Below, in pieces: positions 1 to 64,000 of a DNA stretch of 64,000 nucleotides. The position numbers and the translations under genes were made by a program. The DNA is from Liolophura sinensis. Its lineage: Eukaryota > Mollusca > Polyplacophora > Chitonida > Chitonidae. Positions within the stretch are counted from its first letter, which is position 1. Each line of letters opens with the position of its first letter. The stretch lies in NCBI RefSeq assembly GCF_032854445.1, contig NC_088304.1:30015732-30079731 (forward strand). Reading direction: 5' to 3'. The notes under the pieces are model-generated. The model was not told where the DNA came from, made no database searches, and saw nothing but the letters and a program-made list of their open reading frames with translations.

Positions 1-190
1 ACCCTACGAGAGAAACCAGGCAGAGTGGAGGTGTGTTCACAACAAGCAACATTGCCATGTGTCAGAATTATTTTTTTCTTTTTCAATGACTGAATGACAT
101 CCAAGAGCTCGTGATAGGCACATAGCTTCGTTTGGCAGTTGTGTTATTTATTATGACTTGTTTTGACGTCAGTTGACTTGAACATTGAAA
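1..190. other. Intronic or 5' flanking sequence before the first minisatellite
   Basis: Unique sequence with a short T-run and no recognisable exon or element. It is probably intron of the acyl-CoA dehydrogenase gene that follows, because the first exon I can place (1922) starts inside a codon and so needs an upstream exon. Confidence 0.5.
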
Positions 191-1910
191 TGTCTGTTTA
201 CAGTCGACTGTATGCTGCAGTGACGTTGTACCAGTATTTACCATCCTCTGGTCTGTATGTCTGTTTACAGTCGACTGTATGCTGCAGTGATGTTGTACCA
301 GTGTTTACCATCCTCTGGTCTGTATGTCTGTTTACAGTCGACTGTATGCTGCAGTGATGTTGTACCAGTGTTTACCATCCTCTGGTCTGTATGTCTGTTT
401 ACAGTCGACTGTATGCTGCAGTGACGTTGTACCAGTGTTTACCATCCTCTGGTCTGTAAGTCTGTTTACAATCAACTGTATGCTGCAGTGACGTTGTACC
501 AGTGTTTACCGTCCCCTGGTCTGTAGGTCTGATTACAGTCGACTGTATGCTGTTGCACCTGTGTTTACCGCCCTCTGGTCTGTATGTCTGTTAAAAGTCG
601 ACTGTTTGCTGCAGTGATGTTGCACCAGTGTTTACCATCCTCTGGTCTGTATGTCTGATTACAGTCGACTGTATGCTGCAGTGATGTTGTACCAGTGTTT
701 ACCATCCTCTGGTCTGTATGTCTGATTACAGTCGACTGTATGCTGCAGTGACGTTGTACCAGTGTTTACCATCCTCTGGTCTGTATGTCTGATTACAGTC
801 GACTGTATGCTGCAGTGACGTTGTACCAATGTTTACCATCCTCTGGTCTGTATGTCTCTTTACAGTCAACTGTATGCTGCAGTGACATTGTACCAGTATT
901 TACCATCCTCTGGTGTGTATGTCTGTTTGCAGTCGACTGTATGCTGCAGTGACGTTGTACCAGTATTTACCATACTCTGGTCTGTATGTCTGATTACAGT
1001 CGACTGTATGCCACAGTGACATTGTACCAGTATTTACCATCCTCTGGTCTGTATGTCTGATTACAGTCGACTGTATGCTGCAGTGATGTTGTACCAGTAT
1101 TTACCATCCTATGGTCTGTAAGTCTGTTTACAGTCAACTGTATGCTGCAGTGATGTTGTACCAGTGTTTACCATCCTCTAGTCTGTAAGTCTCTTTACAG
1201 TCGACTGTATGCTGCAGTGACGTTGCACCAGTGTTTACCGCCCTCTGGTCTGTATGTCTGTTAACAGTCGACTGTTTGCTGCAGTGATGTTGCACCAGTG
1301 TTTACCATCCTCTGGTCTGTATGTCTGATTACAGTCGACTGTATGCTGCAGTGACGTTGTACCAGTATTTACCTTTCTCTGGTCTGTATGTCTGTTTACA
1401 GTCAGTTGTGTGCAGCAGTGACGTTGTACCAGTGTTTACCATCCTCTGGTCTGTATGTCTGTTTACAGTCAGTTGTGTGCAGCAGTGACATACCAGTATT
1501 TACCTTTCTCTGGTCTGTAAGTCTGTTTACAGTCGACTGTATGCTGCAGTGATGTTGTACCAGTATTTACCTTTCTCTGGTCTGTATGTCTGTTTACAGT
1601 CGACTGTATGCTGCAGTGACGTTGTACCAGTATTTACCTTTCTCTGGTCTGTATGCCTGTTTACAGTCAGTTGTGTGCAGCAGTGACGTACCAGTATTTA
1701 CCATCCTCTGGTGTGTAAGTCTGTTTACAGTCGACTGTATGCTGCAGTGACGTTGTACCAGTATTTACCATCCTCTGGTCTGTTTGTCTGTTTACAGTCG
1801 ACTGTATGCTGCAGTGATGTTGTACCAGTATTTACCATCCTCTGGTCTGTTTGTCTGTTTACAGTCGACTGTATGCTGCTGTGAAGTTTTATCTGTATTT
1901 ACCATCCTCG
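191..1910. repeat. Minisatellite, about 67-bp unit, about 25 copies
   Basis: Tandem units contain the landmark TTTACAGTCGACTGTATGCT; the first landmarks are spaced 67, 67 and 67 bp. Later units vary by substitution and short indels, including a subgroup reading CAGTCAGTTGTGTGCAG. The last degenerate unit runs into the 3' splice site of the exon at 1922, and every unit carries a pyrimidine-TTTACAG string like a splice acceptor. Short open frames here follow the repeat and are not genes. Confidence 0.95.
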
Positions 1911-1921
1911 GGTCTCTACAG

Positions 1922-1964
1922 CTGCCCTTTGGCCATGACAGATGGAGCTGCCAAAATCATAGAA
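1922..1964 (+). CDS. ACAD exon a (43 bp), [14 protein letters not shown]
   Basis: Acceptor TCTCTACAG and donor GTGAGA flank a 43-bp exon: one base completing a split codon, then 14 codons. CPLAMTDGA is a conserved AidB-family string. The exon is too short for ORF calling. It ends in phase 0, matching the phase-0 start at 2664. Confidence 0.88.
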
Positions 1965-4900
1965 GTGAGAGCTTTTATAACACATAGTAACCCATCAACC
2001 TGACAGAGGAGCACTGCCCACATCCCCTTTAACTAGCCAAAAACAAAATCTAAATACGCTGTTAAAAACAGGATAACCACAGCTTATGAATTCACAGTTT
2101 ATCAATTTTCTGATGCCTCTGTTGAAAATTGTAAACTTCGGCAGAAATGGTAAAGGGTGTGTAAGATTGTGTGCCACACTGTATTTCAAGCCATACAACC
2201 ATACAAGACAATGGACATTGGGTTATAGACATTGAAGGAGAAATAGAAAGATGATAACTGACAGGATGTGATAGCTGGACATTGGAGAATACACAAGAAA
2301 GAATGTAACTGAGAGGGTTTGATAGGTGGACAGTGGAGAATACACAGGCAAGAATTTTGCTGACAAGGTGTGATAGCTTGGCAGTTGAGAATACACAGGC
2401 AAGACTGTAATTGACAGGATGTGATAATGGAGAGTACACAGGCAAGAATGTAAGTGACTAGGTGTGATATCAGGACAATGGAGAATACACAGGCAAGAAT
2501 GTAACTGACTAGGTGTGATATCAGGACAATGGAGAATACACAGGAAAGAATGTAACTGACAGGGTATGATAGCAGGACAACGGAGAATACAAAGGCAAGA
2601 ATGTCTCTGATAGTGTGATAGACAATGGAGAATAAACAGTAACTTTGAATTTCCTGCTTGTAGAGCTTGGGTCGACCATCAGAGCTTGAGGTGGCTTATC
2701 GTCGGCTGACCTCTCGCAACCCCAGGGAATTTTGGACATCGGGTCAGTGGATGACAGAGAGACGTGGAGGTTCTGATGTCGGTGAGTCAACACAGTGACT
2801 TGTTTAAAGGCAAAGAAAACACGAAGGTGAAGAATATGTCAGATGAAAGACCAATAAACACTGTCTGGACAATTTTTTTTTTTGCTAGAATCTTTTTAAA
2901 CTGAATGCTTCTGATTCTGCAGTGGCCTTTTCTGACCATATTGAGACCAGTGATCTAACATATGTAGATTGCTAGATTTCCTCATTCAAAAATGCATGTA
3001 TAGATTGATGAATGTGTTTTGTCCTGAAGAGTGTTAAAAGGCCTTTCATGTCAGACATTTCACTTACATAAAGGTGGCTGGCAGTATGGTGGTCTGGGGA
3101 ATCTAGCTACCATCCGCAGACAGCTGACAAACCTGCCCACATAGGAACAGAGAGGAACCCAGATGAGCTGGACTTCAATATGGTGTACATGTAAATGTTG
3201 AGCTTGGTGTACATTTAGATGTTGAGCTTGGTGTACATGTAAATGTTGAGCTTGGTGTACACATAAATGTTGAGCGTGGTGTACATGGAGATGTTGAGCT
3301 TGGTGTACATGTAGATGTTGAGCTTGGTGTACAGGTAAATGTTGAGCTTGGTGTGCATGTAGATGTTGAACTTGGTGTACATGTAGAAGTTGAGCTTGGT
3401 GTACATGTAGATGTTGAACTTGGTGTACATGTAAATGTTGAGCTTGGTGTACATGTAAATGTTGAGCTTGGTGTACATGTAGATGTTGAGCTTGGTGTAC
3501 ATGTAAATGTTGAGCTTGGTGTACATGTAGATGTTGAACTTGGTGTACATGTAGATGTTGAGCTTGGTGTACATGTAAATGTTGAGCTTGGTGTACATGT
3601 AGATGTTGAGCTTGGTGTACATGTAAATGTTGAGCTTGGTGTACATGTAAATGTTGAGCTTGGTGTAGATGTAGATGTTGAACTTGGTGTACATGTAGAT
3701 GTTGAGCTTGGTGTACATGTAGATGTTGAACTTGGTGTACATGTAGATGTTGAACTTGTTGTATGTGTAGATGTTGAGCTTGGTGTACATGTAGATGTTG
3801 AACTTGGTGTACATGTAAATGTTGAACTTGGTGTACATGTAGATGTTGAACTTGGTGTACATGTAGATGTTGAACTTGTTGTATGTGTAGATGTTGAACT
3901 TGGTGTACATGTAGATGTTGAACTCGCACTATGGGAGAAAATCTGTGCACTCGGTGTGGGAAAGCTCGTCTGTTAACCAAAGACTGTTGACTTACTCGGT
4001 GTACTCTGGTTTCCTCCAACTATGAAACTGAGAGTAGTATGTCTTAACACCAGTAAATTTCTCATTAAATGAAATGTGACAGTTAGTAGTCTAAACAGTG
4101 TGTCAGATGTTTCTGCATTCAGCCATTCTATTCCTCTACTTTACACATCACAGTGTGTGCCATATGTATTGTTTTCACACATTGTCGTTTCACTTCCACA
4201 TATATTTCTTTCAGCCCGTGGGACAGAGACATTAGCCCAGCCTCAGCCAGACGGCACGTTCAAACTATACGGCTACAAGTGGTTCTCCTCAGCCACAGAT
4301 TCTGACATGACCTTCACCTTGGCAAGGGTCATGGACGCAGATGGACAGGTCACACAGGTAACATGATTAATTGTCAAAAACGCACATCAGTTTTAATTCC
4401 TGTTTTAGAATAAACATTTTTTCAACGTTGGAGGAGGGTATAAAAAATATATAAAAGTCATCTAATTTATGGACAATGTTTATTATCCTGTCAGTATTTC
4501 CTGTTGAAGATATATTTACAATATCAGAAAGACTAGAAAAACAGGAAAATAAAAAGTTGGATTTTCAGTTTCATTTCATTTTTTGATTGGTTATAATTTG
4601 CTTGCCTGAAAACGTGAGATAAAACTTGTGATGCCAGATATACATGTATATGTGTTTGTTTATTGTGTTTGTTTGATGTTGTATGTGATACTTGTGCAGG
4701 CCTCCAAAAACCCCAGACAAACTTTATCATGTCAGATCTAAAAATTGTGCAGTTTTACACTTTTGTAAGTCGTCACTTTATATGATGTGCCATTCCCTTA
4801 AATTAGTTTACATTGCACTTACTATAGCATGTGTAACTTTGCACTTGCAATAGCATGTGTACAATTTGTGACTGTTTCAGGGCACAGGTGGTTTGTCCCT

Positions 4901-7900
4901 GTTTTATTTGGAGACCCGATTGGCAGATGGCAAACTGAACAACATCCGCGTACAGAAACTGAAGAACAAGCTGGGAACGAGACAAGTGCCAACTGCAGAG
5001 CTCTTACTGGATGGTGTAGTTGCTCATAAGGTGAGTGAAATGACGTGCCTCTGGCTTTGTGTAATGATTTTGGCTGCTCTGTATGTCTATAACTTCTTGT
5101 TGCCGAGGGGGTTAGCAAGCCAGCGCGGCACAATGACCCAGGAGCCTCTCACCAATGCGGTTAGTGTGAGTTCAAGTCCAGCTCATGCTGGCTTCCTCTC
5201 CAGGCATACTTGGGAAAGTCTGCCAGCAACCTGCGGATGGTTCCCCACCATAATGCTGACCGTCATCAGCATAAGTGAAATATTCTTGAGAATATTTTCC
5301 CTGTCTGCATTTGTACATTGTACCTGTCAGTACTGCAGGCCAAAATTTTGACATCCTAACCTTATAACTTTGGCCATTCACTTTATAAGGAAAGACAAAC
5401 TCAACAGAAACACATGAACTTCTTGTGTATTGTGAATTTGTGCGTGTTCTTTGTTTTGTGCAAAAGAATGTCTGCCTGAAATGAATTCTTTGTTTAAATG
5501 AAACTCAAGTGCTGAAGGTAATGTTACTTACACCATAAAATGGGCAGGTTTTCAGTGTGGATATCGAAACCTATGCAGAGCCTCATGATGGATTAATCCT
5601 GACCAGTATCTAATGGGACCATCGCTATCGTTTCGATGGATTAATCCTGACCAGTATCTGATGTGACCATCATTATCATTTTGATGGAGCTAACCTGACC
5701 AGTATTCAATGGGAGCATCATTATCATGTTGATGGATTAATCCTGACCAGTATCTAATGGGACTATCATTATCATTTTGATGGATTAATCCTGACCAATA
5801 TCTAATGGGAACCATCATTATCATTTTGATGGAGCTAACCGGACCAGTATCTAATGGGACCATCGCTATCATTTTGATGAAGCTAACCTGACCAGTATCT
5901 AATGGGACTATCATTATCATTTTGATGGATTAATCCTGACCAGTATCTAATGGGACCATCGTTATCATTTTGATGGAGCTAACCTGACCAGTATCTAATG
6001 GGACCATCGTTGTCATTTTGATGGATTAATCCTGACCAGTATCTAATGGGACCATCGCTATCGTTTCGATGGATTAATCCTGACCAGTATCTGATGTGGA
6101 CCATCATTATCATTTTGATGGAGCTAACCTGACCAGTATTCAATGGGAGCATCATTATCATGTTGATGGATTAATCCTGACCAGTATCTAATGGGACTAT
6201 CATTATCATTTTGATGGATTAATCCTGACCAATATCTAATGGGACCATCATTATCATTTTGATGGAGCTAACCGGACCAGTATCTAATGGGACCATCGCT
6301 ATCATTTTGATGAAGCTAACCTGACCAGTATCTAATGGGACTATCATTATCATTTTGATGGATTAATCCTGACCAGTATCTAATGGGACCATCGTTATCA
6401 TTTTGATGGAGCTAACCTGACCAGTATCTAATGGGACCATCGTTGTCATTTTGATGGATTAATCCTGACCAGTATCTAATGGGACCATCATTATCATTTT
6501 GATGGAGCTAACCTGACCAGTATCTAATGGGACCATCATTATCATTTTGATGGAGCTAACCTGACCAGTATCTAATGGGACCATCGTTATCATATTGATG
6601 GATTAATCCTGACCAGTATCTAATGGGACCATCATTATCATTTTGATGGAGCTAGCCTGAACAGTATCTAATGGGACCATCGTTATCCTTTTGATGGAGC
6701 TAACCTGACCAGTATCTAATGGGACCATTGTTATCATTTTGATGGATTATTCCTGACCAGTATCTAATGGGACCATCATTATCATTTTCATGGATTAATC
6801 CTGACCAGTATCTAATGGGACCATCATTATCATTTTGATGGAGCTAACCTGACCAGTATCTAATGGGACCATCGTTATCATTTTGATGGAGCTAACCTGA
6901 CCAGTATCTAATGGGACCATTGTTATCATTTTGGTGGAGCTAACCTGACCAGTATCTAATGGGACCATCGTTATCATTTTGATGGAGCTAAACTGACCAG
7001 TATCTAATGGGACCATCATTATCATTTTGATGGAGCTAGCCTGACCAATGTCTAATGGGACCATCATTATCATTTTGATGGAGCTAACCTGACCAGTATC
7101 TAATGAAACCATCGCTATCGTTTTGATGGATTAATCCTGACCAGTATGTAATGTGACCATCATTATCATTTTGATGGAGCTAACCTGACAGTATCTAATG
7201 GGACCATCGTTATCATTTTGGTGGAGCTAACCTGACCAGTATCTAATGGGACCATCGTTGTCATTTTGATGGAGCTAACCTGACCAGTATCTAATGGGAC
7301 CATCGTTATCATTTTGATTGATTAATCCTGATCAGTATCTAATGGGACCATCGTTGTCATTTTGATGGAGCTAACCTGACCAGTATCTAATGGGACCATC
7401 ATTATCATTTTGATGGAGCTAACCTGACCAGTGTCTAATGGGACCATCGTTATCATTTTGAATGATTAATCCTGACCAGTATCTAATGGGACCATCATTA
7501 TCATTTCGATGAAGCTAACCTGACCAGTATCTAATGGGACCATCGCTATCATTTTGATGGAGCTAACCTGACCAGTATCTAATGGGACCATCATTATCAT
7601 TTTGATGGAGCTAACCGGACCAGTATCTAATGGGACCATCGCTATCATTTTGATGAAGCTAACCTGACCAGTGTCTAATGGGACCATCGTTATCATTTTG
7701 AATGATTAATCCTGACCAGTATCTAATGGGACCATCATTATCATTTCGATGAAGCTAACCTGACCAGTATCTAATGGGACCATTGTTATCATTTTGATGG
7801 AGCTAAACTGACCAGTATCTAATGGGACCATCATTATCATTTTGATGGAGCTAACCTGACCAATGTCTAATGGGACCATCATTATCATTTTGATGGAGCT

Positions 7901-10900
7901 AGCCTGACCAGTATCTAATGGAACCATTGCTATCGTTTTGATGGATTAATCCTGACCAGTATCTAATGGGACCATCATTATCATTTTGATGGATTAATCC
8001 TGACCAGTATGTAATGGGACCATCATTATCATTTTGATGGAGCTAACCTGACCAGTATCTAATCGGACCATCGTTATCATTTTGATGGAGCTAACCTGAC
8101 CAGTATCTAGTGGGACCATCGTTGTCATTTTGATGGATTAATCCTGACCAGTATCTAATGGGACCATCATTATCATTTTGATGGAGCCAACCTGACCAGT
8201 ATCTAATGGGACCATCGCTATCGTTTCGATGGATTAATCCTGACAAGTATCTAATGGGACCATCATTATCATTTTGATGGAGCTAACCTGACCAGTATCC
8301 AATGGGAGCATCATTATCATTTTGATGGAGCTAACCTGACCAGTATCTAATGGGACTATCATTATCATTTTGATGGATTAATCCTGACCAGTATCTAATG
8401 GGACCATCATTATCATTTTGATGGAGCTAACCTGACCAGTATCTAATGGGACCATCATTATCATTTTGATGGAGCTAACCTGACCAGTATCTAATGGGAC
8501 CATCGTTATCATTTTGGTGGAGCTAACCTGACCAGTGTCTAATGGGACCATCATTATCATTTTGATGGAGCTATCCTGACCAGTATCTAATGGGACCATC
8601 GTTATCATTTTGATGGAGCTAACCTGACCAGTATCCAATGGGACCATCGTTATCATTTTGATGGAGCTAACCTGAGCAGTATCTAATGGGACCATCATTA
8701 TCATTTTGATGGAGCTAACCTGACCAGTATCTAATGGGAGCATTATTATCATTTTGATGGAGCTAACCTGACCAGTATCTAATGGGACCATCATTATCAT
8801 TTTGATGGAGCTAGCCTGACCAGTATCTAATGAGACCATCGCTATCGTTTCGATGGATTAATCCTGACCAGTATCTAATTTGACCATCTTTATCATTTTG
8901 ATGGTTTGCATACACAAGAAAGTGCTTCATGGTGAAAATGCCAATCTTTCAGTTGCTATGGATGTGGGATCAGTCTCAGCATTTTACAGGGGATTCCCCA
9001 AATCTCACAATCCATGCTGGCTTCCTCTCCGGCCGTACGTGGGAAGGGCTGCCAGCAACCTGCTGATAGTCGTGGGTTTGCCCCCCCTGTGCCCGGTTTC
9101 TTCCCACCATAATGCTGGCAGCCGTCGTTTAAGTGAAATATTCTTGAGTACAGCATAAAACACCAAGCAGATAAATACATACTCTTAAAATCAGGCGGGG
9201 CGTGATGAACAATAAGCAATTGACGACACTCATATGTTCGTTTGGTCTGGCTAACAATTGCTTAATCCATATGTCTACATGTCCCACGGATATCACCTTT
9301 ATACTCACACTTGGCAAGGTCGGTCAGTAATTTACTAAAGGTCGGGGGTTGGTTTCATAAAGCTTACTTAGTGCTAAGTTGCACATAAGTGCACTTAATA
9401 TCTCTACAACATATGTTGTCATGGTAGTTAGGGGCTTGCTTAGCTAAGTGAGCTTCACGAAACTGGCCCCAGGAAATTACTGTGGCCACTCCAGTTTGTC
9501 TCACCCCTAAAACTGATCGCCATCATGGAACAGAAAACTTCTTAATTACGGTGTAAAAACAGCAATCAAATAAATGCGCAGGGATCCATTGTGACAATGA
9601 TGTTGTTTTGTAGGTGTCAGAGCATGGTCGTGGAGTGGCAGGGATTGCCAACATGCTGACGCTCACAAGAATACACAACAGTCTCTGTGCTGCTGCCTCC
9701 ATGAGAAGGTATGTTTGATTGCCAAGCAGATGCACAAAATTTTTGTTGTGCAAAATTTGGCTAAGCACTTATTGTGTTGTCAAAATCCACATTTGCAGAC
9801 AAGTGAAAAAGTGTTTTTGTTGGCGGGAGGGGGTGTGAGGGACAGAGGGAAAGAAGTGGATATGTTACATGTTACTGTACCTTATTTTTCAGAATGGTGA
9901 ACTTCTCCAGGGATTACGCCACAAGGAGACAGGCATTTGGGAAAATTATTAAAGACTACCCTTTACATGTTCAGAACCTGGCCAGAATGGAGGTAAAGTA
10001 CTGTCTCAGGCCTGAAGGTCACAGTTTTGTGAAATTTCACAACCTTTTTGATTGTCATTGCTCATGTTGTACAGTTGGACACATGGGCATTCCTGTTAAC
10101 TGTGCAGTCAGATATAATGATATATGACCTACCGTACTGTATTGGTTTTTGGAAAATAGCATGATATCCTGCGTCATCAATGTAGGTATCAGTACAAGAC
10201 GTAAAACTATACGACCTTTACTTTGTTTGAAAAATGCCCTTTTTAATGCAGATTTGGGGTCAAAGGACAATGATTTCAAAAGAGAAAACCTCAAAACTTA
10301 TATGTATCTAAATATTTAATGGAGAAAATGCCAAGATGTAAGTATACACTCTGTTAAATCAGTCTGGTCCCTAGTTTTTGTTTTAAAGACATTTTAATAT
10401 ACATGAATATGCGCATGTGTAATAAAGCAACTGTAAGAAAAACTGCATGAACAATATCCCAATTCCTCAACATTTTCGCACATGAGAGAGCAGATTTCAG
10501 TGCAGTTTATGCATATTTTTAATTTAATTTTTGAGACAAAACTACATTGGTTGGAGGGGCCTCCGTGGCTCAATTGGTTAACATGCTAGCACAGCGTAAT
10601 GACACAGGAGCCTCTCACCAATGCTGTCACTGTAAGTTCAAATCCAGCTCATGCTGGCTTCCTCTCTGTACGTACGTGGGAAGTCAGTCAGCAACCTGCG
10701 GATGGTTGTGGGTTTCCCTCGGGCTCTGCCCGGTTTCGTCCCACCATAATGCTGGTCGTGGTCATGTAAGTGAAATATTCTTGGGTACGGTGTAAAACAC
10801 CAATTAAATAAATAAATAAATACATTGGTTGGATTGGCCAGTTTGCTTGAATAAACACCTTGCAATCAAGCAAAAGCGTTGAAGAATTATAGTAGTTGTT

Positions 10901-13900
10901 ATTGGTAATAGGCATAGGAAGAATTTCTTCCATTTTGAATGGGAAGAACATGAACATAGGTGTCCTGAAATAGACATTTGGTATATTAAGCTATTTTCAG
11001 ATCTCTGGCGAGAACGAGAATCAACAAAAATGATTATCATGAAGCAGATGAATTTTTGAAATGACTGAAAATAAGCTTATGTATTATAAATATGTAACAC
11101 ATATGTCAGTTGTTCAACTCTTTTATTTTTGTATGAAACTGACAAAGTAATAGCAAGAATACATACCTTTCATAGAATTTAACGGAAAAGATCAATCAGT
11201 TATCATGAAATTCATAAATGAAGCTTTGCCCTCGGAGCACAGGAGATATAAAAAGACTGCTGTCTTAAGTACCATATATTTTGATAGACACTTTAAGGCT
11301 TCTTTTGAAATGATAATAAATTCGTTACGAATCAATGCCACTTACAAATTGAGTTTACAGTTTGAATAAGCCTGCTTCCAAAATGAAATGATGATACTGG
11401 ATCTCTGCTGGCTTGCATGAAAAATAAAGAAATTGTGTGAAGGTTAACCTTGTTTTTGACAGACAGATTAACATATGCAAAGGTAAACTTCAAAGTACAT
11501 GTGTTTTTATATCTAGAGGATTTTAATGCCCCTTTTATTTATTCATTTATTCTCTTTACTTAGGACTTACAGTGAATAGATCTCTCTTCAAATTTATTTA
11601 AAATAAATACAGACCATTGTAAATGGTGACACCTGGCATGTTACAAAATCCCTTTGTGAAGATAGAAGTTCTGAACATATATAACACATTTTTTAATATT
11701 TAAAAGTGAAGGATTGCATCCAAATGTACATGTTATACCTTTACGTGTTAAACTAGCCACTGAATCAGAAAACAGGTGGATCCCACATATAATAAAACAA
11801 AGAGACATCAGTATAAAATAACACTTTAGCATATTTGCACTCAAATATATAAACAATCTTTGTAATTATATAATTATTAGCAGTGGTGGCAGTAGGAGAA
11901 GTGATAATTACAATACAGGACAAATATATCAACAAACATAGTGTGTGTTCATCTGTATTATGAAAAATGACTATTTATTCCAGGTAGAAACAAGGGCCGC
12001 AACTCTGTTTGTTCTGGAGGTATCTCGACTTCTCGGTCGTGAGGACATGAACGTGGCCACAGATCACGAGAAGACGATGTTACGTCTGCTGACACCCTTA
12101 GTCAAACTGTACACAGGGAAACAGGTTCGTCGGTAAAATTGGGCATGGATAGATAAAGATTTATAACCATGAAAATGCAGCTCTAATAACTCTCTGGGGA
12201 TGGTCTGCTGGTTAATCAAACTGTTGGTTTCCTATCTTCTTAACAGTTCATACGACAGGCTTATAGGGAAGACGATATTGATAGGTAAAATGATACGTGC
12301 AAGACGAAATTGCTACATGTAAAATGACAAAGAAAGCATTGAGAGGACACCACTTTTATTCTCTGTTTAACGGGCAAGCTGATACTGTAGTCCAAAAATA
12401 GAATAAAAGTTAAGTCTGAAAATTTACCATTTTATTTTGTCTGACCTTGAAATTTGTATGATTTACTTGTTTTTCAAAGGTTTTCGATCATTTTACAGTT
12501 TAAAAATTCACATTTCCCGTATATTAGAGGATTTTTATTTTGTAGTTGTTATATCCTTACATATAGCTTTACACAACAATAATTTAAAGTGATGTGGCCT
12601 AACCCACGAAAAGCATTAACAAGTTGACATATATATACAAAAGTGATAGAACAGTATTACATTTATTTATTTTATTAATCTTTAGAGAGGCATATATATT
12701 ACTGTTAACTCCTCATCTTTGTTCAACTCTGCAGGCCATGTCTGTGTTGTCAGAAGGGTTGGAGTCTTTCGGAGGTCAAGGATACATCGAGGACACAGGT
12801 TTACCTGTTTTACTGAGAGATGGCCAGGTATGTAAATTAATTATACACAAGTTGAAATTTTCTCTGTGGGGTCATACCAGGATTTGAACTTTGATCTCCA
12901 CCTTCAAAATCCAGCTCATAACCATCTGAGCTAAAGGGAAGTTGCTGCTATCTACTGATATTATAAGCGCTAGAACACTGCTGTTACAATGACAAGACAA
13001 TATATTATTTTACAGTGACCGCATCCGTGGCTTAATGGTTAGGCCACAGATCAAACTAGTTGCTGCCTCGCTTGGCACTTAGCGCAGAGAGGTTTGAGGA
13101 AACAGGACTGCTTGGCCCAGTGTCATTATAATGTGACAGGTTGTGGTGTGATGTCTGGTGTTCTTTGCATGATACTTCAGTGGTGGGAGCATTTTGGTGG
13201 CAAGGACTCACCGTGCAATATACCTAATGACTTCTCTGTAACGTCTATATTACTCTCAGTTCGTTGACTGCCCATAGGTGCTGTCTAGCTGTGACATGTA
13301 TATTACTCTCAATTCATTGAGGGGCCTCCGTGGCTCAGTCGGTTAGCGCGCTAGCGCAGCGTAATGACCCAGGAGCCTCTCACCAATGCGGTCGCTGTGA
13401 GTTCAAGTCCAGCTCATGCTGGCTTCCTCTCCGGCCGTATGTGGGAAGGTCTGCCAGCAACCTGCGGATGGTCGTGGTTTTCCCCCGGGCTGTGCCCGGT
13501 TTCCACCCACCATAATGCTGGCCGCCGTCGTATAAGTGAAATATTCTTGAGTACGGCGTAAAACACCAATCAAAAAAAAAAAAAAAATCAATTCATTGAC
13601 TGCCTGTAGGTGCTGTCTCTCTGTGACGTCTATATAACTCTCAGTTCGTTGACAGCCTGTAGGTGTTGTCTATCTGTGACGTCTGTATTGCTCTCAGTTC
13701 GTCTGTCTGTGACATGTATGTTAATCTCAACATGTTTGGCTGCCTGTGGGTGTCTATCTGTGACGTCTTATGTTGCTCTCAATTCTTTGACAGCCTGTAG
13801 TCACTGTCTATATGAGATGTCTGCATTACTCCTTAATCATTGACTGCCTGTAGGTGCTGTCTATTTGGGAGGGAACTACAAACATCTTGTCTCTGGATGT

Positions 13901-15878
13901 GCTCAGAGCCATCATGAAGTCAGGAGGAGACACATTACAACAGTTCGGAATCAGCATAGACCATAAACTGGCAGGGTCTGGAGGAAATCAGGACCTGGCA
14001 GATAGTAGTGCTCGTATCAAGCAGGCCTCCGGAGACATTCTGAAGTTTGCCCAGACTCAACAGGACAGCATGGAAATGGCTGCCAGAGACTTTGCCTATA
14101 GTCTCTCAAGGACTTATATGGGTAGGTCAAAATGAACAATACCTAAATGTATACCCTTATGTAGCAATACCATCTAAAAATATGAAAATAGCATTGTATC
14201 ATTTGCTGATTAGATTTGATGCCATAGCATTGTTGTACACAGCTCACAATTTATTAGAGGCTCACTCATTCGTCTACAGGAGAGATACAGCCAGTGGTAT
14301 AGTAGGTATCAGAACGACATTCATTGGAAGCTAGCACGTGTTAGTATCTAGTTTTCTTTCACTTTACTGGCGTCAGTTCCACGAAAGCATTGTTGACTGG
14401 CCTAAAAATGTAATTTAAAATCCAGGGGCTCGTTTTACAAGGCTGTTGCAATGCTGCTTCAATAGGCCGAGTCGGCATTTCAGGAATCTGGAAAGTTCAC
14501 GCAGGTTTAGACAAGACAAGGTGGAGGCTCGCACAAACTAACACGGATAAAAGGCAGGATTTTACAGTAGCTGCCAACTGTGTCACCGGGCTGAGAACCA
14601 GCTGTGCGAGATGTATATTCAATCTAGCAAGTACCATGAAATCTGGCCTTATAGCTGTGTTAGTTTGTCAGAGACCCCACCCTGTCTCGCCCATATCTGT
14701 GTGAACTCACAGGACTCCTGATATGCCAACTCAGCTTATTGCATTTACGATGGTGACATATCTCTTCACTATACGTAGCCATGGATGCTATGCCAGACAT
14801 TTGTTGTGATTGTATGGTAAGGTGAACCCCAGGAAATTAAGATAAAGAACTGCTACAAAGCATAATGTTCAGATCAATGTTCAGAATTTCAGCTTGCCAC
14901 ACATCTGAGTTCAACATCATAATTGAAATGAATTTTCTTATAAGAATTGGCTCATAGAATAAGCTCATGGACTGTGCATCTGTAAACATCCACAACCATG
15001 TCAGACAAAAGAAACAGAATGGGTCTTAACATACATTTTGTTTCTTACTTACATGTATCAAATTTTTAATACAGATTTGATTCCATTGTGTTAGGATGAT
15101 GATTCATGGGCAGACATGGACTTATTGGCATTTCTCTTTGTTGAATTGAGCCACATACAAAGATTTATTCTTAATTATGAAGACAGCAGCATTGTAACGT
15201 GGGTTTCAAACTCACTGATATCCAGTCATGGTATTCTGGAGTGACTTATTCATGTAATGTATTTAAAAAAAATGACATGTTTATAGTCACTGGTCTACAA
15301 ATTTGCATGCACACATACTGTACTCGCAGGTGCTTTACTGATAGAGCATGCCAGTTGGTACGGAGCTACCCCTCAGGATGTCTTCACGGCCAAGCAGTGA
15401 GTCTTATGTGTATTTGTTTCATTATTGGTGGCTTCAGTGTGGTGTTTAGGTGAGGCAGTCCTTTAGATGTCAAAATGACCAGAAATACAGAAACAAAACT
15501 CAGTAAACTACTGCGAAAAATGTGAATTCAAGTTGAATACAAGTATAATTATGTATTTGCTCTAAGTAATAATAATATATTACTTTTTGTAGAAAATTTT
15601 TTGCCAGGAGTATATGATTGGACTATTTAGGAAAAAAGAAAAAGCCAAAACACCTTTCTAAGATAAAAAGAACTCAGAATCATGAGAAACGTTTAGTGTG
15701 GACTAAACAAAGTATGTAACCTGTTCATGATCACATGGTGTTTCCCTTCTGCAGATGGTGCCAGCAGGACTTGGCTCCTGTCCTAACTGGAGTAAGGGGA
15801 GATAACTACAGCGAGGCTACTGCACAAGCTAACTTGGCTCTTGTCTTTGATGGTTACCACCAACCGAGCAGACTTTGA
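1922..15878 (+). CDS. Acyl-CoA dehydrogenase, AidB/ACDH-11-like (3' part of a multi-exon gene)
   Basis: Eleven exons joined at GT-AG sites give 446 residues in one frame, ending at TGA 15876-15878. Seen in order: [14 protein letters not shown]; the FAD/substrate-domain motif [11 protein letters not shown]; the middle beta-domain ([16 protein letters not shown], then [16 protein letters not shown]); the C-terminal helical domain with [29 protein letters not shown] and [19 protein letters not shown]; and [15 protein letters not shown], whose Glu sits where MCAD-type enzymes have the catalytic base. These are hallmarks of the AidB branch of flavin-dependent acyl-CoA dehydrogenases, which includes E. 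coli AidB and C. elegans ACDH-11. Family members are about 540-620 residues, so roughly 100-170 N-terminal residues lie upstream. The likely role is alpha,beta-dehydrogenation of an acyl-CoA; the substrate cannot be read. The C-terminus SRL suggests peroxisomal import. Confidence 0.93.
1965..2209 (+). other. Intron, unique part
   Basis: No motif or element recognised before the next minisatellite. Confidence 0.6.
2210..2640. repeat. Minisatellite, about 51-bp unit, about 8 copies
   Basis: The landmark GGAGAATACACAGGCAAGAATG recurs at about 51-bp spacing, with one shortened unit near 2400-2430. It lies inside the intron before the exon at 2664. Confidence 0.9.
2664..2781 (+). CDS. ACAD exon b, [11 protein letters not shown]
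   Basis: Acceptor CTTGTAG and donor GTGAGT flank 39 codons plus one base. The frame reads [18 protein letters not shown], then [11 protein letters not shown], the strongly conserved signature of the acyl-CoA dehydrogenase active-site cleft (MTExxGGSD). The leftover G joins CC at 4215 to make Ala. Confidence 0.92.
2782..3181 (+). other. Intron, unique part
   Basis: T-run near 2872 and otherwise unremarkable sequence between exon b and the 24-bp minisatellite. Confidence 0.6.
3182..3925. repeat. Minisatellite, 24-bp unit, about 31 copies
   Basis: The unit is close to GTACATGTAGATGTTGAGCT plus TGGT. Because 24 is a multiple of 3 and the unit lacks stops in several frames, both strands show long frames of eight-residue repeats (HVDVELGV on +, LHVHQVQH and MYTKFNIY on -). 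They lie inside an intron and are products of the repeat. Confidence 0.96.
4215..4357 (+). CDS. ACAD exon c, start of the beta-domain
   Basis: Acceptor TTTCAG and donor GTAACA. Two bases complete the split Ala codon, then 47 codons read [20 protein letters not shown] and continue through [18 protein letters not shown]. The G.KWF.S....D pattern is typical of AidB-like proteins. Confidence 0.95.
4358..4880 (+). other. Intron
   Basis: AT-rich intron of 523 bp with a duplicated short string (GTGTAACTTTGCACTTGCAATAGC and its neighbour) near 4810-4860. No gene or element recognised. Confidence 0.7.
4881..5030 (+). CDS. ACAD exon d, beta-domain
   Basis: Acceptor CTGTTTCAG and donor GTGAGT flank exactly 50 codons from [14 protein letters not shown] to [25 protein letters not shown] corresponds to the IRLERLKDKLGNR segment of E. 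coli AidB. Confidence 0.96.
5101..5296 (+). mobile_element. tRNA-headed SINE, diverged and tail-less copy
   Basis: Matches the intact SINE at 13321 through AATGACCCAGGAGCCTCTCA, a B-box-like GAGTTCAAGTCC, the CTCATGCTGGCTTCCTCTCC block and AAGTGAAATATTCTTGAG. The A-box region is scrambled, an internal stretch after CTGCGGATGG is missing, and there is no poly-A tail or clear target-site duplication. This looks like an old insertion in the intron after exon d. Confidence 0.85.
5297..5586 (+). other. Intron, unique part
   Basis: No recognisable feature between the SINE fragment and the 48-bp minisatellite. Confidence 0.6.
5587..8905. repeat. Minisatellite, 48-bp unit, about 69 copies
   Basis: The unit reads GATGGAGCTAACCTGACCAG then TATCTAATGGGACCATCGTT then ATCATTTT. 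Two main variants alternate (GATGGAGCTAACC and GATGGATTAATCC). Higher-order duplication is visible: a block with the private variant GTATTCAATGGGAGCATC recurs about 434 bp later (5702 and 6135), and one starting GTGTCTAATG recurs 240 bp later (7431 and 7671). Antisense frames of a 16-residue repeat ([16 protein letters not shown]) arise because 48 is a multiple of 3. Confidence 0.96.
9010..9174 (+). mobile_element. SINE, 5'-truncated copy
   Basis: Starts within the CCATGCTGGCTTCCTCTCC block and carries the tail region to AAGTGAAATATTCTTGAG and TACAGCATAAAACACCAAGC, then AGATAAATACAT. The tRNA-like head is absent. Confidence 0.85.
9344..9470. mobile_element. MITE-like inverted-repeat element
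   Basis: The left arm GGTTTCATAAAGCTTACTTAG pairs imperfectly with the right arm CTAAGTGAGCTTCACGAAAC, giving arms of about 35 bp around a centre of about 55 bp. The ends are G-rich on the left and C-rich on the right. I recall many similar GGCCAGTTTCACGAAGC-type repeats in marine invertebrates. No target-site duplication is clear. Confidence 0.6.
9614..9708 (+). CDS. ACAD exon e, [14 protein letters not shown]
   Basis: Acceptor TTTTGTAG and donor GTATGT flank 31 codons plus two bases. [20 protein letters not shown] then [11 protein letters not shown] covers the start of the C-terminal helical domain. The split Arg codon is completed at 9893. Confidence 0.94.
9893..9992 (+). CDS. ACAD exon f, [15 protein letters not shown]
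   Basis: Acceptor TTTTTCAG and donor GTAAAG. One base completes Arg, then 33 codons. [18 protein letters not shown] is the conserved Arg-Gln-x-Phe-Gly segment that contacts FAD across the dimer interface in this superfamily. Confidence 0.96.
9993..10542 (+). other. Intron, 5' part
   Basis: AT-rich unique sequence with no recognised feature up to the target site of the SINE at 10556. Confidence 0.6.
10556..10820 (+). mobile_element. Full-length SINE with target-site duplication
   Basis: Begins GGGGCCTCCGTGGCTCAATTGG (A-box-like TGGCTCAATTGGTTAAC), has a B-box-like AAGTTCAAATCC, and ends in CACCAATTAAATAAATAAATAAA. A 13-bp direct repeat TACATTGGTTGGA flanks it exactly (10543-10555 and 10821-10833), which fixes the ends. 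The orientation matches the host gene. Confidence 0.95.
10834..11983 (+). other. Intron, 3' part
   Basis: About 1.15 kb of AT-rich sequence. I find no exon, repeat array or mobile element in it. Confidence 0.6.
11984..12124 (+). CDS. ACAD exon g, [18 protein letters not shown]
   Basis: Acceptor TTATTCCAG flanks exactly 47 codons ending KLYTGKQ. The donor GTTCGT is weaker than the others, but the phase and homology support it (AidB has a matching helix followed by TPAAKFVICKRG). Confidence 0.93.
12125..12734 (+). other. Intron
   Basis: 610 bp of unique AT-rich sequence with no recognised feature. Confidence 0.65.
12735..12827 (+). CDS. ACAD exon h, [19 protein letters not shown]
   Basis: Acceptor CTCTGCAG and donor GTATGT flank exactly 31 codons. 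[19 protein letters not shown] is the conserved GG.GY.E....RLYRD-type motif of the superfamily's C-terminal domain. Confidence 0.96.
12869..12938 (-). repeat. Degenerate tRNA-like sequence or SINE head
   Basis: On the minus strand it reads TTTAGCTCAGATGGTTATGA and, about 25 nt later, GTTCAAATCC: an A-box with a perfect GCTC/GAGC D-stem, and a B-box. The acceptor, anticodon and T stems do not pair well, so it is not a working tRNA gene. It is a tRNA pseudogene or the head of an old SINE. Confidence 0.5.
13017..13230 (+). mobile_element. Second SINE family, diverged copy
   Basis: A tRNA-like start GACCGCATCCGTGGCTTAATGG TTAGG is followed by AGCGCAGAGAGGTTTGAGG and CAGTGTCATTATAATGTGAC, then GTTCTTTGCATGATACTTCAG. 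I recall this series from a common molluscan SINE, but no tail or target-site duplication is visible. It could be another repeat class. Confidence 0.5.
13231..13853. repeat. Minisatellite of about 60-bp units containing copies of the next splice acceptor
   Basis: Roughly eight imperfect units carry GACTGCCTGTAGGTGCTGTC then TATCTGTGACGTCTATATTA and a CTCTCAGTTCGTT string. The last unit's TGCCTGTAG is the true acceptor of the exon at 13854 and its GTGCTGTCTAT is the first coding sequence, so the array is built from that intron-exon junction. A SINE (13321-13587) interrupts it. Confidence 0.85.
13321..13587 (+). mobile_element. Full-length SINE inserted in the 60-bp minisatellite
   Basis: Starts GGGGCCTCCGTGGCTCAGTC and ends CGTAAAACACCAATC plus a poly-A tail. 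A-box TGGCTCAGTCGGTTAGC and B-box GAGTTCAAGTCC are present. The 12-bp target-site duplication TCAATTCATTGA lies at 13309-13320 and 13588-13599. It closely resembles the copy at 56640, suggesting a recently active family. Confidence 0.95.
13854..14121 (+). CDS. ACAD exon i with the catalytic-base motif IWEGTT
   Basis: The largest exon, 89 codons plus one base, donor GTAGGT. It opens [19 protein letters not shown]; the Glu of WEGT (residue 300 of the visible protein) aligns with Glu376 of MCAD and the WEG Glu of AidB, so the catalytic base is kept. The rest, to [12 protein letters not shown], is helical. Confidence 0.96.
14460..14741. mobile_element. Foldback element with long imperfect inverted repeats
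   Basis: The left arm, from CAATAGGCCGAGTCGGCATT to CACAAACTAACAC (14460-14544), pairs with the right arm, GTGTTAGTTTGTCAG to CTCAGCTTATTG (14657-14741). Both arms are 85 nt, with weaker pairing about 20 nt further in. The centre is unique and no coding capacity is seen. It lies in the intron between exons i and j. Confidence 0.7.
14742..15329 (+). other. Intron, 3' part
   Basis: Unique AT-rich sequence with no recognised feature. Confidence 0.6.
15330..15396 (+). CDS. ACAD exon j, [20 protein letters not shown]
   Basis: Acceptor ACTCGCAG and donor GTGAGT. Two bases complete a Gly split with 14121, then 21 codons, then two bases of a Gln codon. Short but in phase on both sides. Confidence 0.92.
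15397..15754 (+). other. Intron
   Basis: Unique 358-bp AT-rich intron. The string CAAAACACCTTTCT recurs near 17150, suggesting an unclassified dispersed repeat. Confidence 0.55.
15755..15878 (+). CDS. ACAD last exon, ending in SRL
   Basis: Acceptor CTTCTGCAG. One base completes Gln, then [10 protein letters not shown] through [14 protein letters not shown] and TGA. The final tripeptide Ser-Arg-Leu fits the PTS1 consensus [SAC][KRH][LM]. Confidence 0.92.
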
Positions 15879-16162
15879 TCTTTCCTCAGCAGATTACAGT
15901 GGAGTAATATACAGGAGTATAGTACCAAATATGAACACATGGATTAAAGTATGGATTAAGGGGCTAAAGATCAACAGATTGATTGATGGATATAGTGTTT
16001 ATACTTACAAAGTGACTTATCACTTGTTTAGTCATCTGCAAATGTACTTGGGAACGGTCTGCGTACCATTTGTACAAATGACTGGTACATTTTGCTGGTG
16101 GTGTTTTACTGTAGTTGGTAATGACATGGTGTACAGCTCAGTGCTACATGCTGTTGACAATT

Positions 16163-16202
16163 AATAAATATATCTAGGTATTCATGTACTAATGTAAATA
16201 AA
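16163..16202 (+). terminator. Polyadenylation signals of the ACAD gene
   Basis: Two AATAAA hexamers (16163-16168 and 16197-16202) lie about 285-320 nt after the stop codon and would give a 3' UTR of about 0.3 kb. Another AATAAA at 16729-16734 could give a longer one. Confidence 0.6.
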
Positions 16203-17848
16203 GCAGGTGTTTTTATGGCTTTGACGTGAAAAAGAACATGTTGGTTACACCTGTAAATCTGATAATCAACATTTGCTCAGGGATAACCACTTTAACTTCA
16301 GGTATGAATGTGCCCTAATTCTTCTCATTTTTGGGGCAGATTAGGGATATTAGTAGTGCTGAAAGCAAAGAATTACATTTGTCTTAGTTTTTGTGAGAAG
16401 TAAAGATACGAATATGTTCTTTATTAGACTGACAGACCTTGTGAAAAAAAAATGAAACTAAATAATTGCCCTACAATTGCATATATGTTGGGTAAAAAGA
16501 TCAGGTGTCCCAAAAATTAGAAGAATTTGGTTTATTGTCTGTGTTATGTATATATAGGATTCATACCGTGAAGGAGCATGTATGTCATTACATCTTAATT
16601 TGAGGTAAAAAAAAATCATTGTATTTTTGATGTATAGTTGCCTGATTAAGAATGAACGGCTTTTTTTAATAAGTGTGTTCACATCTATACTGTGCGTATT
16701 TGTGTAAGTTTTACCTTGATAAAAACAAAATAAAGATAATGCAATGTTGTGCTCTGTCCTGATGATGGAAAACATCATGATAATCTTATATTCTGAAAGC
16801 AGCATTGGTTCTCACATATATATGTATATAAAGGATTCAGTTGACAAAGCTGTCGTAATGTCATGTTAAATGCATTTATACCAAGGTGACCGTAGTGCTG
16901 ATGGGTACAACAGACCTAGGTTCGTTATCATGGTTACCATGCCCTTTTGCTTTGTCATTGTGATTGATCACTCGTGCTGTATACCCCGATGACAAGATCA
17001 GCTCAACTCAAATTACCCTTAACGACCTAAAATTTCGCCCAAAAAGTACATTTTTACAGGCAAATAAATGTCACAAAAGAATACTTCTGGTGCTGAAAGC
17101 TACAATTTCCCAGTAGAATACCATCTCTTGTTACAAGCAAACCCCAAAACACCTTTCTGAAATCAAAATTCTCAGAAACAGGATAAAATGGGCTGCTTAG
17201 TCATGGATGACATTTATGGTCAGGGTAAATTTGTCTTGAGCAGGTCTGCAGAGCGGGCCCCAGTTTCAGAAAACAAACTTCTGCTTGATAAGCTCTTCAA
17301 TGTATATTGTCAAAATAGAACTTCAGAACTAGTAAGTTGCATGATCATAATTGAAAAAAATTAGGTTTTGTTACATAAATCTCATCAATCTGTTATAAAC
17401 AGCTTACCTTGTACTAACTGTGATCAAGCATGTTCCGCTGTAGTATGATATGTGTATTGGCCTAGGTTTTTTCCAAGAGTAAATTGTACACGTATTCAGG
17501 GTCTATGCGTGAACTCTATTTTTAAAAAAGATACAGGATCAGATGTAGGGCGTATGTACAGCCTAATGTCGCACAATGATGAAAATATGCTTGTAAAATT
17601 AGTCTTGTGTCTCTGAGAGTCTCAAATCCAGGCATGTCTTGCCGCTCTACCGAAGCGTGCGCAGTTTCAGCTACGTGCATAACACAGCCCAGCGGAAACC
17701 CACATCTCGATACAGCCCTATGTCTTCTTTATGTTATTGGTAATTATATATTCACGAAAGAGTAACGAGTTCACGAGTAAAAAGAAAGTATAAACACCAC
17801 AGATTTTTTTACATGTGGCCTTCGCTTCTTTCTACATTAAGGGTACAG
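16203..17848. other. Intergenic spacer
   Basis: About 1.6 kb with no supported gene. A stretch near 17256 (GGCCCCAGTTTCAGAAAACA) resembles one arm of the MITE-like family at 9344 but has no visible partner. Confidence 0.6.
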
Positions 17849-18058
17849 TACTAAGTCCAAAAAGTCGGGTATTTCTGTACTATTGCCGAATCGCTGAGCA
17901 TCATAAAGCCTGCGGAGCTAAGCCGCGGGAATGTAGGCTTCTCCGCCTTTACTGCAATCGTACATTGACCAAAATAAGTTTGTACATTCCTCTATCTATC
18001 CTACATTCACGTTTCAGTCCGAGGATGTAAATATTTTGACCAATCCTTGGACTTAGTA
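17849..18058. mobile_element. MITE-like element with TA-type inverted repeats
   Basis: A 12-bp perfect inverted repeat TACTAAGTCCAA (17849-17860) and TTGGACTTAGTA (18047-18058) bounds 210 bp without coding capacity. If the outer TA pairs are the target-site duplication, the inverted repeat is CTAAGTCCAA, which fits a small Tc1/mariner-type MITE. It ends about 100 bp before the U1 array. Confidence 0.5.
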
Positions 18059-18120
18059 TTTATCATAAAATACTAAACGGATCATTGCGCGCTAAAAGGT
18101 CACGCCAAATTCAATGCGAT

Positions 18121-18139
18121 TACCCAGAATGCTTTGCGC
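18121..18139 (+). promoter_or_regulatory. ZNF143/Staf-like site upstream of the first U1 gene
   Basis: TACCCAGAATGCTTTGCGC closely fits the vertebrate ZNF143/Staf consensus (core CCCAnnATGCnnnGCG), a known activator site of snRNA genes. It sits 98-116 bp before the first U1, in sequence that is not repeated in the array. Binding in this organism is inferred. Confidence 0.55.
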
Positions 18140-18161
18140 CATTGTATACAATGCGTAGGTG

Positions 18162-18236
18162 GCCAGCCATTTGCAGTTCGCCCAAGCCGGACACGGGCCG
18201 TCTTACACCAGTTTGAGTGGTGAGGCAGATTAAATC
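18162..18236 (+). promoter_or_regulatory. Proximal U1 promoter of unit 1
   Basis: These 75 bp are the only upstream sequence shared with the other units, so the proximal element (PSE equivalent, expected about 40-65 bp upstream) should lie here, around TTCGCCCAAGCCGGACACGG. Unit 1 differs by a few bases and lacks the left arm of the inverted repeat seen elsewhere. Confidence 0.5.
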
Positions 18237-18398
18237 ATACTTACTTGGCACAGGGGCTACCGTGATCAATCAGGCGGTGCCCCCAGGGCGAGGCCTTCCC
18301 ATTGCACTTCGGTGGGCTGACCCCTGCGATCGCCCCAAATGTGGGCGACTCGGGTGCGTAATTTTTACTCAGGGGGACTGCGTTCGCGCTATCCCCTT
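18237..18398 (+). ncRNA. U1: U1 snRNA, unit 1 (5'-end variant)
   Basis: Same RNA as the unit 2 reference except that the 5' end reads ATACTTACTTGG: nt 9, which pairs with the last exon base at 5' splice sites, is U instead of C. The upstream region beyond 75 bp is unique to this copy. A 3'-box-like GTGAAAAACAGA lies at 18411-18422. Confidence 0.93.
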
Positions 18399-18583
18399 TC
18401 ATGAACCTAAGTGAAAAACAGAATACAAACATCAACACTTGTCCTTAGTCGGAGATGCGCATCTGGATTAGACAGCCACCACTGCACTGCTGTGTACAGG
18501 CACGTGCGCACTTCGTGTAGGGTTGGTCGCAGACGTTTGGCATGCATGTGACAGCGGCATCCAAGGCAAGTTTTCTGCACGTA

Positions 18584-19974
18584 CCGTAAGCTGGGGTGAA
18601 TTGGGACGATTTTTGTAGTCTTTTCTTTCTGTGCTTCAGAATATCTGATATAATAAGGACTTTTTCTTCTTATCAGTTTGCATTTAATATATGGGTTCAG
18701 CCAGCATTAGTACAAGTCTTAAATGTATAAGAGTCTGCGATTTTTTTTTGTTTGAAAGTTGTCCGAATTCCCCCCCCCCCACAGGAGGTGGTGACTTCGG
18801 ACATTTACTTTACACCAACACATAAACGAGATAAGCCAACCAAAGGGTTGGTTTCGGACTTTAATTAGGTTTTTAAAAAATACAAATTTTAACTTAAACA
18901 TCTCAGGATGTTTGAAAAGTTATAAATGCACGTGTTTTGCTTAACAATGAAACAAATTTGAGAAACCGCAATCACGTTTACACCATTTGGGAGCATAATT
19001 TTACAGTTTAAAAACAAAAGCTATGCAACACACAGTTCAAATACGGAACAGAACGTCTCTAGAATTCCTTTTGTTGACTATGGGATCCATTCACTGGCGT
19101 CAGCCGCAAATTTGAGCAGACCTCTTCGCAGTGTTTGTGGTTGATTAAGTGCTCCAACTATTTGGTCGAAATCCACTAATGCACAGTCTTCTTCTTTGGG
19201 GTGAACAAATACATTTGTCTGCAGACTTTTTCTTCTTAGAAAAGAAACCTCAAGATCCCCATCTGAATAATACACGGTGTCGATCCTTCCGATGAACAGT
19301 TTCTTCACACGATCCCCGAGCCGCACTAATACCCACTGATCTACATGTAACTCCTTAATTGACTTCACGTTAACCACGCCAGTTAGTCCAGTCCTTCCAC
19401 TGCTTCGCTGAGCATTTCCCGATGACGAGGTTCCCTGGACACCTTCTGTTTCTATATTATCGCAATGGCTGCTAACCCCTTTATCGGAATCTCCACCTTC
19501 TGTGCTCTCAGACGACGCTTCTGTAGATTGCTCTTCTCCTGAACTTGTTTCCTCGGAGTCACTAGTTTCACCGTTGTCATCATCATTGTGGGATAAATCC
19601 TCTGAAGAAACACTTTTTCCCGGCTCAACACGAAGACGCTTTGCTCGTTTCTTTGGCTGTTTACAATCTGCACCACGCATGTCTTTCAACAACGCTATTA
19701 ATGCGCCATCCACTCCATGGCCTCCTGCTCCTTCAGGAGTTTTCTCGGTTTCCCTGGGAATCCTATGAAGAACAGGGGTTGGGTCGTGAGGGACAATGCC
19801 GCACTCTTTAAACGCAGATTTTACATTTTCGCTCTGAGTGGTAGATAATTTCTCTGAAAGTTCATGAAGTAGCCGTGGGAATACATCTTTTGCAACAGTA
19901 ACGATACTATTGTATACTTTTATTGGCTCACTGTCCGAATTCACCACGTTGTCCGAAGTCACCCCAATTTACGG
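18584..19974 (-). mobile_element. Transposon relic, unit 1 (pogo/Tigger/Jerky-type, internally deleted)
   Basis: The left end CCGTAAGCTGGGGTGAATTG and the inverted right end CCGTAAATTGGGGTGACTTC are similar terminal inverted repeats, each bordered by TA (18582-18583, 19975-19976), as expected for the Tc1/mariner/pogo superfamily. The motif GGTGA(A/C)TTCGGAC recurs inside both ends, probably as transposase-binding repeats. Only the transposase C-terminus remains (19078-19962). The internal C-tract at 18770-18780 lies in a hairpin whose stem is TGTCCGAA/TTCGGACA. The same element occupies every unit, so it was in place before amplification. Confidence 0.88.
19078..19962 (-). pseudogene. Transposase C-terminal remnant, unit 1 (open, 294 codons)
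   Basis: Residues 20-75 (VFPRLLHELS, ENVKSAF.CGIVPHDPTPVL) fit the segment after the catalytic domain in pogo/Tigger/Jerky-type transposases. Residues 105-190 are Ser/Asp/Glu-rich with a basic patch KQPKKRAKRLR before them. Residues 207-285 (VDQWVLVRLGDRVKKLFIGR through LRRGLLKF) resemble the small C-terminal domain of invertebrate members. No DDE domain or DNA-binding domain is present. The frame begins after TAA at the transposon tip; the first codon that could start is GTG, its first 11 or so residues are translated inverted repeat, and the first ATG is near codon 94. In unit 1 residue 53 is Glu and residue 66 His. Confidence 0.85.
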
Positions 19975-19976
19975 TA

Positions 19977-20126
19977 CTGATGGACAGAATATAACCAAAG
20001 GAGTGAAAAAGGTTTTAACACTGACAGAGATTGGGTGCCAAAGGAAAGTGAGGAAAGCTCGTATTTGACGAGAGACAGAACACCCACTCAAGTCTCGTGC
20101 GCACTTCGTGCGTTTTGTGCCGGGCC
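19977..20126. other. Spacer between relic and next U1 (reference for all units)
   Basis: About 150 bp of non-coding sequence present in units 1-22. It ends with CGTGCGCACTTCGTG (20096-20110), a 15-bp string also found 266 bp after the U1 start (18503-18517 in unit 1). No known promoter motif recognised. Confidence 0.6.
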
Positions 20127-20207
20127 AAGACGGCCAGCCATTTGCGGTTCGCCCAAGCCGGACACGGGCCGTCTTTCACCAGTTTGAGTGGTGAGGCAGA
20201 TCAAATC
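20127..20207 (+). promoter_or_regulatory. Proximal U1 promoter with 9-bp inverted repeat (reference, units 2-23)
   Basis: AAGACGGCC (20127-20135) and GGCCGTCTT (20167-20175) form a perfect inverted repeat with a 31-nt spacer, spanning -81 to -33 of U1, where the proximal sequence element is expected. TCACCA/TGGTGA makes a second small hairpin next to it. No match to the vertebrate PSE consensus is evident. Confidence 0.5.
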
Positions 20208-20369
20208 ATACTTACCTGGCACAGGGGCTACCGTGATCAATCAGGCGGTGCCCCCAGGGCGAGGCCTTCCCATTGCACTTCGGTGGGCTGACCCCTGCGA
20301 TCGCCCCAAATGTGGGCGACTCGGGTGCGTAATTTTTACTCAGGGGGACTGCGTTCGCGCTATCCCCTT
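20208..20369 (+). ncRNA. U1: U1 snRNA, unit 2 (reference copy)
   Basis: RNA of about 162 nt with the universal 5' end ATACTTACCTG, which pairs with 5' splice sites in the U1 snRNP. CAGGGG/CCCCTG forms helix H. Stem-loop I has a good stem (ACCGU/GCGGU), but its ten-base loop is GAUCAAUCAG, against canonical GAUCACGAAG, the U1-70K site. Stem-loop II keeps AUUGCAC, the core bound by U1A/SNF. Stem III UCGCCC...GGGCGA is fully paired, with bases differing from human on both sides. The Sm site is AATTTTTA, and stem-loop IV is GGGG..CTGCGTTCGCG..CCCC. The 3' end is placed by alignment with human U1. Confidence 0.97.
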
Positions 20370-20381
20370 TCATGAACCTAA

Positions 20382-20393
20382 GTGAAAAACAGA
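20382..20393 (+). terminator. 3' box of U1 (reference; present in all units)
   Basis: GTGAAAAACAGA lies about 13 nt after the U1 3' end and fits the snRNA 3'-box consensus GTTTN0-3AAARNNAGA, read by the Integrator machinery. It sits at +174 to +185 from each U1 start. Confidence 0.65.
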
Positions 20394-20554
20394 ATACAAA
20401 CATCAACACTTGTCCTTAGTCGGAGATGCGCATCTGGATTAGACAGCCACCACTGCACTGCTGTGTACAGGCACGTGCGCACTTCGTGTAGGGTTGGTCG
20501 CAGACGTTTGGCATGCATGTGACAGCGGCATCCAAGGCAAGTTTTCTGCACGTA

Positions 20555-21947
20555 CCGTAAGCTGGGGTGAATTGGGACGATTTTTGTAGTCTTTTCTTTC
20601 TGTGCTTCAGAATATCTGATATAATAAGGACTTTTTCTTCTTATCAGTTTGCATTTAATATATGGGTTCAGCCAGCATCAGTACAAGTCTTAAATGTATA
20701 AGAGTCTGCGATTTTTTTTTGTTTGAAAGTTGTCCGAATTCCCCCCCCCCCCCACAGGAGGTGGTGACTTCGGACATTTACTTTACACCAACACATAAAC
20801 GAGATAAGCCAACCAAAGGGTTGGTTTCGGACTTTAATTAGGTTTTTAAAAAATACAAATTTTAACTTAAACATCTCAGGATGTTTGAAAAGTTATAAAT
20901 GCACGTGTTTTGCTTAACAATGAAACAAATTTGAGAAACCGCAATCACGTTTACACCATTTGGGAGCATAATTTTACAGTTTAAAAACAAAAGCTATGCA
21001 ACACACAGTTCAAATACGGAACAGAACGTCTCTAGAATTCCTTTTGTTGACTATGGGATCCATTCACTGGCGTCAGCCGCAAATTTGAGCAGACCTCTTC
21101 GCAGTGTTTGTGGTTGATTAAGTGCTCCAACTATTTGGTCGAAATCCACTAATGCACAGTCTTCTTCTTTGGGGTGAACAAATACATTTGTCTGCAGACT
21201 TTTTCTTCTTAGAAAAGAAACCTCAAGATCCCCATCTGAATAATACACGGTGTCGATCCTTCCGATGAACAGTTTCTTCACACGATCCCCGAGCCGCACT
21301 AATACCCACTGATCTACATGTAACTCCTTAATTGACTTCACGTTAACCACGCCAGTTAGTCCAGTCCTTCCACTGCTTCGCTGAGCATTTCCCGATGACG
21401 AGGTTCCCTGGACACCTTCTGTTTCTATATTATCGCAATGGCTGCTAACCCCTTTATCGGAATCTCCACCTTCTGTGCTCTCAGACGACGCTTCTGTAGA
21501 TTGCTCTTCTCCTGAACTTGTTTCCTCGGAGTCACTAGTTTCACCGTTGTCATCATCATTGTGGGATAAATCCTCTGAAGAAACACTTTTTCCCGGCTCA
21601 ACACGAAGACGCTTTGCTCGTTTCTTTGGCTGTTTACAATCTGCACCACGCATGTCTTTCAACAACGCTATTAATGCGCCATCCACTCCATGGCCTCCTG
21701 CTCCTTCAGGAGTTTTCTCGGTTTCCCTGGGAATCCTATCAAGAACAGGGGTTGGGTCGTGAGGGACAATGCCGCACTTTTTAAACGCAGATTTTACATT
21801 TTCGCTCTGAGTGGTAGATAATTTCTCTGAAAGTTCATGAAGTAGCCGTGGGAATACATCTTTTGCAACAGTAACGATACTATTGTATACTTTTATTGGC
21901 TCACTGTCCGAATTCACCACGTTGTCCGAAGTCACCCCAATTTACGG
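20555..21947 (-). mobile_element. Transposon relic, unit 2
   Basis: Both ends and TA borders intact; uninterrupted C-tract before ACAGGAGGTGG. Confidence 0.88.
21051..21935 (-). pseudogene. Transposase C-terminal remnant, unit 2 (open)
   Basis: 294 codons with Lys53 and Asp66, the commoner allele pair in this array. Confidence 0.85.
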
Positions 21948-22180
21948 TACTGATGGACAGAATATAACCAAAGGAGTGAAAAAGGTTTTAACACTGACAG
22001 AGATTGGGTGCCAAAGGAAAGTGAGGAAAGCTCGTATTTGACGAGAGACAGAACACCCACTCAAGTCTCGTGCGCACTTCGTGCGTTTTGTGCCGGGCCA
22101 AGACGGCCAGCCATTTGCGGTTCGCCCAAGCCGGACACGGGCCGTCTTTCACCAGTTTGAGTGGTGAGGCAGATCAAATC

Positions 22181-22342
22181 ATACTTACCTGGCACAGGGG
22201 CTACCGTGATCAATCAGGCGGTGCCCCCAGGGCGAGGCCTTCCCATTGCACTTCGGTGGGCTGACCCCTGCGATCGCCCCAAATGTGGGCGACTCGGGTG
22301 CGTAATTTTTACTCAGGGGGACTGCGTTCGCGCTATCCCCTT
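22181..22342 (+). ncRNA. U1: U1 snRNA, unit 3
   Basis: Same as the unit 2 RNA; preceded by the promoter with the 9-bp inverted repeat. Confidence 0.97.
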
Positions 22343-22527
22343 TCATGAACCTAAGTGAAAAACAGAATACAAACATCAACACTTGTCCTTAGTCGGAGAT
22401 GCGCATCTGGATTAGACAGCCACCACTGCACTGCTGTGTACAGGCACGTGCGCACTTCGTGTAGGGTTGGTCGCAGACGTTTGGCATGCATGTGACAGCG
22501 GCATCCAAGGCAAGTTTTCTGCACGTA

Positions 22528-23920
22528 CCGTAAGCTGGGGTGAATTGGGACGATTTTTGTAGTCTTTTCTTTCTGTGCTTCAGAATATCTGATATAATAA
22601 GGACTTTTTCTTCTTATCAGTTTGCATTTAATATATGGGTTCAGCCAGCATCAGTACAAGTCTTAAATGTATAAGAGTCTGCGATTTTTTTTTGTTTGAA
22701 AGTTGTCCGAATTCCCCCCCCCCCCCACAGGAGGTGGTGACTTCGGACATTTACTTTACACCAACACATAAACGAGATAAGCCAACCAAAGGGTTGGTTT
22801 CGGACTTTAATTAGGTTTTTAAAAAATACAAATTTTAACTTAAACATCTCAGGATGTTTGAAAAGTTATAAATGCACGTGTTTTGCTTAACAATGAAACA
22901 AATTTGAGAAACCGCAATCACGTTTACACCATTTGGGAGCATAATTTTACAGTTTAAAAACAAAAGCTATGCAACACACAGTTCAAATACGGAACAGAAC
23001 GTCTCTAGAATTCCTTTTGTTGACTATGGGATCCATTCACTGGCGTCAGCCGCAAATTTGAGCAGACCTCTTCGCAGTGTTTGTGGTTGATTAAGTGCTC
23101 CAACTATTTGGTCGAAATCCACTAATGCACAGTCTTCTTCTTTGGGGTGAACAAATACATTTGTCTGCAGACTTTTTCTTCTTAGAAAAGAAACCTCAAG
23201 ATCCCCATCTGAATAATACACGGTGTCGATCCTTCCGATGAACAGTTTCTTCACACGATCCCCGAGCCGCACTAATACCCACTGATCTACATGTAACTCC
23301 TTAATTGACTTCACGTTAACCACGCCAGTTAGTCCAGTCCTTCCACTGCTTCGCTGAGCATTTCCCGATGACGAGGTTCCCTGGACACCTTCTGTTTCTA
23401 TATTATCGCAATGGCTGCTAACCCCTTTATCGGAATCTCCACCTTCTGTGCTCTCAGACGACGCTTCTGTAGATTGCTCTTCTCCTGAACTTGTTTCCTC
23501 GGAGTCACTAGTTTCACCGTTGTCATCATCATTGTGGGATAAATCCTCTGAAGAAACACTTTTTCCCGGCTCAACACGAAGACGCTTTGCTCGTTTCTTT
23601 GGCTGTTTACAATCTGCACCACGCATGTCTTTCAACAACGCTATTAATGCGCCATCCACTCCATGGCCTCCTGCTCCTTCAGGAGTTTTCTCGGTTTCCC
23701 TGGGAATCCTATCAAGAACAGGGGTTGGGTCGTGAGGGACAATGCCGCACTTTTTAAACGCAGATTTTACATTTTCGCTCTGAGTGGTAGATAATTTCTC
23801 TGAAAGTTCATGAAGTAGCCGTGGGAATACATCTTTTGCAACAGTAACGATACTATTGTATACTTTTATTGGCTCACTGTCCGAATTCACCACGTTGTCC
23901 GAAGTCACCCCAATTTACGG
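22528..23920 (-). mobile_element. Transposon relic, unit 3
   Basis: Same length as unit 2 (1393 bp), uninterrupted C-tract. Confidence 0.88.
23024..23908 (-). pseudogene. Transposase C-terminal remnant, unit 3 (open)
   Basis: 294 codons, Lys53/Asp66; protein identical to unit 2. Confidence 0.85.
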
Positions 23921-24153
23921 TACTGATGGACAGAATATAACCAAAGGAGTGAAAAAGGTTTTAACACTGACAGAGATTGGGTGCCAAAGGAAAGTGAGGA
24001 AAGCTCGTATTTGACGAGAGACAGAACACCCACTCAAGTCTCGTGCGCACTTCGTGCGTTTTGTGCCGGGCCAAGACGGCCAGCCATTTGCGGTTCGCCC
24101 AAGCCGGACACGGGCCGTCTTTCACCAGTTTGAGTGGTGAGGCAGATCAAATC

Positions 24154-24315
24154 ATACTTACCTGGCACAGGGGCTACCGTGATCAATCAGGCGGTGCCCC
24201 CAGGGCGAGGCCTTCCCATTGCACTTCGGTGGGCTGACCCCTGCGATCGCCCCAAATGTGGGCGACTCGGGTGCGTAATTTTTACTCAGGGGGACTGCGT
24301 TCGCGCTATCCCCTT
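24154..24315 (+). ncRNA. U1: U1 snRNA, unit 4
   Basis: Same as the unit 2 RNA. Confidence 0.97.
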
Positions 24316-24500
24316 TCATGAACCTAAGTGAAAAACAGAATACAAACATCAACACTTGTCCTTAGTCGGAGATGCGCATCTGGATTAGACAGCCACCACT
24401 GCACTGCTGTGTACAGGCACGTGCGCACTTCGTGTAGGGTTGGTCGCAGACGTTTGGCATGCATGTGACAGCGGCATCCAAGGCAAGTTTTCTGCACGTA

Positions 24501-25897
24501 CCGTAAGCTGGGGTGAATTGGGACGATTTTTGTAGTCTTTTCTTTCTGTGCTTCAGAATATCTGATATAATAAGGACTTTTTCTTCTTATCAGTTTGCAT
24601 TTAATATATGGGTTCAGCCAGCATCAGTACAAGTCTTAAATGTATAAGAGTCTGCGATTTTTTTTTGTTTGAAAGTTGTCCGAATTCCCCCCCCCCCCCC
24701 CCCACAGGAGGTGGTGACTTCGGACATTTACTTTACACCAACACATAAACGAGATAAGCCAACCAAAGGGTTGGTTTCGGACTTTAATTAGGTTTTTAAA
24801 AAATACAAATTTTAACTTAAACATCTCAGGATGTTTGAAAAGTTATAAATGCACGTGTTTTGCTTAACAATGAAACAAATTTGAGAAACCGCAATCACGT
24901 TTACACCATTTGGGAGCATAATTTTACAGTTTAAAAACAAAAGCTATGCAACACACAGTTCAAATACGGAACAGAACGTCTCTAGAATTCCTTTTGTTGA
25001 CTATGGGATCCATTCACTGGCGTCAGCCGCAAATTTGAGCAGACCTCTTCGCAGTGTTTGTGGTTGATTAAGTGCTCCAACTATTTGGTCGAAATCCACT
25101 AATGCACAGTCTTCTTCTTTGGGGTGAACAAATACATTTGTCTGCAGACTTTTTCTTCTTAGAAAAGAAACCTCAAGATCCCCATCTGAATAATACACGG
25201 TGTCGATCCTTCCGATGAACAGTTTCTTCACACGATCCCCGAGCCGCACTAATACCCACTGATCTACATGTAACTCCTTAATTGACTTCACGTTAACCAC
25301 GCCAGTTAGTCCAGTCCTTCCACTGCTTCGCTGAGCATTTCCCGATGACGAGGTTCCCTGGACACCTTCTGTTTCTATATTATCGCAATGGCTGCTAACC
25401 CCTTTATCGGAATCTCCACCTTCTGTGCTCTCAGACGACGCTTCTGTAGATTGCTCTTCTCCTGAACTTGTTTCCTCGGAGTCACTAGTTTCACCGTTGT
25501 CATCATCATTGTGGGATAAATCCTCTGAAGAAACACTTTTTCCCGGCTCAACACGAAGACGCTTTGCTCGTTTCTTTGGCTGTTTACAATCTGCACCACG
25601 CATGTCTTTCAACAACGCTATTAATGCGCCATCCACTCCATGGCCTCCTGCTCCTTCAGGAGTTTTCTCGGTTTCCCTGGGAATCCTATCAAGAACAGGG
25701 GTTGGGTCGTGAGGGACAATGCCGCACTTTTTAAACGCAGATTTTACATTTTCGCTCTGAGTGGTAGATAATTTCTCTGAAAGTTCATGAAGTAGCCGTG
25801 GGAATACATCTTTTGCAACAGTAACGATACTATTGTATACTTTTATTGGCTCACTGTCCGAATTCACCACGTTGTCCGAAGTCACCCCAATTTACGG
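24501..25897 (-). mobile_element. Transposon relic, unit 4
   Basis: Four bases longer than unit 2 because of a longer C-tract. Confidence 0.88.
25001..25885 (-). pseudogene. Transposase C-terminal remnant, unit 4 (open)
   Basis: 294 codons, Lys53/Asp66. Confidence 0.85.
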
Positions 25898-26130
25898 TAC
25901 TGATGGACAGAATATAACCAAAGGAGTGAAAAAGGTTTTAACACTGACAGAGATTGGGTGCCAAAGGAAAGTGAGGAAAGCTCGTATTTGACGAGAGACA
26001 GAACACCCACTCAAGTCTCGTGCGCACTTCGTGCGTTTTGTGCCGGGCCAAGACGGCCAGCCATTTGCGGTTCGCCCAAGCCGGACACGGGCCGTCTTTC
26101 ACCAGTTTGAGTGGTGAGGCAGATCAAATC

Positions 26131-26292
26131 ATACTTACCTGGCACAGGGGCTACCGTGATCAATCAGGCGGTGCCCCCAGGGCGAGGCCTTCCCATTGCA
26201 CTTCGGTGGGCTGACCCCTGCGATCGCCCCAAATGTGGGCGACTCGGGTGCGTAATTTTTACTCAGGGGGACTGCGTTCGCGCTATCCCCTT
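26131..26292 (+). ncRNA. U1: U1 snRNA, unit 5
   Basis: Same as the unit 2 RNA. Confidence 0.97.
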
Positions 26293-26477
26293 TCATGAAC
26301 CTAAGTGAAAAACAGAATACAAACATCAACACTTGTCCTTAGTCGGAGATGCGCATCTGGATTAGACAGCCACCACTGCACTGCTGTGTACAGGCACGTG
26401 CGCACTTCGTGTAGGGTTGGTCGCAGACGTTTGGCATGCATGTGACAGCGGCATCCAAGGCAAGTTTTCTGCACGTA

Positions 26478-27873
26478 CCGTAAGCTGGGGTGAATTGGGA
26501 CGATTTTTGTAGTCTTTTCTTTCTGTGCTTCAGAATATCTGATATAATAAGGACTTTTTCTTCTTATCAGTTTGCATTTAATATATGGGTTCAGCCAGCA
26601 TCAGTACAAGTCTTAAATGTATAAGAGTCTGCGATTTTTTTTTGTTTGAAAGTTGTCCGAATTCCCCCCCCCCCCCCCCACAGGAGGTGGTGACTTCGGA
26701 CATTTACTTTACACCAACACATAAACGAGATAAGCCAACCAAAGGGTTGGTTTCGGACTTTAATTAGGTTTTTAAAAAATACAAATTTTAACTTAAACAT
26801 CTCAGGATGTTTGAAAAGTTATAAATGCACGTGTTTTGCTTAACAATGAAACAAATTTGAGAAACCGCAATCACGTTTACACCATTTGGGAGCATAATTT
26901 TACAGTTTAAAAACAAAAGCTATGCAACACACAGTTCAAATACGGAACAGAACGTCTCTAGAATTCCTTTTGTTGACTATGGGATCCATTCACTGGCGTC
27001 AGCCGCAAATTTGAGCAGACCTCTTCGCAGTGTTTGTGGTTGATTAAGTGCTCCAACTATTTGGTCGAAATCCACTAATGCACAGTCTTCTTCTTTGGGG
27101 TGAACAAATACATTTGTCTGCAGACTTTTTCTTCTTAGAAAAGAAACCTCAAGATCCCCATCTGAATAATACACGGTGTCGATCCTTCCGATGAACAGTT
27201 TCTTCACACGATCCCCGAGCCGCACTAATACCCACTGATCTACATGTAACTCCTTAATTGACTTCACGTTAACCACGCCAGTTAGTCCAGTCCTTCCACT
27301 GCTTCGCTGAGCATTTCCCGATGACGAGGTTCCCTGGACACCTTCTGTTTCTATATTATCGCAATGGCTGCTAACCCCTTTATCGGAATCTCCACCTTCT
27401 GTGCTCTCAGACGACGCTTCTGTAGATTGCTCTTCTCCTGAACTTGTTTCCTCGGAGTCACTAGTTTCACCGTTGTCATCATCATTGTGGGATAAATCCT
27501 CTGAAGAAACACTTTTTCCCGGCTCAACACGAAGACGCTTTGCTCGTTTCTTTGGCTGTTTACAATCTGCACCACGCATGTCTTTCAACAACGCTATTAA
27601 TGCGCCATCCACTCCATGGCCTCCTGCTCCTTCAGGAGTTTTCTCGGTTTCCCTGGGAATCCTATCAAGAACAGGGGTTGGGTCGTGAGGGACAATGCCG
27701 CACTCTTTAAACGCAGATTTTACATTTTCGCTCTGAGTGGTAGATAATTTCTCTGAAAGTTCATGAAGTAGCCGTGGGAATACATCTTTTGCAACAGTAA
27801 CGATACTATTGTATACTTTTATTGGCTCACTGTCCGAATTCACCACGTTGTCCGAAGTCACCCCAATTTACGG
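26478..27873 (-). mobile_element. Transposon relic, unit 5
   Basis: Intact ends, uninterrupted C-tract. Confidence 0.88.
26977..27861 (-). pseudogene. Transposase C-terminal remnant, unit 5 (open)
   Basis: 294 codons with the mixed pair Glu53/Asp66, also seen in units 17 and 20-22. Confidence 0.85.
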
Positions 27874-28106
27874 TACTGATGGACAGAATATAACCAAAGG
27901 AGTGAAAAAGGTTTTAACACTGACAGAGATTGGGTGCCAAAGGAAAGTGAGGAAAGCTCGTATTTGACGAGAGACAGAACACCCACTCAAGTCTCGTGCG
28001 CACTTCGTGCGTTTTGTGCCGGGCCAAGACGGCCAGCCATTTGCGGTTCGCCCAAGCCGGACACGGGCCGTCTTTCACCAGTTTGAGTGGTGAGGCAGAT
28101 CAAATC

Positions 28107-28268
28107 ATACTTACCTGGCACAGGGGCTACCGTGATCAATCAGGCGGTGCCCCCAGGGCGAGGCCTTCCCATTGCACTTCGGTGGGCTGACCCCTGCGAT
28201 CGCCCCAAATGTGGGCGACTCGGGTGCGTAATTTTTACTCAGGGGGACTGCGTTCGCGCTATCCCCTT
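28107..28268 (+). ncRNA. U1: U1 snRNA, unit 6
   Basis: Same as the unit 2 RNA. Confidence 0.97.
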
Positions 28269-28453
28269 TCATGAACCTAAGTGAAAAACAGAATACAAAC
28301 ATCAACACTTGTCCTTAGTCGGAGATGCGCATCTGGATTAGACAGCCACCACTGCACTGCTGTGTACAGGCACGTGCGCACTTCGTGTAGGGTTGGTCGC
28401 AGACGTTTGGCATGCATGTGACAGCGGCATCCAAGGCAAGTTTTCTGCACGTA

Positions 28454-29859
28454 CCGTAAGCTGGGGTGAATTGGGACGATTTTTGTAGTCTTTTCTTTCT
28501 GTGCTTCAGAATATCTGATATAATAAGGACTTTTTCTTCTTATCAGTTTGCATTTAATATATGGGTTCAGCCAGCATCAGTACAAGTCTTAAATGTATAA
28601 GAGTCTGCGATTTTTTTTTGTTTGAAAGTTGTCCGAATTCCCCCCCCCCCCCCCCCACCCCCACCACAGGAGGTGGTGACTTCGGACATTTACTTTACAC
28701 CAACACATAAACGAGATAAGCCAACCAAAGGGTTGGTTTCGGACTTTAATTAGGTTTTTAAAAAATACAAATTTTAACTTAAACATCTCAGGATGTTTGA
28801 AAAGTTATAAATGCACGTGTTTTGCTTAACAATGAAACAAATTTGAGAAACCGCAATCACGTTTACACCATTTGGGAGCATAATTTTACAGTTTAAAAAC
28901 AAAAGCTATGCAACACACAGTTCAAATACGGAACAGAACGTCTCTAGAATTCCTTTTGTTGACTATGGGATCCATTCACTGGCGTCAGCCGCAAATTTGA
29001 GCAGACCTCTTCGCAGTGTTTGTGGTTGATTAAGTGCTCCAACTATTTGGTCGAAATCCACTAATGCACAGTCTTCTTCTTTGGGGTGAACAAATACATT
29101 TGTCTGCAGACTTTTTCTTCTTAGAAAAGAAACCTCAAGATCCCCATCTGAATAATACACGGTGTCGATCCTTCCGATGAACAGTTTCTTCACACGATCC
29201 CCGAGCCGCACTAATACCCACTGATCTACATGTAACTCCTTAATTGACTTCACGTTAACCACGCCAGTTAGTCCAGTCCTTCCACTGCTTCGCTGAGCAT
29301 TTCCCGATGACGAGGTTCCCTGGACACCTTCTGTTTCTATATTATCGCAATGGCTGCTAACCCCTTTATCGGAATCTCCACCTTCTGTGCTCTCAGACGA
29401 CGCTTCTGTAGATTGCTCTTCTCCTGAACTTGTTTCCTCGGAGTCACTAGTTTCACCGTTGTCATCATCATTGTGGGATAAATCCTCTGAAGAAACACTT
29501 TTTCCCGGCTCAACACGAAGACGCTTTGCTCGTTTCTTTGGCTGTTTACAATCTGCACCACGCATGTCTTTCAACAACGCTATTAATGCGCCATCCACTC
29601 CATGGCCTCCTGCTCCTTCAGGAGTTTTCTCGGTTTCCCTGGGAATCCTATCAAGAACAGGGGTTGGGTCGTGAGGGACAATGCCGCACTTTTTAAACGC
29701 AGATTTTACATTTTCGCTCTGAGTGGTAGATAATTTCTCTGAAAGTTCATGAAGTAGCCGTGGGAATACATCTTTTGCAACAGTAACGATACTATTGTAT
29801 ACTTTTATTGGCTCACTGTCCGAATTCACCACGTTGTCCGAAGTCACCCCAATTTACGG
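28454..29859 (-). mobile_element. Transposon relic, unit 6
   Basis: The C-tract carries an ACCCCCACC interruption before ACAGGAGG, the first unit with this variant. Confidence 0.88.
28963..29847 (-). pseudogene. Transposase C-terminal remnant, unit 6 (open)
   Basis: 294 codons, Lys53/Asp66. Confidence 0.85.
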
Positions 29860-30092
29860 TACTGATGGACAGAATATAACCAAAGGAGTGAAAAAGGTTT
29901 TAACACTGACAGAGATTGGGTGCCAAAGGAAAGTGAGGAAAGCTCGTATTTGACGAGAGACAGAACACCCACTCAAGTCTCGTGCGCACTTCGTGCGTTT
30001 TGTGCCGGGCCAAGACGGCCAGCCATTTGCGGTTCGCCCAAGCCGGACACGGGCCGTCTTTCACCAGTTTGAGTGGTGAGGCAGATCAAATC

Positions 30093-30254
30093 ATACTTAC
30101 CTGGCACAGGGGCTACCGTGATCAATCAGGCGGTGCCCCCAGGGCGAGGCCTTCCCATTGCACTTCGGTGGGCTGACCCCTGCGATCGCCCCAAATGTGG
30201 GCGACTCGGGTGCGTAATTTTTACTCAGGGGGACTGCGTTCGCGCTATCCCCTT
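30093..30254 (+). ncRNA. U1: U1 snRNA, unit 7
   Basis: Same as the unit 2 RNA. Confidence 0.97.
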
Positions 30255-30439
30255 TCATGAACCTAAGTGAAAAACAGAATACAAACATCAACACTTGTCC
30301 TTAGTCGGAGATGCGCATCTGGATTAGACAGCCACCACTGCACTGCTGTGTACAGGCACGTGCGCACTTCGTGTAGGGTTGGTCGCAGACGTTTGGCATG
30401 CATGTGACAGCGGCATCCAAGGCAAGTTTTCTGCACGTA

Positions 30440-31838
30440 CCGTAAGCTGGGGTGAATTGGGACGATTTTTGTAGTCTTTTCTTTCTGTGCTTCAGAATAT
30501 CTGATATAATAAGGACTTTTTCTTCTTATCAGTTTGCATTTAATATATGGGTTCAGCCAGCATCAGTACAAGTCTTAAATGTATAAGAGTCTGCGATTTT
30601 TTTTTGTTTGAAAGTTGTCCGAATTCCCCCCCCCCCCCCCCCCCACAGGAGGTGGTGACTTCGGACATTTACTTTACACCAACACATAAACGAGATAAGC
30701 CAACCAAAGGGTTGGTTTCGGACTTTAATTAGGTTTTTAAAAAATACAAATTTTAACTTAAACATCTCAGGATGTTTGAAAAGTTATAAATGCACGTGTT
30801 TTGCTTAACAATGAAACAAATTTGAGAAACCGCAATCACGTTTACACCATTTGGGAGCATAATTTTACAGTTTAAAAACAAAAGCTATGCAACACACAGT
30901 TCAAATACGGAACAGAACGTCTCTAGAATTCCTTTTGTTGACTATGGGATCCATTCACTGGCGTCAGCCGCAAATTTGAGCAGACCTCTTCGCAGTGTTT
31001 GTGGTTGATTAAGTGCTCCAACTATTTGGTCGAAATCCACTAATGCACAGTCTTCTTCTTTGGGGTGAACAAATACATTTGTCTGCAGACTTTTTCTTCT
31101 TAGAAAAGAAACCTCAAGATCCCCATCTGAATAATACACGGTGTCGATCCTTCCGATGAACAGTTTCTTCACACGATCCCCGAGCCGCACTAATACCCAC
31201 TGATCTACATGTAACTCCTTAATTGACTTCACGTTAACCACGCCAGTTAGTCCAGTCCTTCCACTGCTTCGCTGAGCATTTCCCGATGACGAGGTTCCCT
31301 GGACACCTTCTGTTTCTATATTATCGCAATGGCTGCTAACCCCTTTATCGGAATCTCCACCTTCTGTGCTCTCAGACGACGCTTCTGTAGATTGCTCTTC
31401 TCCTGAACTTGTTTCCTCGGAGTCACTAGTTTCACCGTTGTCATCATCATTGTGGGATAAATCCTCTGAAGAAACACTTTTTCCCGGCTCAACACGAAGA
31501 CGCTTTGCTCGTTTCTTTGGCTGTTTACAATCTGCACCACGCATGTCTTTCAACAACGCTATTAATGCGCCATCCACTCCATGGCCTCCTGCTCCTTCAG
31601 GAGTTTTCTCGGTTTCCCTGGGAATCCTATCAAGAACAGGGGTTGGGTCGTGAGGGACAATGCCGCACTTTTTAAACGCAGATTTTACATTTTCGCTCTG
31701 AGTGGTAGATAATTTCTCTGAAAGTTCATGAAGTAGCCGTGGGAATACATCTTTTGCAACAGTAACGATACTATTGTATACTTTTATTGGCTCACTGTCC
31801 GAATTCACCACGTTGTCCGAAGTCACCCCAATTTACGG
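30440..31838 (-). mobile_element. Transposon relic, unit 7
   Basis: Long uninterrupted C-tract. Confidence 0.88.
30942..31826 (-). pseudogene. Transposase C-terminal remnant, unit 7 (open)
   Basis: 294 codons, Lys53/Asp66. Confidence 0.85.
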
Positions 31839-32071
31839 TACTGATGGACAGAATATAACCAAAGGAGTGAAAAAGGTTTTAACACTGACAGAGATTGGGT
31901 GCCAAAGGAAAGTGAGGAAAGCTCGTATTTGACGAGAGACAGAACACCCACTCAAGTCTCGTGCGCACTTCGTGCGTTTTGTGCCGGGCCAAGACGGCCA
32001 GCCATTTGCGGTTCGCCCAAGCCGGACACGGGCCGTCTTTCACCAGTTTGAGTGGTGAGGCAGATCAAATC

Positions 32072-32233
32072 ATACTTACCTGGCACAGGGGCTACCGTGA
32101 TCAATCAGGCGGTGCCCCCAGGGCGAGGCCTTCCCATTGCACTTCGGTGGGCTGACCCCTGCGATCGCCCCAAATGTGGGCGACTCGGGTGCGTAATTTT
32201 TACTCAGGGGGACTGCGTTCGCGCTATCCCCTT
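32072..32233 (+). ncRNA. U1: U1 snRNA, unit 8
   Basis: Same as the unit 2 RNA. Confidence 0.97.
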
Positions 32234-32418
32234 TCATGAACCTAAGTGAAAAACAGAATACAAACATCAACACTTGTCCTTAGTCGGAGATGCGCATCTG
32301 GATTAGACAGCCACCACTGCACTGCTGTGTACAGGCACGTGCGCACTTCGTGTAGGGTTGGTCGCAGACGTTTGGCATGCATGTGACAGCGGCATCCAAG
32401 GCAAGTTTTCTGCACGTA

Positions 32419-33824
32419 CCGTAAGCCGGGGTGAATTGGGACGATTTTTGTAGTCTTTTCTTTCTGTGCTTCAGAATATCTGATATAATAAGGACTTTTT
32501 CTTCTTATCAGTTTGCATTTAATATATGGGTTCAGCCAGCATCAGTACAAGTCTTAAATGTATAAGAGTCTGCGATTTTTTTTTGTTTGAAAGTTGTCCG
32601 AATTCCCCCCCCCCCCCCACCCCCACCCCCACCCCCACCACAGGAGGTGGTGACTTCGGACATTTACTTTACACCAACACATAAACGAGATAAGCCAACC
32701 AAAGGGTTGGTTTCGGACTTTAATTAGGTTTTTAAAAAATACAAATTTTAACTTAAACATCTCAGGATGTTTGAAAAGTTATAAATGCACGTGTTTTGCT
32801 TAACAATGAAACAAATTTGAGAAACCGCAATCACGTTTACACCATTTGGGAGCATAATTTTACAGTTTAAAAACAAAAGCTATGCAACACACAGTTCAAA
32901 TACGGAACAGAACGTCTCTAGAATTCCTTTTGTTGACTATGGGATCCATTCACTGGCGTCAGCCGCAAATTTGAGCAGACCTCTTCGCAGTGTTTGTGGT
33001 TGATTAACTATTTGGTCGAAATCCACTAATGCACAGTCTTCTTCTTTGGGGTGAACAAATACATTTGTCTGCAGACTTTTTCTTCTTAGAAAAGAAACCT
33101 CAAGATCCCCATCTGAATAATACACGGTGTCGATCCTTCCGATGAACAGTTTCTTCACACGATCCCCGAGCCGCACTAATACCCACTGATCTACATGTAA
33201 CTCCTTAATTGACTTCACGTTAACCACGCCAGTTAGTCCAGTCCTTCCACTGCTTCGCTGAGCATTTCCCGATGACGAGGTTCCCTGGACACCTTCTGTT
33301 TCTATATTATCGCAATGGCTGCTAACCCCTTTATCGGAATCTCCACCTTCTGTGCTCTCAGACGACGCTTCTGTAGATTGCTCTTCTCCTGAACTTGTTT
33401 CCTCGGAGTCACTAGTTTCACCGTTGTCATCATCATTGTGGGATAAATCCTCTGAAGAAACACTTTTTCCCGGCTCAACACGAAGACGCTTTGCTCGTTT
33501 CTTTGGCTGTTTACAATCTGCACCACGCATGTCTTTCAACAACGCTATTAATGCGCCATCCACTCCATGGCCTCCTGCTCCTTCAGGAGTTTTCTCGGTT
33601 TCCCTGGGAATCCTATGAAGAACAGGGGTTGGGTCGTGAGGGACAATGCCGCACTCTTTAAACGCAGATTTTACATTTTCGCTCTGAGTGGTAGATAATT
33701 TCTCTGAAAGTTCATGAAGTAGCCGTGGGAATACATCTTTTGCAACAGTAACGATACTATTGTATACTTTTATTGGCTCACTGTCCGAATTCACCACGTT
33801 GTCCGAAGTCACCCCAATTTACGG
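32419..33824 (-). mobile_element. Transposon relic, unit 8
   Basis: The C-tract ends in several CCCCCA repeats, the most expanded form in the array; the left inverted repeat has one C for T change (GTAAGCCGGGG). Confidence 0.88.
32937..33812 (-). pseudogene. Transposase C-terminal remnant, unit 8 (open, 291 codons)
   Basis: A 9-bp in-frame deletion removes Gly-Ala-Leu after DFDQIV. Glu53/His66. Confidence 0.85.
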
Positions 33825-34057
33825 TACTGATGGACAGAATATAACCAAAGGAGTGAAAAAGGTTTTAACACTGACAGAGATTGGGTGCCAAAGGAAAGTG
33901 AGGAAAGCTCGTATTTGACGAGAGACAGAACACCCACTCAAGTCTCGTGCGCACTTCGTGCGTTTTGTGCCGGGCCAAGACGGCCAGCCATTTGCGGTTC
34001 GCCCAAGCCGGACACGGGCCGTCTTTCACCAGTTTGAGTGGTGAGGCAGATCAAATC

Positions 34058-34219
34058 ATACTTACCTGGCACAGGGGCTACCGTGATCAATCAGGCGGTG
34101 CCCCCAGGGCGAGGCCTTCCCATTGCACTTCGGTGGGCTGACCCCTGCGATCGCCCCAAATGTGGGCGACTCGGGTGCGTAATTTTTACTCAGGGGGACT
34201 GCGTTCGCGCTATCCCCTT
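34058..34219 (+). ncRNA. U1: U1 snRNA, unit 9
   Basis: Same as the unit 2 RNA. Confidence 0.97.
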
Positions 34220-34404
34220 TCATGAACCTAAGTGAAAAACAGAATACAAACATCAACACTTGTCCTTAGTCGGAGATGCGCATCTGGATTAGACAGCCAC
34301 CACTGCACTGCTGTGTACAGGCACGTGCGCACTTCGTGTAGGGTTGGTCGCAGACGTTTGGCATGCATGTGACAGCGGCATCCAAGGCAAGTTTTCTGCA
34401 CGTA

Positions 34405-35803
34405 CCGTAAGCTGGGGTGAATTGGGACGATTTTTGTAGTCTTTTCTGCTTCAGAATATCTGATATAATAAGGACTTTTTCTTCTTATCAGTTTGCATTT
34501 AATATATGGGTTCAGCCAGCATCAGTACAAGTCTTAAATGTATAAGAGTCTGCGATTTTTTTTTGTTTGAAAGTTGTCCGAATTCCCCCCCCCCCCCCCC
34601 ACCCCCACCACAGGAGGTGGTGACTTCGGACATTTACTTTACACCAACACATAAACGAGATAAGCCAACCAAAGGGTTGGTTTCGGACTTTAATTAGGTT
34701 TTTAAAAAATACAAATTTTAACTTAAACATCTCAGGATGTTTGAAAAGTTATAAATGCACGTGTTTTGCTTAACAATGAAACAAATTTGAGAAACCGCAA
34801 TCACGTTTACACCATTTGGGAGCATAATTTTACAGTTTAAAAACAAAAGCTATGCAACACACAGTTCAAATACGGAACAGAACGTCTCTAGAATTCCTTT
34901 TGTTGACTATGGGATCCATTCACTGGCGTCAGCCGCAAATTTGAGCAGACCTCTTCGCAGTGTTTGTGGTTGATTAAGTGCTCCAACTATTTGGTCGAAA
35001 TCCACTAATGCACAGTCTTCTTCTTTGGGGTGAACAAATACATTTGTCTGCAGACTTTTTCTTCTTAGAAAAGAAACCTCAAGATCCCCATCTGAATAAT
35101 ACACGGTGTCGATCCTTCCGATGAACAGTTTCTTCACACGATCCCCGAGCCGCACTAATACCCACTGATCTACATGTAACTCCTTAATTGACTTCACGTT
35201 AACCACGCCAGTTAGTCCAGTCCTTCCACTGCTTCGCTGAGCATTTCCCGATGACGAGGTTCCCTGGACACCTTCTGTTTCTATATTATCGCAATGGCTG
35301 CTAACCCCTTTATCGGAATCTCCACCTTCTGTGCTCTCAGACGACGCTTCTGTAGATTGCTCTTCTCCTGAACTTGTTTCCTCGGAGTCACTAGTTTCAC
35401 CGTTGTCATCATCATTGTGGGATAAATCCTCTGAAGAAACACTTTTTCCCGGCTCAACACGAAGACGCTTTGCTCGTTTCTTTGGCTGTTTACAATCTGC
35501 ACCACGCATGTCTTTCAACAACGCTATTAATGCGCCATCCACTCCATGGCCTCCTGCTCCTTCAGGAGTTTTCTCGGTTTCCCTGGGAATCCTATGAAGA
35601 ACAGGGGTTGGGTCGTGAGGGACAATGCCGCACTCTTTAAACGCAGATTTTACATTTTCGCTCTGAGTGGTAGATAATTTCTCTGAAAGTTCATGAAGTA
35701 GCCGTGGGAATACATCTTTTGCAACAGTAACGATACTATTGTATACTTTTATTGGCTCACTGTCCGAATTCACCACGTTGTCCGAAGTCACCCCAATTTA
35801 CGG
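34405..35803 (-). mobile_element. Transposon relic, unit 9
   Basis: A 6-bp deletion at TAGTCTTTTCTGCTTCAG near the left end and a C-tract with the ACCCCCACC interruption. Confidence 0.88.
34907..35791 (-). pseudogene. Transposase C-terminal remnant, unit 9 (open)
   Basis: 294 codons, Glu53/His66 as in units 1, 8, 10 and 11. Confidence 0.85.
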
Positions 35804-36036
35804 TACTGATGGACAGAATATAACCAAAGGAGTGAAAAAGGTTTTAACACTGACAGAGATTGGGTGCCAAAGGAAAGTGAGGAAAGCTCGTATTTGACGA
35901 GAGACAGAACACCCACTCAAGTCTCGTGCGCACTTCGTGCGTTTTGTGCCGGGCCAAGACGGCCAGCCATTTGCGGTTCGCCCAAGCCGGACACGGGCCG
36001 TCTTTCACCAGTTTGAGTGGTGAGGCAGATCAAATC

Positions 36037-36198
36037 ATACTTACCTGGCACAGGGGCTACCGTGATCAATCAGGCGGTGCCCCCAGGGCGAGGCCTTCCC
36101 ATTGCACTTCGGTGGGCTGACCCCTGCGATCGCCCCAAATGTGGGCGACTCGGGTGCGTAATTTTTACTCAGGGGGACTGCGTTCGCGCTATCCCCTT
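36037..36198 (+). ncRNA. U1: U1 snRNA, unit 10
   Basis: Same as the unit 2 RNA. Confidence 0.97.
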
Positions 36199-36383
36199 TC
36201 ATGAACCTAAGTGAAAAACAGAATACAAACATCAACACTTGTCCTTAGTCGGAGATGCGCATCTGGATTAGACAGCCACCACTGCACTGCTGTGTACAGG
36301 CACGTGCGCACTTCGTGTAGGGTTGGTCGCAGACGTTTGGCATGCATGTGACAGCGGCATCCAAGGCAAGTTTTCTGCACGTA

Positions 36384-37785
36384 CCGTAAGCTGGGGTGAA
36401 TTGGGACGATTTTTGTAGTCTTTTCTTTCTGTGCTTCAGAATATCTGATATAATAAGGACTTTTTCTTCTTATCAGTTTGCATTTAATATATGGGTTCAG
36501 CCAGCATCAGTACAAGTCTTAAATGTATAAGAGTCTGCGATTTTTTTTTGTTTGAAAGTTGTCCGAATTCCCCCCCCCCCCCCCCCCACCCCCACCACAG
36601 GAGGTGGTGACTTCGGACATTTACTTTACACCAACACATAAACGAGATAAGCCAACCAAAGGGTTGGTTTCGGACTTTAATTAGGTTTTTAAAAAATACA
36701 AATTTTAACTTAAACATCTCAGGATGTTTGAAAAGTTATAAATGCACGTGTTTTGCTTAACAATGAAACAAATTTGAGAAACCGCAATCACGTTTACACC
36801 ATTTGGGAGCATAATTTTACAGTTTAAAAACAAAAGCTATGCAACACACAGTTCAAATACGGAACAGAACGTCTCTAGAATTCCTTTTGTTGACTATGGG
36901 ATCCATTCACTGGCGTCAGCCGCAAATTTGAGCAGACCTCTTCGCAGTGTTTGTGGTTGATTAAGTGCTCCAACTATTTGGTCGAAATCCACTAATGCAC
37001 AGTCTTCTTCTTTGGGGTGAACAAATACATTTGTCTGCAGACTTTTTCTTCTTAGAAAAGAAACCTCAAGATCCCCATCTGAATAATACACGGTGTCGAT
37101 CCTTCCGATGAACAGTTTCTTCACACGATCCCCGAGCCGCACTAATACCCACTGATCTACATGTAACTCCTTAATTGACTTCACGTTAACCACGCCAGTT
37201 AGTCCAGTCCTTCCACTGCTTCGCTGAGCATTTCCCGATGACGAGGTTCCCTGGACACCTTCTGTTTCTATATTATCGCAATGGCTGCTAACCCCTTTAT
37301 CGGAATCTCCACCTTCTGTGCTCTCAGACGACGCTTCTGTAGATTGCTCTTCTCCTGAACTTGTTTCCTCGGAGTCACTAGTTGTTGTCATCATCATTGT
37401 GGGATAAATCCTCTGAAGAAACACTTTTTCCCGGCTCAACACGAAGACGCTTTGCTCGTTTCTTTGGCTGTTTACAATCTGCACCACGCATGTCTTTCAA
37501 CAACGCTATTAATGCGCCATCCACTCCATGGCCTCCTGCTCCTTCAGGAGTTTTCTCGGTTTCCCTGGGAATCCTATGAAGAACAGGGGTTGGGTCGTGA
37601 GGGACAATGCCGCACTCTTTAAACGCAGATTTTACATTTTCGCTCTGAGTGGTAGATAATTTCTCTGAAAGTTCATGAAGTAGCCGTGGGAATACATCTT
37701 TTGCAACAGTAACGATACTATTGTATACTTTTATTGGCTCACTGTCCGAATTCACCACGTTGTCCGAAGTCACCCCAATTTACGG
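36384..37785 (-). mobile_element. Transposon relic, unit 10
   Basis: C-tract with the ACCCCCACC interruption; otherwise intact ends. Confidence 0.88.
36894..37773 (-). pseudogene. Transposase C-terminal remnant, unit 10 (frameshifted)
   Basis: A 5-bp deletion at CACTAGTTGTTGTC (others CACTAGTTTCACCGTTGTC) near 37383 shifts the frame and splits it into 131-codon and downstream parts. Glu53/His66. Confidence 0.88.
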
Positions 37786-38018
37786 TACTGATGGACAGAA
37801 TATAACCAAAGGAGTGAAAAAGGTTTTAACACTGACAGAGATTGGGTGCCAAAGGAAAGTGAGGAAAGCTCGTATTTGACGAGAGACAGAACACCCACTC
37901 AAGTCTCGTGCGCACTTCGTGCGTTTTGTGCCGGGCCAAGACGGCCAGCCATTTGCGGTTCGCCCAAGCCGGACACGGGCCGTCTTTCACCAGTTTGAGT
38001 GGTGAGGCAGATCAAATC

Positions 38019-38180
38019 ATACTTACCTGGCACAGGGGCTACCGTGATCAATCAGGCGGTGCCCCCAGGGCGAGGCCTTCCCATTGCACTTCGGTGGGCT
38101 GACCCCTGCGATCGCCCCAAATGTGGGCGACTCGGGTGCGTAATTTTTACTCAGGGGGACTGCGTTCGCGCTATCCCCTT
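38019..38180 (+). ncRNA. U1: U1 snRNA, unit 11
   Basis: Same as the unit 2 RNA. Confidence 0.97.
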
Positions 38181-38365
38181 TCATGAACCTAAGTGAAAAA
38201 CAGAATACAAACATCAACACTTGTCCTTAGTCGGAGATGCGCATCTGGATTAGACAGCCACCACTGCACTGCTGTGTACAGGCACGTGCGCACTTCGTGT
38301 AGGGTTGGTCGCAGACGTTTGGCATGCATGTGACAGCGGCATCCAAGGCAAGTTTTCTGCACGTA

Positions 38366-39634
38366 CCGTAAGCTGGGGTGAATTGGGACGATTTTTGTAG
38401 TCTTTTCTTTCTGTGCTTCAGAATATCTGATATAATAAGGACTTTTTCTTCTTATCAGTTTGCATTTAATATATGGGTTCAGCCAGCATCAGTACAAGTC
38501 TTAAATGTATAAGAGTCTGCGATTTTTTTTTGTTTGAAAGTTGTCCGAATTCCCCCCCCCCCCACCCCCACCACAGGAGTTATAAATGCACGTGTTTTGC
38601 TTAACAATGAAACAAATTTGAGAAACCGCAATCACGTTTACACCATTTGGGAGCATAATTTTACAGTTTAAAAACAAAAGCTATGCAACACACAGTTCAA
38701 ATACGGAACAGAACGTCTCTAGAATTCCTTTTGTTGACTATGGGATCCATTCACTGGCGTCAGCCGCAAATTTGAGCAGACCTCTTCGCAGTGTTTGTGG
38801 TTGATTAAGTGCTCCAACTATTTGGTCGAAATCCACTAATGCACAGTCTTCTTCTTTGGGGTGAACAAATACATTTGTCTGCAGACTTTTTCTTCTTAGA
38901 AAAGAAACCTCAAGATCCCCATCTGAATAATACACGGTGTCGATCCTTCCGATGAACAGTTTCTTCACACGATCCCCGAGCCGCACTAATACCCACTGAT
39001 CTACATGTAACTCCTTAATTGACTTCACGTTAACCACGCCAGTTAGTCCAGTCCTTCCACTGCTTCGCTGAGCATTTCCCGATGACGAGGTTCCCTGGAC
39101 ACCTTCTGTTTCTATATTATCGCAATGGCTGCTAACCCCTTTATCGGAATCTCCACCTTCTGTGCTCTCAGACGACGCTTCTGTAGATTGCTCTTCTCCT
39201 GAACTTGTTTCCTCGGAGTCACTAGTTTCACCGTTGTCATCATCATTGTGGGATAAATCCTCTGAAGAAACACTTTTTCCCGGCTCAACACGAAGACGCT
39301 TTGCTCGTTTCTTTGGCTGTTTACAATCTGCACCACGCATGTCTTTCAACAACGCTATTAATGCGCCATCCACTCCATGGCCTCCTGCTCCTTCAGGAGT
39401 TTTCTCGGTTTCCCTGGGAATCCTATGAAGAACAGGGGTTGGGTCGTGAGGGACAATGCCGCACTCTTTAAACGCAGATTTTACATTTTCGCTCTGAGTG
39501 GTAGATAATTTCTCTGAAAGTTCATGAAGTAGCCGTGGGAATACATCTTTTGCAACAGTAACGATACTATTGTATACTTTTATTGGCTCACTGTCCGAAT
39601 TCACCACGTTGTCCGAAGTCACCCCAATTTACGG
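38366..39634 (-). mobile_element. Transposon relic, unit 11 (132-bp deletion)
   Basis: Sequence jumps from CACAGGAG to TTATAAATGC near 38579, removing 132 bp including the right arm of the C-tract hairpin. AG at both breakpoints suggests a microhomology deletion. Confidence 0.9.
38738..39622 (-). pseudogene. Transposase C-terminal remnant, unit 11 (open)
   Basis: 294 codons, Glu53/His66; the nearby deletion does not reach the frame. Confidence 0.85.
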
Positions 39635-39867
39635 TACTGATGGACAGAATATAACCAAAGGAGTGAAAAAGGTTTTAACACTGACAGAGATTGGGTGCCA
39701 AAGGAAAGTGAGGAAAGCTCGTATTTGACGAGAGACAGAACACCCACTCAAGTCTCGTGCGCACTTCGTGCGTTTTGTGCCGGGCCAAGACGGCCAGCCA
39801 TTTGCGGTTCGCCCAAGCCGGACACGGGCCGTCTTTCACCAGTTTGAGTGGTGAGGCAGATCAAATC

Positions 39868-40029
39868 ATACTTACCTGGCACAGGGGCTACCGTGATCAA
39901 TCAGGCGGTGCCCCCAGGGCGAGGCCTTCCCATTGCACTTCGGTGGGCTGACCCCTGCGATCGCCCCAAATGTGGGCGACTCGGGTGCGTAATTTTTACT
40001 CAGGGGGACTGCGTTCGCGCTATCCCCTT
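39868..40029 (+). ncRNA. U1: U1 snRNA, unit 12
   Basis: Same as the unit 2 RNA. Confidence 0.97.
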
Positions 40030-40214
40030 TCATGAACCTAAGTGAAAAACAGAATACAAACATCAACACTTGTCCTTAGTCGGAGATGCGCATCTGGATT
40101 AGACAGCCACCACTGCACTGCTGTGTACAGGCACGTGCGCACTTCGTGTAGGGTTGGTCGCAGACGTTTGGCATGCATGTGACAGCGGCATCCAAGGCAA
40201 GTTTTCTGCACGTA

Positions 40215-41619
40215 CCGTAAGCTGGGGTGAATTGGGACGATTTTTGTAGTCTTTTCTTTCTGTGCTTCAGAATATCTGATATAATAAGGACTTTTTCTTC
40301 TTATCAGTTTGCATTTAATATATGGGTTCAGCCAGCATCAGTACAAGTCTTAAATGTATAAGAGTCTGCGATTTTTTTTTGTTTGAAAGTTGTCCGAATT
40401 CCCCCCCCCCCCCCCCACCCCCACCACAGGAGGTGGTGACTTCGGACATTTACTTTACACCAACACATAAACGAGATAAGCCAACCAAAGGGTTGGTTTC
40501 GGACTTTAATTAGGTTTTTAAAAAATACAAATTTTAACTTAAACATCTCAGGATGTTTGAAAAGTTATAAATGCACGTGTTTTGCTTAACAATGAAACAA
40601 ATTTGAGAAACCGCAATCACGTTTACACCATTTGGGAGCATAATTTTACAGTTTAAAAACAAAAGCTATGCAACACACAGTTCAAATACGGAACAGAACG
40701 TCTCTAGAATTCCTTTTGTTGACTATGGGATCCATTCACTGGCGTCAGCCGCAAATTTGAGCAGACCTCTTCGCAGTGTTTGTGGTTGATTAAGTGCTCC
40801 AACTATTTGGTCGAAATCCACTAATGCACAGTCTTCTTCTTTGGGGTGAACAAATACATTTGTCTGCAGACTTTTTCTTCTTAGAAAAGAAACCTCAAGA
40901 TCCCCATCTGAATAATACACGGTGTCGATCCTTCCGATGAACAGTTTCTTCACACGATCCCCGAGCCGCACTAATACCCACTGATCTACATGTAACTCCT
41001 TAATTGACTTCACGTTAACCACGCCAGTTAGTCCAGTCCTTCCACTGCTTCGCTGAGCATTTCCCGATGACGAGGTTCCCTGGACACCTTCTGTTTCTAT
41101 ATTATCGCAATGGCTGCTAACCCCTTTATCGGAATCTCCACCTTCTGTGCTCTCAGACGACGCTTCTGTAGATTGCTCTTCTCCTGAACTTGTTTCCTCG
41201 GAGTCACTAGTTTCACCGTTGTCATCATCATTGTGGGATAAATCCTCTGAAGAAACACTTTTTCCCGGCTCAACACGAAGACGCTTTGCTCGTTTCTTTG
41301 GCTGTTTACAATCTGCACCACGCATGTCTTTCAACAACGCTATTAATGCGCCATCCACTCCATGGCCTCCTGCTCCTTCAGGAGTTTTCTCGGTTTCCCT
41401 GGGAATCCTATCAAGAACAGGGGTTGGGTCGTGAGGGACAATGCCGCACTTTTTAAACGCAGATTTTACATTTTCGCTCTGAGTGGTAGATAATTTCTCT
41501 GAAAGTTCATGAAGTAGCCGTGGGAATACATCTTTTGCAACAGTAACGATACTATTGTATACTTTTATTGGCTCACTGTCCGAATTCACCACGTTGTCCG
41601 AAGTCACCCCAATTTACGG
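40215..41619 (-). mobile_element. Transposon relic, unit 12
   Basis: C-tract with the ACCCCCACC interruption, the last of the 8-12 block with it. Confidence 0.88.
40723..41607 (-). pseudogene. Transposase C-terminal remnant, unit 12 (open)
   Basis: 294 codons, Lys53/Asp66, so it combines the C-tract of units 8-11 with the coding alleles of units 13-16. Confidence 0.85.
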
Positions 41620-41852
41620 TACTGATGGACAGAATATAACCAAAGGAGTGAAAAAGGTTTTAACACTGACAGAGATTGGGTGCCAAAGGAAAGTGAGGAA
41701 AGCTCGTATTTGACGAGAGACAGAACACCCACTCAAGTCTCGTGCGCACTTCGTGCGTTTTGTGCCGGGCCAAGACGGCCAGCCATTTGCGGTTCGCCCA
41801 AGCCGGACACGGGCCGTCTTTCACCAGTTTGAGTGGTGAGGCAGATCAAATC

Positions 41853-42014
41853 ATACTTACCTGGCACAGGGGCTACCGTGATCAATCAGGCGGTGCCCCC
41901 AGGGCGAGGCCTTCCCATTGCACTTCGGTGGGCTGACCCCTGCGATCGCCCCAAATGTGGGCGACTCGGGTGCGTAATTTTTACTCAGGGGGACTGCGTT
42001 CGCGCTATCCCCTT
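41853..42014 (+). ncRNA. U1: U1 snRNA, unit 13
   Basis: Same as the unit 2 RNA. Confidence 0.97.
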
Positions 42015-42199
42015 TCATGAACCTAAGTGAAAAACAGAATACAAACATCAACACTTGTCCTTAGTCGGAGATGCGCATCTGGATTAGACAGCCACCACTG
42101 CACTGCTGTGTACAGGCACGTGCGCACTTCGTGTAGGGTTGGTCGCAGACGTTTGGCATGCATGTGACAGCGGCATCCAAGGCAAGTTTTCTGCACGTA

Positions 42200-43595
42200 C
42201 CGTAAGCTGGGGTGAATTGGGACGATTTTTGTAGTCTTTTCTTTCTGTGCTTCAGAATATCTGATATAATAAGGACTTTTTCTTCTTATCAGTTTGCATT
42301 TAATATATGGGTTCAGCCAGCATCAGTACAAGTCTTAAATGTATAAGAGTCTGCGATTTTTTTTTGTTTGAAAGTTGTCCGAATTCCCCCCCCCCCCCCC
42401 ACAGGAGGTGGTGACTTCGGACATTTACTTTACACCAACACATAAACGAGATAAGCCAACCAAAGGGTTGGTTTCGGACTTTAATTAGGTTTTTAAAAAA
42501 TACAAATTTTAACTTAAACATCTCAGGATGTTTGAAAAGTTATAAATGCACGTGTTTTGCTTAACAATGAAACAAATTTGAGAAACCGCAATCACGTTTA
42601 CACCATTTGGGAGCATAATTTTACAGTTTAAAAACAAAAGCTATGCAACACACAGTTCAAATACGGAACAGAACGTCTCTAGAATTCCTTTTGTTGACTA
42701 TGGGATCCATTCACTGGCGTCAGCCGCAAATTTGAGCAGACCTCTTCGCAGTGTTTGTGGTTGATTAAGTGCTCCAACTATTTGGTCGAAATCCACTAAT
42801 GCACAGTCTTCTTCTTTGGGGTGAACAAATACATTTGTCTGCAGACTTTTTCTTCTTAGAAAAGAAACCTCAAGATCCCCATCTGAATAATACACGGTGT
42901 CGATCCTTCCCGATGAACAGTTTCTTCACACGATCCCCGAGCCGCACTAATACCCACTGATCTACATGTAACTCCTTAATTGACTTCACGTTAACCACGC
43001 CAGTTAGTCCAGTCCTTCCACTGCTTCGCTGAGCATTTCCCGATGACGAGGTTCCCTGGACACCTTCTGTTTCTATATTATCGCAATGGCTGCTAACCCC
43101 TTTATCGGAATCTCCACCTTCTGTGCTCTCAGACGACGCTTCTGTAGATTGCTCTTCTCCTGAACTTGTTTCCTCGGAGTCACTAGTTTCACCGTTGTCA
43201 TCATCATTGTGGGATAAATCCTCTGAAGAAACACTTTTTCCCGGCTCAACACGAAGACGCTTTGCTCGTTTCTTTGGCTGTTTACAATCTGCACCACGCA
43301 TGTCTTTCAACAACGCTATTAATGCGCCATCCACTCCATGGCCTCCTGCTCCTTCAGGAGTTTTCTCGGTTTCCCTGGGAATCCTATCAAGAACAGGGGT
43401 TGGGTCGTGAGGGACAATGCCGCACTTTTTAAACGCAGATTTTACATTTTCGCTCTGAGTGGTAGATAATTTCTCTGAAAGTTCATGAAGTAGCCGTGGG
43501 AATACATCTTTTGCAACAGTAACGATACTATTGTATACTTTTATTGGCTCACTGTCCGAATTCACCACGTTGTCCGAAGTCACCCCAATTTACGG
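42200..43595 (-). mobile_element. Transposon relic, unit 13
   Basis: Uninterrupted C-tract, intact ends. Confidence 0.88.
42698..43583 (-). pseudogene. Transposase C-terminal remnant, unit 13 (frameshifted)
   Basis: One extra C at CCTTCCCGATGAAC near 42910 (others CCTTCCGATGAAC) shifts the frame after codon 228. Lys53/Asp66. Confidence 0.88.
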
Positions 43596-43828
43596 TACTG
43601 ATGGACAGAATATAACCAAAGGAGTGAAAAAGGTTTTAACACTGACAGAGATTGGGTGCCAAAGGAAAGTGAGGAAAGCTCGTATTTGACGAGAGACAGA
43701 ACACCCACTCAAGTCTCGTGCGCACTTCGTGCGTTTTGTGCCGGGCCAAGACGGCCAGCCATTTGCGGTTCGCCCAAGCCGGACACGGGCCGTCTTTCAC
43801 CAGTTTGAGTGGTGAGGCAGATCAAATC

Positions 43829-43990
43829 ATACTTACCTGGCACAGGGGCTACCGTGATCAATCAGGCGGTGCCCCCAGGGCGAGGCCTTCCCATTGCACT
43901 TCGGTGGGCTGACCCCTGCGATCGCCCCAAATGTGGGCGACTCGGGTGCGTAATTTTTACTCAGGGGGACTGCGTTCGCGCTATCCCCTT
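43829..43990 (+). ncRNA. U1: U1 snRNA, unit 14
   Basis: Same as the unit 2 RNA. Confidence 0.97.
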
Positions 43991-44175
43991 TCATGAACCT
44001 AAGTGAAAAACAGAATACAAACATCAACACTTGTCCTTAGTCGGAGATGCGCATCTGGATTAGACAGCCACCACTGCACTGCTGTGTACAGGCACGTGCG
44101 CACTTCGTGTAGGGTTGGTCGCAGACGTTTGGCATGCATGTGACAGCGGCATCCAAGGCAAGTTTTCTGCACGTA

Positions 44176-45574
44176 CCGTAAGCTGGGGTGAATTGGGACG
44201 ATTTTTGTAGTCTTTTCTTTCTGTGCTTCAGAATATCTGATATAATAAGGACTTTTTCTTCTTATCAGTTTGCATTTAATATATGGGTTCAGCCAGCATC
44301 AGTACAAGTCTTAAATGTATAAGAGTCTGCGATTTTTTTTTGTTTGAAAGTTGTCCGAATTCCCCCCCCCCCCCCCCCCCACAGGAGGTGGTGACTTCGG
44401 ACATTTACTTTACACCAACACATAAACGAGATAAGCCAACCAAAGGGTTGGTTTCGGACTTTAATTAGGTTTTTAAAAAATACAAATTTTAACTTAAACA
44501 TCTCAGGATGTTTGAAAAGTTATAAATGCACGTGTTTTGCTTAACAATGAAACAAATTTGAGAAACCGCAATCACGTTTACACCATTTGGGAGCATAATT
44601 TTACAGTTTAAAAACAAAAGCTATGCAACACACAGTTCAAATACGGAACAGAACGTCTCTAGAATTCCTTTTGTTGACTATGGGATCCATTCACTGGCGT
44701 CAGCCGCAAATTTGAGCAGACCTCTTCGCAGTGTTTGTGGTTGATTAAGTGCTCCAACTATTTGGTCGAAATCCACTAATGCACAGTCTTCTTCTTTGGG
44801 GTGAACAAATACATTTGTCTGCAGACTTTTTCTTCTTAGAAAAGAAACCTCAAGATCCCCATCTGAATAATACACGGTGTCGATCCTTCCGATGAACAGT
44901 TTCTTCACACGATCCCCGAGCCGCACTAATACCCACTGATCTACATGTAACTCCTTAATTGACTTCACGTTAACCACGCCAGTTAGTCCAGTCCTTCCAC
45001 TGCTTCGCTGAGCATTTCCCGATGACGAGGTTCCCTGGACACCTTCTGTTTCTATATTATCGCAATGGCTGCTAACCCCTTTATCGGAATCTCCACCTTC
45101 TGTGCTCTCAGACGACGCTTCTGTAGATTGCTCTTCTCCTGAACTTGTTTCCTCGGAGTCACTAGTTTCACCGTTGTCATCATCATTGTGGGATAAATCC
45201 TCTGAAGAAACACTTTTTCCCGGCTCAACACGAAGACGCTTTGCTCGTTTCTTTGGCTGTTTACAATCTGCACCACGCATGTCTTTCAACAACGCTATTA
45301 ATGCGCCATCCACTCCATGGCCTCCTGCTCCTTCAGGAGTTTTCTCGGTTTCCCTGGGAATCCTATCAAGAACAGGGGTTGGGTCGTGAGGGACAATGCC
45401 GCACTTTTTAAACGCAGATTTTACATTTTCGCTCTGAGTGGTAGATAATTTCTCTGAAAGTTCATGAAGTAGCCGTGGGAATACATCTTTTGCAACAGTA
45501 ACGATACTATTGTATACTTTTATTGGCTCACTGTCCGAATTCACCACGTTGTCCGAAGTCACCCCAATTTACGG
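44176..45574 (-). mobile_element. Transposon relic, unit 14
   Basis: Long uninterrupted C-tract. Confidence 0.88.
44678..45562 (-). pseudogene. Transposase C-terminal remnant, unit 14 (open)
   Basis: 294 codons, Lys53/Asp66. Confidence 0.85.
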
Positions 45575-45807
45575 TACTGATGGACAGAATATAACCAAAG
45601 GAGTGAAAAAGGTTTTAACACTGACAGAGATTGGGTGCCAAAGGAAAGTGAGGAAAGCTCGTATTTGACGAGAGACAGAACACCCACTCAAGTCTCGTGC
45701 GCACTTCGTGCGTTTTGTGCCGGGCCAAGACGGCCAGCCATTTGCGGTTCGCCCAAGCCGGACACGGGCCGTCTTTCACCAGTTTGAGTGGTGAGGCAGA
45801 TCAAATC

Positions 45808-45969
45808 ATACTTACCTGGCACAGGGGCTACCGTGATCAATCAGGCGGTGCCCCCAGGGCGAGGCCTTCCCATTGCACTTCGGTGGGCTGACCCCTGCGA
45901 TCGCCCCAAATGTGGGCGACTCGGGTGCGTAATTTTTACTCAGGGGGACTGCGTTCGCGCTATCCCCTT
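45808..45969 (+). ncRNA. U1: U1 snRNA, unit 15
   Basis: Same as the unit 2 RNA. Confidence 0.97.
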
Positions 45970-46154
45970 TCATGAACCTAAGTGAAAAACAGAATACAAA
46001 CATCAACACTTGTCCTTAGTCGGAGATGCGCATCTGGATTAGACAGCCACCACTGCACTGCTGTGTACAGGCACGTGCGCACTTCGTGTAGGGTTGGTCG
46101 CAGACGTTTGGCATGCATGTGACAGCGGCATCCAAGGCAAGTTTTCTGCACGTA

Positions 46155-47549
46155 CCGTAAGCTGGGGTGAATTGGGACGATTTTTGTAGTCTTTTCTTTC
46201 TGTGCTTCAGAATATCTGATATAATAAGGACTTTTTCTTCTTATCAGTTTGCATTTAATATATGGGTTCAGCCAGCATCAGTACAAGTCTTAAATGTATA
46301 AGAGTCTGCGATTTTTTTTTGTTTGAAAGTTGTCCGAATTCCCCCCCCCCCCCCCACAGGAGGTGGTGACTTCGGACATTTACTTTACACCAACACATAA
46401 ACGAGATAAGCCAACCAAAGGGTTGGTTTCGGACTTTAATTAGGTTTTTAAAAAATACAAATTTTAACTTAAACATCTCAGGATGTTTGAAAAGTTATAA
46501 ATGCACGTGTTTTGCTTAACAATGAAACAAATTTGAGAAACCGCAATCACGTTTACACCATTTGGGAGCATAATTTTACAGTTTAAAAACAAAAGCTATG
46601 CAACACACAGTTCAAATACGGAACAGAACGTCTCTAGAATTCCTTTTGTTGACTATGGGATCCATTCACTGGCGTCAGCCGCAAATTTGAGCAGACCTCT
46701 TCGCAGTGTTTGTGGTTGATTAAGTGCTCCAACTATTTGGTCGAAATCCACTAATGCACAGTCTTCTTCTTTGGGGTGAACAAATACATTTGTCTGCAGA
46801 CTTTTTCTTCTTAGAAAAGAAACCTCAAGATCCCCATCTGAATAATACACGGTGTCGATCCTTCCGATGAACAGTTTCTTCACACGATCCCCGAGCCGCA
46901 CTAATACCCACTGATCTACATGTAACTCCTTAATTGACTTCACGTTAACCACGCCAGTTAGTCCAGTCCTTCCACTGCTTCGCTGAGCATTTCCCGATGA
47001 CGAGGTTCCCTGGACACCTTCTGTTTCTATATTATCGCAATGGCTGCTAACCCCTTTATCGGAATCTCCACCTTCTGTGCTCTCAGACGACGCTTCTGTA
47101 GATTGCTCTTCTCCTGAACTTGTTTCCTCGGAGTCACTAGTTTCACCGTTGTCATCATCATTGTGGGATAAATCCTCTGAAGAAACACTTTTTCCCGGCT
47201 CAACACGAAGACGCTTTGCTCGTTTCTTTGGCTGTTTACAATCTGCACCACGCATGTCTTTCAACAACGCTATTAATGCGCCATCCACTCCATGGCCTCC
47301 TGCTCCTTCAGGAGTTTTCTCGGTTTCCCTGGGAATCCTATCAAGAACAGGGGTTGGGTCGTGAGGGACAATGCCGCACTTTTTAAACGCAGATTTTACA
47401 TTTTCGCTCTGAGTGGTAGATAATTTCTCTGAAAGTTCATGAAGTAGCCGTGGGAATACATCTTTTGCAACAGTAACGATACTATTGTATACTTTTATTG
47501 GCTCACTGTCCGAATTCACCACGTTGTCCGAAGTCACCCCAATTTACGG
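46155..47549 (-). mobile_element. Transposon relic, unit 15
   Basis: Uninterrupted C-tract. The spacer after it has a private 3-bp insertion (AAAGGAGTAGTGAAAAAGG). Confidence 0.88.
46653..47537 (-). pseudogene. Transposase C-terminal remnant, unit 15 (open)
   Basis: 294 codons, Lys53/Asp66. Confidence 0.85.
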
Positions 47550-47785
47550 TACTGATGGACAGAATATAACCAAAGGAGTAGTGAAAAAGGTTTTAACACT
47601 GACAGAGATTGGGTGCCAAAGGAAAGTGAGGAAAGCTCGTATTTGACGAGAGACAGAACACCCACTCAAGTCTCGTGCGCACTTCGTGCGTTTTGTGCCG
47701 GGCCAAGACGGCCAGCCATTTGCGGTTCGCCCAAGCCGGACACGGGCCGTCTTTCACCAGTTTGAGTGGTGAGGCAGATCAAATC

Positions 47786-47947
47786 ATACTTACCTGGCAC
47801 AGGGGCTACCGTGATCAATCAGGCGGTGCCCCCAGGGCGAGGCCTTCCCATTGCACTTCGGTGGGCTGACCCCTGCGATCGCCCCAAATGTGGGCGACTC
47901 GGGTGCGTAATTTTTACTCAGGGGGACTGCGTTCGCGCTATCCCCTT
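47786..47947 (+). ncRNA. U1: U1 snRNA, unit 16
   Basis: Same as the unit 2 RNA. Confidence 0.97.
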
Positions 47948-49015
47948 TCATGAACCTAAGTGAAAAACAGAATACAAACATCAACACTTGTCCTTAGTCG
48001 GAGATGCGCATCTGGATTAGACAGCCACCACTGCACTGCTGTGTACAGGCACGTGCGCACTTCGTGTAGGGTTGGTCGCAGACGTTTGGCATGCATGTGA
48101 CAGCGGCATCCAAGGCAAGTTTTCTGCACGTACCGTAAGCTGGGGTGAATTGGGACGATTTTTGTAGTCTTTTCTTTCTGTGCTTCAGAATATCTGATAT
48201 AATAAGGACTTTTTCTTCTTATCAGTTTGCATTTAATATATGGGTTCAGCCAGCATCAGTACAAGTCTTAAATGTATAAGAGTCTGCGATTTTTTTTTGT
48301 TTGAAAGTTGTCCGAATTCCCCCCCCCCCCCCACCCCCACCACAGGAGGTGGTGACTTCGGACATTTACTTTACACCAACACATAAACGAGATAAGCCAA
48401 CCAAAGGGTTGGTTTCGGACTTTAATTAGGTTTTTAAAAAATACAAATTTTAACTTAAACATCTCAGGATGTTTGAAAAGTTATAAATGCACGTGTTTTG
48501 CTTAACAATGAAACAAATTTGAGAAACCGCAATCACGTTTACACCATTTGGGAGCATAATTTTACAGTTTAAAAACAAAAGCTATGCAACACACAGTTCA
48601 AATACGGAACAGAACGTCTCTAGAATTCCTTTTGTTGACTATGGGATCCATTCACTGGCGTCAGCCGCAAATTTGAGCAGACCTCTTCGCAGTGTTTGTG
48701 GTTGATTAAGTGCTCCAACTATTTGGTCGAAATCCACTAATGCACAGTCTTCTTCTTTGGGGTGAACAAATACATTTGTCTGCAGACTTTTTCTTCTTAG
48801 AAAAGAAACCTCAAGATCCCCATCTGAATAATACACGGTGTCGATCCTTCCGATGAACAGTTTCTTCACACGATCCCCGAGCCGCACTAATACCCACTGA
48901 TCTACATGTAACTCCTTAATTGACTTCACGTTAACCACGCCAGTTAGTCCAGTCCTTCCACTGCTTCGCTGAGCATTTCCCGATGACGAGGTTCCCTGGA
49001 CACCTTCTGTTTCTA

Positions 49016-50548
49016 TACTATCCAAAAAAAGAAACGCATAGGTGTTTTGTTTTATTTTAAAATGAAATAAATACATTTTGTCTTCATTTCATGAGCAAAA
49101 TGTGTTTTAATATTGTTAATAGTCACAGTTAGCACACATTTTATTCCTCAAAACATTTCTTGGTTGAAAATGTTGAGTTTGGAGGCCGTTTTTGGAAGAA
49201 GTAAAAAATACAGCACCACACTGCATCACGTGCAGTCTTACACGCCGAACTTACGCATGGAAAGCATGCAGTGTATGACTATAAAACCGCAACTTCGGGC
49301 CGGAAATCGGCGTCTTTCAAGTGGTGTTTTCAAGCTGATTCAACATGTCACGTCTTGACACTGTCACAAGAAATATTGCCATTGGAAGACTTCAAGCTGG
49401 AGAGTCCCAATCGTCCATTTCTAGGCGTCTACACGTCAGCCAGAGCACGATTTCACGGCTTGCTGCCCGCTACAACAATACTGGGACAACAAATGACCGT
49501 CGGCGTTCAGGTCGACCACGTGTCATTACAGCAGCCCAAGATCGCTACATAAGGGTCCTCCATTTGCGTGACCGTTGTGCTACAGCTGAAAGCACAGCAG
49601 CCAGCATACCGGGACTGAGGAGGATATCAGGTCAGGCAGTGCGGAACAGGCTGAGGGAACATGGACTGAGAGCCAGGAGGCCCTATGTTGGGATCGTGCT
49701 GCGTCCTCACCATCGCGCCAATCGCCTCCGATGGTGTAACAACGTGACTGCATGGAATCTACGCAACTGGCGACGCATTTGGTTCAGTGATGAGTCCAGA
49801 TTCCTATTGCAGAGAGGTGATGGTAGAAACAGGGTTTACAGACGTGCTCACGAACGTTATGCCCCTAACTGCGTACGCCAAGTGGACAGATTTGGTGGAG
49901 GGAGTGTGATGATGTGGGCAGCAATATCGTATACTGGTCGTACAAATCTTGTCCACGTTCAGGGAAATCTTACGGCCGTACGCTACCGAGACACCATCCT
50001 GCAGCCACACCTCTTACCTGTCATTGACGTTCAGCGGGAGTTGTTCCAGCAGGACAACGCCATACCGCACACGGCACGTGTCACAAGGGACTTCCTCGCC
50101 GAAAACAATGTAAATGTGCTACCCTAGCCGTCCCGTTCCCCGAATCTTAACCCAATTGAGCATCTGTGGGATGAACTTGATCGACGTCTACGCCAACGTC
50201 AACCTCAACCCCAAACGCTTCAAGAGCAAGTTGCATGTTTGCAGGAGGAGTGGCAGAACATTCCCCAGGCCTCTATCCAGCGTCTCATCCAGTCCATGAC
50301 AAGGCGTGTCAGAACTGTTATTCGTGCCCGTGGTGGTCACAACAGATAATGACATTCCACTCAAGTGGGAGACTCATTGTGAGTGTCTTACCTCAAGTTG
50401 ATGGCCTTGTTGTCTAGATATGGACCCTTACTTAATCTGTGTAAAAAAATATTTGCAGAATAGCAATTCTTATTTAGCTATGCATAATTGAAAAGACTGC
50501 ATCACCTCCGCAAAAAACCGGGTTATGCGTTTCTTTTTTTGGATAGTA
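49016..50548 (+). mobile_element. Tc1-type transposon, 1533 bp, with TA duplication
   Basis: Perfect 25-bp terminal inverted repeats at 49016-49040 and 50524-50548, beginning TACTATCCAAAAAAAGAAAC. TA target duplications lie at 49014-49015 and 50549-50550; the exact fit of the flanking relic frame confirms the ends. One transposase gene fills the interior. Perfect repeats and absence from the other units mark a young insertion. Confidence 0.96.
49345..50349 (+). pseudogene. Tc1-type DD34E transposase with one in-frame stop
   Basis: ATG 49345 opens a frame with an N-terminal helix-turn-helix (GESQSSISRRLHVSQSTISR), a GRPR hook-like motif (residues 56-59), the first Asp in WFSDESRF, the second in QQDNAIPHTA, and the Glu in NPIEHLWDELD, 34 residues after the second Asp. 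A TAG at 50125-50127 interrupts the frame just after NVLP, where relatives usually have Trp before PSRSP; it then stays open to TAA 50347-50349. About 334 codons in all, normal for Tc1. This single nonsense change makes the copy probably non-autonomous, though its ends look usable by a transposase supplied from elsewhere. Confidence 0.95.
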
Positions 50549-51303
50549 TATATTATCGCAATGGCTGCTAACCCCTTTATCGGAATCTCCACCTTCTGTG
50601 CTCTCAGACGACGCTTCTGTAGATTGCTCTTCTCCTGAACTTGTTTCCTCGGAGTCACTAGTTTCACCGTTGTCATCATCATTGTGGGATAAATCCTCTG
50701 AAGAAACACTTTTTCCCGGCTCAACACGAAGACGCTTTGCTCGTTTCTTTGGCTGTTTACAATCTGCACCACGCATGTCTTTCAACAACGCTATTAATGC
50801 GCCATCCACTCCATGGCCTCCTGCTCCTTCAGGAGTTTTCTCGGTTTCCCTGGGAATCCTATCAAGAACAGGGGTTGGGTCGTGAGGGACAATGCCGCAC
50901 TTTTTAAACGCAGATTTTACATTTTCGCTCTGAGTGGTAGATAATTTCTCTGAAAGTTCATGAAGTAGCCGTGGGAATACATCTTTTGCAACAGTAACGA
51001 TACTATTGTATACTTTTATTGGCTCACTGTCCGAATTCACCACGTTGTCCGAAGTCACCCCAATTTACGGTACTGATGGACAGAATATAACCAAAGGAGT
51101 GAAAAAGGTTTTAACACTGACAGAGATTGGGTGCCAAAGGAAAGTGAGGAAAGCTCGTATTTGACGAGAGACAGAACACCCACTCAAGTCTCGTGCGCAC
51201 TTCGTGCGTTTTGTGCCGGGCCAAGACGGCCAGCCATTTGCGGTTCGCCCAAGCCGGACACGGGCCGTCTTTCACCAGTTTGAGTGGTGAGGCAGATCAA
51301 ATC

Positions 51304-51465
51304 ATACTTACCTGGCACAGGGGCTACCGTGATCAATCAGGCGGTGCCCCCAGGGCGAGGCCTTCCCATTGCACTTCGGTGGGCTGACCCCTGCGATCGC
51401 CCCAAATGTGGGCGACTCGGGTGCGTAATTTTTACTCAGGGGGACTGCGTTCGCGCTATCCCCTT
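51304..51465 (+). ncRNA. U1: U1 snRNA, unit 17
   Basis: Same as the unit 2 RNA. Confidence 0.97.
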
Positions 51466-51650
51466 TCATGAACCTAAGTGAAAAACAGAATACAAACATC
51501 AACACTTGTCCTTAGTCGGAGATGCGCATCTGGATTAGACAGCCACCACTGCACTGCTGTGTACAGGCACGTGCGCACTTCGTGTAGGGTTGGTCGCAGA
51601 CGTTTGGCATGCATGTGACAGCGGCATCCAAGGCAAGTTTTCTGCACGTA

Positions 51651-53046
51651 CCGTAAGCTGGGGTGAATTGGGACGATTTTTGTAGTCTTTTCTTTCTGTG
51701 CTTCAGAATATCTGATATAATAAGGACTTTTTCTTCTTATCAGTTTGCATTTAATATATGGGTTCAGCCAGCATCAGTACAAGTCTTAAATGTATAAGAG
51801 TCTGCGATTTTTTTTTGTTTGAAAGTTGTCCGAATTCCCCCCCCCCCCCCCCACAGGAGGTGGTGACTTCGGACATTTACTTTACACCAACACATAAACG
51901 AGATAAGCCAACCAAAGGGTTGGTTTCGGACTTTAATTAGGTTTTTAAAAAATACAAATTTTAACTTAAACATCTCAGGATGTTTGAAAAGTTATAAATG
52001 CACGTGTTTTGCTTAACAATGAAACAAATTTGAGAAACCGCAATCACGTTTACACCATTTGGGAGCATAATTTTACAGTTTAAAAACAAAAGCTATGCAA
52101 CACACAGTTCAAATACGGAACAGAACGTCTCTAGAATTCCTTTTGTTGACTATGGGATCCATTCACTGGCGTCAGCCGCAAATTTGAGCAGACCTCTTCG
52201 CAGTGTTTGTGGTTGATTAAGTGCTCCAACTATTTGGTCGAAATCCACTAATGCACAGTCTTCTTCTTTGGGGTGAACAAATACATTTGTCTGCAGACTT
52301 TTTCTTCTTAGAAAAGAAACCTCAAGATCCCCATCTGAATAATACACGGTGTCGATCCTTCCGATGAACAGTTTCTTCACACGATCCCCGAGCCGCACTA
52401 ATACCCACTGATCTACATGTAACTCCTTAATTGACTTCACGTTAACCACGCCAGTTAGTCCAGTCCTTCCACTGCTTCGCTGAGCATTTCCCGATGACGA
52501 GGTTCCCTGGACACCTTCTGTTTCTATATTATCGCAATGGCTGCTAACCCCTTTATCGGAATCTCCACCTTCTGTGCTCTCAGACGACGCTTCTGTAGAT
52601 TGCTCTTCTCCTGAACTTGTTTCCTCGGAGTCACTAGTTTCACCGTTGTCATCATCATTGTGGGATAAATCCTCTGAAGAAACACTTTTTCCCGGCTCAA
52701 CACGAAGACGCTTTGCTCGTTTCTTTGGCTGTTTACAATCTGCACCACGCATGTCTTTCAACAACGCTATTAATGCGCCATCCACTCCATGGCCTCCTGC
52801 TCCTTCAGGAGTTTTCTCGGTTTCCCTGGGAATCCTATCAAGAACAGGGGTTGGGTCGTGAGGGACAATGCCGCACTCTTTAAACGCAGATTTTACATTT
52901 TCGCTCTGAGTGGTAGATAATTTCTCTGAAAGTTCATGAAGTAGCCGTGGGAATACATCTTTTGCAACAGTAACGATACTATTGTATACTTTTATTGGCT
53001 CACTGTCCGAATTCACCACGTTGTCCGAAGTCACCCCAATTTACGG
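51651..53046 (-). mobile_element. Transposon relic, unit 17
   Basis: Uninterrupted C-tract, intact ends. Confidence 0.88.
52150..53034 (-). pseudogene. Transposase C-terminal remnant, unit 17 (open)
   Basis: 294 codons, Glu53/Asp66. Confidence 0.85.
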
Positions 53047-53279
53047 TACTGATGGACAGAATATAACCAAAGGAGTGAAAAAGGTTTTAACACTGACAGA
53101 GATTGGGTGCCAAAGGAAAGTGAGGAAAGCTCGTATTTGACGAGAGACAGAACACCCACTCAAGTCTCGTGCGCACTTCGTGCGTTTTGTGCCGGGCCAA
53201 GACGGCCAGCCATTTGCGGTTCGCCCAAGCCGGACACGGGCCGTCTTTCACCAGTTTGAGTGGTGAGGCAGATCAAATC

Positions 53280-53441
53280 ATACTTACCTGGCACAGGGGC
53301 TACCGTGATCAATCAGGCGGTGCCCCCAGGGCGAGGCCTTCCCATTGCACTTCGGTGGGCTGACCCCTGCGATCGCCCCAAATGTGGGCGACTCGGGTGC
53401 GTAATTTTTACTCAGGGGGACTGCGTTCGCGCTATCCCCTT
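53280..53441 (+). ncRNA. U1: U1 snRNA, unit 18
   Basis: Same as the unit 2 RNA, although the relic in this unit is among the most diverged. Confidence 0.97.
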
Positions 53442-53626
53442 TCATGAACCTAAGTGAAAAACAGAATACAAACATCAACACTTGTCCTTAGTCGGAGATG
53501 CGCATCTGGATTAGACAGCCACCACTGCACTGCTGTGTACAGGCACGTGCGCACTTCGTGTAGGGTTGGTCGCAGACGTTTGGCATGCATGTGACAGCGG
53601 CATCCAAGGCAAGTTTTCTGCACGTA

Positions 53627-55016
53627 CCGTAAGCTGGGGTGAATTGGGACGATTTTTGTAGTCTTTTCTTTCTGTGCTTCAGAATATCTGATATAATAAG
53701 GACTTTTTCTTCTTATCAGTTTGCATTTAATATATGGGTTCAGCCAGCATCAGTACAAGTCTTAAATGTATAAGAGTCTGCGATTTTTTTTTGTTTGAAA
53801 GTTGTCCGAATCCCCCCCCCCCACAGGAGGTGGTGACTTCGGACATTTACTTTACACCAACACATAAACGAGATAAGCCAACCAAAGGGTTGGTTTCGGA
53901 CTTTAATTAGGTTTTTAAAAAATACAAATTTTAACTTAAACATCTCAGGATGTTTGAAAAGTTATAAATGCACGTGTTTTGCTTAACAACGAAACAAATT
54001 TGAGAAACTGCAATCACATTTACACCATTTGGGAGCATAATTTTACAGTTTAAAAACAAAAGCTATGCAACACACAGTTCAAATACGGAACAGAACGTCT
54101 CTAGAATTCCTTTTGTTGACTATGGGATCCATTCACTGGCGTCAGCCGCAAATTTGAGCAGACCTCTTCGCAGTGTTTGTGGTTGATTAAGTGCTCCAAC
54201 TATTTGGTCGAAATCCACTAATGCACTGTCTTCTTCTTTGGGGTGAACAAATACATTTGTCTGCAGACTTTTTCTTCTTAGAAAAGAAACCTCAAGATCC
54301 CCATCTGAATAATACACGGTGTCGATCCTTCCGATGAACAGTTTCTTCACACGATCCCCGAGCCGCACTAATACCCACTGATCTACATGTAACTCCTTAA
54401 TTGACTTCACGTTAACCACGCCAGTTAGTCCAGTCCTTCCACTGCTTCGCTGAGCATTTCCCGATGACGAGGTTCCCTGGACGCCTTCTGTTTCTATATT
54501 ATCGCAATGGCTGCTAACCCCTTTATCGGAATCTCCACCTTCTGTGCTCTCAGACGACGCTTCTGTAGATTGCTCTTCTCCTGAACTTGTTTCCTCGGAG
54601 TCACTAGTTTCACCGTTGTCATCATCATTGTGGGATAAATCCTCTGAAGAAACACTTTTTCCCGGCTCAACACGAAGACGCTTTGCTCGTTTCTTTGGCT
54701 GTTTACAATCTGCACCACGCATGTCTTTCAACAACGCTATTAATGCGCCATCCACTCCATGGCCTCCTGCTCCTTCAGGAGTTTTCTCGGTTTCCCTGGG
54801 AATCCTATCAAGAACAGGGGTTGGGTCGTGAGGGACAATGCCGCACTTTTTAAACGCAGATTTTACATTTTCGCTCTGAGTGGTAGATAATTTCTCTGAA
54901 AGTTCATGAAGTAGCCGTGGGAATACATCTTTTGCAACAGTAACGATACTATTGTATACTTTTATTGGCTCACTGTCCGAATTCACCACGTTGTCCGAAG
55001 TCACCCCAATTTACGG
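53627..55016 (-). mobile_element. Transposon relic, unit 18 (diverged)
   Basis: Short C-tract after CCGAATCC (one T fewer), plus private changes AACAACGAAAC, GAAACTGCAATCACATTTAC and a G at 54483. Confidence 0.88.
54120..55004 (-). pseudogene. Transposase C-terminal remnant, unit 18 (open)
   Basis: 294 codons, Lys53/Asp66, with a private Cys-to-Ser change in KEEDCALVDFD. Confidence 0.85.
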
Positions 55017-55249
55017 TACTGATGGACAGAATATAACCAAAGGAGTGAAAAAGGTTTTAACACTGACAGAGATTGGGTGCCAAAGGAAAGTGAGGAAAGC
55101 TCGTATTTGACGAGAGACAGAACACCCACTCAAGTCTCGTGCGCACTTCGTGCGTTTTGTGCCGGGCCAAGACGGCCAGCCATTTGCGGTTCGCCCAAGC
55201 CGGACACGGGCCGTCTTTCACCAGTTTGAGTGGTGAGGCAGATCAAATC

Positions 55250-55411
55250 ATACTTACCTGGCACAGGGGCTACCGTGATCAATCAGGCGGTGCCCCCAGG
55301 GCGAGGCCTTCCCATTGCACTTCGGTGGGCTGACCCCTGCGATCGCCCCAAATGTGGGCGACTCGGGTGCGTAATTTTTACTCAGGGGGACTGCGTTCGC
55401 GCTATCCCCTT
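55250..55411 (+). ncRNA. U1: U1 snRNA, unit 19
   Basis: Same as the unit 2 RNA. Confidence 0.97.
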
Positions 55412-56094
55412 TCATGAACCTAAGTGAAAAACAGAATACAAACATCAACACTTGTCCTTAGTCGGAGATGCGCATCTGGATTAGACAGCCACCACTGCAC
55501 TGCTGTGTACAGGCACGTGCGCACTTCGTGTAGGGTTGGTCGCAGACGTTTGGCATGCATGTGACAGCGGCATCCAAGGCAAGTTTTCTGCACGTACCGT
55601 AAGCTGGGGTGAATTGGGACGATTTTTGTAGTCTTTTCTTTCTGTGCTTCAGAATATCTGATATAATAAGGACTTTTTCTTCTTATCAGTTTGCATTTAA
55701 TATATGGGTTCAGTCAGCATCAGTACAAGTCTTAAATGTATAAGAGTCTGCGATTTTTTTTTGTTTGAAAGTTGTCCGAATTCCCCCCCCCCCCCCCACA
55801 GGAGGTGGTGACTTCGGACATTTACTTTACACCAACACATAAACGAGATAAGCCAACCAAAGGGTTGGTTTCGGACTTTAATTAGGTTTTTAAAAAATAC
55901 AAATTTTAACTTAAACATCTCAGGATGTTTGAAAAGTTATAAATGCACGTGTTTTGCTTAACAATGAAACAAATTTGAGAAACCGCAATCACGTTTACAC
56001 CATTTGGGAGCATAATTTTACAGTTTAAAAACAAAAGCTATGCAACACACAGTTCAAATACGGAACAGAACGTCTCTAGAATTCCTTTTGTTGA

Positions 56095-57268
56095 CTATGG
56101 GATCCATTCACTGGCGTCAGCCGCAAATTTGAGCAGACCTCTTCGCAGTGTTTGTGGTTGATTAAGTGCTCCAACTATTTGGTCGAAATCCACTAATGCA
56201 CAGTCTTCTTCTTTGGGGTGAACAAATACATTTGTCTGCAGACTTTTTCTTCTTAGAAAAGAAACCTCAAGATCCCCATCTGAATAATACACGGTGTCGA
56301 TCCTTCCGATGAACAGTTTCTTCACACGATCCCCGAGCCGCACTAATACCCACTGATCTACATGTAACTCCTTAATTGACTTCACGTTAACCACGCCAGT
56401 TAGTCCAGTCCTTCCACTGCTTCGCTGAGCATTTCCCGATGACGAGGTTCCCTGGACGCCTTCTGTTTCTATATTATCGCAATGGCTGCTAACCCCTTTA
56501 TCGGAATCTCCACCTTCTGTGCTCTCAGACGACGCTTCTGTAGATTGCTCTTCTCCTGAACTTGTTTCCTCGGAGTCACTAGTTTCACCGTTGTCATCAT
56601 CATTGTGGGATAAATCCTCTGAAGAAACACTTTTTCCCGGGGGCCTCCGTGGCTCAGTCGGTTAGCGCGCTAGCGCAGCGTAATGACCCAGAAGCCTCTC
56701 ACCAATGCGGTCGCTGTGAGTTCAAGACCAGCTTATGCTGCCTTCCTCTCCGGCCGTACGTGGGAAGGTCTGCCAGAAACCTGCGGATGGTCGTGGGTTT
56801 CCCCCGGGCTGTGCCCGGTTTCCACCCACCATAATGCTGGCCGCCGTCGTATAAGTGAAATATTCTTGAGTACGGCGTAAAACACCAATCAAAAAAAAAA
56901 AAAAAAAAAAAAAAAAAACTTTTTCCCGGCTCAACACGAAGACACTTTGCTCGTTTCTTTGGCTGTTTACAATCTGCACCACGCATGTCTTTCAACAACG
57001 CTATTAATGCGCCATCCACTCCATGGCCTCCTGCTCCTTCAGGAGTTTTCTCGGTTTCCCTGGGAATCCTATCAAGAACAGGGGTTGGGTCGTGAGGGAC
57101 AATGCCGCACTTTTTAAACGCAGATTTTACATTTTCGCTCTGAGTGGTAGATAATTTCTCTGAAAGTTCATGAAGTAGCCGTGGGAATACATCTTTTGCA
57201 ACAGTAACGATACTATTCTATACTTTTATTGGCTCACTGTCCGAATTCACCACGTTGTCCGAAGTCAC
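56095..57268 (-). pseudogene. Transposase C-terminal remnant, unit 19 (split by SINE)
   Basis: The pieces 56095-56639 (545 bp) and 56929-57268 (340 bp) sum to exactly 885 bp once one copy of the target duplication is removed. Lys53/Asp66. Confidence 0.9.
56640..56917 (+). mobile_element. SINE inserted in the unit 19 relic
   Basis: Same family as 10556 and 13321, with A-box TGGCTCAGTCGGTTAGC, a B-box region GAGTTCAAGACC, CGTAAAACACCAATC and a poly-A tail of about 26. The 11-bp target-site duplication ACTTTTTCCCG lies at 56629-56639 and 56918-56928. Confidence 0.96.
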
Positions 57269-57513
57269 CCCAATTTACGGTACTGATGGACAGAATATAA
57301 CCAAAGGAGTGAAAAAGGTTTTAACACTGACAGAGATTGGGTGCCAAAGGAAAGTGAGGAAAGCTCGTATTTGACGAGAGACAGAACACCCACTCAAGTC
57401 TCGTGCGCACTTCGTGCGTTTTGTGCCGGGCCAAGACGGCCAGCCATTTGCGGTTCGCCCAAGCCGGACACGGGCCGTCTTTCACCAGTTTGAGTGGTGA
57501 GGCAGATCAAATC

Positions 57514-57675
57514 ATACTTACCTGGCACAGGGGCTACCGTGATCAATCAGGCGGTGTCCCCAGGGCGAGGCTTTCCCATTGCACTTCGGTGGGCTGACCC
57601 CTGCGATCGCCCCAAATGTGGGCGACTCGGGTGCGTAATTTTTACTCAGGGGGACTGCGTTCGCGCTATCCCCTT
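57514..57675 (+). ncRNA. U1: U1 snRNA, unit 20 (two C-to-T changes)
   Basis: Differs from the unit 2 RNA at nt 44 (GCGGTGTCCCC) and nt 59 (GAGGCTTTCCC). The first lies in the lower stem of stem-loop I, where U can still pair with G; the second is on the 5' side of stem-loop II. Confidence 0.95.
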
Positions 57676-57860
57676 TCATGAACCTAAGTGAAAAACAGAA
57701 TACAAACATCAACACTTGTCCTTAGTCGGAGATGCGCATCTGGATTAGACAGCCACCACTGCACTGCTGTGTACAGGCACGTGCGCACTTCGTGTAGGGT
57801 TGGTCGCAGACGTTTGGCATGCATGTGACAGCGGCATCCAAGGCAAGTTTTCTGCACGTA

Positions 57861-59252
57861 CCGTAAGCTGGGGTGAATTGGGACGATTTTTGTAGTCTTT
57901 TCTTTCTGTGCTTCAGAATATCTGATATAATAAGGACTTTTTCTTCTTATCAGTTTGCATTTAATATATGGGTTCAGCCAGCATCAGTACAAGTCTTAAA
58001 TGTATAAGAGTCTGCGATTTTTTTTTGTTTGAAAGTTGTCCGATTTCCCCCCCCCCCAACAGGAGGTGGTGACTTCGGACATTTACTTTACACCAACACA
58101 TAAACGAGATAAGCCAACCAAAGGGTTGGTTTCGGACTTTAATTAGGTTTTTAAAAAATACAAATTTTAACTTAAACATCTCAGGATGTTTGAAAAGTTA
58201 TAAATGCACGTGTTTTGCTTAACAATGAAACAAATTTGAGAAACCGCAATCACGTTTACACCATTTGGGAGCATAATTTTACAGTTTAAAAACAAAAGCT
58301 ATGCAACACACAGTTCAAATACGGAACAGAACGTCTCTAGAATTCCTTTTGTTGACTATGGGATCCATTCACTGGCGTCAGCCGCAAATTTGAGCAGACC
58401 TCTTCGCAGTGTTTGTGGTTGATTAAGTGCTCCAACTATTTGGTCGAAATCCACTAATGCACAGTCTTCTTCTTTGGGGTGAACAAATACATTTGTCTGC
58501 AGACTTTTTCTTCTTAGAAAAGAAACCTCAAGATCCCCATCTGAATAATACACGGTGTCGATCCTTCCGATGAACAGTTTCTTCACACGATCCCCGAGCC
58601 GCACTAATACCCACTGATCTACATGTAACTCCTTAATTGACTTCACGTTAACCACGCCAGTTAGTCCAGTCCTTCCACTGCTTCGCTGAGCATTTCCCGA
58701 TGACGAGGTTCCCTGGACACCTTCTGTTTCTATATTATCGCAATGGCTGCTAACCCCTTTATCGGAATCTCCACCTTCTGTGCTCTCAGACGACGCTTCT
58801 GTAGATTGCTCTTCTCCTGAACTTGTTTCCTCGGAGTCACTAGTTTCACCGTTGTCATCATCATTGTGGGATAAATCCTCTGAAGAAACACTTTTTCCCG
58901 GCTCAACACGAAGACGCTTTGCTCGTTTCTTTGGCTGTTTACAATCTGCACCACGCATGTCTTTCAACAACGCTATTAATGCGCCATCCACTCCATGGCC
59001 TCCTGCTCCTTCAGGAGTTTTCTCGGTTTCCCTGGGAATCCTATCAAGAACAGGGGTTGGGTCGTGAGGGACAATGCCGCACTCTTTAAACGCAGATTTT
59101 ACATTTTCGCTCTGAGTGGTAGATAATTTCTCTGAAAGTTCATGAAGTAGCCGTGGGAATACATCTTTTGCAACAGTAACGATACTATTGTATACTTTTA
59201 TTGGCTCACTGTCCGAATTCACCACGTTGTCCGAAGTCACCCCAATTTACGG
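57861..59252 (-). mobile_element. Transposon relic, unit 20
   Basis: Private variant around the C-tract (CCGATTTCCC and CCAACAGGAGG), so the hairpin stem is weakened. Confidence 0.88.
58356..59240 (-). pseudogene. Transposase C-terminal remnant, unit 20 (open)
   Basis: 294 codons, Glu53/Asp66. Confidence 0.85.
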
Positions 59253-59485
59253 TACTGATGGACAGAATATAACCAAAGGAGTGAAAAAGGTTTTAACACT
59301 GACAGAGATTGGGTGCCAAAGGAAAGTGAGGAAAGCTCGTATTTGACGAGAGACAGAACACCCACTCAAGTCTCGTGCGCACTTCGTGCGTTTTGTGCCG
59401 GGCCAAGACGGCCAGCCATTTGCGGTTCGCCCAAGCCGGACACGGGCCGTCTTTCACCAGTTTGAGTGGTGAGGCAGATCAAATC

Positions 59486-59647
59486 ATACTTACCTGGCAC
59501 AGGGGCTACCGTGATCAATCAGGCGGTGCCCCCAGGGCGAGGCCTTCCCATTGCACTTCGGTGGGCTGACCCCTGCGATCGCCCCAAATGTGGGCGACTC
59601 GGGTGCGTAATTTTTACTCAGGGGGACTGCGTTCGCGCTATCCCCTT
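59486..59647 (+). ncRNA. U1: U1 snRNA, unit 21
   Basis: Same as the unit 2 RNA. Confidence 0.97.
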
Positions 59648-59832
59648 TCATGAACCTAAGTGAAAAACAGAATACAAACATCAACACTTGTCCTTAGTCG
59701 GAGATGCGCATCTGGATTAGACAGCCACCACTGCACTGCTGTGTACAGGCACGTGCGCACTTCGTGTAGGGTTGGTCGCAGACGTTTGGCATGCATGTGA
59801 CAGCGGCATCCAAGGCAAGTTTTCTGCACGTA

Positions 59833-61232
59833 CCGTAAGCTGGGGTGAATTGGGACGATTTTTGTAGTCTTTTCTTTCTGTGCTTCAGAATATCTGATAT
59901 AATAAGGACTTTTTCTTCTTATCAGTTTGCATTTAATATATGGGTTCAGCCAGCATTAGTACAAGTCTTAAATGTATAAGAGTCTGCGATTTTTTTTTGT
60001 TTGAAAGTTTTCCGAATTCCCCCCCCCCCCCCCCCCCCCACAGGAGGTGGTGACTTCGGACATTTACTTTACACCAACACATAAACGAGATAAGCCAACC
60101 AAAGGGTTGGTTTCGGACTTTAATTAGGTTTTTAAAAAATACAAATTTTAACTTAAACATCTCAGGATGTTTGAAAAGTTATAAATGCACGTGTTTTGCT
60201 TAACAATGAAACAAATTTGAGAAACCGCAATCACGTTTACACCATTTGGGAGCATAATTTTACAGTTTAAAAACAAAAGCTATGCAACACACAGTTCAAA
60301 TACGGAACAGAACGTCTCTAGAATTCCTTTTGTTGACTATGGGATCCATTCACTGGCGTCAGCCGCAAATTTGAGCAGACCTCTTCGCAGTGTTTGTGGT
60401 TGATTAAGTGCTCCAACTATTTGGTCGAAATCCACTAATGCACAGTCTTCTTCTTTGGGGTGAACAAATACATTTGTCTGCAGACTTTTTCTTCTTAGAA
60501 AAGAAACCTCAAGATCCCCATCTGAATAATACACGGTGTCGATCCTTCCGATGAACAGTTTCTTCACACGATCCCCGAGCCGCACTAATACCCACTGATC
60601 TACATGTAACTCCTTAATTGACTTCACGTTAACCACGCCAGTTAGTCCAGTCCTTCCACTGCTTCGCTGAGCATTTCCCGATGACGAGGTTCCCTGGACA
60701 CCTTCTGTTTCTATATTATCGCAATGGCTGCTAACCCCTTTATCGGAATCTCCACCTTCTGTGCTCTCAGACGACGCTTCTGTAGATTGCTCTTCTCCTG
60801 AACTTGTTTCCTCGGAGTCACTAGTTTCACCGTTGTCATCATCATTGTGGGATAAATCCTCTGAAGAAACACTTTTCCCGGCTCAACACGAAGACGCTTT
60901 GCTCGTTTCTTTGGCTGTTTACAATCTGCACCACGCATGTCTTTCAACAACGCTATTAATGCGCCATCCACTCCATGGCCTCCTGCTCCTTCAGGAGTTT
61001 TCTCGGTTTCCCTGGGAATCCTATCAAGAACAGGGGTTGGGTCGTGAGGGACAATGCCGCACTCTTTAAACGCAGATTTTACATTTTCGCTCTGAGTGGT
61101 AGATAATTTCTCTGAAAGTTCATGAAGTAGCCGTGGGAATACATCTTTTGCAACAGTAACGATACTATTGTATACTTTTATTGGCTCACTGTCCGAATTC
61201 ACCACGTTGTCCGAAGTCACCCCAATTTACGG
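59833..61232 (-). mobile_element. Transposon relic, unit 21
   Basis: Long C-tract after AAGTTTTCCGAATTC (G-to-T change in the hairpin stem). Shares CAGCATTAGTAC with units 1, 22 and 23, where the others have CAGCATCAGTAC. Confidence 0.88.
60337..61220 (-). pseudogene. Transposase C-terminal remnant, unit 21 (frameshifted)
   Basis: One T is missing in ACACTTTTCCCGG near 60874, shifting the frame at VEPGK. Glu53/Asp66. Confidence 0.88.
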
Positions 61233-61465
61233 TACTGATGGACAGAATATAACCAAAGGAGTGAAAAAGGTTTTAACACTGACAGAGATTGGGTGCCAAA
61301 GGAAAGTGAGGAAAGCTCGTATTTGACGAGAGACAGAACACCCACTCAAGTCTCGTGCGCACTTCGTGCGTTTTGTGCCGGGCCAAGACGGCCAGCCATT
61401 TGCGGTTCGCCCAAGCCGGACACGGGCCGTCTTTCACCAGTTTGAGTGGTGAGGCAGATCAAATC

Positions 61466-61627
61466 ATACTTACCTGGCACAGGGGCTACCGTGATCAATC
61501 AGGCGGTGCCCCCAGGGCGAGGCCTTCCCATTGCACTTCGGTGGGCTGACCCCTGCGATCGCCCCAAATGTGGGCGACTCGGGTGCGTAATTTTTACTCA
61601 GGGGGACTGCGTTCGCGCTATCCCCTT
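61466..61627 (+). ncRNA. U1: U1 snRNA, unit 22
   Basis: Same as the unit 2 RNA. The 3' flank has one private G (GCAGGCGTTTGG). Confidence 0.97.
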
Positions 61628-61812
61628 TCATGAACCTAAGTGAAAAACAGAATACAAACATCAACACTTGTCCTTAGTCGGAGATGCGCATCTGGATTAG
61701 ACAGCCACCACTGCACTGCTGTGTACAGGCACGTGCGCACTTCGTGTAGGGTTGGTCGCAGGCGTTTGGCATGCATGTGACAGCGGCATCCAAGGCAAGT
61801 TTTCTGCACGTA

Positions 61813-63204
61813 CCGTAAGCTGGGGTGAATTGGGACGATTTTTGTAGTCTTTTCTTTCTGTGCTTCAGAATATCTGATATAATAAGGACTTTTTCTTCTT
61901 ATCAGTTTGCATTTAATATATGGGTTCAGCCAGCATTAGTACAAGTCTTAAATGTATAAGAGTCTGCGATTTTTTTTTGTTTGAAAGTTGTCCGAATTCC
62001 CCCCCCCCCCACAGGAGGTGGTGACTTCGGACATTTACTTTACACCAACACATAAACGAGATAAGCCAACCAAAGGGTTGGTTTCGGACTTTAATTAGGT
62101 TTTTAAAAAATACAAAGTTTAACTTAAACATCTCAGGATGTTTGAAAAGTTATAAATGCACGTGTTTTGCTTAACAATGAAACAAATTTGAGAAACCGCA
62201 ATCACGTTTACACCATTTGGGAGCATAATTTTACAGTTTAAAAACAAAAGCTATGCAACACACAGTTCAAATACGGAACAGAACGTCTCTAGAATTCCTT
62301 TTGTTGACTATGGGATCCATTCACTGGCGTCAGCCGCAAATTTGAGCAGACCTCTTCGCAGTGTTTGTGGTTGATTAAGTGCTCCAACTATTTGGTCGAA
62401 ATCCACTAATGCACAGTCTTCTTCTTTGGGGTGAACAAATACATTTGTCTGCAGACTTTTTCTTCTTAGAAAAGAAACCTCAAGATCCCCATCTGAATAA
62501 TACACGGTGTCGATCCTTCCGATGAACAGTTTCTTCACACGATCCCCGAGCCGCACTAATACCCACTGATCTACATGTAACTCCTTAATTGACTTCACGT
62601 TAACCACGCCAGTTAGTCCAGTCCTTCCACTGCTTCGCTGAGCATTTCCCGATGACGAGGTTCCCTGGACACCTTCTGTTTCTATATTATCGCAATGGCT
62701 GCTAACCCCTTTATCGGAATCTCCACCTTCTGTGCTCTCAGACGACGCTTCTGTAGATTGCTCTTCTCCTGAACTTGTTTCCTCGGAGTCACTAGTTTCA
62801 CCGTTGTCATCATCATTGTGGGATAAATCCTCTGAAGAAACACTTTTTCCCGGCTCAACACGAAGACGCTTTGCTCGTTTCTTTGGCTGTTTACAATCTG
62901 CACCACGCATGTCTTTCAACAACGCTATTAATGCGCCATCCACTCCATGGCCTCCTGCTCCTTCGGGAGTTTTCTCGATTTCCCTGGGAATCCTATCAAG
63001 AACAGGGGTTGGGTCGTGAGGGACAATGCCGCACTCTTTAAACGCAGATTTTACATTTTCGCTCTGAGTGGTAGATAATTTCTCTGAAAGTTCATGAAGT
63101 AGCCGTGGGAATACATCTTTTGCAACAGTAACGATACTATTGTATACTTTTATTGGCTCACTGTCCGAATTCACCACGTTGTCCGAAGTCACCCCAATTT
63201 ACGG
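61813..63204 (-). mobile_element. Transposon relic, unit 22
   Basis: Short C-tract; CAGCATTAGTAC variant; private TACAAAGTTTAAC change. Confidence 0.88.
62308..63192 (-). pseudogene. Transposase C-terminal remnant, unit 22 (open)
   Basis: 294 codons, Glu53/Asp66, with a private Thr-to-Ile change (PREIEKTPEG). Confidence 0.85.
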
Positions 63205-63437
63205 TACTGATGGACAGAATATAACCAAAGGAGTGAAAAAGGTTTTAACACTGACAGAGATTGGGTGCCAAAGGAAGGTGAGGAAAGCTCGTATTTGACG
63301 AGAGACAGAACACCCACTCAAGTCTCGTGCGCACTTCGTGCGTTTTGTGCCGGGCCAAGACGGCCAGCCATTTGCGGTTCGCCCAAGCCGGACACGGGCC
63401 GTCTTTCACCAGTTTGAGTGGTGAGGCAGATCAAATC

Positions 63438-63599
63438 ATACTTACCTGGCACAGGGGCTACCGTGATCAATCAGGCGGTGCCCCCAGGGCGAGGCCTTCC
63501 CATTGCACTTCGGTGGGCTGACCCCTGCGATCGCCCCAAATGTGGGCGACTCGGGTGCGTAATTTTTACTCAGGGGGACTGCGTTCGCGCTATCCCCTT
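63438..63599 (+). ncRNA. U1: U1 snRNA, unit 23
   Basis: Same as the unit 2 RNA; the last complete U1 in the window. Confidence 0.97.
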
Positions 63600-63784
63600 T
63601 CATGAACCTAAGTGAAAAACAGAATACAAACATCAACACTTGTCCTTAGTCGGAGATGCGCATCTGGATTAGACAGCCACCACTGCACTGCTGTGTACAG
63701 GCACGTGCGCACTTCGTGTAGGGTTGGTCGTAGACGTTTGGCATGCATGTGACAGCGGCATCCAAGGCAAGTTTTCTGCACGTA

Positions 63785-64000
63785 CCGTAAGCTGGGGTGA
63801 ATTGGGACGATTTTTGTAGTCTTTTCTTTCTGTGCTTCAGAATATCTGATATAATAAGGACTTTTTCTTCTTATCAGTTTGCATTTAATATATGGGTTCA
63901 GCCAGCATTAGTACAAGTCTTAAATGTATAAGAGTCTGCGATTTTTTTTTGTTTGAAAGTTGTCCGAATTCCCCCCCCCCCCCCCCACAGGAGGTGGTGA
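63785..64000 (-). mobile_element. Transposon relic, unit 23 (cut by the window end)
   Basis: The left inverted repeat and C-tract are present and the sequence stops at GAGGTGGTGA, so the array continues beyond the window. Confidence 0.88.

Follow-up and report, generated by a model that had tools for sequence, protein, structure and literature searches.

Tandem variant U1 snRNA genes with a pogo-like transposon in their spacers in the chiton Liolophura sinensis

How does a DNA transposon come to be repeated, gene by gene, along a tandem array of U1 snRNA genes, and what kind of U1 do the genes that carry it encode? Tandem arrangement of U1 genes is familiar from frog and sea urchin. In Liolophura sinensis, the window (the whole 64,000-nucleotide stretch of contig C10 that was analysed) contains such an array, in which each U1 gene is accompanied by the remains of a transposon.

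Extent and homogeneity of the array

The covariance model for U1 snRNA (RF00003) gives 23 matches in the window, spanning 18237..63599 on the + strand and scoring 145-148 bits, far above the cut-off of 69.5 bits. This confirms the 23 head-to-tail units of about 1.97 kb reported in the preliminary description. From unit 1 to unit 23 the genes lie at 18237..18398, 20208..20369 (unit 2, the reference), 22181..22342, 24154..24315, 26131..26292, 28107..28268, 30093..30254, 32072..32233, 34058..34219, 36037..36198, 38019..38180, 39868..40029, 41853..42014, 43829..43990, 45808..45969, 47786..47947, 51304..51465, 53280..53441, 55250..55411, 57514..57675, 59486..59647, 61466..61627, and 63438..63599. 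Unit 1 carries C9T within the 5' splice-site recognition sequence, and unit 20 is substituted at two positions, C44T and C59T.

The left edge of the array is at 18161, the first unit retaining 76 bp of promoter upstream of U1. An array was indeed present across the originally described span of 18162-64000, but position 64000 is the edge of the window and not of the array: U1 matches and unit comparison follow it on the + strand through 31 consecutive units to C10:30096172. Beyond a 200-bp assembly gap, a final U1 lies behind a LINE at C10:30099019, and four further array units are found on the unplaced contig C627.

U1-to-U1 spacing in the window stays within 1970-1986 bp except at three units. 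Unit 11 is shorter by about 138 bp owing to a deletion, unit 16 alone contains a 1.5 kb Tc1-like transposon with an HTH_Tnp_Tc3_2 domain (49026..50548, + strand), and unit 19 alone contains a tRNA-like SINE with an A-tail, classed by eye (56641..56910, + strand). Most other length variation is due to one poly-C tract, outside which the units carry 0-8 substitutions each, apart from a single unit beyond the window with 15. Identity to unit 2 ranges from 98.3 to 100%, unit 3 being exactly the same, which supports the earlier suggestion of recent amplification or strong homogenisation.

The array is not a chance arrangement, and it is probably not an assembly artefact because adjacent units have private variants in common. 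The assembly was built from HiFi reads with a mean length of 8.3 kb at 14x (PMC11068029), and these short reads, the gap at 30096173 and the unplaced units might be taken to mean that the copy number was produced by assembly error. However, false duplication is not expected to yield units that differ in private or locally shared variants, nor the unique insertions and deletions of units 11, 16, and 19, while the gap and C627 suggest that too few units were assembled, not too many. We therefore regard assembly error as extremely unlikely, and treat the copy number, at least 31, as provisional given the read length, the gap, and the four units on C627.

Origin of the transposon in the repeat unit

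In all 31 consecutive units the spacer holds one copy of a pogo-like DNA transposon. In the window these copies, all on the - strand, occupy 18584..19972, 20555..21947, 22528..23918, 24501..25895, 26478..27871, 28454..29857, 30440..31836, 32419..33822, 34405..35801, 36384..37783, 38366..39632 (unit 11, carrying the ~138-bp deletion), 40215..41617, 42200..43593, 44176..45572, 46155..47547, 48133..51071 (unit 16, split by the Tc1-like insertion), 51651..53044, 53627..55014, 55597..57278 (unit 19, split by the SINE), 57861..59250, 59833..61230, 61813..63202, and 63785..64000 (unit 23, truncated at the window end). The 1393 bp copy of unit 2, with its transposase remnant on the - strand, is flanked by a TA target-site duplication at 20553..20554 and 21948..21949, and the element has inverted termini, CCGTAA...TTACGG.

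The preliminary description had called this an internally deleted pogo-type element, and a parent was found that bears this out. The parent, at C2:23742903-23745678, is 2.78 kb long, has a TA duplication, and encodes a 622-aa transposase with HTH_psq (2.7e-10) and DDE_1 (3.3e-20) domains. The array element corresponds to this parent minus about 1.42 kb of internal sequence; it retains the C-terminus of the transposase only and matches no Pfam domain, having neither DDE nor HTH. Judged by its sequence, it is a non-autonomous deletion derivative of a pogo/Tigger/Jerky-type transposon. It shares with that group (IS630-Tc1-mariner-pogo) the TA duplication, the inverted termini, and the parental pairing of HTH_psq with DDE_1, and differs from it in having lost both domains and in having been amplified by homogenisation only.

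A genome search with a probe for the deletion junction found it solely in the array, on C627, and in a right-edge relic; the other genomic copies of the element, which are dispersed, match only half of that probe. On these grounds we rejected transposition as the means by which the deleted element spread. Right of the array, at C10:30111484-30112367 and 30139915-30140741, lie element-free units of ~582 bp that show the exact empty site, CACGTACTGATGG, indicating that the ancestral unit was about 0.58 kb long. The U1 genes had been described as fused to a transposon relic: the element is present in every unit, but through a single insertion at a spacer TA of this older unit and with no functional fusion.

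The starting unit comprised promoter, U1, and 3' spacer, and one internally deleted copy inserted at a TA between the U1 3' end and the next unit's promoter, so that no gene was disrupted. The element-bearing unit then spread via unequal exchange or gene conversion, displacing its element-free neighbours until these were left only as relics at the right edge. Array homogenisation has multiplied the element at least 30-fold without transposition. The locus illustrates clearly how concerted evolution, and not transposition, can multiply a selfish element, and it still preserves the empty ancestral unit.

An alternative is that the transposon was directed at the U1 gene or was itself the cause of amplification, either by Dada-like targeting or by repeated insertion across units. 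Dada transposons aim at U1 and U6 genes, a Dada-U6 occurs in an oyster, and the family is defined by a 6-7 bp duplication and insertion within the RNA gene (PMC3706591). Dada-U1 resembles the chiton element as a DNA transposon associated with U1 genes, but the chiton duplication is TA, the insertion lies in the spacer, and the parental transposase domains are pogo-type; Dada targeting was rejected because both duplication and insertion place are wrong. As the site and the private deletion are also common to all units, and the remaining family copies dispersed, any form of targeting or transposon-driven amplification has very little probability.

It is also conceivable that the transposase C-terminus or the element ends serve the array in recombination, as a boundary, or in regulation. 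The element is present in 31 of 31 consecutive units, and an open frame of about 296 codons is intact in most of them. Recent homogenisation by itself predicts intact frames, however, and several units contain stops. At 1.5-2.7% divergence from five other copies, dN/dS is about 1.0-1.8, so the coding remnant is, as far as its substitutions indicate, evolving without constraint. These values, the stops, and the absence of a DDE or HTH domain led us to reject a functional transposase fragment and to consider any role in the array highly improbable. The element is very probably a passenger.

Variant U1 sequence and signs of function

The array genes are full-length matches to RF00003 (positions 1-166, 147.7 bits; 5' sequence ACUUACCUG), so their identification as U1 holds. 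The preliminary description had named, as what would count against it, an array silent in every copy combined with a separate expressed U1 locus; the separate-locus half of this is present, in the form of three dispersed canonical genes on C6 and C7. The array U1 differs from all three at ten sites, seven of them paired and three in the loop of stem-loop I (C33A, G34U, and A35C). In unit 2, loop I (20235-20244) has GATCAATCAG in place of GATCACGAAG. Written as RNA, array and relic U1s share the loop GAUCAAUCAG, where the three dispersed genes have GAUCACGAAG and Rfam gives GAUCAaGAAG. The canonical U1-70K loop, GAUCANGAAG, is thus present in the dispersed genes and absent from array and relics. 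Because its loop reads GAUCAAUCAG and not GAUCANGAAG, the array U1 is classed by sequence as a variant U1, not the canonical type, a feature that had previously been missed. Since the element-free relics already have the variant loop, it is not recent.

All seven paired-site differences preserve pairing, and the array U1 still has every helix, the sequence that recognises the 5' splice site, and a U-rich stretch resembling an Sm site. A PSE-like promoter element, GTTCGCCCAAGCCGGACACGG, lies at 20147..20167 on the + strand (-61..-41 of U1 unit 2); unit 1 and the relic U1 at C10:30140378 carry it unchanged. Under a model learned from ten other snRNA genes, with the array left out of training, it scores 13.1 bits at exactly -61, a score reached in 0 of 35,958 null windows. 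The 3'-box consensus is AAARNNAGA, and by-eye comparison places a 3'-box-like sequence, GTGAAAAACAGA, in the spacer just 3' of U1 unit 2 (20372..20397, + strand). Given the retained snRNA promoter, recognition sequence, Sm-site-like stretch, and helices, the array U1 genes are likely to be transcribed.

The rival reading is a dead array of silenced, satellite-like U1 pseudogenes, with all U1 supplied by the three dispersed canonical genes. Loss of the canonical U1-70K loop fits this, as does the accumulation of pogo-like, Tc1-like, SINE, and LINE insertions. Right-end units are partly damaged, unit 27 having indels within U1. Purifying selection on U1 is not visible inside the array, where variants are few and U1 is no different from the element (4 variant sites in 164 against 40 in ~1390, about the same per-base rate). 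The intact and exactly positioned PSE and the seven pairing-preserving differences out of seven argue the other way. Comparison of the array with the element-free relic does so too: U1 has 2 substitutions in 164 and no indels, the spacer 15 in 298 and 24 indel columns, so U1 is more conserved, if weakly (p = 0.04). The dispersed U1 copies were rejected as a spacer outgroup, their homology being limited to U1 itself. On balance we judge a dead array unlikely, and favour as probable a tandem array of transcribed, paralogous variant U1 genes, perhaps embryonic, with weakened U1-70K binding and a transposon passenger.

In the human structure, C33 and G34 of U1 are embraced by loop 3 of U1-70K (PMC4383343). 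As loop I of the array U1 has lost part of the gripped sequence, its particle is predicted to hold U1-70K weakly or not at all, and we give reduced binding somewhat better than even chances. An exon-by-exon search of the genome for a second U1-70K gene returned one N-terminal match only, giving no sign of a dedicated partner. Some human vU1 particles also lack U1-70K (PMC5159530). Human vU1s, like the chiton genes, are paralogous U1s with base changes; the chiton variant differs in being almost uniform in sequence throughout a large homogenised array and in preserving every helix.

The closest parallels are the developmentally switched U1 sets, namely the sea urchin U1 repeat, Xenopus embryonic U1, and mouse U1b; in urchin and frog, near-identical tandem copies likewise stand beside sequence-distinct U1 loci. 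The chiton array is similarly tandem, homogenised, and distinct in sequence from the dispersed U1. It differs in its altered U1-70K loop and in the transposon within its units; to our knowledge, no described repeat unit of the developmentally switched U1 sets contains one. A literature search, which most subscription journals fell outside, found no U1 array with a transposon in its unit. Switches between embryonic and adult U1 sets have been reviewed (PMC4291461, PMC5159530), and by analogy the array U1 may serve the oocyte and early embryo while the three dispersed genes would supply constitutive U1, a timing that we offer tentatively. More important than the hitchhiking, in our view, is the occurrence in a single genome of a natural U1 snRNA with an altered U1-70K site beside canonical genes. 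In this chiton it becomes directly testable whether U1 function depends on firm binding of U1-70K and whether tandem U1 arrays have a role in early development.

LINEs in snRNA genes

LINE retrotransposons sit at fixed sites inside U1, U2, U4, and U5 genes of L. sinensis. Two copies are joined at one fixed site in U1, three in U2, and two in U4, while U5 has a single copy. The LINEs, candidate members of the Tx1 clade, match RVT_1 and, weakly, Exo_endo_phos (7.6e-4). They resemble the U2-targeting LINEs Keno and Utopia in having 3' ends joined at a fixed snRNA-gene site, and may share with Keno an APE-type endonuclease, to judge from the weak Exo_endo_phos match. They differ in also occupying fixed sites in U1, U4, and U5, which are not listed as LINE targets in PMC4640811 (2015). 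A bolder and rather doubtful reading is that U1 was amplified free of U1-70K dependence to form a second developmental particle, with an altered role at splice sites or in telescripting, and that LINEs radiated to U1, U4, and U5 besides U2. The LINEs neighbouring the array suggest that one genome can hold retrotransposons directed at U1, U2, U4, and U5.

The U1 array and its surroundings

A covariance search of the window locates 23 U1 genes from 18237 to 63599, all on the + strand, upholding the tandem U1 array with a transposon relic that was reported in the preliminary description. The genes start 1970-1986 bp apart, with exceptions at three units: unit 11 is missing ~138 bp, unit 16 holds an added Tc1-like element of 1.5 kb, and a SINE has been added to unit 19. 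Aligned to unit 2, the units are 98.3-100% identical, the length of one poly-C tract being the main source of difference between them. With this tract excluded, units carry 0-8 substitutions, save one with 15. Neighbouring units have variants in common, as expected from local duplication or conversion.

The array opens at 18161, its first 76 bp being promoter. Beyond the window it continues as far as C10:30096172 and there meets a gap of 200 bases; four further units lie on the unplaced contig C627. The chiton assembly (632 contigs, 609.46 Mb) was published as that of Liolophura japonica; L. sinensis is the corrected species name (PMC11068029, PMC12441733). Its HiFi reads average 8.3 kb at 14x (PMC11068029), so the true number of array units is uncertain. 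Left of the array are three minisatellites (190-1915, 3181-3921 and 5586-8904; 67-, 24- and 48-bp units) and, at ~4073-14132, exon-like open frames that by eye resemble an acyl-CoA dehydrogenase gene.

A pogo-like passenger in the spacer

Every unit contains, at an identical site, a ~1393-bp pogo-like element flanked by TA dinucleotides (20555-21947 in unit 2, - strand). It lies about 185 bp 3' of one U1 and 233 bp ahead of the next, breaking neither gene. Element-free units persist at the right edge of the array (C10:30111484-30112367 and 30139915-30140741) and carry the uninterrupted site CACGTACTGATGG, which puts the ancestral unit at ~582 bp. The first two steps of the proposed mechanism are shown: an old U1 array of 0.58 kb units, and the entry of a single deleted pogo-like copy into its spacer.

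A full-length parent of the element, at C2:23742903-23745678 (2776 bp, with TA duplication), encodes a transposase of 622 aa that has both HTH_psq and DDE_1 domains. Relative to this parent, the array copy has lost ~1.42 kb; its two ends and the C-terminus of the transposase are retained. A probe for the deletion junction matches in full only in the array, on C627 and in the right-edge relic; elsewhere one half only is matched. The element therefore rose in copy number through homogenisation of the array, not transposition, and the element-bearing unit has displaced the others, probably through unequal exchange or conversion. Divergence of the array element from five other copies is 1.5-2.7% and dN/dS about 1.0-1.8, and stop codons occur in several units; for these reasons it is regarded as a passenger. 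A chimeric relic at C10:30098380-30099185 joins an element-free spacer to the closing stretch of the element, and has bases that fall between the array version and that of the full-length parent.

A variant U1

The evolutionary reading in the preliminary description, recent amplification or strong homogenisation, is mostly right. Of all the parts, the transposon has the least function; what is unusual is the sequence of the U1. Outside the array, C6 and C7 carry three U1 genes with one common sequence, whose flanks have no homology to the array. Array U1 differs from them at ten body positions, and at one more in the 3' end, which is unpaired. Of the ten body positions, seven are base-paired in the Rfam structure, with pairing kept at all seven (three pairs altered on both sides, one pair on one side). 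The remaining three, C33A, G34U and A35C, all fall in loop I, which reads GAUCAAUCAG in the array, GAUCACGAAG in the dispersed genes and GAUCAaGAAG in the Rfam consensus. A pattern search finds 35 genes with the variant loop and 3 with the canonical loop. In the human structure, C33 and G34 are embraced by loop 3 of U1-70K (PMC4383343), so array U1 is predicted from its sequence to bind U1-70K more weakly. U1-70K is absent from some human variant U1 particles (PMC5159530).

A promoter model trained on ten other snRNA genes of the L. sinensis genome, with the array left out, scores 13.1 bits in the array, at exactly -61; none of 35,958 null windows scores as high. The promoter element of the relic U1 at C10:30140378 is identical to that of the array, and that of the last U1 (C10:30099019) has a single change. 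Between array and relic, U1 shows 2/164 substitutions and zero indels, versus 15/298 substitutions and 24 indel columns in the spacer (p = 0.04 for the contrast). We favour the reading that the array U1s are living genes, though the case is moderate because variants within the array are no sparser in U1 than in the element. Some copies are not intact, given a C9T change in the splice-site sequence of unit 1 and indels in unit 27. In the proposed mechanism, the array genes are probably transcribed as a variant U1, which would bind U1-70K poorly. Frog, mouse and sea urchin use particular U1 sets in the oocyte or embryo (PMC4291461); for the chiton array, such a role might be proposed by analogy only.

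LINEs joined to snRNA genes

Two LINE copies at the right edge of the array (C10:30096373-30098379 and 30112367-30139914; extracted loci L010-L015) contain RVT_1 and zf-RVT domains and a weak match to an APE-type endonuclease. Both run in one orientation, and the poly-A end of each abuts nucleotide 101 of U1, at C10:30098379 and 30139914. They are 85% alike in RT; their 3' ends are just 73-77% alike, far less than the flanking U1 repeats, so the two insertions look independent. No closer relatives of the pair were found in this genome, and they are possibly U1-targeting. Related LINEs have poly-A ends at fixed sites inside U5 (n=1), U4 (n=2) and U2 (n=3), the loci being L045 (C11:3657800), L064:803, L065:1041, L056, L057 and L058; others adjoin tRNA genes. 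As of 2015, no snRNA-targeting elements were listed beyond Keno and Utopia (U2), Dada-U1 and Dada-U6 (PMC4640811). Here LINE ends also lie inside U1, U4 and U5; the snRNA-gene LINEs are a lead.

U2 shows a split resembling that of U1: three dispersed genes (C118:44355, C5:16020713 and C5:69641) score 192-194 bits, versus 131-136 bits for variant LINE-interrupted copies (C9:5718148, C5:19478731 and C1:1908538), in part because the latter are truncated. A large U5 array of ~0.62 kb units occupies C11:3332696-3656615, with no inserted element among the units seen.

Follow-up and report, generated by a model that had tools for sequence, protein, structure and literature searches.

A tandem array of U1 snRNA genes with a changed stem-loop I loop probably encodes a second U1 isoform in the chiton Liolophura sinensis

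What kind of U1 snRNA is encoded by a long tandem array of U1 genes in the chiton Liolophura sinensis, in which the loop of stem-loop I (SL1), the U1-70K binding site, differs from the human loop in all 23 annotated copies? The first-pass annotation of this locus offered two options, namely, that U1-70K of this lineage recognizes a changed loop, or that the array makes a variant U1. Here, we address this question for a 64,000-nucleotide stretch of DNA (hereafter, the window) and for the U1 genes and U1-70K of the genome as a whole.

A homogeneous array of U1 genes

In the window, cmscan matched the U1 family (RF00003) 23 times between positions 18237 and 63599, always on the + strand. All 23 are full-length covariance matches (model positions 1-166) above the gathering score of 69.5 bits, with bit scores of 147.7 for 21 copies, and 146.9 and 145.5 for the remaining two. 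Over 162 nucleotides, 21 of the 23 copies are identical, the exceptions being those at 18237 (C9T) and 57514 (C44T and C59T). The 5' end that pairs with the 5' splice site, ACUUACCU, is intact in all copies other than the one at 18237, and the SL2 loop AUUGCAC and the Sm-type site AAUUUUU are present in all 23. The spacing of the units in the window is mostly about 1.97 kb (range 1849 to 3518), and pairwise identity, computed for the 29 of the 32 extracted array units that were aligned, is 98.9-100%, with a mean of 99.7%.

18237..63599, + strand: in-window part of the U1 tandem array, 23 genes, from cmscan; runs on outside the window
18237..18398, + strand: U1 copy 1, edge copy, with C9T where the RNA pairs with the 5' splice site; loop 18264-18273
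20208..20369, + strand: U1 copy 2, majority sequence; loop 20235-20244
22181..22342, + strand: U1 copy 3; loop 22208-22217
24154..24315, + strand: U1 copy 4; loop 24181-24190
26131..26292, + strand: U1 copy 5; loop 26158-26167
28107..28268, + strand: U1 copy 6; loop 28134-28143
30093..30254, + strand: U1 copy 7; loop 30120-30129
32072..32233, + strand: U1 copy 8; loop 32099-32108
34058..34219, + strand: U1 copy 9; loop 34085-34094
36037..36198, + strand: U1 copy 10; loop 36064-36073
38019..38180, + strand: U1 copy 11; loop 38046-38055
39868..40029, + strand: U1 copy 12; loop 39895-39904
41853..42014, + strand: U1 copy 13; loop 41880-41889
43829..43990, + strand: U1 copy 14; loop 43856-43865
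45808..45969, + strand: U1 copy 15; loop 45835-45844
47786..47947, + strand: U1 copy 16; loop 47813-47822
51304..51465, + strand: U1 copy 17; loop 51331-51340
53280..53441, + strand: U1 copy 18; loop 53307-53316
55250..55411, + strand: U1 copy 19; loop 55277-55286
57514..57675, + strand: U1 copy 20, C44T and C59T; loop 57541-57550
59486..59647, + strand: U1 copy 21; loop 59513-59522
61466..61627, + strand: U1 copy 22; loop 61493-61502
63438..63599, + strand: U1 copy 23; loop 63465-63474

The SL1 loop is changed at three adjacent positions

Read directly, the SL1 loop is GAUCAAUCAG in every U1 copy of the window, as originally annotated, and all 23 copies carry GATCAATCAG, whereas GATCACGAAG does not occur in the 64 kb. 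Shuffled sequence would be expected to contain the loop 10-mer 0.23 times, whereas the window has 24 occurrences, the 24th of which, at 11190, lies outside any U1. In human U1, nucleotides G28 to G37 are given as GAUCACGAAG (PMC4383343), so that, in agreement with the initial claim, three of the ten bases differ: positions 33-35 are AUC in the array and CGA in human, and seven human bases (G28, A29, U30, C31, A32, A36 and G37) are kept. The consensus-type loop GAUCANGAAG, the U1-70K site, is thus replaced in the array. Compared to the Rfam consensus loop, GAUCAaGAAG, the array departs at two positions, 34 and 35, which are upper case (conserved) in the consensus, position 33 being variable. 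Another U1, L009, has the loop GAUCAGCAAG, with both positions 33 and 34 changed; none of the other U1 sequences compared here shows a changed base 35. The rest of the molecule is that of a canonical U1 (RF00003), with the full-length match, the 5' end, four stem-loops, AUUGCAC and the Sm-type site, and with unbroken stems, which bears out the annotation on this point too, save for the 5' end of a single copy. The array loop can be read as G-AUCA-AUCA-G. Its three changed bases may therefore stem from a single local event instead of three independent ones, which homogenization may then have carried across the array. Within the library searched, we found no paper reporting this loop: among the matches listed for the loop letters, none concerned U1 by title, and a search for U1 snRNA and mollusc returned no mollusc U1 paper by title.

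Two classes of U1 genes in one genome

The annotation proposed a comparison with U1 from elsewhere in the same genome, and this comparison bears on one of its options. In the L. sinensis genome, we found 40 full-length U1 copies, of which 37 are of the array type, the array extending beyond the window, and three are dispersed on two other chromosomes. Exactly the loop GAUCAAUCAG is present in 35 of the 37 array-type copies. The three dispersed genes have the ordinary loop GAUCACGAAG (GATCACGAAG) and are identical to one another across nucleotides 1-160. Canonical-loop genes and array genes thus coexist in one genome, the array forming a second class of U1.

The array sequence differs from the dispersed gene on C6 at 10 of nucleotides 1-161, three in the loop and seven in stems. 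The seven stem differences fall in four base pairs (21-43, 50-88, 52-86 and 96-110), three of which are changed on both sides and one on one side, with none broken; when 10 changes were placed at random, at least three two-sided pairs arose in 3 of 300,000 trials. Both classes share the non-standard pairs A16-C48 and U143-U154 as well as the U1A loop, the Sm site and the 5' end. From these sequence features, it appears probable that the array is a second, structurally intact and functional U1 isoform alongside the three dispersed canonical genes. The unconstrained minimum-energy folds of array and dispersed U1 are unlike; SL1 alone folds at -17.6 kcal/mol in the array and -15.4 in the dispersed genes, and the dimers at -40.4 and -37.3, respectively; our reading does not draw on these folds or energies.

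Could the loop be a sequencing or assembly error? Tandem arrays assemble poorly, and one 8.6-kb contig holding four U1 copies is unplaced. However, the same loop recurs in 35 of the 37 copies, the differences between the classes are linked and compensated, and the assembly is described as built from PacBio HiFi data. The probability of such an error is negligible, and we rejected it as the source of the loop.

U4 in the L. sinensis genome shows a similar two-part layout, with an array-type U4. Outside L. sinensis, the scan of genome contigs returned 10 stretches, two of which contained U1 above the Rfam cut-off; these are evidently eukaryotic contaminants of bacterial bins. Scans of viral contigs for U1 comparators found none.

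Promoter, 3' end and spacer of the array unit

20145..20168, + strand: PSE-like element at -63 of the representative array U1, sharing its register with other snRNA genes of the genome
20385..20393, + strand: 3'-box-like AAAAACAGA downstream of the representative array U1, spotted by eye
21051..21941, - strand: stop-to-stop open frame, 296 codons long, within the spacer of the representative unit, DDE_1-related match

A PSE matrix was built from the upstream regions of eight other snRNA genes, and its information was reached by none of 200 shuffled sets. The PSE-like site of the array at -63 ranks second among 377 positions, the top score being at -132, and its register came from an earlier search whose gene set included array U1. 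In that kind of search, on nine snRNA genes, all aligned at width 24 only; width 16 was out of register for U1 on C6, U2 on C9 and array U4, and width 20 for U2 on C9. With these reservations as to the register and the -132 site, array U1 carries a PSE-like snRNA promoter element. The 3' box consensus is AAARNNAGA.

Residues 24-133 of the spacer frame match a protein with a DDE_1 domain in its C-terminal part, L. sinensis LOC135463478, to which 102 of these 110 residues are identical; in the frame itself, no Pfam domain scored above the cut-off. This open frame is a passenger of the repeat unit.

A lower diversity of U1 than of the spacer, sought within the array as a test of selection, was not found: 4 of 162 U1 sites and 47 of 1811 spacer sites segregate. 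U1 being no less variable than the spacer, current purifying selection on array U1 is unsupported. This result fits an alternative in which the array, silent or almost so, is a satellite-like relict homogenized by concerted evolution, with a neutral loop change, and the dispersed genes do the work. The same alternative draws on the Tc1/mariner-like ORF inside one unit, on the mutual identity of the dispersed genes, and on the decay of some copies near or past the far end of the array, where decayed or fragmentary U1 are found at C10:30085091 and C10:30087058 and as pieces in L021, L022 and L025. Against a relict are the retention of the loop in nearly all copies, the identity of most of the window copies, the compensated stem changes between the two classes, and the preservation of the PSE-like element, the Sm site, the U1A loop and the 5' end. 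We consider a relict unlikely.

U1-70K and the changed loop

In the L. sinensis genome, a single gene matches the Pfam domain for the U1-70K N-terminus. Inspection of the RRM of this gene, another check proposed at the outset, revealed an ordinary domain in which 10 of the 11 RNA-contact residues are the same as in human, the eleventh being K138 replaced by Q. According to the description of the human complex, bases 33 and 34 stack between Arg191 and Lys138, and base 35 stacks as well; in the portion of that account bearing on bases 33-35, these are described as stacked, without mention of a base hydrogen bond (PMC4383343). There, Tyr112 and Arg172 hold G28, A29 pairs with A36, U30 bonds Asp177, and C31 and A32 stack on Phe106 and Phe148 (PMC4383343).

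Recognition of the array loop as the ordinary loop of the lineage by a co-evolved U1-70K would agree with the uniformity of the window copies and with the Q at 138, one of the two residues that sandwich bases 33 and 34. Yet residue 138 is highly variable, with Q in 10 of the 120 homologues listed out of 1631, the other 10 contacts are unchanged, and the same genome has three U1 genes with the canonical loop, which contradict this reading unless they are silent here and in related species. A lineage-wide change of this kind is extremely improbable and was rejected.

With seven of its ten bases retained, the array loop is most likely still bound by U1-70K, perhaps with a changed affinity. In 1989, Surowy reportedly found that 8 of the 10 loop bases are required for 70K binding. 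Given this requirement, the change of the conserved G34 and A35, and the lack of another base-35 change among the compared sequences, weaker 70K binding by array U1 is quite possible.

In the extreme, array U1 would form a specialized snRNP with little or no 70K, the loop weakening U1-70K binding and altering assembly or exon definition. Apart from the conservation of positions 34 and 35, precedents point this way: U1-70K is reported to be missing from some human variant U1 snRNPs (PMC5159530), human variant U1 genes have substitutions in the 70K site (PMC13172311), and SL1-bound U1-70K is reported to connect U1 to the SMN complex (PMC12390936). Against it are the unchanged G28, A29-A36 pair and U30 among the seven retained bases, the variability of position 33 in the Rfam consensus, the changes at 33 and 34 in L009, and a loop I mutant described as "less disruptive", in which the 70K interaction is not wholly lost (PMC4822034). 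Such a specialized snRNP seems quite unlikely.

Discussion

Of the two options initially proposed, production of a variant U1 by the array is supported, on account of the distinct, homogeneous class with compensated stems, whereas lineage-wide recognition of a changed loop is not, given the three canonical-loop genes and the ordinary RRM. If the array is a second functional isoform, as we favor, it would be transcribed, and its RNA would join U1 snRNPs; by analogy with variant and developmentally regulated U1 genes in other animals, the array may be a high-output U1 supply, for example, in oocytes or embryos.

Embryonic U1 genes of Xenopus are tandem. Mouse and Xenopus are reported to have U1 isoforms that change with developmental stage, and the same has been suggested for sea urchin (PMC4291461), where, according to a title cited in PMC5159530, repeated U1 genes undergo a switch during development. 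The chiton shares with these animals the presence of more than one U1 class per genome, and a developmental role of its array would be an analogy to them. U4 isoform switching is reported in Xenopus and chicken (PMC4291461), and U4 of the chiton is likewise two-part in layout. The human variant U1 genes are also U1 paralogues substituted in the U1-70K binding domain (PMC13172311), but many of these could recognize non-canonical junctions (PMC5159530, PMC13172311). Unlike them, the chiton array forms a homogeneous multi-copy class, set apart from the dispersed genes by 37 versus 3 copies and the 10 differences, with the canonical 5' end in all window copies but one.

A bolder and rather unlikely proposition is that the high-copy, homogeneous array class, with its rebuilt loop in which the AUCA core is doubled, provides chitons with a second kind of U1 snRNP, distinguished from the first by its affinity for 70K or its register but having the 5' end and U1-70K in common with it, and with array-type U4 as a possible companion. 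If true, chitons would naturally possess a spliceosome set specific to certain stages or tissues, in which exon definition or assembly is tuned. Given the similar layout of U4, the idea of a two-set snRNA system can be tested directly. If array U1 is expressed, this chiton would be a natural experiment in which one ordinary U1-70K faces two loops within a single species. It would reveal the loop bases that are truly required in vivo, and whether pools of variant U1 serve a further animal phylum.

Two classes of U1 genes

In the window, cmscan identifies 23 full-length U1 genes, which span 18237-63599 and all have + orientation; 21 of them are identical, and the copy at 57514 carries two C-to-T changes. 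As the first-pass annotation had it, the loop of stem-loop I (positions 28-37), the U1-70K binding site, is non-canonical throughout, reading GATCAATCAG in 23 of 23 copies, and three of its ten bases depart from the human loop, GAUCACGAAG (bases 28-37 as named in PMC4383343), namely, C33A, G34U and A35C. From the Rfam consensus, GAUCAaGAAG, the array loop differs at 34 and 35 only. The 10-mer GATCAATCAG occurs 24 times in the window, against 0.23 occurrences expected from shuffles; the additional one, at 11190, lies outside any U1. A separate observation concerns the 5' end of the first copy:

18237-18398, + strand: first U1 copy, with C9T in the 5' splice-site pairing region

We searched the L. 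sinensis genome assembly (609,464,459 bases, 632 contigs; the window is C10:30015732-30079731), described as assembled from 14x HiFi reads and scaffolded with Omni-C (PMC11068029), the species having been initially named L. japonica and later corrected to L. sinensis (PMC12441733). The Rfam search listed 41 matches, one of them under the cut-off (42 of 8309 first-look candidates scored), and a DNA search that used one of the dispersed U1 genes as the query listed at least 40 places (40 of 46 candidates scored). The U1 copy numbers are lower bounds; partial U1 pieces (in the extracted stretches L020, L021, L022 and L025) are left out of the counts. Three dispersed genes match the query at 100%.

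Dispersed U1 genes
C6:35982109-35982269: 100% to the query over 161 bases
C7:20657248-20657408: 100% to the query over 161 bases
C7:20655294-20655453: 100% to the query over 160 bases; differs at 161

At least 37 array-type copies show 93-94% identity to the same query, with 32 in the C10 array, one outlier at C10:30140378 and four on the unplaced contig C627. Direct reading extends the altered loop to 35 of these 37 copies but not to the three dispersed genes, which carry GATCACGAAG; the loop-closing pair U27-G38 is common to both classes. The exceptions among the array-type loops are C10:30085091, with GATCAATCTG, and C10:30087058, whose loop has an inserted base and which carries a deletion at another place. 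Of the two readings initially proposed, a lineage-wide loop change accompanied by adaptation of U1-70K is contradicted by the loop of the dispersed genes, as well as by the lack of any sign of adaptation in U1-70K. The other, that the array makes a variant U1, whose 70K binding may be altered, fits the sequences, in which a distinct array-type class exists beside dispersed genes with the canonical loop.

Divergence of the stems and homogeneity of the array

Over nucleotides 1-161, the array sequence differs from the C6 gene at 10 positions, three in the loop (33, 34, 35) and seven in stems (21, 43, 52, 86, 88, 96, 110), with a further difference at nucleotide 162. Mapped onto the Rfam structure, the seven stem differences fall into four base pairs, none of which is broken.

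Base pairs that differ between the array U1 and the C6 gene
21-43: C-G in the array, A-U in the C6 gene
52-86: G-C in the array, U-G in the C6 gene
96-110: G-C in the array, A-U in the C6 gene
50-88: G-C in the array, G-U in the C6 gene

In trials with uniform substitutions, ancestry being ignored, three or more two-sided pairs arose in 3 of 300,000 with 10 random changes and, likewise, in 3 of 300,000 with seven changes restricted to paired sites; under the latter restriction, 30 of 300,000 trials gave zero broken pairs. From stem differences that leave every pair intact, we infer that selection for the U1 fold acted on both U1 classes as they diverged. This points to an array class that was functional at the time; by itself, it does not prove present activity.

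Across 29 of the 32 extracted array units (three of unusual length were left out), U1 is no less variable than the spacer, with 4 segregating sites in 162 positions versus 47 in 1811, so present selection on the array U1 finds no support in this comparison. The mean pairwise identity of the units is 99.7%. The diversity result speaks for recent homogenisation of the array.

The spacers and the flanking DNA contain additional repeats and frames. A DDE_1-like spacer frame matches an L. sinensis protein at 93% over 110 residues; this frame is open for 296 codons at 16 places in the window and for 293 at one more, and gave no Pfam match above the cut-off in the one unit examined.

190-1915, 3181-3921 and 5586-8904: large minisatellites left of the U1 array, with repeats of 67, 24 and 48 bases
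21051-21941, - strand, with counterparts in other units: frame matching the C-terminal part of a DDE_1-domain protein
49339-50127: Tc1/mariner-like transposase ORF (PF01498 over the cut-off) inside an enlarged 3518-base unit
56891-56918: run of 28 A in an enlarged 2264-base unit, probably belonging to an inserted element

Putative expression signals and other snRNAs

Upstream of eight other snRNA genes, a 24-base PSE-like element (consensus nAGAnCCCnnnnnTnGnACACGGA) is located at about -63. The matrix was derived from 120 bases upstream of the three dispersed U1, three U2, the dispersed U4 and one array U4 genes, and its information was reached by 0 of 200 shuffled sets. For the array U1, which was outside this set, exactly -63 ranks second among 377 positions (the top is -132), the searched register, -64 +/- 2, coming from an earlier alignment that included the array U1. 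Downstream of the array U1, we noted by eye AAAAACAGA, a putative 3'-box-like sequence; similar motifs, identified in the same way, follow the dispersed U1 genes.

The layout of U4 resembles that of U1, with a dispersed gene at C9:25150121 (127.1 bits) and at least 41 lower-scoring clustered copies (42 of 74036 candidates scored). One array U4 copy differs from the dispersed U4 at 6 of 141 positions. The U2 search scored 46 of 32285 candidates and gave 12 matches, of which three, on three contigs, are high-scoring copies.

C11:9911668-9986706 (9.91-9.99 Mb): U4 cluster, at least 41 copies

The array loop and U1-70K

For PF12220, the U1-70K N-terminus, the genome search gave a single match (2 candidates scored). 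The RRM exons of the U1-70K gene on C6 were recovered, with splice sites inferred; one segment that precedes the RRM is missing from this reconstruction. The suggested examination of the RRM for adaptation came out negative: of the 11 residues named as RNA contacts in the human crystal structure (106, 112, 138, 148, 172, 175, 177, 190, 191, 196 and 200), 10 are the same in the chiton, and the remaining one, 138, is Q instead of the human K, a position that varies among the 120 homologues compared, out of 1631 reported (K 45, T 18, V 18, Q 10). Thus, nothing in the protein sequence points to an adaptation of U1-70K to an altered loop.

C33 and G34 are described as stacked between Arg191 and Lys138 in the crystal structure, and A35 as prolonging a stack, the remaining described contacts being made by G28, the A29-A36 pair, U30, C31 and A32 (PMC4383343). 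Because the array loop retains all of the latter (G28, A29, A36, U30, C31 and A32), U1-70K would be able to bind it, perhaps with a changed affinity. The U1 loops of two other extracted stretches, GATCAAGAAG in L007 and GATCAGCAAG in L009, indicate that positions 33 and 34 can vary; among the U1 loops read in this analysis, no other had base 35 changed. The array loop can be written as G-AUCA-AUCA-G, with the AUCA core doubled, a pattern suggesting that a single local replacement would have produced it. The two other stretches come from contigs that had been binned as bacterial or cyanobacterial and are evidently eukaryotic contaminants:

L007:1121-1283, L009:1527-1690 and L009:1-184: U1 (and U2) genes

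Relation to known variant U1 genes

Variant U1 genes are on record in mouse, frog, fly, moth and sea urchin, and certain human variant U1 snRNPs are reported to lack U1-70K (PMC5159530); substitutions in the 70K domain are described for human variant U1 genes (PMC13172311). According to PMC4291461, U1 isoforms of mouse and Xenopus vary by stage, sea urchin studies suggest stage-dependent U1 isoforms as well, and Xenopus and chicken switch between U4 isoforms. Compared with these, the chiton array is distinctive in being a homogeneous, high-copy class with an unchanged 5' end, in which unpaired differences are found only in the 70K loop and at the 3' end. Given the stage isoforms and variant genes of other animals, we file the chiton array with the already known variant U1 genes, as a novel form, for which, by analogy, a developmental role may be envisaged.
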